A stretch of 41,796 bases of DNA, taken from Oscillibacter sp. Lineage in GTDB: Bacteria; Bacillota; Clostridia; Oscillospirales; Oscillospiraceae. Positions within the stretch are counted from its first letter, which is position 1. Every line of letters starts with the position of its first letter. A program made the translations under genes and the position numbers. The stretch is taken from NCBI GenBank assembly GCA_017482345.1, contig JAFUNB010000020.1, positions 1 to 41,796 on the forward strand, read 5' to 3'. Positions 1-41,796 of this stretch are shown here, one piece after another. Below the pieces are notes generated by a model, which worked only from the letters and a program-made list of their open reading frames with translations, did no database searches and was not told the origin of the DNA.

Positions 1-1125
1 ATACTTCTGATGTTTGGGCCGGATAAAGGAAATCTCCACGGCGGGGGTAAATGCCAGCTTTTTCTCGTCCAGCATTTTCTGCAAATCCGGCACAAGCTCG
101 GTCAAGCGGATATACCGCTGCACCTGTTTGTAGTTCATGCCGTTGCGATCACCCACGATCTGCGTGGAGCGTTTACCCGCCTCCTGTGCGTCCTCACCGG
201 GACGAGCGCCTTGGTGCTTGATGGCCTCCACCTGCATTTTCAAAGACTGTGCCTTTTCCGTGGGCAAAATCTTTTCACGGTGGCGCAGGTTGTCATCCGT
301 CATAGCGAGGATGGCCTCGTCATCGGTCATGTTACGGACGATACAGGGCATATTCACCAACCCGGCCAGCTCACTTGCCCTCTGGCGGCGGTGGCCCGCG
401 ATAATCTCATACCCGCCGTCCTCGGTGGGGCGCACCAGCGCGGGCTGATTTACGCCGCTTGCACGGACGGACTCCACAAGACCCTGCATCTCGGCATCGT
501 CACGGACACCAAAGGGATGGTTTTTGAATGGGCGCAGCTCGGACAGATTGAGATAGACAATTTCCTCTTTTTCTGCGCGGGTAGCGTCACGGGGCGCGGC
601 GGGCTGTTCCGGCGCGGCAGGGATGGCAGCCTCCTGCGGATTGGGCGCGGCATTTTCCGGGGCGGCCTTACTTTGGGACATTTTGTCTCGCGTGGGCGAC
701 TTGGCCTTGTCGGGGGCCGCCTTGTCAGCCTTTGCCGGGCGGCCCTTGCTGGCCTTGGCCGCTGCTTTGTCCTTCGGCTCCGTGGTTTTCGGCTTGGGTG
801 CCTTTTCCTTCGGGGCCTTGTCCTTTCCGGCCTCCTCACGGGCGGCAGCGAAATCCACCACCTTGCCAGAGGGAGCCGGGGCGGGATCGCCCTTGTCCGG
901 GATGGCCGTCTGTTTGGCCTCCTTGTCGGGCTTGGGCGGCTCGGGAGCCGCAGGGCCGGGGGCCTCCGGGATGGTAGGCTCCGCCTTTTCCGCGGGAGCC
1001 GCTTTTTCAGCCGGGGCGGGATCTGCCACAACAGGCTCGGCCTTGCCGGGAACAGGCTGCTCCGGCGCGGGGGGCGTGTCAGTCTTTTCTACCTCGGGGC
1101 CGATATTCTTTTTATCGTCTGCCAA
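1..1125 (-). CDS. ParB/Spo0J-like partition protein (3' end outside window)
   Basis: 375 codons are visible and the frame is still open at the window edge. The TTG start at 1125 lies 7 nt after an AAAGGAGG ribosome binding site; a nearer TTG would be only 2 nt away. Residues 2 to about 190 are low-complexity, rich in Pro, Ala, Lys and Glu. The ParB/sulfiredoxin-like fold follows (YLNLSELRPFKNHPF, then the IAGHRRQRAS box and MTDDEAILAMTDDNLRH), then the start of the helix-turn-helix KORB-like region. ParB proteins load on parS sites and stimulate ParA for DNA segregation. The long tail and the adjacent tRNA remnant suggest an integrative conjugative element rather than the chromosomal Spo0J copy. 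It is not part of the prophage to the right. Confidence 0.85.
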   Translation of the reverse strand, partial: MADDKKNIGPEVEKTDTPPAPEQPVPGKAEPVVADPAPAEKAAPAEKAEPTIPEAPGPAAPEPPKPDKEAKQTAIPDKGDPAPAPSGKVVDFAAAREEAGKDKAPKEKAPKPKTTEPKDKAAAKASKGRPAKADKAAPDKAKSPTRDKMSQSKAAPENAAPNPQEAAIPAAPEQPAAPRDATRAEKEEIVYLNLSELRPFKNHPFGVRDDAEMQGLVESVRASGVNQPALVRPTEDGGYEIIAGHRRQRASELAGLVNMPCIVRNMTDDEAILAMTDDNLRHREKILPTEKAQSLKMQVEAIKHQGARPGEDAQEAGKRSTQIVGDRNGMNYKQVQRYIRLTELVPDLQKMLDEKKLAFTPAVEISFIRPKHQKY

Positions 1126-1148
1126 TGTCAAACCTCCTTTTCGTGAAA

Positions 1149-1174
1149 TGAAAAAAGCCAGCCCGATGGCTGGC
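1149..1174 (-). terminator. Rho-independent terminator upstream of the parB-like gene
   Basis: A 7-bp stem GCCAGCC/GGCTGGC with loop CGAT is followed on the minus strand by a run of six T. It lies just upstream of the parB-like gene on the same strand, so it would isolate that gene from upstream transcription. A second, weaker hairpin (ACGCGCC/GGCGCGT, 1217-1242) lies farther upstream. Confidence 0.6.
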
Positions 1175-1268
1175 AGCAGATAAGGGACTCCTCCTTTCAA
1201 GTTGTGGTATATGAAAACGCGCCTCTTGTCCTGTGGGCGCGTAATACTCAAATTTATATTTTTAGCGC

Positions 1269-1297
1269 TTGATATGCGGTCTGGCCCCGGTTATAAT
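1269..1297 (+). promoter_or_regulatory. Sigma-A type promoter facing the tRNA-Ala remnant
   Basis: TTGATA and a perfect TATAAT are separated by 17 nt. Transcription would start near 1304 and run into the tRNA-Ala-like sequence and the terminators behind it. The stretch 1304-1400 between promoter and tRNA fragment holds nothing I recognise. Confidence 0.55.
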
Positions 1298-1400
1298 GAA
1301 TTTCAAGAAGAACGCCGATGGTTTAGCGGCTTTTGGTGGGGTGTCCCGCGTATTGAACGCTCATTTGCCCGATTTAGAGGGGTATGTAACCGATCTAACC

Positions 1401-1459
1401 GGGAGAGCGCTTGACTGGCAGTCAAGAGGTCAGCGGTTCGATCCCGCTTATCTCCACCA
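1401..1459 (+). pseudogene. 3' part of tRNA-Ala(GGC)
   Basis: The 59 nt from the 3' half of the D-arm to an encoded CCA are good tRNA sequence. The anticodon stem is CTTGA/TCAAG with anticodon GGC (1417-1419), the T-arm is AGCGG TTCGATC CCGCT, and the 3' acceptor strand is TATCTCC. The 5' acceptor strand (expected near GGAGATA) and the GCTC half of the D-stem are missing from the preceding 40 nt. The likely reading is the 3' tRNA duplicate left at one end of an integrated element, perhaps the one carrying the ParB-like gene; the intact tRNA would then lie left of the window. A divergent but functional tRNA is less likely. Confidence 0.6.
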
Positions 1460-1467
1460 AAAACAAA

Positions 1468-1497
1468 ACGACGGCAATAGCCGTCGTTTTTGTTTTT
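1468..1497 (+). terminator. Terminator after the tRNA-Ala fragment
   Basis: An 8-bp stem ACGACGGC/GCCGTCGT with loop AATA is followed by a long T-rich run. It starts 9 nt after the encoded CCA, as expected for a tRNA gene terminator. Confidence 0.8.
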
Positions 1498-1557
1498 AGC
1501 GGGGGTCCCGCGGTTTGCTACGGAGCGCCGCAGGCGCGGAGCACGACCGGAGAGAGT

Positions 1558-1613
1558 ATCCCGCTTATCCCCATAGAAAAAGACCTGAAACGCTCGTTTC
1601 GGGTCTTTTGTTT
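1558..1613 (+). terminator. Second, degenerate tRNA-Ala end plus its own terminator
   Basis: Bases 1558-1574 match the tRNA-Ala T-arm/acceptor end (ATCCCGCTTATC-CCA) except for one substitution. A 14-bp hairpin follows (arms 1579-1592 and 1595-1608) with T-tracts in both directions. It therefore also serves as terminator for the VWA gene that ends at 1666 on the minus strand. The module tRNA-end plus terminator is thus present twice in tandem. The 55 nt between the copies (1502-1556) hold nothing recognisable. Confidence 0.6.
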
Positions 1614-1665
1614 TTGGAAGCACATTATGTACCGGATACCGATGTGGTATCCGGCGGCGCTGTTG

Positions 1666-3039
1666 TTACAGCACCTCGCTGCAGCAAGCAAAGCCGTTAT
1701 CAACGTAGTTGGCGATAAAGCGTGCACGGAAATTCCGGGCGCTGCAGATGGTGCCTTCCTCTCCGGAAACACTCAGACTTTCGGGGAGAACGAATTTCAT
1801 GCACCGGACGCTCACGTCCTGGCAGGTGTCTCTGGTATGAGCGGGGATCAGGACAGTTTTCATACCGCGCTGATACTCCACGCCCGCCTCATCTACCTCC
1901 GTCAGAATGGCGGCCAATGCGACCCGGCGGTTGGGGCAGACGTCCTGCAGGGTAACGCTCAGCTGGACGATACGGCCGAGGGATTCCAGTCCCAGACTGC
2001 CGGCGTCAAATTCCAGTGCATCTTCGCAGCCGTCGATGGTGAGCGCGACGGGCTCCGGGCAGATTTCCGGCAGGACGACGATGTCGCAATCCACCTCCAG
2101 CTCGGGGGAGGGGAAGCTCACCACGTTGCCCTCTGCGTCATCGTAGGAAACTGCTTCGTTTACTTCAACAGTACCGGAGCATGGGCCAATATGCTGCACG
2201 GTGAATTCCAGTACGGCGCCCTCGCTCTGGGCCACACCCAGCTCGTCGATCTGCCACTGTACGTTGTTGGCGTCCAGCAGACTGGCAGTACCCTTGGAGG
2301 GCATGGAGACGGAGGTGATCCGGAAACAGGGGGATACCGTGTCGGTGACCACCACATTGGTGGCGCCGGGGTTGACGATGTTTCTGGCCAAATCTTCAAA
2401 AAGCTCCTCCAGCTCCGCGTCGTCCGGCGTGATGGCCACATAGGCGGAGGCAGGCTTGGAGGCCCAGTCCTCCAGCGCGGCGGCGTCCACGCCGTCGCTT
2501 CCGGACAGGCCAATGGCGTAGATGGTGACGCCGGCTGCTCTGGCCGCCGCGGCGATGGGGCTGGGATTGGGACCGGTGGTGGTCTGTCCGTCGGTGAACA
2601 TGACCATCACGCGGGCGTTGGTGGAGGGAGCCGCCAGCAACTGGGAGGCCTGGGCAAAGGCGTCACCGTGGTTTGTGCTGCCGTCTGCGGTCAGGGCATC
2701 CACTGCCGCCTTCAGATCGGCGACGGAGGTGATCAGCTGGGTGTCCTGCGTGGCCGTGTTGGCAAAGCTGACCACGGCGATCCGGCTTCCGGAGCCGATC
2801 TGTCCGTCCTGACTGCCGTCCGTGGCCTCGTCGATGATGTCGATAAACGCCTTGGCACCGTTTTTCAGATTCGCCAGCGCGCTTCCCGCCATGCTGCCGG
2901 AGCGGTCAAGGATCAGTACGATGTCAGTGGGATTGGTGGTAATATCAGGCTCTGCCGTCAGAGACAGCCGCACCTGAAAAGAGCCGCCGCAGTCAATGCG
3001 GGCCGCGCTCAGTTCTTTATTGGAATTGGTGATTCCCAT
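1666..3039 (-). CDS. VWA-domain protein
   Basis: A 457-residue protein; ATG at 3039 follows a GAGAGGA ribosome binding site by 8 nt. Residues 38 to about 215 form a von Willebrand factor A domain with the metal-binding MIDAS motif DRSGSMAGS, a conserved threonine region (GSTNHGDA) and MFTDGQTTTG. The C-terminal half is a beta-rich, cysteine-containing region with a DUF11-like segment (NPGATNVVVTDTVSPCF). No signal peptide or membrane anchor is visible, so export, if any, would be unconventional. VWA domains bind protein ligands through a metal ion; the partner is unknown. It is a single-gene unit ending at the bidirectional terminator to its left. Confidence 0.85.
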   Translation of the reverse strand: MGITNSNKELSAARIDCGGSFQVRLSLTAEPDITTNPTDIVLILDRSGSMAGSALANLKNGAKAFIDIIDEATDGSQDGQIGSGSRIAVVSFANTATQDTQLITSVADLKAAVDALTADGSTNHGDAFAQASQLLAAPSTNARVMVMFTDGQTTTGPNPSPIAAAARAAGVTIYAIGLSGSDGVDAAALEDWASKPASAYVAITPDDAELEELFEDLARNIVNPGATNVVVTDTVSPCFRITSVSMPSKGTASLLDANNVQWQIDELGVAQSEGAVLEFTVQHIGPCSGTVEVNEAVSYDDAEGNVVSFPSPELEVDCDIVVLPEICPEPVALTIDGCEDALEFDAGSLGLESLGRIVQLSVTLQDVCPNRRVALAAILTEVDEAGVEYQRGMKTVLIPAHTRDTCQDVSVRCMKFVLPESLSVSGEEGTICSARNFRARFIANYVDNGFACCSEVL

Positions 3040-3169
3040 AAGTCATTCCTCTCTGAGTCCCGTTGTTCATGGAAAGGACTCAGGACCATACTATGCGGGG
3101 GATACGCCGGTCGTTCACTGTGTATGTTTGTCGGGAAGCTGGTCACACTAGATGGTGGAGGGATCGCAT

Positions 3170-3856
3170 ATGGAATTTTTGACACTTTGCCTGACTGCGC
3201 TGGGATCCTTTGGCACGCTGTTTCTGGTGGCCAAATTTGTCGGACACAAGCAAATTGCCCAGCTGGATTTTTTCGACTATATTACCGGGATCACCATAGG
3301 CTCCATTGCCGCCGAAATGGCAACAGAGCTGGAGGAACCGTGGAAACCATTTACAGCGATGCTCCTTTACGGAGGCGTTACGCTGCTGTTGAGTATTGTT
3401 TCCAACAAGTTTCCGAGATTGCGCAAATATCTCAACGGTACACCTACCATCCTTATGGACCGCGGAAAACTATACCGCGAGAATCTGAAAAAGGCCAAAC
3501 TGGATCTCAGTGAGTTTATGGTCATGTGCAGGCAGCAGGGGTACTTTGACCTGACGAGTATCCAAACGGCGATATTTGAGTATAACGGAAAGCTCACCAT
3601 TCTTCCGGTCAGCGATCAGCGCCCGGCAACGCCGAAAGACATGGACCTTGCGCCGGAGCAGGAACTGCTGTTTACGGAACTGATCATGGATGGCCGGATT
3701 CTGGAGGATAATCTGAAGCGTATGGGACTGGATCTGGTCTGGCTGGATAAGCAGCTGCGGCAGAGACATATCCACTCCGAAAAGGATGTATTCCTTGCCG
3801 TATGTGACCGCAATTTGAAGTTCGTGGTCTATAAAATGGAGCACGACAAGCTATGA
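3170..3856 (+). CDS. DUF421 (YetF/YrbG-type) membrane protein
   Basis: A 228-residue protein. ATG at 3170 is preferred over the upstream ATG at 3152 because GGAGGG lies 7 nt before it. Three hydrophobic segments occupy the first ~85 residues, with the family motif DFFDYITGITIGSIAA. The cytoplasmic DUF421 domain follows, including NGTPTILMDRGKLYRENL and a second alpha/beta half. Members occur in Bacillus and Clostridia; one has been linked to spore/envelope functions, but the biochemistry is unknown. It reads away from the VWA gene and looks monocistronic. Confidence 0.85.
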   Translation: MEFLTLCLTALGSFGTLFLVAKFVGHKQIAQLDFFDYITGITIGSIAAEMATELEEPWKPFTAMLLYGGVTLLLSIVSNKFPRLRKYLNGTPTILMDRGKLYRENLKKAKLDLSEFMVMCRQQGYFDLTSIQTAIFEYNGKLTILPVSDQRPATPKDMDLAPEQELLFTELIMDGRILEDNLKRMGLDLVWLDKQLRQRHIHSEKDVFLAVCDRNLKFVVYKMEHDKL

Positions 3857-3915
3857 TACGGCCGCCGCTGATCGGGAGAGCGACCAAAATGACCGGAAAA
3901 CGGTGGCGGCAATGT

Positions 3916-3944
3916 AAAAAGCGTCCCTGCAGAAGCAGGGACGC
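3916..3944 (-). terminator. Terminator of the 21-codon peptide gene
   Basis: A perfect 10-bp stem (GCGTCCCTGC/GCAGGGACGC, loop AGAA on the plus strand) is followed on the minus strand by five T. It begins 11 nt after the stop codon of the small peptide gene. Confidence 0.8.
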
Positions 3945-3955
3945 AGAACTGCTTA

Positions 3956-4021
3956 TCAGCAGCTAAAGCCGCACAGCTGGCTGAGAATCTGCCAGATGGC
4001 GCTGCAATCAAAGTTACACAT
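3956..4021 (-). CDS. 21-residue cysteine-rich peptide
   Basis: A tiny complete transcription unit. A promoter at 4065-4093, AAAGGAGG at about 7 nt from ATG 4021, 21 codons, TGA at 3956-3958 and a strong terminator follow one another. The peptide has two Cys-x3-Cys pairs, one at each end (Cys2/Cys6 and Cys17/Cys21), around an aliphatic core with a Trp (IWQILSQL). It has no leader signature I recognise and no modifying enzyme nearby. It could be a metal-binding or disulfide-bonded peptide, a short membrane-active peptide, or a regulatory leader. The function is not known to me. Confidence 0.6.
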   Translation of the reverse strand: MCNFDCSAIWQILSQLCGFSC

Positions 4022-4064
4022 CTTGCCGACCTCCTTTAAGTATTGCCTCGCGAAGACAGGTATC

Positions 4065-4093
4065 ATTGTAGCGAGTTTGTTCCCTCTTTGCAA
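4065..4093 (-). promoter_or_regulatory. Promoter of the cysteine peptide gene
   Basis: On the minus strand, TTGCAA (4088-4093) and TACAAT (4065-4070) are exactly 17 nt apart. The start point would fall about 35 nt before the ATG. The rest of 4094-4207 up to the SOD-like gene contains only its ribosome binding site and no further recognisable element. Confidence 0.6.
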
Positions 4094-4207
4094 ATGTAAA
4101 TCCTGCCAGAGGGCAATCCCTTGCGCCCCAATGGGTTGGAGCGTTGTCACCCTTGCGTCTGTTCCGCATAGACTGTGTTGTTGGACGAAACACGGGAGGA
4201 ACCAGCT

Positions 4208-4711
4208 ATGACAGGAATGATGCCTTTTCACAGAATGTTGAGCGCACTGAGCCGGCCGCCTCAGGCGGCGGCACGCGTGTGCGGCAGCGACGCATATCCG
4301 GAGATTTCCGGCTGCGTGTATTTTTATCAGACAGACTGCGGCGTTCTGGTGGCCGCGCGGGTGATGGGACTTCCGAACGGGAAGCCCTGTTCGCCTGACG
4401 GCGTCTTTGGCTTCCACATCCACAGCGGCGGCAGCTGTACCGGTACGGAAAAGGACCCGTTTGCGGATGCTTTGACCCATTACAACCCCGGGGATGTATC
4501 CCATCCGGAGCACGCGGGAGATCTACCGCCGCTGTTTGGAAATCACGGCTGCGCATTTCAGGTCTTCCTGACGGACAGATTCACGGTCAGGGAGATCCTG
4601 CACAAGACAGTGATCATACACGCGGGTCCGGACGATTTCACATCTCAGCCGGCGGGAAATGCGGGAGAGAAGATCGCCTGTGGGCGGATTGAAGCCTGCG
4701 GCAGAGCATGA
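4208..4711 (+). CDS. Cu/Zn superoxide dismutase family protein
   Basis: A 167-residue protein; ATG 4208 is chosen because GGGAGGA lies 7 nt upstream, rather than the ATG at 4175. Family ligands are visible: GFHIHSGGSC (two Cu ligands and the first disulfide Cys), the H...H...HAGD zinc-loop pattern (THYNP, SHPEHAGDLPP), VIIHAGPDD, and KIACG (second Cys). Cu/Zn SODs convert superoxide to oxygen and peroxide. No signal peptide is evident, so the location may be cytoplasmic. The electrostatic-loop Arg of typical SODs (NAGSRLACG) is Lys here (NAGEKIACG), so activity may differ. Monocistronic. Confidence 0.8.
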   Translation: MTGMMPFHRMLSALSRPPQAAARVCGSDAYPEISGCVYFYQTDCGVLVAARVMGLPNGKPCSPDGVFGFHIHSGGSCTGTEKDPFADALTHYNPGDVSHPEHAGDLPPLFGNHGCAFQVFLTDRFTVREILHKTVIIHAGPDDFTSQPAGNAGEKIACGRIEACGRA

Positions 4712-4715
4712 AAAA

Positions 4716-4751
4716 ACAAAAAACGGGTGAGTCCTGAATGGACTCACCCGT
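4716..4751 (-). terminator. Terminator touching a tRNA-Pro end remnant
   Basis: A perfect 12-bp stem (arms 4723-4734 and 4740-4751, loop TGAAT) has T-rich runs only on the minus strand. It directly abuts the 11-bp tRNA-Pro 3'-end remnant at 4752-4762. It was probably the original terminator of the tRNA-Pro gene. It may now terminate transcripts of the DUF4417 gene. Confidence 0.75.
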
Positions 4752-4762
4752 TGGTCGGAGTG
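4752..4762 (-). repeat. Degenerate attachment-site remnant (tRNA-Pro 3' end)
   Basis: TGGTCGGAGTG is identical to the first 11 bases of the prophage attachment core (minus strand CACTCCGACCA, the tRNA-Pro acceptor end plus CCA). It is directly next to a terminator in the same orientation as at 6325. I infer it is the scar of an older integration whose inserted DNA is about 4763-6324. Confidence 0.5.
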
Positions 4763-4830
4763 TCATTAAAGGATCTGGCGAAACCCAGTAAAATCAACGG
4801 TTTGCAAGCAGCAAGCAAGGTGCTTTTATC

Positions 4831-6180
4831 TTAGATAGTGCGATCAATCACTGTAACTTGCGTGATAACATCACGCAGCCGATCACCGCAAACAATATAT
4901 TCCAAAGCATCATCTGCGGAATTGAATTTCTGCTCAGCAGCATGATCAGCAGTAATACGAATCGTTTCGCGATCGGACCAAATTCCAAACTCTTTGTTTT
5001 TCCATTCAATCACTACTTCTGCACCATAACGCATACTCCATTTGAATTCACTAATAGTCTTAAAACGCAAGGCTTCTGGATCATACTGTGCCATTATGCG
5101 TGCTCCCTTCCAACAATAGGTTTTTAGATCCGGGATGTTTCCATCCGGGTAATTGATTATTTCGCCCCATTCCGGATGGTTATCCGGACCCACCCATTCG
5201 ACTTTGTGGTCATGTGGATTTGAATGACCAGAACCTTCGCCATGACCGGTTTCGTGACGAATAATATCAGCCTTGCCATTCTCGTTATATTTTCCTTCGA
5301 CCCAATATCCGCCCTTCTTTGTAGGTATAAAGTGGCGTTGTCTGGAATTTGGCTCTCCAACAAATGCCATATCATTTGGCTTGTTCGGATTTGGTTTCCA
5401 TTGACCACCGTAAGCACTTCCACCGCCTTTTCCAATCAGGTATGGATTTATTGTATCATAATCATGGCGTGGTGCGCCACCAACTTTAAAAGCTTCCATA
5501 TCTTCATGTTGGAAACTGCGTTCATAGCTCATATACCGCCAGGAACTACGCTCATAATCCACATATACAATGTTACCCTGCATTTCGGGAAAAGGCGTGT
5601 TGTAACAGATGATTTTCTCCGGCTCAATGCGCCGCAGCATCTCATTGTAACCTGCCATGAACCATTCCTTTTGGGCTTGGCGGTTATCATGCTCCGATGC
5701 CATATAGGTGGAAACGGCGACCACGCATCCTTTTTCGATGCCTTCGAAACAGAAATCAAATGTGGATTCATTGCCCCAATTGACTGTGGGAATAACACGG
5801 ATTCCTTTGGATGCCCAGTAAGCGCCGCACCAGCGGTTGCGGAACACATTATACAGCTGCATGACAGGAGCCATCTCCAGATACATACTGAAATCGGGCG
5901 ATAGAACTGCTCGGTAACGGGACAACTTCTCGATGTCGTTGTCGGGGTTCTTCCACACTCGTTCAAATCGGTAATCGTAAAGGAAGAAGTGTACCATCCG
6001 GTCAAGGTGATTCTGATCTTCTAGATGGGTCCTGTCAAACCCGATCAATAAAAGATCGTCAAAATCACCGGATTGTTCCTGAAATTTTGGAATAATAGGT
6101 ATTTGCAGCTTTCCTTTGCCGGGAAACTGATTGCGAAGCAGAGTTTGACTGGTGCGGTAGTTATAGTTTTCTTCGGTCAT
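4831..6180 (-). CDS. DUF4417 protein with histidine-rich C-terminal region
   Basis: A 449-residue protein. ATG 6180 has AGGAGG at 7 nt; the frame stays open to 6417 across the attachment site, but that extension has no credible start. Residues ~45-240 match DUF4417 as I know it (LLLIGFDRT, HFFLYDYRFERVWKNP, YRAVLSPDFSMY, NRWCGAYWASKGIRVIPTV, CFEGIEKGCVVAVST). The C-terminal part contains NGKADIIRHETGHGEG and SNPHDHKVEW, a His/Asp pattern I have seen at the ends of some polymorphic-toxin-like proteins, then a Trp-rich tail. No immunity-like partner is adjacent. It lies between two scars of tRNA-Pro insertion, so it is probably cargo of an older mobile element. Confidence 0.75.
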   Translation of the reverse strand: MTEENYNYRTSQTLLRNQFPGKGKLQIPIIPKFQEQSGDFDDLLLIGFDRTHLEDQNHLDRMVHFFLYDYRFERVWKNPDNDIEKLSRYRAVLSPDFSMYLEMAPVMQLYNVFRNRWCGAYWASKGIRVIPTVNWGNESTFDFCFEGIEKGCVVAVSTYMASEHDNRQAQKEWFMAGYNEMLRRIEPEKIICYNTPFPEMQGNIVYVDYERSSWRYMSYERSFQHEDMEAFKVGGAPRHDYDTINPYLIGKGGGSAYGGQWKPNPNKPNDMAFVGEPNSRQRHFIPTKKGGYWVEGKYNENGKADIIRHETGHGEGSGHSNPHDHKVEWVGPDNHPEWGEIINYPDGNIPDLKTYCWKGARIMAQYDPEALRFKTISEFKWSMRYGAEVVIEWKNKEFGIWSDRETIRITADHAAEQKFNSADDALEYIVCGDRLRDVITQVTVIDRTI

Positions 6181-6187
6181 ATTTGGT

Positions 6188-6264
6188 CCTCCTGTATGTA
6201 GTAAGGAACAAGTCCTTCTACATACAGGCTCCCAAAAGCAAAAACGTGTACGTTTTCGTACACG
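6188..6264 (-). promoter_or_regulatory. Leader hairpin and terminator before the DUF4417 gene
   Basis: Arms 6191-6201 and 6218-6228 (11 bp, plus an inner AAGGA/TCCTT helix) form a long hairpin whose last three bases belong to the AGGAGG ribosome binding site. It could therefore modulate translation. Upstream on the same strand, CGTGTACG/CGTACACG (6245-6264, loop of four) followed by T-rich sequence looks like a terminator shielding the gene from the prophage side. I see no convincing promoter between the two. Confidence 0.45.
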
Positions 6265-6291
6265 AAAAATAAGATATTTACAAAAAATTAA

Positions 6292-6325
6292 TAAAAAATC
6301 GGAGTATCCCGAAGGATACTCCGAT
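6292..6325 (-). terminator. Terminator abutting attL
   Basis: A perfect 12-bp stem (6298-6309 and 6314-6325, loop CGAA) is followed on the minus strand by TTTTTTAT. It directly follows the tRNA-Pro CCA end in attL and resembles the normal tRNA terminator in an unoccupied locus. It now also ends integrase transcripts. Confidence 0.75.
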
Positions 6326-6350
6326 GGTCGGAGTGGCGGGAGTCGAACCC
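6325..6350. repeat. attL core (26 bp)
   Basis: 26 bp identical to 41666-41691, covering the T-arm 3' half, acceptor strand and CCA of tRNA-Pro. It is the left boundary of the prophage, 45 bp from the integrase stop codon. The distance between the two cores gives an element of 35,341 bp. Confidence 0.9.
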
Positions 6351-6394
6351 GCCATGAATCGGCCAAAAGCCTTGCAAATACTGGGGTTCGGGAA

Positions 6395-7456
6395 TCAGTT
6401 AGCATTTTTGTTAGCATTTTGCTCGCCTTTGTAGAATTTCGCCAGCTCTGTCTGGTACCGGGAGATGTCGCTGCGGGCGATGTGCGTGTAGATCTTGTGC
6501 ATGGTGGCCATGTTCGCCCAGCCGCCGATCTCCATGGCGATGCGCTCCGGGATGCGCAGATGGTAGGCCAGCGAGGCGAAGCTGTGGCGCAGACCGTGGA
6601 CGGTGACGTCTGTGATCCCGGCCTCCTTGCAGATCCGGTGGATCCCCAGCCGCAGCGTGTTCTGCTTCATGTCCAGGACGCGGCCTTCCGGTTTGCGATC
6701 CCGCTCCAGAGCTGCAGCCAGCTCCGGGATCAGGATGGGGACGCTGCGGGTGGAGGTGGCGTTCTTGTTCTGTTTCTTCTCCTGCAGGTGGTGTTCCTCG
6801 TTCAGTACGACAGCGCCGGCAACCCGAATAAACTCCGGGTTCTTGGGGATGTTCTCCCAGCGCAGCGCTGTGATCTCAGAGATGCGCAGGGAGGAGAGGG
6901 CCAGCAGCGCCGGCACGGCGAAGCGGGTATCCTTGACCGCTGCCACAAAGGTCCGGATCTCGTCCGGCGTCAGAAAGGCCGTTTCGGCGGCCACAGAGCC
7001 CGGGAGAGTCACATCGGGGATCCTGGTCCCGGTCGCCGCCAAAACGACGCCTGAGACGAACGCCAGGGCGTTCTTGAGGGTTTTTGGGCTGCAGGTCGCT
7101 GCCTCGGCGTTAACGATGATCTGCCACTCGCCGGCGGAGATCTGATCGAGGCGCCGCGGCATGGTGGTCTTGAATCGGTTGTTCTGAATCGCCCGGTACC
7201 CGCGGATCGTGGCGGGGGACAGGGTGTTGCTGCGCTCGGCGATATAATCGTCGATGGCCTGCGTCAGTGTGGGCGCCGGAGGATCTTCGGCCTCGCCCGG
7301 CAGGCGCCGGCCGGCCAGATATTCCGCTTTGACGGCTCTGGCCTCCCGGATGCAGGCCGACTTGTCCCAGTCAGACACAGAGATGCTCTCGCCGCCCAGA
7401 CGCAGCTGTATGAACCATTTCCCGGAGGACAGTTTCCGGGGAGCGGGGACCTTCAA
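6395..7456 (-). CDS. int: Tyrosine-type phage integrase
   Basis: A 353-residue site-specific recombinase. The TTG start at 7456 is 9 nt after GAGGAGG. The N-terminal arm-binding region is followed by a SAM-like core-binding domain (residues ~65-150, TLTQAIDDYIAERSNTLS) and the catalytic domain. That domain shows Arg in LSSLRISEIT, HGLRHSFASLAYHL, GGWANMATMHKIYTHI and the Tyr nucleophile in YTHI. It would integrate and excise the prophage at tRNA-Pro by recombining the 26-bp cores. It is adjacent to attL, is preceded by a LexA-like box, and is separated from the lipoprotein gene by a terminator, so it has its own promoter. Confidence 0.95.
   Translation of the reverse strand: MKVPAPRKLSSGKWFIQLRLGGESISVSDWDKSACIREARAVKAEYLAGRRLPGEAEDPPAPTLTQAIDDYIAERSNTLSPATIRGYRAIQNNRFKTTMPRRLDQISAGEWQIIVNAEAATCSPKTLKNALAFVSGVVLAATGTRIPDVTLPGSVAAETAFLTPDEIRTFVAAVKDTRFAVPALLALSSLRISEITALRWENIPKNPEFIRVAGAVVLNEEHHLQEKKQNKNATSTRSVPILIPELAAALERDRKPEGRVLDMKQNTLRLGIHRICKEAGITDVTVHGLRHSFASLAYHLRIPERIAMEIGGWANMATMHKIYTHIARSDISRYQTELAKFYKGEQNANKNAN
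6398..6420. repeat. Paired integrase arm-type sites, left end
   Basis: Two direct copies of GTTAGCATTTT (6398-6408 and 6410-6420) are spaced 12 bp apart. The same pair occurs at 41511-41533 with the same orientation and spacing. They lie inside the last codons of the integrase gene, where they encode the repetitive NANKNAN C terminus. Position and pairing suggest arm-type binding sites of the tyrosine recombinase. Confidence 0.65.
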
Positions 7457-7479
7457 CAGCGCTCACCTCCTCAAAAAAT

Positions 7480-7493
7480 AAAACGTATGTTCG
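7480..7493 (-). promoter_or_regulatory. LexA (SOS) box upstream of int
   Basis: On the minus strand CGAACATACGTTTT matches 13 of 14 positions of the Bacillus/Clostridia SOS consensus CGAACRNRYGTTYC. It lies about 24 nt upstream of the int start. This suggests that integrase expression rises when LexA is cleaved after DNA damage. Confidence 0.55.
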
Positions 7494-7509
7494 ATTGCTG
7501 TTCTGTGAA

Positions 7510-7534
7510 AAAGCCGCCCGCCAAGGGCGGCTTT
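7510..7534 (-). terminator. Terminator between the lipoprotein gene and int
   Basis: A 10-bp stem AAAGCCGCCC/GGGCGGCTTT with loop GCCAA has T-runs on the minus strand. It starts 4 nt after the lipoprotein stop codon and ends the repressor-ImmA-lipoprotein transcript. Confidence 0.85.
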
Positions 7535-7538
7535 TACT

Positions 7539-8528
7539 TTAGTTCAGGGAGATGCTCCAGGCATCCTCGGCTGTGACTACCATGAGCAGGGGATCGAAGT
7601 CAAGGCGGACGGTACCCTCATAAGGGTCGGTTTCGTTCACCAGCAAATCGCTCTCATATAGGCTGTGCATCTTGACTGCGAAGTGAGCCCCGATTTCGTT
7701 GCCACTGATGGTTGCGGTCTGTCCAACCTCATCAACCAGAAACACGGTGTCGCCTGTGCCGGTGATGGTGTCGCCCTTCGTGTACTGGGGCAGCTCATTG
7801 GTCGGCGCCAAGTCAATGGCCCAGTCGCTTTCGGCTGTCACCGTCAACAGAGCTGTGGACTGGGACTGATCCAGCGTAATGCCTTCATAGACATCGGTCG
7901 TGTTAACGAACAGCTCGGTGCCATACAGGGCGGAATCATATCCTTTGACGGCAAAGTGATTCTCGCTGCTATTTCCGCTGACATTAAGTGTCCAAAGCAT
8001 ATCCGGGAGTGCGGTCAGAAGTACGGCGTCTCCGGTTCCGGTGATGGGCTCATCCACGCCGAGCACGGGCATCTCATATACAGATACGAGTTCGACTGTC
8101 CAGTCGCCCTCTGCGGAGATTTCCAGCAACGCAGTGGACTGGGAGGGGTCAAAAGTATATCCATCATAGGCCTCGGTGGTGTTGACAAACAGATCCGTGG
8201 ACGAATTGCTTGCGTCGTAGCCTTTGACGGCGAAGTGGCTCTCGGATGCGTTGCCCATAACGTGGAACACCCACACGCCTTCTGGAGGCTGAATCTCAAG
8301 AACGTTGTCTCCACTTCCGGTGTAGACGACAGGGTCAGGAATGACGATCGGCTCGGGTTCCTGTTCAACCGGGGGCTCCGGCTCTGCAGGGGCTTCCGGC
8401 TCTGCCGGCGCTTCCTGTTCGGCAGGGGCAGGATCTTCCTTGGACTCAGCGGGCTCGCTGCTGCCGCCGCAGGCGGTGAGACTCAGGGCAAGGAAAAGGG
8501 CCAGCAAGATGGCAAGAATCTTCTTCAT
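7539..8528 (-). CDS. Prophage lipoprotein with three beta-repeats, candidate superinfection-exclusion protein
   Basis: A 329-residue protein; ATG 8528 with GGAAGGAAG upstream is preferred over the in-frame GTG at 8564. The lipoprotein signal has a lipobox LTAC (Cys20). A Pro/Glu/Ala-rich spacer (~30-70) follows. Three repeats of about 80 residues each contain TG(S/T)GD, SE(S/N)HFAVK-like and TDLFVNTT-like segments and end in a W.I/V.L strand. It would be anchored outside the cytoplasmic membrane. It lies between integrase and repressor, is transcribed with the lysogeny genes, and is therefore expressed in the lysogen. The same position and architecture are known for the Ltp exclusion lipoprotein of a Streptococcus thermophilus phage; function here is inference. 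Confidence 0.75.
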   Translation of the reverse strand: MKKILAILLALFLALSLTACGGSSEPAESKEDPAPAEQEAPAEPEAPAEPEPPVEQEPEPIVIPDPVVYTGSGDNVLEIQPPEGVWVFHVMGNASESHFAVKGYDASNSSTDLFVNTTEAYDGYTFDPSQSTALLEISAEGDWTVELVSVYEMPVLGVDEPITGTGDAVLLTALPDMLWTLNVSGNSSENHFAVKGYDSALYGTELFVNTTDVYEGITLDQSQSTALLTVTAESDWAIDLAPTNELPQYTKGDTITGTGDTVFLVDEVGQTATISGNEIGAHFAVKMHSLYESDLLVNETDPYEGTVRLDFDPLLMVVTAEDAWSISLN

Positions 8529-8545
8529 GATCAGGACTTCCTTCC

Positions 8546-8564
8546 GTGGTCGGATTTCGACCAC
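8546..8564. repeat. Dispersed palindrome, copy 1
   Basis: GTGGTCGGATTTCGACCAC has 7-bp arms around a 5-nt centre. It sits exactly between the ImmA stop codon and the lipoprotein ribosome binding site. It belongs to the GTGTCSGAWTCSGACAC family found at other prophage positions. Confidence 0.55.
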
Positions 8565-8996
8565 TTACATGTAATACTCCACAGCGAGGTTGCCGTGGGT
8601 GTGCCAGCAGACGATCTTGCGCATGAACTGTTCGGTAACGCCGAACCGTTCGGCAAGCTGCCACATCTCGCGGCAGCCGTCGGCCACAGCCTGGTCCAGA
8701 TCGTCGGCGGAGACCAGGTGTTCGATGGCCCATTTATCAGCCCGGTTTTCGTGTCGCTGGCGGACGTCGAAGCGGGTGCGGGGGTTATAGAAGCTGCCGG
8801 TCTGGCAGTGGCCCAGTTCGTGGGCCAGAGAAACGGTCTCGTCGGCCACGGTGCCCATTTGCCAGGGGTCGATGGCGATGGCGCAGGAGCCGTCAGCGAG
8901 CTGCACGGAGAGGGAAGGGGTGGCGGCCAGATCGAACCAGTCCACCTGCACGCCGTGCCGCTCTGCGTAATCGTAGAGTGCGAGGGCGGTTTTCAT
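8565..8996 (-). CDS. ImmA/IrrE-family metallopeptidase
   Basis: A 143-residue protein; ATG 8996 lies 2 nt after the repressor stop codon. The zinc-protease motif HELGH is at residues 59-63 and a downstream glutamate region (ENRADKWAIEHL) provides the third ligand. In ICEBs1 and related prophages ImmA cleaves the adjacent ImmR-type repressor to allow induction. The gene pair here has the same arrangement, so the likely substrate is the repressor encoded at 8999-9373. Confidence 0.9.
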   Translation of the reverse strand: MKTALALYDYAERHGVQVDWFDLAATPSLSVQLADGSCAIAIDPWQMGTVADETVSLAHELGHCQTGSFYNPRTRFDVRQRHENRADKWAIEHLVSADDLDQAVADGCREMWQLAERFGVTEQFMRKIVCWHTHGNLAVEYYM

Positions 8997-8998
8997 CG

Positions 8999-9373
8999 TT
9001 ACTGCTTCTGTCTCCTCTGCTGCATCTTGAATGCGATGTACGCACGGGCGTCTTCCCACATGGCGTCCATTTCCTCCGGAGTCATGTCCGGATCAGCGCC
9101 GTTGAAGAAAGCGGCCTTAATATCGTCGTCTGTGATGGCAGTCGTCCCAACGTGGGCGACTGCTTTCTTTTTTGGGCCTTCGCCGGTGAGCAGGTACTCC
9201 GTAGTGGTCCCTAGTACCTCGGCGATTTGAGAAAGGCATCTCTGGTAGGATGCCAGCTTCCTCTTGCGCCACTCACTCACGCGCTGGGGCGGAATGCCAA
9301 GGGCGGCCGCGAAGTCTTTCTGCTCAGGGAACACTTCGTCGACCAGTTCAAAAATGCGGTCTACGGTATCCAA
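8999..9373 (-). CDS. CI/ImmR-like repressor (XRE family)
   Basis: A 124-residue protein; the TTG start at 9373 is 8 nt after GGAGG; in-frame GTGs farther up overlap the binding site. The XRE helix-turn-helix is at residues ~15-60 (QKDFAAALGIPPQRVSEWRK, LGTTTEYLLTG). The C-terminal half is a short helical region without a LexA-like peptidase, consistent with proteolysis in trans by ImmA. It probably binds the three AGGAAAATCCT-type operators just upstream, repressing the rightward early promoter and controlling its own synthesis. Confidence 0.9.
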   Translation of the reverse strand: MDTVDRIFELVDEVFPEQKDFAAALGIPPQRVSEWRKRKLASYQRCLSQIAEVLGTTTEYLLTGEGPKKKAVAHVGTTAITDDDIKAAFFNGADPDMTPEEMDAMWEDARAYIAFKMQQRRQKQ

Positions 9374-9403
9374 CGGAACCACCTCCACAAAATATGCACA
9401 GTT

Positions 9404-9478
9404 AGGAAAATCCTGATTTGTGCAGAGTTACAAAGTTTGAAAATCTTGAAAAACCGGATTGACAATCAGGAAAATCCT
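9404..9478. promoter_or_regulatory. Triple repressor operator
   Basis: Three related palindromes are centred at about 9409, 9442 and 9473. Two carry AGGAAAATCCT exactly (9404-9414, 9468-9478) and the middle one is TTGAAAATCTT. The third is part of a larger perfect palindrome AATCAGGA-AAA-TCCTGATT. Centre spacings are 33 and 31 bp, about three helical turns, as in lambda-type operators. The third lies in the spacer of the rightward promoter. Confidence 0.75.
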
Positions 9479-9487
9479 GATTATATT
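9459..9487 (+). promoter_or_regulatory. Early rightward promoter (PR-like)
   Basis: TTGACA (9459-9464) and TATATT (9482-9487) are separated by 17 nt that contain the strongest operator palindrome. It would drive the early genes from 9551 on and be shut off by repressor binding. Confidence 0.8.
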
Positions 9488-9550
9488 TATAACCACAAGG
9501 AAATAAACCAAGGGGAAACACCCCGGGCAAAAAAGAAAGGGGGCGCGCAG

Positions 9551-9751
9551 ATGCAAGGGAATCCTGTTCGCTCGGCAAAGGTTGTCCAGCTCATTGAGAC
9601 GACAGAGATTTGCGGAGCGGGGACAGATGCAGATCCCGTTCGGACGACAAAATCGTATTGGACGATGAGCGGGGAGCTGCTGTTCCGTGAGGATCCTCAC
9701 TTGGGGGAAATGGACAAAGCTTCCTCGAAGGTGAGTTCGGACACGATGTAG
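9551..9751 (+). CDS. Small conserved early phage protein
   Basis: A 66-residue protein; ATG 9551 follows GAAAGGGGG by 7 nt. It is the first gene after the early promoter. The pattern VVQLIETTEICGAGTDADPV, then TKSYWTMSGELLFREDP, is one I recognise from small proteins of Clostridia and Bacilli phages. They usually lie early in the operon; function is unknown. Its 3' end overlaps the oppositely oriented DUF4145 gene by 55 bp. Confidence 0.7.
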   Translation: MQGNPVRSAKVVQLIETTEICGAGTDADPVRTTKSYWTMSGELLFREDPHLGEMDKASSKVSSDTM

Positions 9752-10380
9752 TTCACCATAGCTTCGACAAAGCGCTTCATATCGGTGTAGTCTCGATCCT
9801 CGTGTTTGCGGGTGTAATGAGTCTCGTCGTTCCCGATCCACGTACACCGTTCGGCAAGGGCTTTGATTTTGGTGCTCTCAATCCGCTTTATGCTGTTGCC
9901 AAGGAGCTCCTTTTTGATGGCTTCTTCATCTTCGGGGTGAAGGTGGATCAGGTAATCTTTGACCAGGAACTCCAGAGCCTTACGATAGCCCATGCCGCAG
10001 ATCTCTGTGCAGCCATTGGCTTCGGTAGCCGCTGCCTGGTTGTAGATTTCCACAAAGGCAGGGGAGAGCTCACTAATGGAAGCCGGAAAGCTGGCCTCCT
10101 TTGTCACTACCGGCACCATTTTGTCGAAGTATGCTTCACGATTTCCGCCGATGTAAGCCTGGCCGATGTGTTTAATGAAGAACATATCTCGGCAGTTCGG
10201 GCAGAAGCAGACCTGATGAACCCTGAAACCATCGCGGTTTTTCCCCTTGACGTAGAACGAATGCTTGATCTCAGGCCGTAGTACGACATGGCAAATAGGG
10301 CACTCGGTTTTTTCTTCAAGCGTGACAGACAGCTTTGAACCGCTGTCTACATCAAAGACATCATAACACTTTGTAATCAT
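9697..10380 (-). CDS. DUF4145 protein in reverse orientation
   Basis: A 227-residue protein. An N-terminal zinc-ribbon-like part has CPIC (residues ~27-30) and CFCPNCRDMFF. The DUF4145 helical domain follows (GCTEICGMGYRKALEFLVKD, IKALAERCTWIGNDETHY, MVNYIVSELTFEEAL). It lies against the direction of all early genes and has its own promoter at 10415-10443 with a palindrome and a LexA-like box. This is the layout of an accessory (moron) gene. DUF4145 domains occur alone or fused to restriction and defence proteins, so an antiphage or DNA-processing role is possible but unproven. Confidence 0.8.
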   Translation of the reverse strand: MITKCYDVFDVDSGSKLSVTLEEKTECPICHVVLRPEIKHSFYVKGKNRDGFRVHQVCFCPNCRDMFFIKHIGQAYIGGNREAYFDKMVPVVTKEASFPASISELSPAFVEIYNQAAATEANGCTEICGMGYRKALEFLVKDYLIHLHPEDEEAIKKELLGNSIKRIESTKIKALAERCTWIGNDETHYTRKHEDRDYTDMKRFVEAMVNYIVSELTFEEALSISPK

Positions 10381-10390
10381 GGGGCTCAGA

Positions 10391-10443
10391 CCTCACAAAT
10401 TTAACTGTGAGGAAAGTATATCATGGTAGAACATTCGTTTCAA
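10391..10443 (-). promoter_or_regulatory. Promoter, palindrome and LexA-like box of the DUF4145 gene
   Basis: On the minus strand TTGAAA (10438-10443) and TATACT (10415-10420) are 17 nt apart. A LexA-like 14-mer (plus-strand AGAACATTCGTTTC, 10428-10441, 12 of 14 consensus positions) overlaps the -35 region. Just downstream of the -10, CCTCACA/TGTGAGG (10391-10397 and 10406-10412) forms an inverted repeat suited to operator binding at the start point. Confidence 0.6.
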
Positions 10444-10468
10444 GAACTTTTGGGAGGGGGTGAATTGA

Positions 10469-10687
10469 GTGTCCAATTACAAGGACAGCATCCGCGCACT
10501 GCGGAAGGCTAACAACATGACTCAGGATGAGCTGGCCGCCCGTCTGGGCGTGAAGCCTCCGGCCATCAGCAAGTGGGAGAAGGGTCTGACGTATCCCAAG
10601 ATGGAAAACGTCCTGAAAATGAGCGAGATCTTCGGCGTCAGCATGAGCGTGGTGATGGGCATGGAGCCTATCCCGGAGACCGCATGA
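10469..10687 (+). CDS. Cro-like XRE transcriptional regulator
   Basis: A 72-residue single-domain XRE protein. The GTG start at 10469 follows a GGGAGGGGG tract; no alternative start fits. The helix-turn-helix is MTQDELAARLGVKPPAISKWEKG with the usual LKMSEIFGVSMSVVMG end. By position (second early gene on the lytic strand) it is a candidate Cro, counteracting the repressor. Confidence 0.85.
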   Translation: MSNYKDSIRALRKANNMTQDELAARLGVKPPAISKWEKGLTYPKMENVLKMSEIFGVSMSVVMGMEPIPETA

Positions 10688-10700
10688 AAGGAGAAAGGTT

Positions 10701-10970
10701 ATGCCGAGAGTTAAGTCGTTGGGGAAGGCCGTGGTCAATCCCGTGAAGCAGCGGGAGGTCTTCAACCGTCTGATCCGCGTGGCCATGGCCCGGAAGGACA
10801 TCCGGCACAACGCGCAGCTGGCCTCTATGATCGCCATGGACGACTCTTGTCTGAGCAAGCGCATGAGCGGCGACAGCAAGTGGAGCTACGAGGAGCTGTG
10901 CCGGCTGTTCCGGGTTCTGGAGTTCACCCCGGAGGAGACCGCCCAGGCCATGGGGGTGGCAGTTGCTTAG
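10701..10970 (+). CDS. Small early phage protein, HTH-like
   Basis: An 89-residue protein; ATG 10701 follows AAAGGAGAAAGG. It is basic at the N terminus (PRVKSLGKAVVNPVKQR). The helical pattern HNAQLASMIAMDDSCLSKRM, then LCRLFRVLEFTPEETAQAMG, resembles a divergent XRE-type DNA-binding fold. Similar small proteins follow Cro genes in Clostridia phages. Exact role unknown. Confidence 0.7.
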   Translation: MPRVKSLGKAVVNPVKQREVFNRLIRVAMARKDIRHNAQLASMIAMDDSCLSKRMSGDSKWSYEELCRLFRVLEFTPEETAQAMGVAVA

Positions 10971-11011
10971 ATTTGCTGCAACTACCGTAACACAAGCGAG
11001 GAGGACAAACC

Positions 11012-11593
11012 ATGTCGGAAAAATACCTGAACTGTTACCAGCGGGCGCGAAAAAATACCCAGCTGAGCCAGGAACGGGCGGCCGAAAAGCTGTACCTGTC
11101 CGTGGAGAGTTTGAAGGCCTACGAGACGGGGCTGCGGGTACCGCCCAATGCCACGGTGGTGGCGATGGCGGAGATCTACCAGACGCCGTGGCTGGCTCTG
11201 GAACACCTGAAGAACACCAGCGCTCCACTGGGCGTGCTGCCGGAGGGCATCACTGTTCAGTCGCTGCCGACGGCGGCCATCCGCCTGATCAACAGCGTGC
11301 TGGACTTCGCGGAGCAGCACCGGGACCGGCAGCTGCTGCGGATCGCCGAGGACGGCGTGATCAGCGAAGCGGAGCGGCCGGCGTTTGAGAACATCGTGGC
11401 GGAGCTGGACGAGATCATCCGGGCTGCGCTGCAGGTGAAGTTCGTGGAAACAAAAAAAGACCGCTCGGATGCGGGCACATCCAAGCGGTCGGGGTTCAAG
11501 ACTTTCGTCGAGAACGATTGCACAAATAGTATACCAGAATCCGGCCTGATTGGCAAGAGCATTTTCGCCCAAGAGGGAGGTGACTCCCTGTGA
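11012..11593 (+). CDS. XRE-family regulator with C-terminal extension
   Basis: A 193-residue protein; ATG 11012 follows GAGGAGGACAAACC. The XRE domain covers residues ~5-65 (ARKNTQLSQERAAEKLYLSVESLK). A helical middle part follows (TAAIRLINSVLDFAEQHRD...AERPAFENIVAELDEII). The last ~55 codons are unusual: codons 150-160 lie in a strong DNA hairpin (11459-11490) and the tail is low in homology-like features. The stop codon overlaps the start of the next small gene, which indicates translational coupling. Regulatory role in the early region is inferred. Confidence 0.8.
   Translation: MSEKYLNCYQRARKNTQLSQERAAEKLYLSVESLKAYETGLRVPPNATVVAMAEIYQTPWLALEHLKNTSAPLGVLPEGITVQSLPTAAIRLINSVLDFAEQHRDRQLLRIAEDGVISEAERPAFENIVAELDEIIRAALQVKFVETKKDRSDAGTSKRSGFKTFVENDCTNSIPESGLIGKSIFAQEGGDSL
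11459..11490 (-). terminator. Hairpin with antisense T-tract inside the XRE gene
   Basis: GACCGCT/AGCGGTC plus an inner GGATG/CATCC form a strong stem, and on the minus strand it is followed by seven T. It would stop antisense transcription running toward the repressor side. It could instead be an RNA element in the mRNA, since it lies inside a coding frame. Confidence 0.45.
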
Positions 11594-11682
11594 GCGGAAC
11601 GACATTCTTCTTCGTGCTGGTCGGCGTGACCTGGTGTACTGCACAGCTGTTTAATCTGATTGACTTGATCGAAAGGGAGTGA
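11590..11682 (+). CDS. 30-residue single-pass membrane peptide
   Basis: The GTG start at 11590 is preceded by GGGAGGTGACTCCCT and overlaps the stop of the upstream gene. The peptide is one hydrophobic segment (TTFFFVLVGVTWCTAQLFNL) with an acidic end (DLIERE). The next gene starts 5 nt downstream. Tiny membrane peptides at this spot are common in related phages; function unknown. Confidence 0.55.
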   Translation: MSGTTFFFVLVGVTWCTAQLFNLIDLIERE

Positions 11683-11686
11683 GTGA

Positions 11687-12433
11687 ATGGCGGAAAGCGC
11701 CCGGAGCCCGGCCTATTTCGCAATCATCCCGGCGAACGTCCGGTACCACACGGCGCTGTCGCCCAACGCGAAGCTGCTGTACGGAGAGATCACGGCTCTG
11801 GCAGACCAGACCGGCTACTGCTGGGCCTCCAACAAGTATTTGGCGGAGCGGTTCCTGTGGGGCGAGCGCACGGTGAGCCGCCTGATCGCCCAGATGCAGG
11901 AGCTGGAACTGATCACCATAGAGATGGTCCCAGTGAAGAATGGCCGGGAGCGGCGCATCTTCGTGGGGCAGACAGTGGCAGGGGGTCTCGCCAAAATTGG
12001 CGACACCCCATCTCGCCAAAATTGGCTAGGGGGTCTCGCCAATATTGGCGACCAGAATAATAAAGAAGAAGATATTCCCCCCTATAATCCCCCCAAGGGG
12101 GATGAGAAGCCTCGCCGGCGGACACACAAGTGGACGGCGGACTGGAATCCGGATCGCTTTGAGGCCTTCTGGACCTACTACCGGACCCACGTCCGGCCGG
12201 AGAACCGGCAGGCGGCCATCCGGGCCTGGGACAAGCTGCAGCCCAGCGACGAGCTGATCGCCCGCATCGGGCGGGCACTGCAGAAGCAGCTCCAGACGCA
12301 GGCCTGGAAGGACGGCATCGGGATCCCATACGCCTCCACCTACCTGAACAACGCCCGCTGGGAGGACGCAGAGGGCCTGCCGGATCCTCCGGCTGAGACG
12401 GTACCGAAGGAGGCATACGGATGGCAGCAGTGA
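11687..12433 (+). CDS. Phage replication initiator / replisome organiser (winged-helix)
   Basis: A 248-residue protein; ATG 11687 lies 4 nt after the previous stop with GAAAGGGAG upstream. An N-terminal winged-helix domain (YFAIIPANVRYHTALSPNAK, ALADQTGYCWASNKYLAERF, RTVSRLIAQMQELELI) is typical of phage replication initiators. A linker whose DNA holds three iterons follows, then a C-terminal DnaD/primosome-like helical region (FEAFWTYYRTHVRPENRQAA, IPYASTYLNNARWEDAEG) that would recruit helicase. It overlaps dnaB by 13 bp. By analogy with lambda O it binds its own coding region to start replication. Confidence 0.85.
   Translation: MAESARSPAYFAIIPANVRYHTALSPNAKLLYGEITALADQTGYCWASNKYLAERFLWGERTVSRLIAQMQELELITIEMVPVKNGRERRIFVGQTVAGGLAKIGDTPSRQNWLGGLANIGDQNNKEEDIPPYNPPKGDEKPRRRTHKWTADWNPDRFEAFWTYYRTHVRPENRQAAIRAWDKLQPSDELIARIGRALQKQLQTQAWKDGIGIPYASTYLNNARWEDAEGLPDPPAETVPKEAYGWQQ
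11989..12085. promoter_or_regulatory. Putative replication origin (three iterons plus AT-rich tract)
   Basis: Three palindromic CGCCAA-WW-TTGGCG units (11989-12002, 12014-12027 with a last-base change, 12037-12050) are spaced 25 and 23 bp. An AT-rich tract (12055-12085) follows, all inside the initiator gene. This is the classical layout of a phage origin embedded in the initiator gene. Confidence 0.75.
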
Positions 12434-13845
12434 CGCAGGAGGAAAAGCTGGATCACCAGCTGGACGCCGAGCGGGCCGTGCTGGGCTCGGTGCTGATCGA
12501 CGAGGGCGTCGTGAAGGACGTGGTGGCCCAGGTGGACGCCAAGGACTTCCTGGACGCCACCAACCGCATGATCTTCCAGGCGGTGCGGGCGCAGTTCCGC
12601 TCCGGCGAACCGGTGGACGCCATCACGGTGCGCAGCCGGATCGGCGAGCAGTACTCGGAATACCTGCTGCAGCTGATGGAGATCACGCCCACCAGCGCAA
12701 ACTGGCCGGTATACGCCCGCCTGATGCACGAGCAGGCCACGCTGGGCCGGATCCGCGATCTGGCGGACAAGCTGCTCACAGCCGCCACTCTGGAGGACTG
12801 CCGGCCGCTGTCGGCCGATTTGGGGCAGCTGCTGGCCGAGGGGCGGCAGCTCTCCACCTGGACGGCCAAGGAGATGCTGGAGGACTTCTTCGCGGCCCAG
12901 GAGGACCAGGGCGGTGTGGAATACATCGACACCGGCATCCGGGAAGTGGACGAGGGCAGCTACATAGAGCGGGGCGACGTGATCGTGATCGGCGGCCTGC
13001 CCTCCAGCGGCAAAACGGCGCTGGCCCTGATGATGGCCCACCGGATGGCCCGCAAGTACAAGGTCGGCTTTTTCTCCCTGGAGACGGACAAGCGGAAGAT
13101 CCGCGACCGAGCGCTGGCCCACGTCATGCAGATCGACTTCGCTGCCATTAAGCAGCGGGCGCTGGACGAGAGCGACTGGGAGGCCGTGGCGGCCAAGGGC
13201 GCCGACTTCAGTGGTCGGAATCTGACCGTTCTGGAGGCCAGCGGCCTGACGGCCACGGAGATCCAGGCCATCACCCAGGCCTACGGCTTCGACGTGATCT
13301 TCATCGACTATGTGCAGCTGATCACACCGGAACTCGACCGGCGGGCCAACCGCAGCGATCAGATGGCGGACGTCAGTCGCTCGCTGCACGTCTTCGCCCA
13401 GAAGTCCAAGACGCTGGTGGTGGAGCTGGCGCAGCTGAGCCGACCGGAAAAGGCCGCCGGCTGGCGGGAGCCGGAGATGCAGGATCTGAAGGAGTCCGGC
13501 CAGTTTGAGCAGGACGCTGACCTGATCTTCATGCTCTACAAGGCCCACCCCAAGGACGACAACTACGGCGGCGAGCACCGGGACCGGTACCGCATCCTGA
13601 AGATCGCCAAGAACAAGGAGGGCCGCACCGGCAAGTGGCCCATGTTCTTCGACGGCAGCCGCCAGACCTTCTCCACCATCGTGCCCGGAGAGGTGAAGAA
13701 GGACAGTCAGGAGATCCTCCGGGATCTGGTGGACGCCGGCAAGGCCGCCAAGGCCAGGAACCGCAACCGGCCTCTGCCGGGCCAGCAGACCATGGTGAAA
13801 ATCACAGAGCTGAAGGGCGACGCCGCCAAGGACGTGCCCTTCTGA
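12421..13845 (+). CDS. dnaB: Replicative DNA helicase, DnaB family
   Basis: A 474-residue protein. ATG 12421 overlaps the end of the initiator gene. The N-terminal DnaB domain (DAERAVLGSVLIDEGVVKDV) is followed by the RecA-like motor: Walker A GGLPSSGKTA near residue 192, VGFFSLETDKRKIRDRALA (motif H1a region), FIDYVQLI (Walker B), LSRPEKAAGWREPEMQDLKE and the Arg-finger region. It unwinds the fork for phage replication. No separate helicase loader gene is seen, so the initiator may load it. Confidence 0.95.
   Translation: MAAVTQEEKLDHQLDAERAVLGSVLIDEGVVKDVVAQVDAKDFLDATNRMIFQAVRAQFRSGEPVDAITVRSRIGEQYSEYLLQLMEITPTSANWPVYARLMHEQATLGRIRDLADKLLTAATLEDCRPLSADLGQLLAEGRQLSTWTAKEMLEDFFAAQEDQGGVEYIDTGIREVDEGSYIERGDVIVIGGLPSSGKTALALMMAHRMARKYKVGFFSLETDKRKIRDRALAHVMQIDFAAIKQRALDESDWEAVAAKGADFSGRNLTVLEASGLTATEIQAITQAYGFDVIFIDYVQLITPELDRRANRSDQMADVSRSLHVFAQKSKTLVVELAQLSRPEKAAGWREPEMQDLKESGQFEQDADLIFMLYKAHPKDDNYGGEHRDRYRILKIAKNKEGRTGKWPMFFDGSRQTFSTIVPGEVKKDSQEILRDLVDAGKAAKARNRNRPLPGQQTMVKITELKGDAAKDVPF
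13213..13227. repeat. Dispersed palindrome, weak copy within dnaB
   Basis: GGTCGGAATCTGACC matches the family with one mismatch between arms. It is read in a different frame from the other coding copies. Confidence 0.35.
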
Positions 13846-13853
13846 GGAGGCCT

Positions 13854-14045
13854 ATGGAAATCGGAGGCACTGTGCTGGCGTCGCCCACGTATTACTCCAA
13901 CTCCGGCCTGGAGCGGGTGATCCCGCAGGAGGCCAAGGTGGTGTATATCAACGAGGCGCACTGCTACTACACCCTGGAATTCACGGTGAACGGGCATAAA
14001 TTCCGTGAATCCTTCAAGTACATACCGAAAGGACGAAAGACATGA
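13854..14045 (+). CDS. Small phage protein of unknown function
   Basis: A 63-residue protein; ATG 13854 follows GAGGAGG by 4 nt, 8 nt after dnaB. It is probably beta-rich (VVYINEAHCYYTLEFTVNGH, FRESFKYIPKG). It overlaps the parA start by 4 bp, so it is part of the dnaB-parA-parB operon. Confidence 0.65.
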   Translation: MEIGGTVLASPTYYSNSGLERVIPQEAKVVYINEAHCYYTLEFTVNGHKFRESFKYIPKGRKT

Positions 14046-14803
14046 GAACGATTGCGATTTTGAACCTGAAGGGCGGCGTGGGAAAGACGCTGACCGCGGC
14101 CACCATGGCCCGGTGCCTGACGGACGATCATCACAAGCACGTGCTGCTGATCGACGACGACCCCCAGGGCAACCTGAGCGACTGCTTCGGGGTGACAGAC
14201 CGCAGCAACAGCACCTGGGAGCTGCTGACGGGCGGCGGCGATTACTGGCCGGACTTCGTGACGGATCTGAGCCCGCTGCTTTCCATCATCCCGGCGGACA
14301 TGAGCCTGGCCTACGCCGACATCCGGCGGGAGGTGGTGGATCTTCGGGCCATTGATGACCTGCGGCAGACGCTGGACGAGGACGAGGCCTATGATTTCTG
14401 CATCATCGACCTGCCGCCCTCTCTGGGCCTGGCTACCCAGGCGGCGCTGTTCGCCGCGGACGAGGTGATCATCCCCATCCGGCTGGACACATTCTCCACC
14501 AGCGGCATGGCCCAGCTGGCATGGCAGGTGAACGAGATGCGCAAACTGAACCCCCGCATCCGGGTGGCCGGCATCCTGGGCACCCAGTTTCTGGGCACGG
14601 ACGAGGAGAAGGACATCCACCGCTGGCTCCACATAAACGCGGGGATGCCGGTGTTCCGGCAGACCATCCGCATGAGCAAGCCGGTGCTGGGCAGTGTTAA
14701 CCGCCATGTGAGCCTGCTGGCCCACTCGCCCCGCTGCGGTGCGGCCATCGACTACCGGCGCTTTGTCAAGGAGTATCTGAGAGGGGTGAAGAAGCGTGGG
14801 TGA
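14042..14803 (+). CDS. parA: ParA/Soj-type partition ATPase
   Basis: A 253-residue protein with the deviant Walker A motif LNLKGGVGKTLT (residues 7-18), the VLLIDDDPQGNLSDCFG switch region and FCIIDLPPSLG (Walker B-like). It has no N-terminal HTH, so it is the small (type Ib/Soj-like) form. ParA forms ATP-dependent patches on the nucleoid that position ParB-bound DNA. The ParB gene overlaps its end by 8 bp. Unusual on an integrated prophage: it may act when the phage replicates or persists as a circle. Confidence 0.9.
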   Translation: MRTIAILNLKGGVGKTLTAATMARCLTDDHHKHVLLIDDDPQGNLSDCFGVTDRSNSTWELLTGGGDYWPDFVTDLSPLLSIIPADMSLAYADIRREVVDLRAIDDLRQTLDEDEAYDFCIIDLPPSLGLATQAALFAADEVIIPIRLDTFSTSGMAQLAWQVNEMRKLNPRIRVAGILGTQFLGTDEEKDIHRWLHINAGMPVFRQTIRMSKPVLGSVNRHVSLLAHSPRCGAAIDYRRFVKEYLRGVKKRG

Positions 14804-16178
14804 GACTTACAGTGTGGCCGATGTTCTGGCCCAGCAACTGGGCGTGTCGAAATCTGACACGGGCCTGCGGTCTATTTCCATCGCACGGATCGCCCCGAAC
14901 AAGCGGAATTTCTATCCCCGCGTGGAGGACTTCGAGGGCCTGAAGGACAGCATCCAGGCCAACGGTCTGCTGGAGCCTCTGACGGTGGTTCCCGGCGACG
15001 GCCCGAACACGTACCGCCTGATCAGCGGCGAGAACCGGTACCGGGCCATCCGGGCCCTGTACGAGGAGAGCGGCTTCGACCGGCGCTGGGAGGAGGTCAC
15101 CTGTCTGGTGCTGCCGGCCATGACGGAGGAGCAGGAGCAGTGTGCGGTGATCGAGTCCAACCGCCAGCGGAAGAAATCCGGCGCGCTGCTGGCCGAGGAG
15201 GCCCGCAAGCTGACGGAAATCTACGTGAAGCGCAAGGAGGCCGGCGAGGAGCTGCCGGGCCGCATCCGCGACCGGGTGGCCGAGGCTCTGAAGGTGTCCA
15301 GCACGAAGCTGGCCACGCTGAACGCCATTCAGGAGAATCTGGCGGTGCCGGGCTTCGTCCGGGACTGGAAGGAGGAGCGAATCAGCGAGTCCGTGGCCTA
15401 CGAGATCAGCAAGCTGGACCGGGAGACGCAGTACCGCCTGTTGGACTGGAAGATCGACAACCACCGGACGCTGACCATTGGCGACGTGAAGACATTCGAC
15501 CGGATGTGGAACCACTGCAAGCGCAGCTGCCCCCACACCGGCGGACTGTGCCCCAACGCGGAGCGCATGATCCGGGACAAGTTCCGGGTGGACAGGTTAA
15601 GCTGCGCCGGCTGCTGCGAGTACTGCCTGAGCCGTTTGTACTGCGCCACAGCCTGCCAGTACGTCCCCAAGGAGGAGCAGCCCGAGCCGGAGCGGAACAA
15701 GGCTCTGGAGGATCCCAGGCTGGACTGGAAGAACATCAAGGCCTGCTTTCAGGCCCGCCTGCAGCACGCACGCGAGCAGACGGGACTGAGCCGCAAGGAG
15801 TTCGCCGAGAGTATCGGCGAATACCCGGCCACATACAGTGCCTGGGAAAACGGCAATCTGCCCGGCTGCGACCGGATGCCGAAGTTGGCTCTGGCTCTGG
15901 GCGTGACCACGGATTATCTATTCGGCCTGACGGACGAACCGGGTGCAGCTGTGCCGCAGCCGGAACCGGCTGCGGAGGAAGCGCAGCCCGCGGCCCCGCT
16001 GGCGTGGTATCCCGCGACTGTGAAGCCGGAGCTCGGACAGGACATCATCGTCGTGGACTTTGCCGGTGTTGCAGATGACTTTATTTATCGGGGAGATGAC
16101 TTGCTGTACCACGGGTTCCCGTGGAGCGACGTGGCGTTCTGGACGCCCGCACCCACCGAGGCACAGCAGCCGGAATGA
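14796..16178 (+). CDS. parB: Multidomain ParB-like protein with Cys cluster and XRE domain
   Basis: A 460-residue protein; the GTG start at 14796 overlaps parA. The ParB N-terminal domain covers residues ~25-115 (GLLEPLTVVPGDGPNTYRLI, then SGENRYRAI) and the HTH part ~115-200 (EEQCAVIESNRQRKKSGAL). A cysteine-rich segment follows at ~245-290 (HCKRSCPHTGGLC, CAGCCEYC, CATACQYV), which may bind zinc or an Fe-S cluster. A second, XRE-type DNA-binding domain lies at ~310-380. The tail resembles DUF551 (WYPATVKPELGQDIIV, DVAFWTP). One dispersed palindrome (14843-14861) lies in its first codons. A double DNA-binding ParB could link partition with regulation. Confidence 0.85.
   Translation: MGETYSVADVLAQQLGVSKSDTGLRSISIARIAPNKRNFYPRVEDFEGLKDSIQANGLLEPLTVVPGDGPNTYRLISGENRYRAIRALYEESGFDRRWEEVTCLVLPAMTEEQEQCAVIESNRQRKKSGALLAEEARKLTEIYVKRKEAGEELPGRIRDRVAEALKVSSTKLATLNAIQENLAVPGFVRDWKEERISESVAYEISKLDRETQYRLLDWKIDNHRTLTIGDVKTFDRMWNHCKRSCPHTGGLCPNAERMIRDKFRVDRLSCAGCCEYCLSRLYCATACQYVPKEEQPEPERNKALEDPRLDWKNIKACFQARLQHAREQTGLSRKEFAESIGEYPATYSAWENGNLPGCDRMPKLALALGVTTDYLFGLTDEPGAAVPQPEPAAEEAQPAAPLAWYPATVKPELGQDIIVVDFAGVADDFIYRGDDLLYHGFPWSDVAFWTPAPTEAQQPE
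14843..14861. repeat. Dispersed palindrome, copy within parB
   Basis: CGTGTC-GAAATCT-GACACG has 6-bp arms and the usual centre. It encodes V-S-K-S-D-T, the same reading frame used by three other coding copies. Confidence 0.5.
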
Positions 16179-16193
16179 AAGGGAGGAAACAAC

Positions 16194-16343
16194 ATGAAAT
16201 TTCTGAAGCCGGGCGATCCCTGCCCCTGCTGCGGGAACCCCATCAAGACCACGGATCCGCAGGATCTGTACGCGCTGACCGTGCTGGCCGACTGGATTGA
16301 GCGCCACCGTTCCTCTGACGGCAGAGAGGAGGCCGCAGAATGA
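16194..16343 (+). CDS. Small zinc-knuckle-like phage protein
   Basis: A 49-residue protein; ATG 16194 is 6 nt after GGGAGG. CPCCGNPI near the N terminus gives a CxxC-type half ribbon, followed by one helix (DLYALTVLADWIERH). Its stop overlaps the next start (ATGA). Function unknown. Confidence 0.6.
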   Translation: MKFLKPGDPCPCCGNPIKTTDPQDLYALTVLADWIERHRSSDGREEAAE

Positions 16344-16603
16344 TCAAGTTCGAGATCGGCAAACAGGGGGGGCGCTTCGTCCACCACATGGAGGTGTCCG
16401 GCACCGTGGATGAGTATACCTCGGAGCTTTTGGCCTGCATCAGCGAGCTGTACGCAGGCATTTACAAACACAATCCCGGCATCGCTGCCGTGTTCCGCGC
16501 TTCGGTCATCGCCGGCGTCGTAGCCCCCGGAACCCCGGTGTGGGATGGGAAAATGGCGGACGGAGCGGAAATGCTTTACGCCGAACATCCGGGAAAACGA
16601 TAA
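16340..16603 (+). CDS. Hypothetical phage protein
   Basis: An 87-residue protein overlapping the preceding gene by 4 bp (ATGA). It has an alpha/beta pattern with EYTSELLACISELYAGIYKH as a probable helix. I do not recognise the family. It is directly followed by the inverted-repeat element at 16611. Confidence 0.65.
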   Translation: MIKFEIGKQGGRFVHHMEVSGTVDEYTSELLACISELYAGIYKHNPGIAAVFRASVIAGVVAPGTPVWDGKMADGAEMLYAEHPGKR

Positions 16604-16610
16604 CGATATA

Positions 16611-16759
16611 TCCCAGGGCCCGGCAGGCGGCGCCATCCAGCCGCTCTGCCGGTCGCCCATTCCGGCAGACCCCGCCGGCATAGCGGAGGCCTCCTCGGCT
16701 TGTTTGTCAGTTGCTGACGTCCCTTGTCTTCACCTGGCGCCGCCTGCCGGGCCCTGGGA
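16611..16759 (+). ncRNA. Candidate structured RNA closed by a perfect 25-bp inverted repeat
   Basis: Bases 16611-16635 and 16735-16759 are perfect reverse complements (25 bp, GC-rich). The 99 nt between contain further self-complementarity: TCTGCCGG/CCGGCAGA (8 bp), CCGCT/AGCGG enclosing it, and GTCAG-TTG-CTGAC. No open frame crosses it, and the next gene has its own AAAGGAGG downstream of the closing arm. It may be a noncoding RNA, a cis-acting mRNA element, or a DNA structure. The alternative of a small transposon-like element is weakened because the flanks show no target duplication. Confidence 0.45.
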
Positions 16760-16777
16760 AACCCAAAGGAGGACGCA

Positions 16778-16876
16778 ATGACCCGAAATCAAATCAGACG
16801 GCGCCGGATCTGGCTCACCACCACCGTGGTGACGCTGGGGATCATCGGTCTGGCGCTGGTGGCGGTGGTCGTATGA
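16778..16876 (+). CDS. 32-residue single-pass membrane protein
   Basis: ATG 16778 follows AAAGGAGG by 5 nt. The N terminus is strongly basic (RNQIRRRR) and is followed by one hydrophobic helix (LTTTVVTLGIIGLALVAVVV). This gives an N-in orientation. It overlaps the next gene by 4 bp. Function unknown. Confidence 0.6.
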   Translation: MTRNQIRRRRIWLTTTVVTLGIIGLALVAVVV

Positions 16877-17082
16877 GCCAGCCGCTGCCGCCCTGCGATC
16901 CCAAGTGCCCTCGCCGGAGCTGGATCTGCCACGACCGGAAGATCTGCCCGGAGTGGGGCAAATATCAGGACGAGATGGCCGCCTGGCGCCAGATGCTGCA
17001 GGCAGCCAAACGTGAACAGGACGATTTTGGCGCCGTGCGGATGAAGGGTCCCGATGGCGCCTTGCAAAGGAGGGACAGCTGA
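16873..17082 (+). CDS. Small cysteine-containing phage protein
   Basis: A 69-residue protein starting in the ATGA overlap with the preceding membrane peptide. The N-terminal part has four or five Cys (CDPKCPRRSWICHDRKIC), probably a zinc site, then a helix (WGKYQDEMAAWRQMLQAAKR). Its last base overlaps the next start. Function unknown. Confidence 0.65.
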   Translation: MSQPLPPCDPKCPRRSWICHDRKICPEWGKYQDEMAAWRQMLQAAKREQDDFGAVRMKGPDGALQRRDS

Positions 17083-17663
17083 TGGTCATGACCGACGAGG
17101 AAATCGCCACCAGTTATCGTCAGGCCAAGAACCCAAAACACCAGATCACCGTGCTGGCCGAGCTGAACGGCACCAACACCGTGGAGATGCGGCAGCACAT
17201 GATGCAGATCGGCCTGCTGGAGCCGGACGTGCTGACACCGCCGCCCAAGGACTCCGGCATTGACGAGCTGCGCGCCATGGAGCTGTTCAAGGAGGGCAAG
17301 ACCGATCTGGACATCGCCGAGATGCTGGGCGTGCCCATTTCCCGCATCCAGAGCTGGCGGAGCCGCAACGGCTTCCTGCGGCCCCGCGGCGGCAGCCGCC
17401 CGAAGGCCAAGCAGGAGTCGGCTGAGAAGAAACCGAAAAAGAAAAAGGTCGCGGCCGCACCGGTCGCGCCGGCAGCGGAACCGCAGCCGGATCCCGCAGT
17501 TCCTGCGGTATCAGAATCTCCTGCCTGCTTGAACTTTTATCTGGTCTTGCAGCTCAGTACCCCGAGGCCCGGGTCTACTGTGCGGATGAGGCGCCGCCGC
17601 GGATCCACGTCTCGGCGGTCTACGAGCCGGGCGGGGAAGTGGCTGCTGACGTATATATCTTGA
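17082..17663 (+). CDS. HTH-domain protein with apparent -1 frame switch
   Basis: The frame reads 193 residues from ATG 17082 (AAAGGAGGGACAG upstream). Residues ~1-105 contain a small helical region (MRQHMMQIGLLEPD) and a resolvase-like HTH (ELFKEGKTDLDIAEMLGVPI). A Lys-rich then Pro/Ala-rich linker follows. The last ~45 residues are Arg/Ser-rich and look unnatural, while the -1 frame over the same DNA reads like a real domain and ends in a GTGA overlap with the next gene. Either a mutation or programmed slippage separates the two halves. The protein as read here may therefore be truncated in function. Confidence 0.6.
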   Translation: MVMTDEEIATSYRQAKNPKHQITVLAELNGTNTVEMRQHMMQIGLLEPDVLTPPPKDSGIDELRAMELFKEGKTDLDIAEMLGVPISRIQSWRSRNGFLRPRGGSRPKAKQESAEKKPKKKKVAAAPVAPAAEPQPDPAVPAVSESPACLNFYLVLQLSTPRPGSTVRMRRRRGSTSRRSTSRAGKWLLTYIS

Positions 17664-17677
17664 AAGGGGAAGCGTGA
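17504..17677 (+). pseudogene. Out-of-frame C-terminal domain of the preceding gene
   Basis: In the -1 frame this stretch encodes SCLLELLSGLAAQYPEARVY and RIHVSAVYEPGGEVAADVYI, an alpha/beta pattern of normal composition. It ends at TGA 17675-17677, overlapping a GTG of the next gene. No ATG, GTG or TTG start exists in this frame before the domain. It must be reached by frameshift, or it has lost its connection by a one-base change between about 17505 and 17525. An A-rich stretch (CCGAAAAAGAAAAAG near 17434) is a possible but distant slip site. Confidence 0.5.
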
Positions 17678-17679
17678 AC

Positions 17680-17904
17680 ATGAACGGAATGAATTTCAAC
17701 GAGCGGGCGCGCTTCGTGTATGCGAAGCTGCTGCCCCTTTTGCAGGCCGCCACCGCCGGCGACGTGGAGGACCTGACTTATGAGGCCTGCGGCGATGACG
17801 AGGATGTTGTGCTGTTCTTTGCCGACGGCACCAGAAAGCGCGTCTGCGTGGCCGGCAGCAACCTGCTGGCTCTGACCGACGAGGTATTGGGGGTGTGCAG
17901 CTGA
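17680..17904 (+). CDS. Small acidic phage protein
   Basis: A 74-residue protein from ATG 17680; a GTG at 17674 overlapping the upstream TGA is an alternative start in the same frame. AAAGGGGA lies upstream. The sequence is acidic (EACGDDEDVVLFFADGT). I do not recognise a family. The stop overlaps the next ATG. Confidence 0.6.
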   Translation: MNGMNFNERARFVYAKLLPLLQAATAGDVEDLTYEACGDDEDVVLFFADGTRKRVCVAGSNLLALTDEVLGVCS

Positions 17905-18299
17905 TGGCCGCGCCTAGTACATACAAGCAGCTGTTGGAGGCCAAGCAAACGATCCAGCAGCTGTTGGCGGAAATCCAACAACTGCAGAACGAAATGAACG
18001 TCATGAAGGGCTTCACGCTGCAGCAGTCCCTGGACATGGCACAGATCTCCCTGAACCGTGAGTTCCATTTCGGTCCCAAGTATAATGCCCGCTTCAAGAG
18101 TTCTATGGTCAGAACATTCCAAGAGTTTTGCAAGCTATGTAGGAGTGACGCGAAGGACGATCTGGAACTGGCTGTCACCAAGGCGAAGATTGACGGTGCG
18201 CTGCGGATCGCCTGCGGTGACGACATCGAGCCCTTCGAGGTTCGATATGCCGAAGAGAATCTGTATCGCTGGCTGCGCGAGGAGGAAGTTAATGCTTAA
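17904..18299 (+). CDS. Hypothetical phage protein with N-terminal coiled coil
   Basis: A 131-residue protein starting at ATG 17904 in a TGATG overlap. The first ~45 residues are a Gln/Leu-rich coiled coil (LLEAKQTIQQLLAEIQQLQN). A helical domain with a conserved-looking YNARFKSSMVRTFQEFCKL follows. It sits directly before ssb and overlaps it by 8 bp, so a role in DNA replication or recombination is plausible. Confidence 0.65.
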   Translation: MAAPSTYKQLLEAKQTIQQLLAEIQQLQNEMNVMKGFTLQQSLDMAQISLNREFHFGPKYNARFKSSMVRTFQEFCKLCRSDAKDDLELAVTKAKIDGALRIACGDDIEPFEVRYAEENLYRWLREEEVNA

Positions 18300-18717
18300 C
18301 AAAATTTTTCTGATGGGCCGCCTGACCCGGGATCCGGAGCTGCGGAAGACCGCCAGCGGCACGCCGGTGGTGTCCTTCTCCATCGCCGTTGACCGGGACT
18401 TCAAGGGCCCGGGCGGCGAGCGGGAGACGGATTTCATCGACATCGTCGCATGGCGCAGCACGGCGGAGGTCGTCAGCAAGTATTTCTCCAAGGGCCGCAT
18501 GGCCGTCGTGGAGGGCCGGCTCCAGATCCGGGATTGGACGGACAGGGACGGCGGCAAGCGCCGCAGCGCTGAGGTGGTAGCCGACAACGTCTACTTCGGC
18601 GACAGCAAACGGTCGAATTCGGACACAGCTCCGGCAGGCGAGTACGGCGCCGCACCCGGCGCACATGGAGGCGACTTTGCGGAGCTCGGCGAGGAAGACA
18701 GTAATCTGCCGTTCTGA
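18292..18717 (+). CDS. ssb: Single-stranded DNA-binding protein
   Basis: A 141-residue protein; ATG 18292 is in the SD-rich end of the upstream gene (GAGGAGGAAGTTA). It has an OB fold from MLNKIFLMGRLTRDPELR through DFIDIVAWRSTAEVVSKYFS, then a Gly/Ser linker and the acidic tip EEDSNLPF that docks replication partners. It binds single-stranded DNA at the phage fork. A weak copy of the dispersed palindrome encodes S-N-S-D-T in its linker. Confidence 0.95.
   Translation: MLNKIFLMGRLTRDPELRKTASGTPVVSFSIAVDRDFKGPGGERETDFIDIVAWRSTAEVVSKYFSKGRMAVVEGRLQIRDWTDRDGGKRRSAEVVADNVYFGDSKRSNSDTAPAGEYGAAPGAHGGDFAELGEEDSNLPF
18611..18626. repeat. Dispersed palindrome, weak copy at the end of ssb
   Basis: GGTCGAATTCGGACAC shows the right half of the consensus fully and the left half partly. 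Confidence 0.3.
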
Positions 18718-18771
18718 GGAGAAGGTGAGTGATGCATTGACCCCACAGAATGAAGTGAAACAGGAGGAAAC

Positions 18772-19248
18772 ATGATGGAAAATTACATCAACATTTTCGG
18801 TCAGCGGATCGAACTGACCACTGACCAGGTCGAGGAGTTACGAAAAAGCCTGGGCGCGTCGAGCAGCAAGCTGGCTAATGTAGCAGTGGCGGACACCTTC
18901 AAGATCGGTCAGCGTGAGTTTGTTGTCCTTGAACAGTCCGGCGATACTACGACGGTCATCCTCAAAGACCTGCTGCACGACAGCGTGGTGTTCGGCAGCA
19001 ACAATAATTACGACGGATCTAACGTGGACGGGCTGTGCGGCAAATTCGCCGAGGAGATCTCCGCTGTTGTTGGAAGCAAAAACCTTGTGGAGCACACGGT
19101 TGACCTGACATCCGATGATGGTCTGAGAGACTACGGCAAGGTGAAGCGCCGGATGTCTCTGCTGACCGCCGATCTGTACCGCCGATATGTCGATATCCTC
19201 GATGCACACAAAATCGAGAAGTGGTGGTGGCTGGCAAGGTCTGCTTGA
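18772..19248 (+). CDS. Truncated DUF6273-like protein
   Basis: A 158-residue frame; ATG 18772 follows AGGAGGAAAC. The start resembles DUF6273 (FKIGQREFVVLEQSGDTT, NNYDGSNVDGLCGKFAEEI, LLTADLYRRYVDIL, KWWWLA). The frame stops right where the family normally continues with a conserved C-terminal half. Directly after the break another frame reads LLDEEKARELIKDGDGSG and stops at 19297, as if the tail of a different gene had been joined by a deletion near 19238. The protein is probably non-functional or of altered function. Confidence 0.6.
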   Translation: MMENYINIFGQRIELTTDQVEELRKSLGASSSKLANVAVADTFKIGQREFVVLEQSGDTTTVILKDLLHDSVVFGSNNNYDGSNVDGLCGKFAEEISAVVGSKNLVEHTVDLTSDDGLRDYGKVKRRMSLLTADLYRRYVDILDAHKIEKWWWLARSA

Positions 19249-19289
19249 CGAAGAGAAGGCACGGGAGCTTATAAAGGACGGTGACGGCA

Positions 19290-19442
19290 GTGGCTGAACG
19301 AGTTAGATACGACGCTGCTACCCGTAAATGGTTTGAGAAGAACCGGCGGGCGGAGACTACGGTCTGCCGGTGCCCGGCCTGCGGTCTGTATTATAAGGCA
19401 GTACTGGGCCATAAGTGCAAGGAGAAGGGGGACGCCGGCTGA
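19290..19442 (+). CDS. Zinc-ribbon phage protein, 50 residues
   Basis: The GTG start at 19290 follows AAAGGA. CRCPACGLYY and GHKC supply four metal ligands typical of tiny phage zinc ribbons. The stop overlaps the next ATG (TGATG). Confidence 0.55.
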   Translation: MAERVRYDAATRKWFEKNRRAETTVCRCPACGLYYKAVLGHKCKEKGDAG

Positions 19443-19735
19443 TGACTGAGTATATCGAGCGGGACAAGGTTTTAGCTGCAATCCAAAGCAGAAAATCGCC
19501 AGCGAGAAGCCCGGCGCAAAATGAAATGCTGCGGACTATCCGTGTGGACGTAAATCACATACCTGTCGCAGACGTTGCGCCTCTGGTACATGGTCACTGG
19601 AAGTGGAACATCGAAAGAACGCGTCCTCACTGCTCTAGGTGCGCTGAAGTACCGTGGAGGCCGAACAATAAGGACCTGCCAAACTACTGCCCAAACTGCG
19701 GAGCAAGAATGGACGGTGACCCGCCGGATGGCTGA
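19442..19735 (+). CDS. Phage zinc-ribbon protein
   Basis: A 97-residue protein. The start MTEYIERDKVLAAIQSRKSP and the end HCSRCAEV...YCPNCGARM match a widespread Clostridia phage/ICE type with a C-terminal CxxC...CxxC ribbon. It overlaps the next gene by 8 bp. Role unknown. Confidence 0.75.
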   Translation: MTEYIERDKVLAAIQSRKSPARSPAQNEMLRTIRVDVNHIPVADVAPLVHGHWKWNIERTRPHCSRCAEVPWRPNNKDLPNYCPNCGARMDGDPPDG

Positions 19736-20453
19736 GCCGATTTTCTACTGCACCAGGCAGCGGGCGGGGCCTCTGGTGAAGGAGTGCCGGTCCTTCCGGC
19801 CACGGTTCTCTCAGGACGACACCCGGGAGGACCGCAAGGCCAAGAATGAGATCCTCCGGTACGCCCACAGCGCCGTGTGCCGGACGCAGGCGGACCGGCT
19901 GGAGCTGTGGCTGGCTCTCTTTGGATATGAGGGGCAGCACTACACACTGACCTTTGACGATGAACATTTGCCGCCGGACTTCAACGGCGTGCGCCGGACG
20001 CTGCGGGCCTTCATGGCCAGAGCGCGGCGCTGGCACCACGACGAGCCCTTCGACTGGATCTACGCCATCGAGGGAAAGCACGGCGACCACCGGTACCACA
20101 CCCACATGATCCTGCGGGACAGCGACTTCCCGCCGGCTGTGGTACGGCACCTGTGGAAGGGCGGCTGGGTGGATGATGAGCCCGTCCTCCGGAAGGAGGG
20201 CGGGTATCGCCGCCTTGCTGAGTATCTGACGAAGGAGTCCTCGGACGGCTTCATCATTCCCATCGGTCGGCACCCGTGGAGCCGATCCCGCACCCTGACC
20301 GGACAGCTGCCGCCGCCGGAGCGCTGGAGGTCTCCCAGCGGTCTGATCTATGTTCCGGACAATATTATGTGGGCGCGCCGGGGAGACCGGAGCAACGACT
20401 TCGGATCCCATTACTACGCCAGCTACATCATCGAAAAGCAGAGCTTTATTTAG
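19728..20453 (+). CDS. HUH-like replication-initiator (Rep/G2P-type) protein
   Basis: A 241-residue protein; ATG 19728 overlaps the preceding gene. Key features are YTLTFDDEHLPPDFNGVRRT, WIYAIEGKHGDHRYHTHMIL (a His-x-His metal site in the HUH position) and YRRLAEYLTKESSDG, where Tyr could be the nicking nucleophile. The order (beta strand, E-x-G region, HxH, helix with Tyr and Lys) matches rolling-circle Rep proteins of microviruses and the REP_ORF2/G2P family. It would nick single-stranded or origin DNA. Its presence beside a DnaB-type replication system is unexpected. Exact assignment comes from motif recognition only. Confidence 0.65.
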   Translation: MAEPIFYCTRQRAGPLVKECRSFRPRFSQDDTREDRKAKNEILRYAHSAVCRTQADRLELWLALFGYEGQHYTLTFDDEHLPPDFNGVRRTLRAFMARARRWHHDEPFDWIYAIEGKHGDHRYHTHMILRDSDFPPAVVRHLWKGGWVDDEPVLRKEGGYRRLAEYLTKESSDGFIIPIGRHPWSRSRTLTGQLPPPERWRSPSGLIYVPDNIMWARRGDRSNDFGSHYYASYIIEKQSFI

Positions 20454-20534
20454 AATAAGTTCGCGCCCGCGCGCGTTCTATCTTGAAATCTAGTGGAAAA
20501 TTAGACACATTGTTGTGAATCGGAGGGATATGCA

Positions 20535-20735
20535 TTGCAACAGCGTCGCGAACGTGATAAACTGACAGTGAAAGACGGATGGATCGCCTGTCCCAACTGC
20601 CGCAGGAACAAACGCCTGCTGCGCATCGAGGCGGACACCGAGGCCCGCGGCCTGCCGGTGTACTGCAGGGACTGCAAGGCAGAGATCATCCTGGATATTG
20701 CACGAGGCCAGAGCGTTGAACGCCGGAGCCCATGA
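20535..20735 (+). CDS. Cysteine-rich KTR-type protein
   Basis: A 66-residue protein; TTG 20535 is 7 nt after GGAGGG (the ATG four bases earlier is out of frame and soon stops). GWIACPNCRRNKRLLRIEAD, then LPVYCRDCKAEIILDI, is the Cys_rich_KTR pattern: two CxxC knuckles. Such proteins occur in ICEs and phages; function unknown. The end overlaps a terminator. Confidence 0.75.
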   Translation: MQQRRERDKLTVKDGWIACPNCRRNKRLLRIEADTEARGLPVYCRDCKAEIILDIARGQSVERRSP

Positions 20736-20780
20736 TCAGCCCGAAAGGGAAGTGATCTGGGTTCCGGCGTTTTTCTTTTT
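20719..20780 (+). terminator. Terminator at the end of the early operon
   Basis: Outer stem AACGCCGGA/TCCGGCGTT (20719-20727, 20763-20771) encloses CCCA-GATCA/TGATC-TGGG and GCCC-GAAA-GGG. It is followed by TTTTTCTTTTT. It overlaps the KTR stop codon and separates the early genes from the HNH/packaging block. Confidence 0.8.
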
Positions 20781-20798
20781 GCCCGGAGGTGATAGCCC

Positions 20799-21176
20799 GT
20801 GGCCATGAAGCCGCTGAGACCGTGTCGGCATCCAGGATGCTACCAGCTGTGCTCCGAAGGGTATTGCCCGGAGCACAAGCCGCGCAGGGTCAGCGACCGC
20901 AGCGAGGAGGCCAAGAGCTGGCGCTGGATGTACCGGACGCCGGAGTGGCTGGACGATCTGAGACCGAACCAGCTGCTGGATGAGCCGTTCTGCCGGGAGT
21001 GCGCCAGGCAGGGCCACAGAGTCCGGGCCACCGAAGTGGACCACATCGTGGATCACAAGGGCGACTGGCTGAAGTTCACCGACCGGAGCAATCTCCAGAG
21101 CCTCTGCCACAGCTGCCACAGCCGCAAGACGGCCACGGAACTGTGGCAAAACCGAACGAAAAACAAACGCCGCTGA
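20799..21176 (+). CDS. HNH endonuclease of the packaging module
   Basis: A 125-residue protein from GTG 20799 (GGAGGTGAT at 7 nt; ATG 20805 is an alternative). N-terminal zinc ligands (CRHPGCYQLCSEGYCPEH) precede the HNH core ATEVDHIVDHKGDWLKF, DRSNLQSLCHSCHSRKT. In HK97-like cos phages this nuclease sits next to the terminase genes and is needed for cos cleavage and packaging. Here a noncoding region with a possible cos lies directly downstream. Confidence 0.9.
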   Translation: MAMKPLRPCRHPGCYQLCSEGYCPEHKPRRVSDRSEEAKSWRWMYRTPEWLDDLRPNQLLDEPFCRECARQGHRVRATEVDHIVDHKGDWLKFTDRSNLQSLCHSCHSRKTATELWQNRTKNKRR

Positions 21177-21235
21177 ACGGCGGTTTGTGGGCCAGCTTTG
21201 GGCGTGGGCGCACGACGTGGGTCGTGCCTGCGCGG

Positions 21236-21340
21236 TACCTTGCTGACCCGCCCCAGGGTCAAAAAGTTTTTGACTCCGGCTTCGGTACCGCAGGCCCCCC
21301 TTCATGCGGGGTTTTCTCCCCATGGGGAGTGGGGGCGGCA
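21236..21340. other. Candidate cos region
   Basis: Between HNH and the terminase genes, GGTACC motifs at both sides enclose GTCAAAAA-G-TTTTTGAC, a perfect 17-bp palindrome at 21258-21274. GGCCCCCCTTCATGCGGGG and CTCCCCATGGGGAG follow. Alternating G and C tracts and palindromes next to the HNH gene are typical of cohesive-end sites. The exact nick positions cannot be read from sequence alone. Confidence 0.35.
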
Positions 21341-21353
21341 GCCAGGAGGGACG

Positions 21354-21366
21354 GTCGGAATCCGAC
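21354..21366. repeat. Dispersed palindrome in the packaging intergenic region
   Basis: GTCGGA-A-TCCGAC is a perfect 13-bp core of the GTGTCSGAWTCSGACAC family, in noncoding DNA about 45 bp before the first structured motif. Confidence 0.55.
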
Positions 21367-21408
21367 ACGCATGAGAGCCGGGGGGAACCGGCGAAGAGAA
21401 TCCGGGGT

Positions 21409-21497
21409 TCTGCCGGGTGGGGTTTCAGAATTTACCCACCCGGAGCGCGAAAGGCCGGGGACCGCAGCGAGTGATGGACGCTGCGGCATCCGGCAGA
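21409..21497 (+). ncRNA. Structured motif, tandem copy 1
   Basis: P1 TCTGCCGG/CCGGCAGA (21409-21416, 21490-21497) encloses P2 GGGTGGG/CCCACCC (21415-21421, 21435-21441, sharing GG with P1) and P3 CCGCAGCG/CGCTGCGG (21462-21469, 21479-21486). A second copy follows 41 nt later with the same P1 and P2, but a different P3 sequence that still pairs. Possible roles are an mRNA leader element for the packaging operon or a DNA/RNA packaging signal. Confidence 0.5.
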
Positions 21498-21538
21498 GCC
21501 TCGGACCACGCACAACACGTATAACGCATTGCCGGCCT

Positions 21539-21630
21539 TCTGCCGGGTGGACTTTTACAACCTTTCGCCACCCGTGCGAGTGCGGTCGGGTGCCAACCGG
21601 AGCTGACCGGCCGGTTGGCCATCCGGCAGA
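21539..21630 (+). ncRNA. Structured motif, tandem copy 2
   Basis: P1 is identical to copy 1 (21539-21546, 21623-21630). P2 is GGGTGG/CCACCC (21545-21550, 21568-21573) with a T/C-rich loop. P3 is CCAACCGG/CCGGTTGG (21593-21600, 21611-21618). The conserved CATCCGGCAGAG end occurs in both copies. It ends 22 nt before the ATG of the next gene. Confidence 0.5.
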
Positions 21631-21652
21631 GGGCCGGAGAAAGGGAAGGACT

Positions 21653-22321
21653 ATGGCAAACAAAAAGACCCCTGGCGGAGCCGTGGGGAAGGGCGGCGTC
21701 AAGAGCGCGCCCACCGTGGACGACGCCACCGTCCGCGTAGCGGCAGAGCAGCTGATCCTGATGCCCATCAACGATCTGGTGCCCTATGCCAACAACGCGA
21801 GGATCCACGACAAGAAGCAGATCGCCCGGATCCGGGCCAGTCTGCGGGAGTTCGGCTTCGTGACGCCGCTGCTCATCGACTTCGACAACAACATCATCGC
21901 CGGCCACGGCCGGCTGGAGGCCGCCAGGGCGGAGGGCCTGACTGAGGTGCCCTGCGTGCTGGTGAGCAATCTGACGGAGGCCCAGCGCAAGGCCTACATC
22001 CTGGCAGACAACCGTCTGAGCGAGACGGCAGCCTGGGACACCGAGTTGCTGAAAATCGAGCTGGAGGGCCTGCAGGCGCTGGAGTTCGACACCGACCTCG
22101 TCGGCTTTGACGCCGAGGCGGTGAAGGAGATCGAGGTGTCCGGCTATACCCGCTCCGCCCCTAGCAGGAGCGAGGGCGCGGAGGAGCCGGACGAAGCGGA
22201 TGACGAGACGGATCCGGAGGAGGCTGAGCCCTGCCCGCACAGGCCGGGCGATGTGTTCAAGCTGGGCCGGCGTCTTGTTTGCTGCCAGGGCTGCGAAGCC
22301 GAGGACTGCGAGAGGATGTGA
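21653..22321 (+). CDS. ParB-like nuclease-domain protein, methylase half missing
   Basis: A 222-residue protein; ATG 21653 with GGGAAGGA upstream. The ParB/sulfiredoxin-like domain is at residues ~35-125 (INDLVPYANNARIHDKKQIA, NNIIAGHGRLEAARAEGLTE, RKAYILADNRLSE). An acidic linker and PGDVFKLGRRLVCCQGCEAE follow. In many phages this last stretch (GDxWxLGxHRLxCGDxT) leads into a DNA methyltransferase. Here the frame stops after about 10 further residues and no methylase motif follows. It is an N-terminal fragment or a standalone regulator in the packaging operon. Confidence 0.75.
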   Translation: MANKKTPGGAVGKGGVKSAPTVDDATVRVAAEQLILMPINDLVPYANNARIHDKKQIARIRASLREFGFVTPLLIDFDNNIIAGHGRLEAARAEGLTEVPCVLVSNLTEAQRKAYILADNRLSETAAWDTELLKIELEGLQALEFDTDLVGFDAEAVKEIEVSGYTRSAPSRSEGAEEPDEADDETDPEEAEPCPHRPGDVFKLGRRLVCCQGCEAEDCERM

Positions 22322-22326
22322 GCGTG

Positions 22327-22536
22327 ATGCGTTTGATTTGCCGGCTGGACGGCAGCTATTACTATTGCCAGATCGGCCGGGGAATCTGCTGCGCGGTGTG
22401 CGGATGCCGGGACGCCTGTGACAAGGCGTGCCAGAATTCTCCGGCGCGGTGCGGCTGCGCATCGCATGACTCCAATGTACCGGGGCTGACGCCCCAGAAG
22501 GGAGGCGCCCATGCCGGGACCGAGACAGCCGACTGA
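22327..22536 (+). CDS. Cysteine-rich small protein
   Basis: A 69-residue protein; ATG 22327, 5 nt after the previous stop. About ten Cys cluster in the middle (CCAVCGCRDACDKACQNSPA), suggesting a compact metal-binding or disulfide fold. It overlaps terS by 26 bp. The family is unknown to me, but similar Cys-rich proteins occur at this place in Clostridia prophages. Confidence 0.6.
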   Translation: MRLICRLDGSYYYCQIGRGICCAVCGCRDACDKACQNSPARCGCASHDSNVPGLTPQKGGAHAGTETAD

Positions 22537-23008
22537 CGTGGTGCTCGCCAACGGGCGAAAGCACCTGTCTAAGGCCGAGGAGGCCGAGCGACGGGCCGGT
22601 GAGGTGAAGGTGCCGAGGCCCAAGACCATCAAGGTGCCCAAGTGGGTGCCGGAATCGCTGAAGAAGGACTTCCGGCGGCTGGCGAAGCTGCTGGTGGACT
22701 GCGGGATCTATACCGACCTGGATGCGGACAATCTGGGCCGGTATCTCATCGCCCAGCACCAGTACCTCATCGCCACGGCGGAGGTGGAAAAGCATCTGGG
22801 CCGGCGGGATCAGGAGCAGGCGGACGCCTGGGGCCGGATCCAGGAGCGGCACTACAAACAGGCGCGGAACTGCGCCAACGACCTGGGCCTGACCGTGACG
22901 GCCCGGTGCCGTCTGGTGGTGCCGGATGCCGGCAGCGGCCGCCAGAAGGCAGAGGACGACAACCCCTTCCTGATCCTGATGAAGGGAGGCCTTGCAAGGG
23001 ATGCATGA
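22511..23008 (+). CDS. terS: Terminase small subunit, P27 family
   Basis: A 165-residue protein; ATG 22511 after GAAGGGAGGC. The basic N terminus (GPRQPTDVVLANGRKHLSKA) and the core VPKWVPESLKKDFRRLAKLL, HYKQARNCANDLGLT, ending in DDNPFLILMKGG, are characteristic of P27-type small terminases. It recognises the packaging site and recruits the large subunit. It overlaps terL by 8 bp. Confidence 0.9.
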   Translation: MPGPRQPTDVVLANGRKHLSKAEEAERRAGEVKVPRPKTIKVPKWVPESLKKDFRRLAKLLVDCGIYTDLDADNLGRYLIAQHQYLIATAEVEKHLGRRDQEQADAWGRIQERHYKQARNCANDLGLTVTARCRLVVPDAGSGRQKAEDDNPFLILMKGGLARDA

Positions 23009-24740
23009 GACGGTATGGCTGACGCCATTCATCCATGTGCCCAAGCCGGAGGACGGGGCAGAGCTGCGCTACAGTCTGGAGGCCGTGGAGCAGGTGTTTG
23101 CCTTCTTCCGGCTGCTGGTGTTCGGTCAGAACGAGTGGGCGGGCAAGCCCTTTGATCTGCTGCCCTGGCAGGAGCAGCTGATCCGGGAGTTCTACGGCGT
23201 GCAGGTCAAGGATGACGACGGCCGCTGGGTGCGGTACCGGCGCTTTCTGTACAACGAGATCCCTAAGAAAAACGGCAAGAGCGAGCTGGCGGCGGGACTG
23301 GGCCTGTACCATCTGGTGGCCGACGGGGAACCGATGCCCAACGTGGGCATTTTTGCCGTTGATAAGGAAAACGCCGACACCATCTACAAGTGCGCCAAGT
23401 ACATGGTGGAGCACACCGCCATGAGCCAGCCGGCCCACCGGCCCCTGGTGTTCTGCCGGGACAGCGTGCGGGAGATCCGCACCAGAGACGGCGGCCTCAT
23501 GAAGGTGTACTCCAGCGACGTAGAGAACAAGCACGGCCCCAGCTTCTCCGCCATTTTGTGCGACGAGCTGCACGCCTGGAAGGGCAGAGCGGGCCGGGCC
23601 CGCTGGGAAGTTCTGACCACCGGCTCCGACGCCGCGCGGCGTCAGCAGACGGTGCTGGTGCTGACCACGGCCGGCGACGACCCGGACCGGGCATCCATCG
23701 GCTGGGAGATCCACGAGAAGTGCCGGCGGATCCTGGCATGGCGCCGGGGTGAGCCGGAGCAGCCCATGGACACCGACGACACCGAGTGGCTGCCGGTCAT
23801 GTTCGGCGTCAGCGTTCTCACCGGCGACGATCCGGACAGGATCGCTGCGCTGGACATCTACGACGAGGAGCTGTGGAAATCCTGCAACCCCAGCTACGGC
23901 GTGACCATGCGGGCCAGAAAGTTCCGGGCGGAGGCCCGGGCGGCCAAGCAGAGCGAGAGCGCCGAGCGGAACTTCCGCTGGCTGCGGCTGAACCAGTGGA
24001 TCTCCACGAAGGACGTGGGCTGGCTGCCGCTGACCCTGTACGACAAGACCCAGTGGGGACCCTCCGCCAAGGCGGAGCGGGAGGAATGGGTTGCGAAGCT
24101 GGCAGGGAAGATGTGCTACGGCGGACTGGACCTGTCCACCACCACCGACCTGACGGCCTTTGTGCTGGTATTCCCGCCCCAGCCGGGACTGGATACCGCT
24201 GTGGCGCTGTTCCAGGCCTGGCGGCCCCGGGAGGGCGTGCTGGAGGCGGAGCAGCGGGACCATGTGCCATACCGGGACTGGGAACGGGCCGGCTTCATCG
24301 ACCTGTGCGACGGCGACATGATCAACTTCTCCGACGTGGAGGCGGCGGTTGTGTACGCGGCCTCCGTGTTCGACCTGAAGCTGCTGGGCGTTGACCCCTA
24401 TCTGAGCCGGACGCTGACCCAGCGGCTGACGGAGAAGAAGATCCATGTGGCGGAGATCCCCCAGACCATGATGAGCATGAGCCCGGCCATGAAGGAGCTG
24501 GAGCGCATGATCCGGGCAAAGGAGATGCAGCACGTCCACAACACCTGCGCCCGCTGGTGCTTCGGCAATGTGCGGTGCGCCGTGGACGGCAACGAGAACA
24601 TGAAGCCCATGAAGAACCGCTCCATCGGCCGCATCGATATCGCGGTGGCGTGGATCATCGCGGTGGCCGCCTGGATGGTGGCGAGAAATCAGAAGCCGGA
24701 TCTGGCGGACGCAATGGCGCAGCCGGGTTTCAGTCTGTAA
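23001..24740 (+). CDS. terL: Terminase large subunit
   Basis: A 579-residue protein; ATG 23001 (a TTG at 22992 is only 2 nt from GGGAGG). ATPase: Walker A in EIPKKNGKSELAAG (residues ~87-98), FAVDKENADTIYKCAKYMV, Walker B ILCDELHAWKG near 185-195, and TTAGDDPDRAS (motif III/coupling). RNase H-like nuclease: YGGLDLSTTTDLTAF near 373 and GVDPY. It cuts and translocates phage DNA into proheads with TerS and the HNH protein. Confidence 0.95.
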   Translation: MHETVWLTPFIHVPKPEDGAELRYSLEAVEQVFAFFRLLVFGQNEWAGKPFDLLPWQEQLIREFYGVQVKDDDGRWVRYRRFLYNEIPKKNGKSELAAGLGLYHLVADGEPMPNVGIFAVDKENADTIYKCAKYMVEHTAMSQPAHRPLVFCRDSVREIRTRDGGLMKVYSSDVENKHGPSFSAILCDELHAWKGRAGRARWEVLTTGSDAARRQQTVLVLTTAGDDPDRASIGWEIHEKCRRILAWRRGEPEQPMDTDDTEWLPVMFGVSVLTGDDPDRIAALDIYDEELWKSCNPSYGVTMRARKFRAEARAAKQSESAERNFRWLRLNQWISTKDVGWLPLTLYDKTQWGPSAKAEREEWVAKLAGKMCYGGLDLSTTTDLTAFVLVFPPQPGLDTAVALFQAWRPREGVLEAEQRDHVPYRDWERAGFIDLCDGDMINFSDVEAAVVYAASVFDLKLLGVDPYLSRTLTQRLTEKKIHVAEIPQTMMSMSPAMKELERMIRAKEMQHVHNTCARWCFGNVRCAVDGNENMKPMKNRSIGRIDIAVAWIIAVAAWMVARNQKPDLADAMAQPGFSL

Positions 24741-24746
24741 AAACGA

Positions 24747-24765
24747 GTGGTCCGATTCGGACCAC
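24747..24765. repeat. Dispersed palindrome after terL
   Basis: GTGGTCCGATTCGGACCAC is a perfect 19-bp palindrome in the 39-nt gap after terL, just before the ribosome binding site of the next gene. Confidence 0.65.
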
Positions 24766-24779
24766 AGGAAGGAGAGCCT

Positions 24780-24959
24780 ATGAAGAAACTGAGAAAGGCC
24801 ATGGCCAAGTATGCGGCAGACGTCGCATTGATCGTCGGCGCCGCGGCTGTGTCCGTGGGTACCGGCATGATCTATCTGCCGGCTGGCGTGATCGCAGCTG
24901 GTGTGCTGCTGATCTCTGGCGTGGTCCTCTCCAGCCTGGGCGGAGGTGACGGCGCATGA
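24780..24959 (+). CDS. Small phage membrane protein
   Basis: A 59-residue protein; ATG 24780 is preceded by GAAGGAGA. A basic start (KKLRKAMAKYAADV) is followed by two hydrophobic stretches (ALIVGAAAVSVG, GVIAAGVLLISGVVLSSLG). Small membrane proteins occur between terL and portal in related phages. It overlaps the portal gene by 4 bp. Function unknown. Confidence 0.65.
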   Translation: MKKLRKAMAKYAADVALIVGAAAVSVGTGMIYLPAGVIAAGVLLISGVVLSSLGGGDGA

Positions 24960-26245
24960 GCATGACCGGAGGCTTGCGGGCCGCTTCCAGGCGCGGTGCA
25001 CAGAATGCGGTAACTGTCGGGACGTTGACGGCTGCCGGCTATCCGACCGGCGGCGTGGATTTGAGCGAGACCACGGCGCGCAAGCTCAGCGCTGTTGACG
25101 CCTGCATGGAGATCCTGAGCAACAGTGTGGCTAAACTGCCTAACTTTGTGATGCACAGCACAACCAGAGAGAGGATCCCGCATGACATTCTGCAGTTGCT
25201 GAACGTTCGTCCCAATGAGGCCATGACGCCGTTTGTTCGGAAGAAAGTCCTCGAGAATAGCCGCAACGAGGGCGGCAACGGCTACGACTGGATTATCCGA
25301 GATCCCCGCACCATGCGGCCTGTGGAGCTGATCCCAGTTCCGTGGTGGCTTGTGCAGCCTTGGCGGGATACCAGTGGACACGTCTGGTACACCATCCGGC
25401 ATCCGCTGACCGGCGAACCGATGGTTCTGCCGAACGAGGATGTGTGTCACTACAAGAACACCACCAGGGATGGATTGACCGGCATCTCCACTATGAAGCG
25501 GGCCAGTGAGGTCATTGCGGCGGCCAGCGCGGCGCAGCAATACGAACGGACCTTCTACGAGAAGGGCGGACAGCCTGCCGGAGTCCTCCAGACGGAGTCC
25601 GATTTGGGCGGCTATGCAAAGAACGCACAGGGTAAGGTGCTAGTGGATAGCGACGGTACCGCTGTGACGCAGCGAGAGCAGCTGCGCAGGGAGTGGGAGA
25701 AGGTCCACGCCGGTCCCAGCAACAGTCACCGCATCGCCATCCTGGACCACGGACTGAAGTACACGCCTATGGCCGCAACCAACAAGGACGCCCAGTTCGT
25801 GGAGAGCAAAGAGGTGTCTGTGAAGGACATCGCCCGGTTCTTCGGCGTGCCTCTCTACAAGCTGCAGGAGGGCAAGCAGGCGTATGGCAGCAATGAGCAG
25901 AATGCCATTGAGTATGTGGTGAGTACGCTGCATCCCATCATCAGCCAGTATGAGGAAGAGCAGACCTGGAAGCTGTTGCCGCTGTCTGATCAGCGGGCTG
26001 GTCTGGAGATCCGCATCAACCTGATGGCTGAGCTGAAGGGCGACACCGCCAGCAGAGCCAACTGGTACAAGACCATGACTGAGGTCAGCGCCTTTTGCCC
26101 CAATGACATTCTGGCGTTGGAGGATATGCCGGATGTCGAGGGCGGCGACCGCCGCAGAGCCAGCCTAAACTATGTCCCGCTGGATCTGTGGCCTGATTTG
26201 AGCATCAAGAGAAATGGAGGAGACGGCAATGCGAGTAACTCTTAA
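24956..26245 (+). CDS. Portal protein, HK97 family
   Basis: A 429-residue protein; ATG 24956 in an ATGA overlap. Typical features are SAVDACMEILSNSVAKLP at the start, LLNVRPNEAMTPFVRKKVLE, WWLVQPWRDTSGHVWYTI, the glycine/proline-rich EKGGQPAGVLQTE, and VKDIARFFGVPLYKLQEGKQ with TLHPIISQYEEEQTWKLLP. Twelve copies form the channel for DNA and the site of connector assembly. The 3' end overlaps the protease gene. Confidence 0.95.
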   Translation: MSMTGGLRAASRRGAQNAVTVGTLTAAGYPTGGVDLSETTARKLSAVDACMEILSNSVAKLPNFVMHSTTRERIPHDILQLLNVRPNEAMTPFVRKKVLENSRNEGGNGYDWIIRDPRTMRPVELIPVPWWLVQPWRDTSGHVWYTIRHPLTGEPMVLPNEDVCHYKNTTRDGLTGISTMKRASEVIAAASAAQQYERTFYEKGGQPAGVLQTESDLGGYAKNAQGKVLVDSDGTAVTQREQLRREWEKVHAGPSNSHRIAILDHGLKYTPMAATNKDAQFVESKEVSVKDIARFFGVPLYKLQEGKQAYGSNEQNAIEYVVSTLHPIISQYEEEQTWKLLPLSDQRAGLEIRINLMAELKGDTASRANWYKTMTEVSAFCPNDILALEDMPDVEGGDRRRASLNYVPLDLWPDLSIKRNGGDGNASNS

Positions 26246-26987
26246 CGGCATTGTGGCTGCGGATGAGGACGTAGAGATCTACGGCTGGTTCGGTTATCGT
26301 GCTTTCGGTCCGCAGACTGTCCGCGATGCAATCGCAAACAACCCGGCGGGCGAGGAGCTGGTACTGGAGATCAACAGCCCCGGCGGCAGCGTCATGGCCG
26401 GCAGTGAGATCTACAGCGTCCTGAGAAGCGCCGAACATATTCACAGTCGGGCGGAGATCCAGAGCATGGCTGCCAGCGCAGCCAGCTATCTGTGCCTCGG
26501 CTGCACGGAGGCATGGATCTCTCCCGTGGCGCAGATGATGATCCATCTCCCGGCGACCTGTACTCAGGGAGACCGAAGCGAGCACCTGCGCAGCGTGCAG
26601 ATGCTGGATAGCACCCGTGAGGCGATTCTGAACGCCTACGAGCTGAAGGCTGGCAGTCGCGGCGACCGCGCGGAATTCCGCCGGATGATGAACGCGGAGA
26701 CCTGGCTGACCGCCCAGGATGCCCTGGAGCATGGTCTGGTGGATGGCATCCTTTATCAGGAGGATCCGATCCCCCAGAACATCATGAACGCCGCCGGAGC
26801 CGGCATCCGTGCGCTGGGCTGTTCCAGCGGGATGCCGGACATCACGCAGCTGCGGGCCGAGTATGCGAAGGCCCACAATGGTGCGGCTGCACCTGAAAAC
26901 GTACCCCCTACGGGCGAGAAGCCCGAGGCCAATACCCAGGACTGGCGAGTCCAGGCCCGCCTGGATCTGGAGAAAATCAGATTTTAA
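26229..26987 (+). CDS. ClpP-like head maturation protease
   Basis: A 252-residue protein; ATG 26229 is 8 nt after GGAGGA and overlaps the portal gene. A ClpP/crotonase-like serine protease: LEINSPGGSVMAGSEIYSVL, the catalytic Ser in SMAASAASY (Ser83) and His in MMIHLP (about residue 106). It would process the capsid protein or scaffold during prohead maturation. The C-terminal extension (~205-252) may act as scaffold. Confidence 0.9.
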   Translation: MRVTLNGIVAADEDVEIYGWFGYRAFGPQTVRDAIANNPAGEELVLEINSPGGSVMAGSEIYSVLRSAEHIHSRAEIQSMAASAASYLCLGCTEAWISPVAQMMIHLPATCTQGDRSEHLRSVQMLDSTREAILNAYELKAGSRGDRAEFRRMMNAETWLTAQDALEHGLVDGILYQEDPIPQNIMNAAGAGIRALGCSSGMPDITQLRAEYAKAHNGAAAPENVPPTGEKPEANTQDWRVQARLDLEKIRF

Positions 26988-27004
26988 CGGAGGTAGAACA
27001 AACC

Positions 27005-28192
27005 ATGAGACAGAGACTGATCGACCTGTGCAACCAGCGTGCGGCCCAGATCGCCGCCGCAGAGGCCGCCCTGGCAGCCGGCAATACTGCTGACTACGAT
27101 TCCGCCATGACTCAGATCCAGAACATGAACTCTGAGATCGACCGCATCCAGAACCTGCTGCGCGAGCAGGAGCGTCAGATGGCCAACCAGCCCGCGCCTT
27201 CCGGCGCCGAGGCCCGCGATATGGCCGAGGAGCGCGGCGCAGCCCTGCTGCGCGGTGACCGCGTTACCTTTAACTTTGCCGAGGTTCGCCGCGGCATCCA
27301 GAACGCCACTACCCTGGCCACCGGTACTATCGTTCAGCCCACCGGTTCCGGCACTGATGTCCGCGAGGGCCACAACGCTGTTGTGAGCTCCGTCGTTGAC
27401 CAGGTTTATGTGACCGATCTGACCGGCATGGGCGCCTTCCTGGAGCCCTATGTCATCGAGGATACCAAGGCCAACGCCGGCAAGGTTGAGGCTCTGGCCG
27501 GTACCGCCCGTGCCGAGAGCGATCCCAAGTTCGGCGTTGCCGAAATCAAGCCCTATGAGGTGAATACCACCTCCTTTGTGGATCGTAACATTGCCCGCCT
27601 GAGCCCTGCCAACTACTACGCCCGCGTCCAGGCTATGGCTATGCGCGCCCTGCGCCGCAAGGTGGCCGGCCTGATCGTGAACGGCGATGGCGCCAGCTCT
27701 CCCACGATGTTCGGCCTGACCAACGCCAAGAACAAGGCGGGCGAAGCCATCTTTGCATCCCAGGCCCTGGGTGCTGCCATCGACCCCACCACTCTGGATG
27801 ATCTGTATTTTGCATACGGTTCCTCCGAGGCCTGCGGTGCAAACGCCCGTCTGCTGCTGACCAAGGCCAACCTGAAGGCCATCGGCAAACTGCGCGGCAC
27901 CAACGAGAAGCAGCGCCTGTTCAAGATCACCCCCGATGCTGCCAACCCCAACACCGGCATCATCAGCGACGGCGGCCTGGTTCTGCCCTACACCCTGGTT
28001 TCTGACATCGGCGACGCCACTCTGGGCTATGGCGATCTGATGAATTACGAGCTGGGCCTGTTTGGCGAGTACTCCATCCGCGTGGATGAGTCCGTCAAGG
28101 CCGTGGAGCGTATGACTGCCATCCTGGGCGACGTCTTTGTCGGCGGCAACCTGATCGTTGACAAGGGCTTCGTGGTTGGCACCATCGGCTGA
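27005..28192 (+). CDS. Major capsid protein, HK97 fold
   Basis: A 395-residue protein; ATG 27005 after GGAGGTAG. An N-terminal coiled-coil scaffold domain (~1-75, NQRAAQIAAAEAALAAGNTA, EIDRIQNLLREQERQM) precedes the HK97 shell domain with TGSGTDVREGHNAVVSSVVD and KTNA-like NARLLLTKANLKAIGKLRGT. Codon use is the most highly biased in the window (almost all GCC/CTG/AAG), as expected for an abundant protein. The delta domain is probably removed by the upstream protease. Confidence 0.95.
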   Translation: MRQRLIDLCNQRAAQIAAAEAALAAGNTADYDSAMTQIQNMNSEIDRIQNLLREQERQMANQPAPSGAEARDMAEERGAALLRGDRVTFNFAEVRRGIQNATTLATGTIVQPTGSGTDVREGHNAVVSSVVDQVYVTDLTGMGAFLEPYVIEDTKANAGKVEALAGTARAESDPKFGVAEIKPYEVNTTSFVDRNIARLSPANYYARVQAMAMRALRRKVAGLIVNGDGASSPTMFGLTNAKNKAGEAIFASQALGAAIDPTTLDDLYFAYGSSEACGANARLLLTKANLKAIGKLRGTNEKQRLFKITPDAANPNTGIISDGGLVLPYTLVSDIGDATLGYGDLMNYELGLFGEYSIRVDESVKAVERMTAILGDVFVGGNLIVDKGFVVGTIG

Positions 28193-28206
28193 TCGGAGGC
28201 TGACGT

Positions 28207-28536
28207 ATGGCGTGGGATGAGGGTGTGAGCGCCGCTCTCATGAACTACTGCAGGATCGACGAGCTGATCGACGGCGACGGCGATGATCTGCGGGAGGCTT
28301 ATGAGAGCGCGGTGGCCTACATGGCCGCGGCGGGCGTGCGGGAACCGGAGCGCGGTTCGGAACGCTACGCCCAGTGGATGCGCTGCATCAAGGCCCTGGT
28401 CTTGGACGACTGGGACAACCGGGGCACGCAGACGGCCGGGCAGGCCCTTGCGGACAACCTCGCATTCCGGCGCCGCCTGAACCAGCTGAAATTGACCGAG
28501 CCGGTGTCCGATTCGGACACCGGCGCCGGTGAGTAA
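28207..28536 (+). CDS. Head-tail connector (gp6-like)
   Basis: A 109-residue protein; ATG 28207 with CGGAGG upstream. An all-helical connector pattern LMNYCRIDELIDGDGDDLRE, AVAYMAAAGV, YAQWMRCIKALVLDDWDNRG, LNQL follows the capsid gene as in HK97 and SPP1. The last codons contain the longest dispersed palindrome (28501-28523). Confidence 0.85.
   Translation: MAWDEGVSAALMNYCRIDELIDGDGDDLREAYESAVAYMAAAGVREPERGSERYAQWMRCIKALVLDDWDNRGTQTAGQALADNLAFRRRLNQLKLTEPVSDSDTGAGE
28501..28523. repeat. Dispersed palindrome, longest copy
   Basis: A perfect 23-bp palindrome: 11-bp arms around a central T, core GTGTCCGATTCGGACAC. It lies in the last codons of the connector gene, encoding V-S-D-S-D-T. Confidence 0.65.
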
Positions 28537-28548
28537 GGGGGCGGCGTT

Positions 28549-28896
28549 ATGCGGGTGAACGCAGGGGAGCTGAACCGGCGCATCGAGATCCAGCTGCCCA
28601 CTGAGGAGCGGAACGACGGCGGCTATCTGGCCCCGGAGACGCAGCCGAAGCGGATCCACCGCTGCTGGGCCAAGTTCTCCCAGACCAGCGGCACCACGCT
28701 GGTGAAGGCCGGCGCCGACTTCGCCGAGGAGCGCGTCCGCTTCCTGATCCGGTACACGGCAAAGGAGATCACCACGAAGATGTATGTCCGCTACGGCGGC
28801 AGCCGCTATGACATCGAATACGTCAACGACTACGGCGACGGACACGAGTACATGGAGCTGTGGTGCCGGTGGCGAGGGAAGGAGGGACGGCCGTGA
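28549..28896 (+). CDS. Head closure protein (SPP1 gp16-like)
   Basis: A 115-residue protein; ATG 28549 after GGGGCG, 12 nt from the previous stop. The family pattern is NAGELNRRIEIQLPTEERND, HRCWAKFSQTSGTTLVKAGA, VRFLIRYTAKEITTKMYVRY and YDIEYVNDYGDGHEYMELWC. It seals the connector after packaging and forms the tail docking surface. Confidence 0.9.
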   Translation: MRVNAGELNRRIEIQLPTEERNDGGYLAPETQPKRIHRCWAKFSQTSGTTLVKAGADFAEERVRFLIRYTAKEITTKMYVRYGGSRYDIEYVNDYGDGHEYMELWCRWRGKEGRP

Positions 28897-29222
28897 GCAT
28901 TGAGGAACGCCTGAAGGCGGCGGTCGAACCCATCGTGCCGGTGTGCGTCCATGGCGTCTACACCGGCACGGAACCCGTTTACTGCACCTTCAACTTCACG
29001 GAGATGCCGGACAGCTTCGGCGACAACGCGCCGGAGGCCATCCGCTGCAGCGGTATGCTGCATCTCTATATGCCGGTGACCAGCGATCCCCGGGGACTGA
29101 AACGGGATCTGCGCCGAACTCTGCTGGCCGCGGAGCTGGGCGCCGCCACCGTGGAGGACGCCAGCGACAAGGACAACATCCATCTGGTGTTCGAGTTCGA
29201 GGCGCTGGATCTGGAGGTGTAG
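28893..29222 (+). CDS. Neck/tail-completion protein
   Basis: A 109-residue protein from GTG 28893, 6 nt after GGAGGG and overlapping the previous gene. Alpha/beta pattern: SIEERLKAAVEPIVPVCVHG, YCTFNFTEMPDSFGDNAPEA, LHLYMPVTSDPRGLKRDLRR, HLVFEFEALDLEV. By position and fold pattern it is a tail terminator/completion protein; its order relative to the HK97-gp10 gene is swapped compared with many phages. The family was not identified with certainty. Confidence 0.7.
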   Translation: MSIEERLKAAVEPIVPVCVHGVYTGTEPVYCTFNFTEMPDSFGDNAPEAIRCSGMLHLYMPVTSDPRGLKRDLRRTLLAAELGAATVEDASDKDNIHLVFEFEALDLEV

Positions 29223-29223
29223 C

Positions 29224-29661
29224 ATGGCTGAATTCTCCGTTGACGGCCTGGACGGCCTGATCGCCTCCCTGCAGGAGGTGGCCGAGATGCCGGAGGAGGT
29301 GCAGGACGAAATCCTGCACGCCCAGGCAGACGCGCTGATCCCGGAGATCCAGAAGCGCGGCTACGCATACGGCGTGGTTGATCCGGAGTCAGGCAGCGGC
29401 GGCAAGATGCTCCGCTCCATCAAAAAGGGCAAGGTTCGGATGCGGAAGGGATACCGCTACATCGTGGTGGCGCCAAGAGGCACCCGAAAGCGGGGCAAGA
29501 CCAAGACCACCAACGCAGCCATCGGATTTTTTAACAACTACGGCGCGAGAGGCATCCCGGCCCGGCCCTTCTGGACGGACGCCGTGGAGACCTCCGCCAG
29601 AACTGTGGAGAAGGCGGGCATGGAGCCCTTCGACCGGTATCTGCAGTCCAAGGATCTATAA
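29224..29661 (+). CDS. HK97-gp10-family neck protein
   Basis: A 145-residue protein; ATG 29224, one base after the previous stop. Recognised by VDGLDGLIASLQEVAEMPEE, YIVVAPRGTRKRGKTKTTNA and FFNNYGARGIPARPFWTDAV, all characteristic of HK97 gp10-like head-tail joining proteins. Its stop codon is part of the hairpin that precedes the major tail gene. Confidence 0.9.
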   Translation: MAEFSVDGLDGLIASLQEVAEMPEEVQDEILHAQADALIPEIQKRGYAYGVVDPESGSGGKMLRSIKKGKVRMRKGYRYIVVAPRGTRKRGKTKTTNAAIGFFNNYGARGIPARPFWTDAVETSARTVEKAGMEPFDRYLQSKDL

Positions 29662-29740
29662 GGCCGGAGCCCGGGGAGGCCGGAGCCGAACAGGTAAGCA
29701 TGGCTTACACGTTGGGCTCCGGCCTTTTTCTGTGTAAGCC
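29660..29740 (+). terminator. Terminator/antiterminator-like structure before the major tail gene
   Basis: AAGGCCGGAGCCC (29660-29672) pairs perfectly with GGGCTCCGGCCTT (29714-29726), followed by TTTTTCTG. The left arm core GGCCGGAGCC is duplicated at 29678-29687. In the loop GTAAGC-ATG-GCTTAC is a hairpin, and its segment GGCTTACAC (29702-29710) can instead pair with GTGTAAGCC (29732-29740), a helix that encloses and competes with the terminator right arm. It may be an attenuator or an mRNA-stabilising 5' structure. Confidence 0.6.
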
Positions 29741-29763
29741 CACAAGAAAGAGGAGGAATACAC

Positions 29764-30339
29764 ATGGCATTCTATGGAGCCAAGAAACCCCGCTGGGCCG
29801 CGATCCAGGCGGACACGGACGCCAGCAAATATCCCACCTATGGCGCAGCCGCCAGTCTCGGCCCTCTGGTGGCCGTGACGGACGCCATCAGCTACGCCGA
29901 GGCCAACAACTACGGCGACAACGAGCTTCAGGAGACCGCCAGCGAGTTCCAGTCCATGACCGTGGATCTGGAGGTGACGGAGCTTCCTGCCGAGCAGTCC
30001 GCAGCTGTGTTCGGCGCCAACCTGACGGAGGACGGCGATCTGGAGTTCGGCGGCGATGACGACGCCCCCTGGGGCGGCCTGGCCTTCTACACCAACAAGC
30101 AGGCGAAGGTGGACGGCGTGCAGAAGAAGTTCTTCCAGGGCATCTTCTATCCCAAGGTGAAGGGCAGCCGCCAGGGCGCCACCTACAACACCAAGGGCCA
30201 GTCCATCACCTTTGCCAACGGCAAAGCCCACTTCGTGGGCACCACCTGCGCCAAGGGCAAACACCAGGTGTTCTCCAAGAACTTCGATACGGAGGCGGAG
30301 GCCGATGCCTGGTGCGACAAGTGGTTCGGCACCACCTGA
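29764..30339 (+). CDS. Major tail protein (phi13-type)
   Basis: A 191-residue protein; ATG 29764 after AGAGGAGGAATACAC. It starts AFYGAKKPRWAAIQADTDAS and has SLGPLVAVTDAISYAEANNY, LEVTELPAEQSAAVFGANLT and KKFFQGIFYPKVKGSRQGAT, the usual plan for siphovirus tail-tube proteins of Firmicutes. It forms the stacked rings of the tail tube. It is flanked by hairpin terminators on both sides, suggesting independent control of its high expression. Confidence 0.9.
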   Translation: MAFYGAKKPRWAAIQADTDASKYPTYGAAASLGPLVAVTDAISYAEANNYGDNELQETASEFQSMTVDLEVTELPAEQSAAVFGANLTEDGDLEFGGDDDAPWGGLAFYTNKQAKVDGVQKKFFQGIFYPKVKGSRQGATYNTKGQSITFANGKAHFVGTTCAKGKHQVFSKNFDTEAEADAWCDKWFGTT

Positions 30340-30343
30340 CAAT

Positions 30344-30385
30344 AGCGCCACGGGCGGAGTTTTCTCCGCCCGCGCTGCCATTTTT
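30344..30385 (+). terminator. Terminator-like hairpin after the major tail gene
   Basis: CGGGCGGAG-TTTT-CTCCGCCCG (30351-30372), extended by AGCG/CGCT with a bulge, is followed after 4 nt by TTTTT. It probably reduces read-through into the less expressed tail chaperone genes. Confidence 0.6.
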
Positions 30386-30451
30386 GACCGGACTGGAGCC
30401 GATAGAAAACTGCCCGACGAAGAACGGGGCGACGAGAGGAGCTGCAATCGC

Positions 30452-30850
30452 TTGAAAACCGTGGAATTTCCCCTGGATGGGGTCACATATCACCTGTGCC
30501 TTACCGGATACGCGCTGTTCGACAGCTTTGACCACTTCGGCTGCGGCACAGAGTTCATCGAGAAGATCTCCGGCGAGAATCGGGAGAGCTTTCTGGCCAC
30601 CTGCTGGTGTCTGGAGCGGTTCTCTCAGGCCGGCGCCATCGTTCGCCGGTGGGAAAGCGACGGCAAGGACAAGACGCCTGTGCTTCCGGCACAGAAAGCG
30701 GCGGCGCTGATGCGGCCGCGGGATGTGATCCGGGCCCGGGACGCCATCCGGGAGGCCTTCGCTCTTGCCTTCGGCCGGGAGGAGGCCCGGGAGGACGAGG
30801 AGATCGACCTGGGCTGGCTGGAATTGCAAAAAAAAACGGAAGACGACTGA
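30452..30850 (+). CDS. Tail assembly chaperone G
   Basis: A 132-residue product; TTG 30452 is the best start (GAGGAG at 10 nt; no ATG in frame). Helical features: VTYHLCLTGYALFDSFDHFG, REAFALAFGREEARE, LGWLELQKKTEDD. In lambda-like phages this protein coats the tape measure before tube polymerisation. Near its end an A9 run (30828-30836) gives the slippery A-AAA-AAA in the correct frame for a -1 shift into the extension below. Confidence 0.85.
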   Translation: MKTVEFPLDGVTYHLCLTGYALFDSFDHFGCGTEFIEKISGENRESFLATCWCLERFSQAGAIVRRWESDGKDKTPVLPAQKAAALMRPRDVIRARDAIREAFALAFGREEAREDEEIDLGWLELQKKTEDD

Positions 30851-30993
30851 GCCGGGCCAAGTACCTCCAGTGGGTGACGCAGTTTCTGCGCCTGGGCGTG
30901 CAGGAGGGGATGCTGCTGGCGCCGGGTACCGTGCTGGATCTGATGGAGCTGGAGATTGACCGGCGGAACCTTCGGAAGGAGGGACACACCTAA
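30452..30993 (+). CDS. Tail assembly chaperone GT (-1 frameshift product)
   Basis: A -1 shift at A-AAA-AAA (30829-30835) joins the G frame to a second frame reading KNGRRLSRAKYLQWVTQFLR, LGVQEGMLLAPGTVLDLMEL and ending at TAA 30991-30993. The stop overlaps the tape-measure ATG by one base. The fused product would be about 180 residues. This arrangement, just before the tape-measure gene, is the conserved G/GT programmed frameshift of long-tailed phages; only a minority of ribosomes are expected to shift. Confidence 0.85.
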
Positions 30994-32597
30994 TGGCCAC
31001 GAGAGTGATCTCTACCAGCATCAAGCTGGACGGAGAGGCCGAATTCAAAAAACAGCTGACGGCGGTAAACGGTCAGCTGAAGAACCTGAACAGCGAAATG
31101 AAGCTGGCCTCCGCCGAGTTCAGAGGCCAGGCCAACACGCTGGACGCACTGACAAAGAAGGACGAGCTGCTGCGCAAGGAGAAAGCGCAGCTGGAGGAGA
31201 AGATCCGCTCGCTGGAGAAGGCGGTGGCCGACTGCACGGAGGTCTATGGCGAGGCTAGCACCAAGACCGATGGATACCGGCAGAGCATGAACCGGGCGAA
31301 GGTAGATCTTCTGAAGCTGAACGACGAGATCGACCGGAACGACCGCTATCTCAGCGAGGCGAAGTCCTCGGCCGACAAAACCGCCAAGTCCATCGACCGC
31401 TTCGGCAAGGAGGCCAAGGATGCCGGCGGCGATCTGGAGGGCGCCGGCGACGGCATGAAGGACTTCCTGGAGGGCATGGGCAATCTGAAAAAACTTGTGG
31501 TGGGCGGCGCCGTGGTGGCCGGCCTCAAGGAGATGGGCGACGCTGTGCTGGAAGTGGTGGACTCCACGGCGGAGTACCGTACCATCATGGCCTCGCTGGC
31601 CACCTCCAGTGAGGCAGCCGGATACTCCGCCGATCAGACGGCGGAGCTCTATGCCAAGCTGCAGGGCGTGCTGGGCGACACCCAGACAGCCGCCACGGCC
31701 ACGGCCAACCTGCAGGCGCTCGGCTACAACCAGGAGCTTTTGATGATGGTGACGGACGCTGCCATCGGCGCTTGGACCACATACGGTGACTCCATCCCCA
31801 TCGATGGTCTAGCCGAGGCCATCAACGAGACGGTGAAGGCTGGACAGGTGACCGGAACCTTTGCCGATGTGCTCAACTGGGCGGGCGTCAGCGAGGACGC
31901 CTTCAATGACAAGCTGGCCGCCTGCAAGGACGAGAGTGCGCGGACCAATCAGGTCATGCTTCTGCTGTCCAGCCAGGGGCTGGTGGAGACCGGACGAGCC
32001 TGGCAGGAGAACAACCAGGACCTGATCGCCCTGAACGAGAGCCAGGAGAAGTGGAACGAGGCCATGGCCGGTCTGGGCGAGGCCCTGACCCCCGCGGCAA
32101 ACGCCATCCGCACCATCGGCGCCGCAGCCATCGAGGACTTCACGGAAATCGTGAAGGCTGCCGTGGACTGGGTGGGCAAGCTGGTGGATAAGTTCAACGA
32201 CTGGAGGCGGAACGGAGCCAAGGAGCAGGTGAACGAGATCATCGCCCAGGAGAACGCGGCCATGGGCATCAACGGATCCCACGCCGGCGGACTGGACTAT
32301 GTACCCTTCGACAACTACGTGGCGCTGCTGCACAAGGGCGAGCGGGTCCAGACGGCCGCGGAGGCCGCTCTGAGCCGGGAGCTGCCCCGGCAGCAGACCG
32401 CTCAGAACGCCATGAGCGAGGCCGCCCTGGGCGCCATGGCCACACAGGCCGCCGCACAGGCCGCCGGCGCCATGGCCAACCGGCCCATCGAGATCAACGT
32501 GACCACCACGCTGGACGGCAGGACGGTGGCCCGGAACCAGTACAGACACAACCAGGACGAGACGCAGCGGCGGGGTGCCTCGCTGGTCCAGAAGTAA
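30993..32597 (+). CDS. Tail tape-measure protein (short)
   Basis: A 534-residue protein; ATG 30993 overlaps the stop of the GT frame. N-terminal coiled coil (LKNLNSEMKLASAEFRGQAN, LLRKEKAQLEEKIRSLEKAV), a hydrophobic segment near 170 (LKKLVVGGAVVAGLKEMG), a TP901-like core (MASLATSSEAAGYSADQTAE) and the C-terminal GSHAGGLDYVPFDNYVALLH hallmark of tape measures. At 534 residues and ~0.15 nm per residue the tail would be about 80 nm, short for a siphovirus. Confidence 0.9.
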   Translation: MATRVISTSIKLDGEAEFKKQLTAVNGQLKNLNSEMKLASAEFRGQANTLDALTKKDELLRKEKAQLEEKIRSLEKAVADCTEVYGEASTKTDGYRQSMNRAKVDLLKLNDEIDRNDRYLSEAKSSADKTAKSIDRFGKEAKDAGGDLEGAGDGMKDFLEGMGNLKKLVVGGAVVAGLKEMGDAVLEVVDSTAEYRTIMASLATSSEAAGYSADQTAELYAKLQGVLGDTQTAATATANLQALGYNQELLMMVTDAAIGAWTTYGDSIPIDGLAEAINETVKAGQVTGTFADVLNWAGVSEDAFNDKLAACKDESARTNQVMLLLSSQGLVETGRAWQENNQDLIALNESQEKWNEAMAGLGEALTPAANAIRTIGAAAIEDFTEIVKAAVDWVGKLVDKFNDWRRNGAKEQVNEIIAQENAAMGINGSHAGGLDYVPFDNYVALLHKGERVQTAAEAALSRELPRQQTAQNAMSEAALGAMATQAAAQAAGAMANRPIEINVTTTLDGRTVARNQYRHNQDETQRRGASLVQK

Positions 32598-32606
32598 GGA
32601 GGAGCC

Positions 32607-32981
32607 ATGAGGAATCGTTTCAAGATCGACGGGGTGGATTTTTCCGCCCTGGTCAACAAATACGGCTACTCCGTCCATTACATCCCCCGCGAGGGCCGGC
32701 TGGGCGGCATGATGTTGGACGGATCCTACACGCCGGACGTGCTGGCGTGGAAGGCCGTGGTGGAGCTGCCCTGCAACGATCTGACGGCCGATGACCTGTC
32801 GAATCTGCTGATGGCCTGCATGAAGCAGGAGATCACGGTGGAGTTTCAGGACACGAAGACGGGCGCACCGCGGACGGCCGTTTTCATCAAGGCGGATCTC
32901 AGCCCGCAGACCATGAATCTGATCACCCCGGCCGGTGTGCGTTGGTACACCGGCATGGTGCTGAGTATCGAGGAGAAGTGA
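32607..32981 (+). CDS. Small tail protein
   Basis: A 124-residue protein; ATG 32607 after AAGGAGG. Beta-rich: RFKIDGVDFSALVNKYGYSV, VLAWKAVVELPCNDLTADDL, RWYTGMVLSIEEK. Found between tape measure and baseplate hub, so probably a distal-tail or tube-tip component. The family was not identified with certainty. Confidence 0.7.
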   Translation: MRNRFKIDGVDFSALVNKYGYSVHYIPREGRLGGMMLDGSYTPDVLAWKAVVELPCNDLTADDLSNLLMACMKQEITVEFQDTKTGAPRTAVFIKADLSPQTMNLITPAGVRWYTGMVLSIEEK

Positions 32982-32982
32982 C

Positions 32983-35058
32983 ATGGCAGAGAGGATCCTG
33001 ATCGGAGAGGACATCAACAATCCTCTCCACACGTTCGACAACGCATCTATCCGGTCATGCGCCTGTGTGCTGTCCTCCTCTCTGGTGGGCGACCAGCTGG
33101 CCGTCGACCAGTTCATGCCGGTGGTTTATTCTGCCGGATATGTGCGAGTGAAGTTCGTTCCCAAGGGTAGCGACTCCTTGGTGACAGCTGACGGGAAGAC
33201 GTACATGGTTTATTCCAACATCGGCTTCCTGGACAAACTGCCCTACGGCACGCCGGTCTGGTATTATTCCGGCGGGATCCTGATGGGCAAGTTCTACTTC
33301 GTCCGGGCGCTGCGCACCAGCAAGGTGCATTTCGACCTGCTGGCGGTGTCCGCCATCGGCCTTCTGGACAGCCAGAAGCACCACGGCGGCGTGTACAGCG
33401 GCCAGCCCTTCCCGGAAGTGGCCGGGGAGATCATCGGCGGCACGGTGCCGTTCACCTGTGCGGAAGACGCCGCGGCGGTGAAGATCTACGGCTGGCTGCC
33501 TTTCGCCAGCCGTAGGGAGAACCTGCACCAACTGCTCTTTGCCACCGGCATCCAGCTGGGCAAGGACAGCTCCGGCGAGCTGTATTTTCACTTTCCGGAG
33601 GCCGGAGCGGCCAAGACCGTGCCGGACAGCCGCATCTTCTACGGCGGCCAGATCGACTACATGACGCCGGCCACGAAGGTGGAGATCACAGAGCACGCCT
33701 ATCTCCCGCTGGAGAGTGCACAGCGTGTGACTCTCTACGACAATACGGACGGCAGTGGCGAGGCCAACAGCACCGTCGTGACCTTTGAAAGCGCTCCGGT
33801 GTTCTCGCTGGGAGTCTCCGGCAACCTGGTCATCGAGGAAAGCGGCGTCAACTACGCCGTTGTGAGCGGCACAGGTGCGCTGACGGGCATCCCCTATACC
33901 CATGCCACCAAGATCATCGAAAAGAGCGTGGAGGCCGCTGAGGGGCAGGAAAAGGTGGTTTCTGTCATAGACGCCACTCTCGTCCATGTGGCCAACAGCG
34001 AGAACGTGGCCCAGCGGGTGCTGTCCTATTACTCTGCGGCCAGAACCATCGCCACGGACATCATCCTGGAAGGGGAGAAGCCCGGCGACCAGATCGCCTT
34101 CACAAACCCCTTCGACGAGGCGGAGACGGCCTTCTTGGCTTCTGTGGACATCAACGCATCCAGTTTTCTGCGTGCCAGCTGCGAGCTGGTGGCAGGCTAT
34201 GTCCCCGCAGGTCAGGGCAACAACTACAGTCGGGCAATCGTTCTCACCGGCTCTGGCTCGTGGGTATCGCCCGGGGGAAAGGCCCGGATCGCGATCATCG
34301 GCGGCGGCAGTGGCGGCGATTCCGGCGGAAATGGCGGAAACCAGGACGCCTATAATCCCGGCGAGGGCGGCGTGGCCGGCGCTGCAGGTGCGCCCGGCAA
34401 GGTGCTGGTGAAAACCATCGACCTGATCCCGGACGCCGTCTACGAATACAGCTGCGGCGTGGCCGGTGTCGGAGGCGTTCCGGACGACACAGTGGAATCC
34501 GTCCCTGGTACAGCCGGTACGGAGACCACCTTCGGCGACTTTAGCTCGGCTGATGGCGCACTGTCTGTCAACGGCTACGTCAACCTGTTCACCGGCGAGA
34601 TCTACGGCCTACCTGGTGCAGACGGCATCCCCGGCTCTGTCGGTGCATCGTCCTCTGATGAAAGCCCCACCGTGTTCTATGACGATCAATTCTTCTATCC
34701 GGGTGATCGGGGCGAGGATCTGTACGACGAGGACTACGGTCGGGCCTATGGCGGCTATGGCGGCGGCGCTGCAGCCGGCGCCAACGGCGGAAAGGGCGGT
34801 AATGCCCGTCTGTACACCTGGGACGAGACGGAAGCGGTCGGCGGCCGCGGCGGCGACGGCGCAACACCTGTTGCGGGCCGTGACGCCAAGACTTACGGCT
34901 CCGGCGGTGAAGGTGGCCACGGTGGCGGCGGCGCCGGACAGAAGGGCGGCCCTTATGATGGGTGGCTGTATGGAAGTGTCGGTGCTGGTGTTGGCGGCAA
35001 AGGCAGTAAGGGCGGCGATGGTCAGCCCGGCTGTATCGTAATCTATCTGGAGGAATGA
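32983..35058 (+). CDS. Tail hub protein fused to a glycine-rich adhesin-like region
   Basis: A 691-residue protein; ATG 32983, one base after the previous stop. Residues 1 to ~415 are hub-like (baseplate gp44/gp27-type, with ASRRENLHQLLFATGIQLGK, KVEITEHAYLP, NVAQRVLSYYSAARTI). From ~430 the protein is extremely Gly-rich (IAIIGGGSGGDSGGNGG, YGGYGGGAAAGANGG, GEGGHGGGGAGQKGG) and ends in PGCIVIYLEE. Gly-rich loops of this type form receptor-binding tips in T-even adhesins and occur in Clostridia phages. It is a candidate receptor-binding hub. Confidence 0.75.
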   Translation: MAERILIGEDINNPLHTFDNASIRSCACVLSSSLVGDQLAVDQFMPVVYSAGYVRVKFVPKGSDSLVTADGKTYMVYSNIGFLDKLPYGTPVWYYSGGILMGKFYFVRALRTSKVHFDLLAVSAIGLLDSQKHHGGVYSGQPFPEVAGEIIGGTVPFTCAEDAAAVKIYGWLPFASRRENLHQLLFATGIQLGKDSSGELYFHFPEAGAAKTVPDSRIFYGGQIDYMTPATKVEITEHAYLPLESAQRVTLYDNTDGSGEANSTVVTFESAPVFSLGVSGNLVIEESGVNYAVVSGTGALTGIPYTHATKIIEKSVEAAEGQEKVVSVIDATLVHVANSENVAQRVLSYYSAARTIATDIILEGEKPGDQIAFTNPFDEAETAFLASVDINASSFLRASCELVAGYVPAGQGNNYSRAIVLTGSGSWVSPGGKARIAIIGGGSGGDSGGNGGNQDAYNPGEGGVAGAAGAPGKVLVKTIDLIPDAVYEYSCGVAGVGGVPDDTVESVPGTAGTETTFGDFSSADGALSVNGYVNLFTGEIYGLPGADGIPGSVGASSSDESPTVFYDDQFFYPGDRGEDLYDEDYGRAYGGYGGGAAAGANGGKGGNARLYTWDETEAVGGRGGDGATPVAGRDAKTYGSGGEGGHGGGGAGQKGGPYDGWLYGSVGAGVGGKGSKGGDGQPGCIVIYLEE

Positions 35059-35061
35059 TTT

Positions 35062-36267
35062 ATGGCAGAATCTTTGAAACCTTATGATTCTCCCCACACG
35101 GGAGAAGACATGGATCTGGGAATCAGCCGCGCTTTGCCTGGTGGTGAGATTGACAAAACCCATGTGGTCAAAACATACAGCGCTCTGGATCAGATCGGCC
35201 TTTCCGCCGGTATCGAGACGATGAAGGCTATCGCCCAGGCGCTGAGCGATAATTCCCAAATTACCTATTCCGCAGCAGGAGGCAACGACGTGGCGGACGG
35301 CTCGGCTTATCCCGTCAGTAGCGGCGCAGCCATCACGGCCGGCACGCTGTTCGCCCATCGCGTCAACGCCAATCAGGTGTTCTTTGAGTTTTCCACGGCA
35401 TCTGGCGTGTGGGTGGGCTTCTGGTCTGGCAGCTGGAGCGGCTGGGCACAGATCTATGATGCCCGGAACAAGCCCACGGCGGCTGACGTTGACGCTCTGG
35501 CGTTGGATGGTTCTAACGAAATGGGCGCAGATGTGGTTGTGCGGAAGAGCACCTATCCGTCTTTGCGTTTGATTGCCGACGCATCCGGCAGAGGCGGTGT
35601 CATTCAGCAGACCAGCACAAACCTGCTGATTCGACACTACGACGTGTACGGAGACAACAGTAATTATCGCTCTCTCATGATCGGAGATGGATCTGACCTG
35701 AATGCGGTAATTCGGTTTGCTGTTGCAAAAGACGGCGTAATCAAATATTACAACCTGCTCCACACCGGCAATCTGGCGGAGGTAGGCGGCGGCAGCTATT
35801 CCGGCTTGGTCATGCTGAAGACCTTGACCGTCGAGGCTGACGACGTGAACGAGTTGGAGTTTCAGCTGACGGCTGCGGAGCTGAGTAAGTACAAGCGGTT
35901 CGTGATCATTCCAAAGCTGGAGGGTGAGTACGAGTCCAACTATAGTAACTACCTGTTGCTGGAGGCACCTACATACAGCGGAGAACCAACCCTGGACCTA
36001 GGTACGTCTTACGGCTACTGCTCCAACGGCGTGGCTTTGATCGCAGTCGGCACGGAGAACAGCGCCTACGGCTGGTCGCTGCACATGATGGCACTGAGAC
36101 CGTATACGGCTGACGATGACAATGCCGAATTTGGGCATGTAGTCACAGGCAGAAGTACCAGCTCCTACCAGCACCCGACCACTGACCCGCTTACATTCCG
36201 GCTCTATACATCATCGAACAGCCCGTTCATCAAGGGCGGTACGGTATCCATCATGGGGGTGAACTGA
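35062..36267 (+). CDS. Tail fibre protein
   Basis: A 401-residue protein; ATG 35062 after GAGGAATG. The N-terminal attachment part (DLGISRALPGGEIDKTHVVK) is followed by a pyocin-knob-like module (FFEFSTASGVWVGFWSGSWS, GWAQIYDARNKPTAADVDAL), the fibre motif KYYNLLHTGNLAEVGGGSY and a C-terminal beta domain that may bind the cell surface. It probably extends from the hub encoded just upstream. Confidence 0.8.
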   Translation: MAESLKPYDSPHTGEDMDLGISRALPGGEIDKTHVVKTYSALDQIGLSAGIETMKAIAQALSDNSQITYSAAGGNDVADGSAYPVSSGAAITAGTLFAHRVNANQVFFEFSTASGVWVGFWSGSWSGWAQIYDARNKPTAADVDALALDGSNEMGADVVVRKSTYPSLRLIADASGRGGVIQQTSTNLLIRHYDVYGDNSNYRSLMIGDGSDLNAVIRFAVAKDGVIKYYNLLHTGNLAEVGGGSYSGLVMLKTLTVEADDVNELEFQLTAAELSKYKRFVIIPKLEGEYESNYSNYLLLEAPTYSGEPTLDLGTSYGYCSNGVALIAVGTENSAYGWSLHMMALRPYTADDDNAEFGHVVTGRSTSSYQHPTTDPLTFRLYTSSNSPFIKGGTVSIMGVN

Positions 36268-36420
36268 ATGAAACGAGCAATTTATAAGGACGGTGTGATC
36301 AGTTATGAGGAATCGCCAGTGCGGCCCGACAAGAAGCCTCTGGCCGAAGTGACGCCCACCGTCTGGGACGAGCTGGACGCAGCCTATCAGGAAGGAGTGA
36401 ACAAGGCCTATGAACAGTAA
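36268..36420 (+). CDS. 50-residue fibre-associated protein
   Basis: ATG 36268 directly follows the fibre stop codon (TGAATG) with GGGGGTG upstream. Sequence begins MKRAIYKDGVISYEESPV and ends WDELDAAYQEGVNKAYEQ. No family recognised. It overlaps the next gene by 11 bp and is part of the fibre block. Confidence 0.55.
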   Translation: MKRAIYKDGVISYEESPVRPDKKPLAEVTPTVWDELDAAYQEGVNKAYEQ

Positions 36421-36859
36421 AGACCGCGTGCTGGCGCGAGAGCGTCAGCGGGGCAGGGAGGCTGCGCTGGATCTGGCGGCGAGAGCGCCGGATCTTGACG
36501 GCACCGCCATCATCGCCGAGGAGGAGAATGTCCCGGCTTTCGACCCTACCTTTGACTATTCCGGCCTTGCGGCCGGCTCTCCCGTCCGGGATGAGGGCCA
36601 GGTGTGGCAGCTGATCCAGCCTCACAACGCCGCCCACTACACCGGCCGGCCCGCCACGCTGCGGGCGCTGTGGAGCCTGTGCCACACGAAGGATCCCGCC
36701 CGGGCGAAGCCCTGGGTGGACGCCTACGGCACCAGCGGCATGTACATGACCGGCGAGTGCTATCTGGCAGCGGACGGCACCGTGAAGCGCGCCAAGCAGG
36801 ACAATCTGGTGCATGACGCAGAGGCTTATCCCGCAGGATGGGAGGATGTGACGACATGA
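36410..36859 (+). CDS. Tail protein with CBM5/12-like segment
   Basis: A 149-residue protein; ATG 36410 within the previous gene. After a charged N terminus, residues ~60-148 (VWQLIQPHNAAHYTGRPATL, KPWVDAYGTSGMYMTGECYL, AEAYPAGWEDV) resemble chitin-binding/CBM5-12-like repeats seen in phage tail proteins and enzymes. A glycan-binding role at the tail tip is plausible. It overlaps the next gene by 4 bp. Confidence 0.65.
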   Translation: MNSKDRVLARERQRGREAALDLAARAPDLDGTAIIAEEENVPAFDPTFDYSGLAAGSPVRDEGQVWQLIQPHNAAHYTGRPATLRALWSLCHTKDPARAKPWVDAYGTSGMYMTGECYLAADGTVKRAKQDNLVHDAEAYPAGWEDVTT

Positions 36860-37821
36860 TCATTTTCAACAACTGGCAGATCACGATCTCCGGCGTAATC
36901 GCTCAGCAGTATGACCATATGACCCGCAAAATCGAAGTCGTGGGAGATCTCCCGGCCGAGTATGCGTGGTCGTTGTTGGTGGAGTGCGGCGACAACAAGG
37001 ACACGCTGGCTTTGGCTCGTACCGCGTCTGGTGCATACACCTACCTCACCAAAGACAACCTCTCCGTGGCCGGATATTACAAACTGCAGCTGCGGGGCAA
37101 TCTGATCGAGGACGTCAGCAAGACCCGGCACACAAATCAGGTGCAGGCCTATATCCCGGCCTCTCTCACTGGTGTCGGCGAGTGGCCGGCGATGCCCTCT
37201 GAGTTCGCCCAGATCGAGCAGCGTCTGCTGAACATCAACACGCATCCTCCGATCCCCGGCGATGACGGATTCTGGCACCTGTGGGACGGCGAGGCATATG
37301 TCAAGTCTGAACTGGTGGTCCCGGTTGATCCGAATGGCTACTCCCTGTATTACAGCAGTGAACATATGAGCGCTAAGATCCCCGAGATGTCACTTGCTTC
37401 CGTCCAGTTGAATGGGAAGACCCTGCGCGGCGGAGATTTTGTGCTCACGGTGAACGGCTGCATTTATCGGGTCGCTCGGATTAAGGATGACAGCGTATTC
37501 CTTGCTTATCTGTGCTGCTCGCTCCGGGGTACACGCATCTACACCACCAGCGAGTCCCGTACACAAACAAACACCTCACTGACCCGGTCAGCTATCGAGC
37601 TGGGGGAAAATGTGCTGTATCGGGGGGACTTCATCCTCGCAGCGAATGGATATCTGTATGAAGTCAAGCAAGACTTTACGACGGAGTCGACGACCATCTC
37701 GGCAACGCTGCGCTGCGTCCTGAAGGGCGATCCCGGCAACGTACTGACGGCGCCGGACGGCACCCGGTATGAGCTCGGCGTTGACAATGCCGGCAACCTG
37801 ACCACCACAAAACTTTCCTGA
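36856..37821 (+). CDS. Tail/baseplate protein
   Basis: A 321-residue protein from ATG 36856 (GGAGG at 10 nt, ATGA overlap). An N-terminal Ig-like beta region (WQITISGVIAQQYDHMTRKI) is followed by repeats around YRGDFILAANGYLYEV / LRGGDFVLTVNGCIYRV. It ends in TRYELGVDNAGNLTTTKL, a C-terminal module also present at the end of the 38029 gene. BppU-like baseplate proteins of Firmicutes phages start similarly. Confidence 0.7.
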   Translation: MIIFNNWQITISGVIAQQYDHMTRKIEVVGDLPAEYAWSLLVECGDNKDTLALARTASGAYTYLTKDNLSVAGYYKLQLRGNLIEDVSKTRHTNQVQAYIPASLTGVGEWPAMPSEFAQIEQRLLNINTHPPIPGDDGFWHLWDGEAYVKSELVVPVDPNGYSLYYSSEHMSAKIPEMSLASVQLNGKTLRGGDFVLTVNGCIYRVARIKDDSVFLAYLCCSLRGTRIYTTSESRTQTNTSLTRSAIELGENVLYRGDFILAANGYLYEVKQDFTTESTTISATLRCVLKGDPGNVLTAPDGTRYELGVDNAGNLTTTKLS

Positions 37822-37837
37822 GAAGGGGGATTTAATT

Positions 37838-38029
37838 ATGGCTTATAAAATTATTCGCGACTCCAAGAACTTCCACCAGTACGGCCGCGAGATCGTCGCC
37901 ATCCTGGACACCGACGCCGATCTGGCCAATCTGGGCACGGACTTTGCCCCCGGCTCTATGGCCATCGTGGCAAAGCAGGGCGGCAACACCTACATGATGA
38001 ATGCATCTGGCAGCTGGGAGGTGCAGTGA
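37838..38029 (+). CDS. Small tail-associated protein
   Basis: A 63-residue protein; ATG 37838 after AGAAGGGGG. MAYKIIRDSKNFHQYGREIV, then GSMAIVAKQGGNTYMMNASG, is a type I know from Clostridia phages next to fibre genes, probably a beta-structured fibre accessory. The stop overlaps the next ATG. Confidence 0.65.
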   Translation: MAYKIIRDSKNFHQYGREIVAILDTDADLANLGTDFAPGSMAIVAKQGGNTYMMNASGSWEVQ

Positions 38030-39858
38030 TGGCTTTTGATCCTATTGATCTGGCCCTGATCCGCAAACTGGGCGGCGGTAAACTCCCCTTCGGCAAGGAA
38101 ACCACCGTGGAAGAGATTTTCCCTGCACAGGAACTTAGCCTGGGCAGATTTGGAAGGTGCGAACTGCCTGACCTTCTGCCCATTAAATTGGGCGAGGAGT
38201 ACAAAGTTGTGTGGGATGGAGTTGAGTATCACTGCATCGCAAAAGAGGGCTTTGCCGAGTATTCTACGAACGCCACGACTTGGGTTACTGTCAGTGTAAT
38301 TGTCCTCGGCAGCGGTCTGAACGCTTGTTGGGGAGAAGAACCGACGGATGAGCCTTTTGAAATTCTTTTTGCAAAAAATGCCGACGATGCTTATGCGCTT
38401 GGATACGGTATGGAATTCAATCTTGGTGACTACGAGTATAGTAGCCCTGTCCTGTCTATCTGGGGCAACGTCGAGATAGTCCACACCATTGATCCGGAAT
38501 ATTTTGCCTCAGACAACGGCCCCCACCGTGTGCTGACGACTGATGCTGCCGGCAACGCGAAGTGGGAGGAGAAAGCCTTCTACAGCGAGGTGGGTGACGT
38601 TGAGGTAGTGCCCGAGACCACGGTCGCCATCGACCCGTCGGAAAACAGCTACATTGGGACGGACGCCTACCTTCTGGAGGCCGGCAAGGCCTATGTCGTC
38701 AAGTGGAACGGTGTAGAGTATCCCTGCGACACTATTGCGTATGCAGAAGGTGACACAGACCTCGGCGTAATACTCGGCAACTATGGTGCGCTGACGGGTG
38801 GCGCGTCCACCGGCGAGCCGTTTGTTATGGTGTTCTTGTACCCTTCTATGGCGGCAGAGATGGGCATGGGCATGATGGTCGTCGCTATGGACGGCTCCGC
38901 ATCGGCAACCTTCTCCATCCGTTTCAAGGGAGAAGTCGTTTATCCGCTGGATAACAAATACCTCAACCTGGCCTGGCTGCCTACCACGGAGAAGGGCGCC
39001 ACGCTGATGGAGGAGACGGCGCTTGACCTTACCAATGCGACGGCGCTCACCCTCGCATATAGTCCCGCCGAAACGCAGCCCCTGATTATCTTCTTTGACG
39101 GCGTTCGACACTACTGCGAGCCTGCAACCAACGAGGGCACCCTGTGCTACGGCAGCGGCAACCCGTTTACCATCATGGTTATGAGCGGGGTATATAGTAT
39201 TGTGGCTGCCGTACCTGGTGCTCACACTGTAGCCGTCTATGACCCCAGCGGAGAAGGCAAGATTTACAACATCATGCCGACGGCGTTTTTGCCGAGTATG
39301 GCATTCAAGTCTGGCAAGGCATACGGCTCCGCCCGATCTGCTGGTGCTGTAACGGAGTCCGACGCCTATGCGCTCGGCCAGTATGCCGTCGCGGAAGGGT
39401 GGAAAACTCAGGCACCCGGCAAATCTGCTCACGCCGAGGGTGAGAAGTCGATTGCGTCTGGAGTAGGCGCACACGCCGAGGGAAATAGCACGGCCTCGGG
39501 AACTTACGCTCATGCCGAGGGAACCAGCACGGATGCGTCTGATAACTATTCTCACGCGGAGGGTATTGGTGCTAAAGCGACTGCTGTTGGCTCTCATGCC
39601 GAGGGCTTTTATACAATCGCAGCGTCCGATTACCAGCACGTCCAGGGCAAGAACAACGTCGAGGACGCTACCGGGGAATATGCCCATATCGTAGGCAACG
39701 GCAAAGGCGGCTCGGACCGCTCCAACGCCCACACCCTGGACTGGGAAGGCAACGCCTGGTTTGCGGGCGGCATCGAGCTGACCAGCCCCAGCGGCAAACG
39801 CTTCAGGTTCTCCGTTGACGACAGCGGCAACCTGACCGCCACGGAGGTAACCGAGTGA
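38029..39858 (+). CDS. Large tail fibre with YadA-head-like repeats
   Basis: A 609-residue protein; ATG 38029 with GGAGG at 7 nt (TGATG overlap). Three related beta modules of ~120 residues share (V)xWDGVEYxC/VKWNGVEYPC/FFDGVRHYC. Residues ~460-550 form left-handed beta-roll repeats (SAHAEG, GAHAEG, YAHAEG, YSHAEG, GSHAEG) as in the YadA head, a trimeric adhesin fold. The end KRFRFSVDDSGNLTATEV matches the tail of the 36856 product. Likely a trimeric receptor-binding fibre. Confidence 0.8.
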   Translation: MAFDPIDLALIRKLGGGKLPFGKETTVEEIFPAQELSLGRFGRCELPDLLPIKLGEEYKVVWDGVEYHCIAKEGFAEYSTNATTWVTVSVIVLGSGLNACWGEEPTDEPFEILFAKNADDAYALGYGMEFNLGDYEYSSPVLSIWGNVEIVHTIDPEYFASDNGPHRVLTTDAAGNAKWEEKAFYSEVGDVEVVPETTVAIDPSENSYIGTDAYLLEAGKAYVVKWNGVEYPCDTIAYAEGDTDLGVILGNYGALTGGASTGEPFVMVFLYPSMAAEMGMGMMVVAMDGSASATFSIRFKGEVVYPLDNKYLNLAWLPTTEKGATLMEETALDLTNATALTLAYSPAETQPLIIFFDGVRHYCEPATNEGTLCYGSGNPFTIMVMSGVYSIVAAVPGAHTVAVYDPSGEGKIYNIMPTAFLPSMAFKSGKAYGSARSAGAVTESDAYALGQYAVAEGWKTQAPGKSAHAEGEKSIASGVGAHAEGNSTASGTYAHAEGTSTDASDNYSHAEGIGAKATAVGSHAEGFYTIAASDYQHVQGKNNVEDATGEYAHIVGNGKGGSDRSNAHTLDWEGNAWFAGGIELTSPSGKRFRFSVDDSGNLTATEVTE

Positions 39859-40199
39859 TCATTGAACTGACGCCGCAGACCATCATCACGGCCGGCTCTG
39901 TCCTGGCGGCCGTCGTGCTACTGGTGAAGCACTTCGCCAAGGGCGTCCGCTGGGTGGACAAGCAGGACCAGCAGAGTGTGGATCTGGAAGCCCTGAAGCA
40001 GAAGCACGAGGCCGATATGGATGCCCTGAAGGCCGTCCTGGCGAGGGACATGCACGACATCAACACCGAGCAGACCCTGCTCACCTACGGCGTGCTGGCC
40101 TGCCTGAAGGGACTGAAGGAACAGGGGTGCAACGGCCCTGTGACGGAGGCCATCAACAAGATCGAGAAGTATCTGAACCAGAAAGCACACGAAGATTGA
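39855..40199 (+). CDS. Membrane protein with coiled coil, lysis cassette
   Basis: A 114-residue protein; the GTG at 39855 overlaps the fibre stop with CGGAGG upstream. One transmembrane helix (IITAGSVLAAVVLLVKHFA) is followed by a coiled coil (SVDLEALKQKHEADMDALKA) and a helical tail. It is the first of three membrane proteins before the lysozyme. Candidate holin-like or antiholin-like protein; similar proteins are common at this place in Clostridia phages. Confidence 0.65.
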   Translation: MIIELTPQTIITAGSVLAAVVLLVKHFAKGVRWVDKQDQQSVDLEALKQKHEADMDALKAVLARDMHDINTEQTLLTYGVLACLKGLKEQGCNGPVTEAINKIEKYLNQKAHED

Positions 40200-40209
40200 G
40201 GAGGCCGCA

Positions 40210-40500
40210 ATGAGTGGTAATCGAGTCAAAAAAACGCCCACCAGTAACCTGATCGCCGTCGGGATCCTGCTGGTGGACGCCGCGGCCACCTTTGCTGTCC
40301 TCGCCCTGTGCGCGCTGGCCATCTGGCGGGACTTCCTGGGCGCACTGCCGTATCTGACCACGCTCATCGGCGCGCTGCAGGCCGCCACGGCCGTGGTGCT
40401 CCGGGGCTACTACGGCAAATCCACCGCAGAAAACACAAAGGGCGGCATCGTCTACGACACCGCCCTGGGCGTGTCGGAATCCGACACGGGAGATCTATAG
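40210..40500 (+). CDS. Two-helix membrane protein, holin candidate
   Basis: A 96-residue protein; ATG 40210 after GAGGAGG. A basic N terminus and two transmembrane segments (LIAVGILLVDAAATFAVLAL, ALPYLTTLIGALQAATAVVL). The C terminus encodes V-S-E-S-D-T in a dispersed palindrome. Size and topology suit a holin or antiholin. Confidence 0.6.
   Translation: MSGNRVKKTPTSNLIAVGILLVDAAATFAVLALCALAIWRDFLGALPYLTTLIGALQAATAVVLRGYYGKSTAENTKGGIVYDTALGVSESDTGDL
40470..40488. repeat. Dispersed palindrome at the end of a holin-like gene
   Basis: CGTGTCGGAATCCGACACG is a perfect 19-bp palindrome in the last codons of the two-helix membrane protein gene. Confidence 0.65.
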
Positions 40501-40508
40501 GAGGAACA

Positions 40509-40826
40509 ATGAATATTCTCACGATTCTGATGGTGCTGCCGCTGCTGGTGGCACTGACCAACATGATCACCAACGTCATCAAGGGCCTGTGCAGCGTCTT
40601 CGCGGATCACGCGAAGCTGGTGGCGCCGGTGGTGGCCGTCATCCTGACCCTGCTGGCCACGGCGGCCTATCTGGAGGTGTTCTCCGTGGCGTCCACCTGG
40701 TACTGGTACGCCGGCGGCATTGTGGCCGGCTTAGTGGTGGCGTATGTGGCCATGAACGGCTACGACGGTTTGTATGAGGATCTGATCAAACACCTGAAGG
40801 GCCTCGCTGGAGGGGCCGCGGAGTGA
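40509..40826 (+). CDS. Holin candidate
   Basis: A 105-residue protein; ATG 40509 after AGGAGGAACA. Three hydrophobic segments (ILMVLPLLVALTNMITNVIK, LVAPVVAVILTLLATAAYLE, YWYAGGIVAGLVVAYVAMNG) and a short charged tail. It directly precedes and overlaps the lysozyme gene by 4 bp, the usual place for a holin that opens the membrane for endolysin release. Confidence 0.7.
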   Translation: MNILTILMVLPLLVALTNMITNVIKGLCSVFADHAKLVAPVVAVILTLLATAAYLEVFSVASTWYWYAGGIVAGLVVAYVAMNGYDGLYEDLIKHLKGLAGGAAE

Positions 40827-41509
40827 GCCGCCCTGTGGGAGCTGCCGGCCTGGCCCTGATCAAGAAGTGGGAGGGCTGCCGGCTGAAGGCCTACAAGGCA
40901 ATCCCCACGGAGAAGTATTGGACCATCGGCTATGGCCATTACGGCCCGGACGTCACCGAGGGCATGGTGATCACCCAGGCCCAGGCGGACGCGCTCCTGC
41001 AGGCCGACTGCCAGCGCTTCGCCGACGCGGTGGACAACCCTGCGTACTGTCCTCTGACGACCCAGCTGAACGACAACCAGCGGGACGCGCTGATCTCCTT
41101 CACCTTCAACTGCGGCGAAGCCAACCTGCGGACGCTGTGCCGCAATCGCAGCCTGCCGGAGATCGCCGAGGCCATGGAACTGTACAACCGGGCCGGCGGC
41201 ACGGCCATGATCGGCCTGACCCGCCGCCGAGCCGCCGAGCGGGCTCTGTTTGAAACCCCTGTTGAAAAGGAGGAGGAAACCGTGGTAACCTACAAACACC
41301 TGAAGGACATCCCCGAGAAGTTCCGCCCCATCATCGAGCAGCTGATGGATGCGCACATCATCCAGGGCGACGGCAGCGACCCCGACGGCAACGAGGACGT
41401 GATCAACCTGACCCACGAGCAGGTGCGCACGCTGGTGTTCGCCTACCGCGGCGGCGCCTTCGACCGCTGCCTGATGTTCCAGGGCATGGAGCCGGCAGTG
41501 CCGCGCTGA
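40823..41509 (+). CDS. GH24 lysozyme (endolysin) with C-terminal domain
   Basis: A 228-residue protein from GTG 40823 (GTGA overlap). GH24 domain ~10-140 with the T4-lysozyme-type catalytic motif: Glu in IKKWEGCRLKAYK, then YWTIGYGHYG, and the C-lobe GLTRRRAAERALF. It cleaves the glycan backbone of peptidoglycan. The C-terminal domain (~155-228; TYKHLKDIPEKFRPIIEQLM, EQVRTLVFAYRGGAFD) resembles the SLH-like tails of Firmicutes endolysins. An internal ribosome binding site and GTG at 41282 could produce this domain separately. Confidence 0.9.
   Translation: MSRPVGAAGLALIKKWEGCRLKAYKAIPTEKYWTIGYGHYGPDVTEGMVITQAQADALLQADCQRFADAVDNPAYCPLTTQLNDNQRDALISFTFNCGEANLRTLCRNRSLPEIAEAMELYNRAGGTAMIGLTRRRAAERALFETPVEKEEETVVTYKHLKDIPEKFRPIIEQLMDAHIIQGDGSDPDGNEDVINLTHEQVRTLVFAYRGGAFDRCLMFQGMEPAVPR
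41265..41284 (+). promoter_or_regulatory. Internal ribosome binding site and GTG in the lysozyme gene
   Basis: AAAAGGAGGAGG (41265-41276) is followed after 5 nt by an in-frame GTG (41282-41284), exactly at the linker between catalytic and C-terminal domain. Initiation here would give a separate 75-residue C-terminal product. Confidence 0.5.
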
Positions 41510-41510
41510 C

Positions 41511-41533
41511 GTTAGCATTTTCATTAGCATTTT
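41511..41533. repeat. Paired integrase arm-type sites, right end
   Basis: GTTAGCATTTT (41511-41521) and ATTAGCATTTT (41523-41533), 12 bp apart, in the same orientation as the pair at 6398-6420. The pair begins 1 nt after the lysozyme stop and lies 132 bp from the attR core. In the circular phage the two pairs would flank attP. The remaining stretch 41534-41624 holds no gene. Confidence 0.65.
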
Positions 41534-41624
41534 GGCTGGCCGGCTTGGAATCCGGCTCCGGGAAATCGAACAACCGTTTCTGTTTTGGAAATAGTTCAGA
41601 TTCCCGCAAGTGCCTGAAAAACAA

Positions 41625-41662
41625 AGAAAAACCGTGTAACCCTTGCGGTTACACGGTTTTTT
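41625..41662. terminator. Bidirectional terminator at the right prophage end
   Basis: An 11-bp stem (41631-41641 and 41647-41657, loop CTTGC) has a T-run on the plus strand and T-rich sequence on the minus strand. It ends the late operon from the left and the tRNA-Pro transcript from the right, replacing the terminator that was displaced by integration. Confidence 0.85.
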
Positions 41663-41665
41663 GAC

Positions 41666-41691
41666 TGGTCGGAGTGGCGGGAGTCGAACCC
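41666..41691. repeat. attR core (26 bp)
   Basis: Identical to 6325-6350. It is the 3' end of the intact tRNA-Pro gene, restored by the phage-supplied copy, and marks the right prophage boundary. Confidence 0.9.
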
Positions 41692-41741
41692 ACGGCCTCT
41701 TGGACCCGAACCAAGCGCGCTACCAACTGCGCTACACCCCG
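41666..41741 (-). tRNA. tRNA-Pro(CGG)
   Basis: A complete 76-nt cloverleaf with encoded CCA. Acceptor stem CGGGGTG/CACTCCG, with a G-T pair; D-arm GCGC/GCGC; anticodon stem CTTGG/CCAAG with loop TTCGGGA (anticodon CGG); T-arm GTGGG TTCGACT CCCGC. It remains intact because integration replaced its 3' end with an identical phage copy. It reads leftward into the prophage terminator. Confidence 0.95.
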
Positions 41742-41754
41742 ATACAGCTCAATC

Positions 41755-41783
41755 ATTATACGGAATTTCCGAACGGATGTCAA
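41755..41783 (-). promoter_or_regulatory. Promoter of tRNA-Pro
   Basis: On the minus strand, perfect TTGACA (41778-41783) and perfect TATAAT (41755-41760) are 17 nt apart. The start point falls about 7 nt upstream of the mature tRNA. This is a full consensus promoter, as usual for stable RNA genes. Confidence 0.85.
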
Positions 41784-41796
41784 GGTTATATTCCCG

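What the first reader, a model, noticed from the sequence alone, without database searches (positions are those of the whole stretch)
8546..40488. A family of GTGTCSGAWTCSGACAC palindromes scattered over the whole prophage
Perfect or near-perfect copies lie at 8546, 14843, 21354, 24747, 28501 and 40470, with weaker ones at 13213 and 18611. The longest is a 23-bp perfect palindrome. Most sit between genes or in the last codons of genes. Four of five coding copies are read in the same frame (V/R-S-x-S-D-T), which suggests selection on DNA rather than on protein. I saw no comparable copy in the host flank. Two hypotheses: parS sites for the phage ParB, one copy lying in parB's own first codons; or stoperators bound by a phage HTH protein to silence transcription in the lysogen. 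They differ clearly from the repressor operators at 9404-9478.
Basis: partly seen in the sequence, partly recalled or inferred. Interest (0 to 1): 0.75.

Follow-up and report, generated by a model that had tools for sequence, protein, structure and literature searches.

The report
Scattered centromere sites in a prophage
The palindromes strewn through this integrated phage are very probably docking sites (parS) for the phage's own DNA-partition protein ParB; related phages carry matching sites, often at the same places in the genome, and the protein and the sites appear to change together.

Summary
The palindromes are real and lie inside a 35.4-kb prophage (6325-41691) in a tRNA-Pro gene (26-bp att repeat). 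Nine places are within one mismatch of KGTCNGANTCNGACM, 0.47 expected; none in the left host flank. At the general consensus the rest of the genome has none, apart from a duplicate contig.

They are most likely parS sites of the prophage's ParB (14796-16178), beside ParA. ParB was found in 26 of 120 palindrome-bearing viral stretches and 0 of 88 control stretches. Starting from ParB (191 loci), 167 of 283 perfect 17-bp palindromes begin GTG; 63 of these lie inside parB, 17.4 expected. Sites recur at the parA-parB and terL-portal junctions and the head-tail adaptor 3' end. Half-site base 6 tracks one ParB recognition-helix residue best of 240 columns: C with Arg in 56 of 61, A with non-Arg in 11 of 11; correction for relatedness leaves no power.

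Phage ParABS and N15's four centromere repeats are known; this motif family, its fixed stations and its coexistence with integrases look new. Binding and partition are inferred. 19 of 48 motif-bearing records show no ParB.

The parts
6325..6350 (.). attL: 26-bp repeat identical to the 3' end of tRNA-Pro
   Evidence: exact 26-bp match to 41666-41691
41666..41691 (.). attR: same 26 bp, within tRNA-Pro(cgg) 41666-41741 (-)
6395..7456 (-). tyrosine integrase
   Evidence: PF00589 E=5.9e-17; phrog_1
14042..14803 (+). parA, Walker-type ATPase
   Evidence: PF13614 E=8.3e-37; phrog_164 ParA-like
14796..16178 (+). parB: ParB_N domain (24-87), central HTH with recognition helix about residues 168-178 (T174 is aligned with the residue that tracks parS base 6), Cys-rich stretch, C-terminal XRE HTH (about 316-386)
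   Evidence: PF02195 E=2.4e-7, HTH_19 E=4.3e-10; phrog_8 match 317-386; profile match to solved ParB/Noc chains; association. Helix limits are my reading of the alignment.
8546..8564 (.). parS-like site GTGGTCGGATTTCGACCAC, just upstream of the probable ribosome-binding site of the gene at 7539 (-)
13213..13227 (.). weak site inside dnaB; may be chance (1 site in the body of 102 distinct dnaB homologues)
14843..14861 (.). site in the first codons of parB (VSKSDT); station also used in relatives
   Evidence: sites at the 3' end of parA in 43 of 165 homologues
18610..18626 (.). weak site near the 3' end of ssb
21352..21368 (.). site downstream of the HNH gene (13-bp perfect core)
24747..24765 (.). 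site at the terL-portal junction, 19-bp perfect palindrome; station also used in relatives
28500..28524 (.). site in the last codons of the head-tail adaptor gene, 25-bp perfect palindrome; station also used in relatives
40470..40488 (.). site in the last codons of gene 40210-40500, 19-bp perfect palindrome

Best explanation
The palindromes are dispersed parS (centromere) sites of a phage ParABS system. A dimer of the phage ParB reads each palindrome through its central helix-turn-helix; by analogy with studied ParBs it then loads as a CTP-dependent clamp and spreads, and ParA moves the coated DNA. Several loading stations along 35 kb would let ParB mark the whole phage chromosome whenever it is extrachromosomal (after infection or excision). 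[quoted passage not shown] Inferred: binding, CTP clamp loading, and partition as the benefit. Confidence that they are ParB sites is about 0.9; that partition is their main use, about 0.6.
For: Palindrome-first: a ParB profile hits 26 of 120 palindrome-bearing IMG/VR stretches (25 of these also hold ParA) and 0 of 88 stretches fetched with the reversed pattern. On whole records, 29 of 48 match the ParB profile at E<=0.001, 26 of them at E<1e-70, against 1 of 47 control records, a weak match to the DUF3850 end only. ParB-first: 167 of 283 perfect 17-bp odd palindromes in 191 loci begin GTG; the next commonest trinucleotide has 8. 63 of the 167 have their centre inside parB, 17.4 expected. Stations: sites within 60 bp of the 3' end of parA (the parA-parB junction) in 43 of 165 homologues (1.65 expected), of terL in 9 of 70 (0.70) and of the head-tail adaptor gene in 6 of 8 (0.08); HNH 3 of 91 (0.91); portal 0 of 48, MCP 0 of 17, protease 0 of 27, dnaB 0 of 94, head closure 0 of 9, rep 0 of 121. 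Specificity: base 6 is best predicted, of 240 ParB columns, by the residue aligned with T174 (MI 0.69 of 0.71 bits; 0.84 of the entropy after subtracting the shuffled mean; z 15). It aligns with the Asn of SRAHVAN in the solved ParB chain 4umk, which by motif I match to Caulobacter N178, listed as a parS contact in PMC7383237. Geometry: of 258 pairs of complementary arms GTG[TC]C[CA] 2-15 bases apart, 237 are exactly 5 apart. The host genome has its own parS, TGTTTCACGTGAAACA, 3 copies.
Against: No binding data. 97 of 191 ParB-first loci show no perfect GTG palindrome in the stretch held. 19 of 48 palindrome-first records have no ParB match (several are short fragments) and 3 of the 29 matches are weak or partial; of the 22 of those records with two or more sites, 15 have a strong ParB match and 7 do not. 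Record G305 has six sites and a ParA, but ParA's neighbour is a DUF3102-like protein (name recalled) and no ParB was found. Relatedness: other ParB columns also track base 6 (next best 0.64 and 0.62 of the entropy, outside the HTH); base 6 changes 4 times on the best tree but starred branches force only 1, so the independent-pairs test has no power; Fisher p=1.4e-9 ignores relatedness. The reversed-pattern control rules out chance but its contigs may come from other phage lineages. The A1 profile contains ParBs from some of the records searched. The ParB-first queries came from palindrome-bearing contigs plus phage Cormatin, so the two directions are not fully independent, and the 191 loci hold near-duplicates (81 ParB loci with a site, below 80% identity, over all loci). 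The window ParB lacks the canonical ParA-binding motif and a recognised C-terminal dimerisation domain.
Confidence: 0.9

Rival explanations
1. Stoperators or operators: a phage repressor or other XRE protein binds the palindromes to silence transcription in the lysogen.
For: Several sites lie at gene junctions just upstream of ribosome-binding sites; the window has several HTH proteins; ParB itself carries a C-terminal XRE domain.
Against: Among palindrome-bearing loci BLASTP finds 8, 7 and 3 distinct proteins like the window's two XRE proteins and repressor, against 30 for ParB and 32 for ParA. The ParB C-terminal XRE is in 2 of 30 aligned ParBs. Sites are symmetric; stoperators of phage L5 are asymmetric and oriented (recalled).
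Confidence: 0.05
2. RNA elements: the palindromes act in mRNA as hairpins (processing, stability or translation control between cistrons).
For: Gene-junction position; a 6-bp stem with a 5-nt loop could form (inference, not folded).
Against: Spacing between complementary arms is 5 in 237 of 258 cases, and p7-p8 keep symmetry inside what would be the loop: 130 of 235 fully symmetric, about 15 expected at one in 16. Association with a DNA-reading ParB residue. No Rfam family at the sites.
Confidence: 0.02
3. The sites are ParB sites, but their main job is not partition: ParB coats or bridges the phage chromosome to silence genes, exclude related phages, or control replication or packaging.
For: 41 of 50 ParB-family viral records carry an integrase family over cut-off (my union) and this prophage is integrated, so stable inheritance need not depend on partition; two stations sit among late genes; the PNAS 2025 survey proposed other roles for phage ParB fusions.
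Against: 25 of 26 palindrome-bearing stretches with ParB also hold ParA, as expected for active partition.
Confidence: 0.3
4. Mobile mini-palindromes (REP-like) or codon/protein-driven repeats without a DNA-binding role.
For: Coding copies mostly share one frame (VS-x-SDT), tolerable in linkers.
Against: Same genomic stations in diverged phages with different half-sites; several copies intergenic; association with the ParB residue; [quoted passage not shown]
Confidence: 0.02

Closest known systems
Phage N15 sop system with four centromere repeats IR1-IR4
   Same: A temperate phage with ParA/ParB-type proteins and four single palindromes as centromere; IR1 reads GTGCGACCACGGTCGCAC in the oligonucleotide table of PMC7205306 (passages seen), so it too begins GTG and ends CAC.
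   Different: N15 prophage is a linear plasmid (PMC7205306 passages); this one is integrated in a tRNA gene with an integrase. The palindrome sequence differs. That the N15 IRs are dispersed is recalled; Ravin and Lane 1999 is not held.
parABS of cluster A mycobacteriophages (RedRock and others)
   Same: Phage-encoded partition cassette with parS sites.
   Different: [quoted passage not shown] Here single 17-bp palindromes are dispersed and integrase coexists.
ParB-CTPase-DUF3850 fusions of phages (PNAS 2025, PMC12704722)
   Same: 7 of 30 aligned ParBs carry DUF3850; that survey found the fusion consistently beside parA and CTP binding by a phage DUF3850 fusion.
   Different: The window ParB has an XRE C-terminus instead; the survey's main text holds no word beginning 'palindrom' and the passages seen give no parS for these proteins.
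Chromosomal ParB/Noc with parS/NBS (Caulobacter, Bacillus)
   Same: ParB_N domain plus central HTH; specificity carried by residues at the HTH-DNA interface (PMC7383237, passages and section 9).
   Different: Canonical parS is an even palindrome, TGTTTCACGTGAAACA; here an odd 17-mer GTGYCNRANTYNGRCAC. The host's own copies are the canonical type.

Membership tests
ParABS partition system | ParA Walker ATPase adjacent to parB | tested here: met
   PF13614 E=8.3e-37; the two reading frames overlap by 8 bp
ParABS partition system | ParB N-terminal CTPase-fold domain | tested here: met
   PF02195 E=2.4e-7, over cut-off; 26 of 30 aligned ParBs match
ParABS partition system | central HTH homologous to parS-reading HTH | tested here: met
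   profile alignment to ParB/Noc chains, running through the HTH for 4umk; no Pfam HTH model hit this part of the window ParB
ParABS partition system | canonical ParA-binding motif (L/F/I)G(K/R)G(L/F/I) at the N-terminus | tested here: not met
   absent by eye from the window ParB printed; the survey says divergent plasmid and prophage variants almost always lack it
ParABS partition system | C-terminal dimerisation domain | tested here: inconclusive
ParABS partition system | palindromic parS linked to parAB | tested here: met
   site in parB's first codons
ParABS partition system | ParB binds the sites and stabilises a replicon | not testable with these tools
   needs binding and plasmid-stability assays
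N15-type plasmid prophage | extrachromosomal prophage without integration | tested here: not met
   PF00589 integrase and 26-bp att repeats at tRNA-Pro
L5-type stoperators | asymmetric, oriented sites (recalled) | tested here: not met
   sites are palindromes
L5-type stoperators | read by the immunity repressor (recalled) | tested here: inconclusive
   repressor-like proteins seldom accompany the motif; binding not testable here

The most novel reading that the evidence does not exclude
A widespread class of integrating phages of gut Clostridia carries a dispersed centromere whose stations sit at fixed places in otherwise diverged genomes (parA-parB junction, terL-portal, head-tail adaptor end). 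ParB clamps loaded there act on the entire phage chromosome, not merely to segregate a plasmid but to hold, silence or prepare the excised genome; the sites and the ParB recognition helix drift together into dialects.
Probability: 0.25. Interest if true: 0.85.

Novelty: new variant of a known kind. Interest (0 to 1): 0.62.

Why it matters
It proposes a testable DNA target for a large family of phage ParB proteins (with XRE, DUF3850 or ASCH ends), for which a 2025 survey could suggest only RNA-related, anti-defence or phage-host roles (passages). It raises a concrete question: why do phages that integrate keep a partition system with many centromeres. It also offers a natural series of ParB/parS dialects (p6 C mostly with Arg, A with Gln and others) for studying how DNA specificity evolves, and possible orthogonal ParB-parS pairs for labelling DNA.

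Tried and rejected
Stoperator, RNA-hairpin and REP-like readings were considered and set aside for the reasons given under rivals. A single-protein scan with the window ParB found no relatives in viral contigs, so families were built from palindrome-bearing contigs instead. C34 was first taken as an independent relative; it is a duplicate. Associations of half-site bases p4 and p7 with ParB columns were weaker: for p4 the best column was L15, and S169 came third (K there in 10 of 12 p4=C rows against 10 of 61 p4=T rows; Fisher 1.4e-5, not corrected for relatedness; independent pairs uninformative); p7 showed no clear HTH column. Plasmid records hold no match to the window ParB at E<=1e-5. The HNH station suggested by Cormatin was not borne out (3 of 91, 0.91 expected). 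Literature: a search for six palindrome strings found 0 papers; the listings (several capped: 12 of 25, 15 of 48 and 12 of 537 papers listed) showed no title or abstract start on this motif; only open-licence PMC papers are searchable. No structure prediction could be run.

Rows dropped: 8 of 81 non-redundant ParB rows with half-sites outside the core type were left out of the association test, and the window and C34 were excluded from it. The integrase counts use 50 of the 58 records first listed. Searches covered 48 and 47 whole records, not all 120 and 88 stretches.
Full report
What is there. The window holds a prophage inserted in a tRNA-Pro gene: a 26-bp repeat at 6325-6350 and 41666-41691, the latter the 3' end of tRNA-Pro, with a tyrosine integrase at 6395-7456. 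Inside it lie six clear palindromes (8546, 14843, 21352, 24747, 28500, 40470) and two weak ones (13213, 18610). The best is a 25-bp perfect odd palindrome. Nine places match KGTCNGANTCNGACM with up to one mismatch; 60 first-order Markov sequences give a mean of 0.47 and a maximum of 4. None is in the left host flank. In the 1.63-Mb MAG the general consensus GTGYCNRANTYNGRCAC occurs 4 times, 3 in the window and 1 on contig C34, which is a 99.995% duplicate of window 21592-39848. With two mismatches allowed, other contigs have matches too, at the level of the reversed-pattern control.

Neighbourhood. The frames of parA (14042-14803) and parB (14796-16178) overlap. ParB has the ParB_N domain, a central HTH, a Cys-rich stretch and a C-terminal XRE HTH. 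One palindrome lies in parB's first codons. In relatives 49 of 62 palindromes wholly inside parB use this frame, which fits tolerance in disordered linkers (inference).

Motif outside this genome. In 102 of the 120 a site has complementary bases at its two outer N positions, about 30 being expected by chance, so this is a motif and not chance alone. The reversed pattern gave 88 stretches. A ParB profile hits 26 of 120 (24 of the 102 symmetric, 2 of the 18 others) and 0 of 88. Over whole records 29 of 48 match a ParB profile at E<=0.001, 26 of them at E<1e-70, against 1 of 47 controls, a weak match to the DUF3850 end. The profile includes ParBs from some of these records. In 300 genomes of the host's family 8 have the motif, the window's own included; the reversed pattern occurs in 3, once each. 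BLASTP of window proteins against palindrome-bearing loci gives 30 distinct ParB and 32 ParA hit proteins, 22 for terL, 7 for dnaB, and 8, 7 and 3 for two XRE proteins and the repressor.

From ParB to the motif. Three ParB sub-alignments (A2-A4) fetched 191 new loci from viral and genome contigs. In them, 283 perfect 17-bp odd palindromes of any sequence occur and 167 start with GTG; the next trinucleotide has 8. Half-sites vary: GTGTCCAA (33 loci), GTGTCCGA (28), GTGTCAGA (13), GTGCCCGA (10) and others. Of 39 loci with two or more sites, 27 use a single half-site. 63 of 167 have their centre inside parB against 17.4 expected. 97 of 191 loci show none in the stretch held. The queries came from palindrome-bearing contigs plus Cormatin, so this direction is not fully independent of the first, and the loci include near-duplicates; the new half-sites, however, were not selected for.

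Stations. Among ParB-first loci plus window and Cormatin, sites lie within 60 bp of the 3' end of parA in 43 of 165 homologues (1.65 expected), of terL in 9 of 70 (0.70) and of the head-tail adaptor gene in 6 of 8 (0.08). For HNH 3 of 91 (0.91 expected); for portal (48), MCP (17), protease (27), dnaB (94), head closure (9) and rep (121) 0. The window's 14843, 24747 and 28500 sites are at these stations. At one and the same station some phages have GTGTCCAA and others GTGTCCGA half-sites. Counting palindrome-selected loci as well, 15 sites lie within 100 bp of the 3' end of 21 distinct adaptor homologues.

Who reads the site. Across 73 non-redundant ParBs with core half-sites (8 others dropped), base 6 is best predicted among 240 columns by the residue aligned with window T174 (MI 0.69 of 0.71 bits; 0.84 of the entropy after subtracting the shuffled mean; the next columns reach 0.64 and 0.62 and lie outside the HTH). 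With C there, 56 of 61 have Arg; with A, 0 of 11 (Q 8, I, A, E); with G, 1 row, Glu. On a tree without the HTH columns base 6 changes 4 times, but starred branches force only 1, so the independent-pairs test has no power and Fisher p=1.4e-9 must be read with that in mind. T174 aligns with the Asn of SRAHVAN in the solved ParB chain 4umk (H. pylori, recalled), which I match by motif to Caulobacter N178, a listed parS contact (PMC7383237, passages and section 9 seen). The window's 16 half-sites carry G 9, C 5 and A 2 at this base, which would suit a short residue that does not choose; this is a guess.

DNA rather than RNA. Of 258 pairs of complementary arms of the type GTG[TC]C[CA], 237 are exactly 5 bases apart, and 130 of 235 keep full symmetry in the middle.

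Life style. 27 of 50 ParB-family viral records carry PF00589 and 18 of 50 PF07508 over cut-off; by my union of the two lists 41 of 50 carry at least one; a record may include host DNA. Cluster A mycobacteriophages instead swap one for the other (PMC7157519, passages). Phage Cormatin of Flavonifractor plautii has four exact sites (15329, 21480, 23600, 28505, the last in its parB, annotated hypothetical). PMC10197239 lists it among 13 induced prophages of a mouse consortium; by coordinates its region shows no Hi-C domain in Table 1 but gave virions (section 22 and passages seen). No PF00589 was found in its record; serine recombinases were not tested there.

Exceptions. G305 has six sites and a ParA whose neighbour is a DUF3102-like protein (name recalled), and no ParB; a profile of that protein's first 150 residues found only two other copies in the loci held, both in loci that also have ParB. 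G320 mixes two kinds of site, three of them with p6=G beside an Arg-type ParB. In all, 19 of 48 palindrome-first records have no ParB match; of the 22 with two or more sites, 7 lack a strong one.

What is known. Phage ParABS systems and N15's four palindromic repeats are known (PMC7205306, passages). The phage ParB-DUF3850/parA pairing and CTP binding were reported in 2025 without a site in the passages seen (PMC12704722). A search of open PMC text for six forms of the palindrome found nothing. I therefore call it a new variant of a known kind.

Noticed in passing
L160:3831-5060 (record G305): ParA is followed by a DUF3102-like protein (name recalled) instead of ParB in a phage record with six canonical palindromes; its putative HTH has an Arg six residues after a Ser, as in Arg-type ParBs. 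A second reader of the same site is possible.
   Followed up: partly
L170/L171 (record G320): Two kinds of site (GTGTCGGA and GTGCCCRA half-sites) are mixed in one phage record; one of the first kind lies by an integrase 55% identical to the window's.
   Followed up: partly
G000:C34 against window 21592-39848: Second contig of the MAG 99.995% identical to part of the prophage (one mismatch): assembly duplicate, a second copy or a strain variant.
   Followed up: partly
window 11980-12052: Three 25-nt copies of a repeat (72-100% identical) inside the replication-initiation gene 11687-12433, possibly iterons of the phage origin.
   Followed up: no
window 16611-16635 and 16735-16759: Perfect 25-nt inverted repeat 99 nt apart, about 430 bases after parB; unexplained.
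   Followed up: no
window 4831-6417: The reading frame of a DUF4417 phage-type gene spans the left att site, so the left 'host' flank may hold another mobile element at the same tRNA.
   Followed up: no
alignment A1 (30 ParBs): C-terminal ends of these ParBs differ: DUF3850 matched in 7, XRE HTH in 2, ASCH in 1.
   Followed up: partly
L287 1002 and 11344; L312 793 and 2364: Variant palindromes in ParB-family loci: even GTGTCCGGATCCGGACAC and odd GTGCCCACTGTGGGCAC.
   Followed up: no
G000:C25:195673-198136: Three copies of the canonical chromosomal parS TGTTTCACGTGAAACA mark the host's own, different, partition site.
   Followed up: no
   Followed up: no
window 1380-1456: Rfam reports a second, low-scoring tRNA (32.6 bits) in the left host flank that ARAGORN does not.
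   Followed up: no
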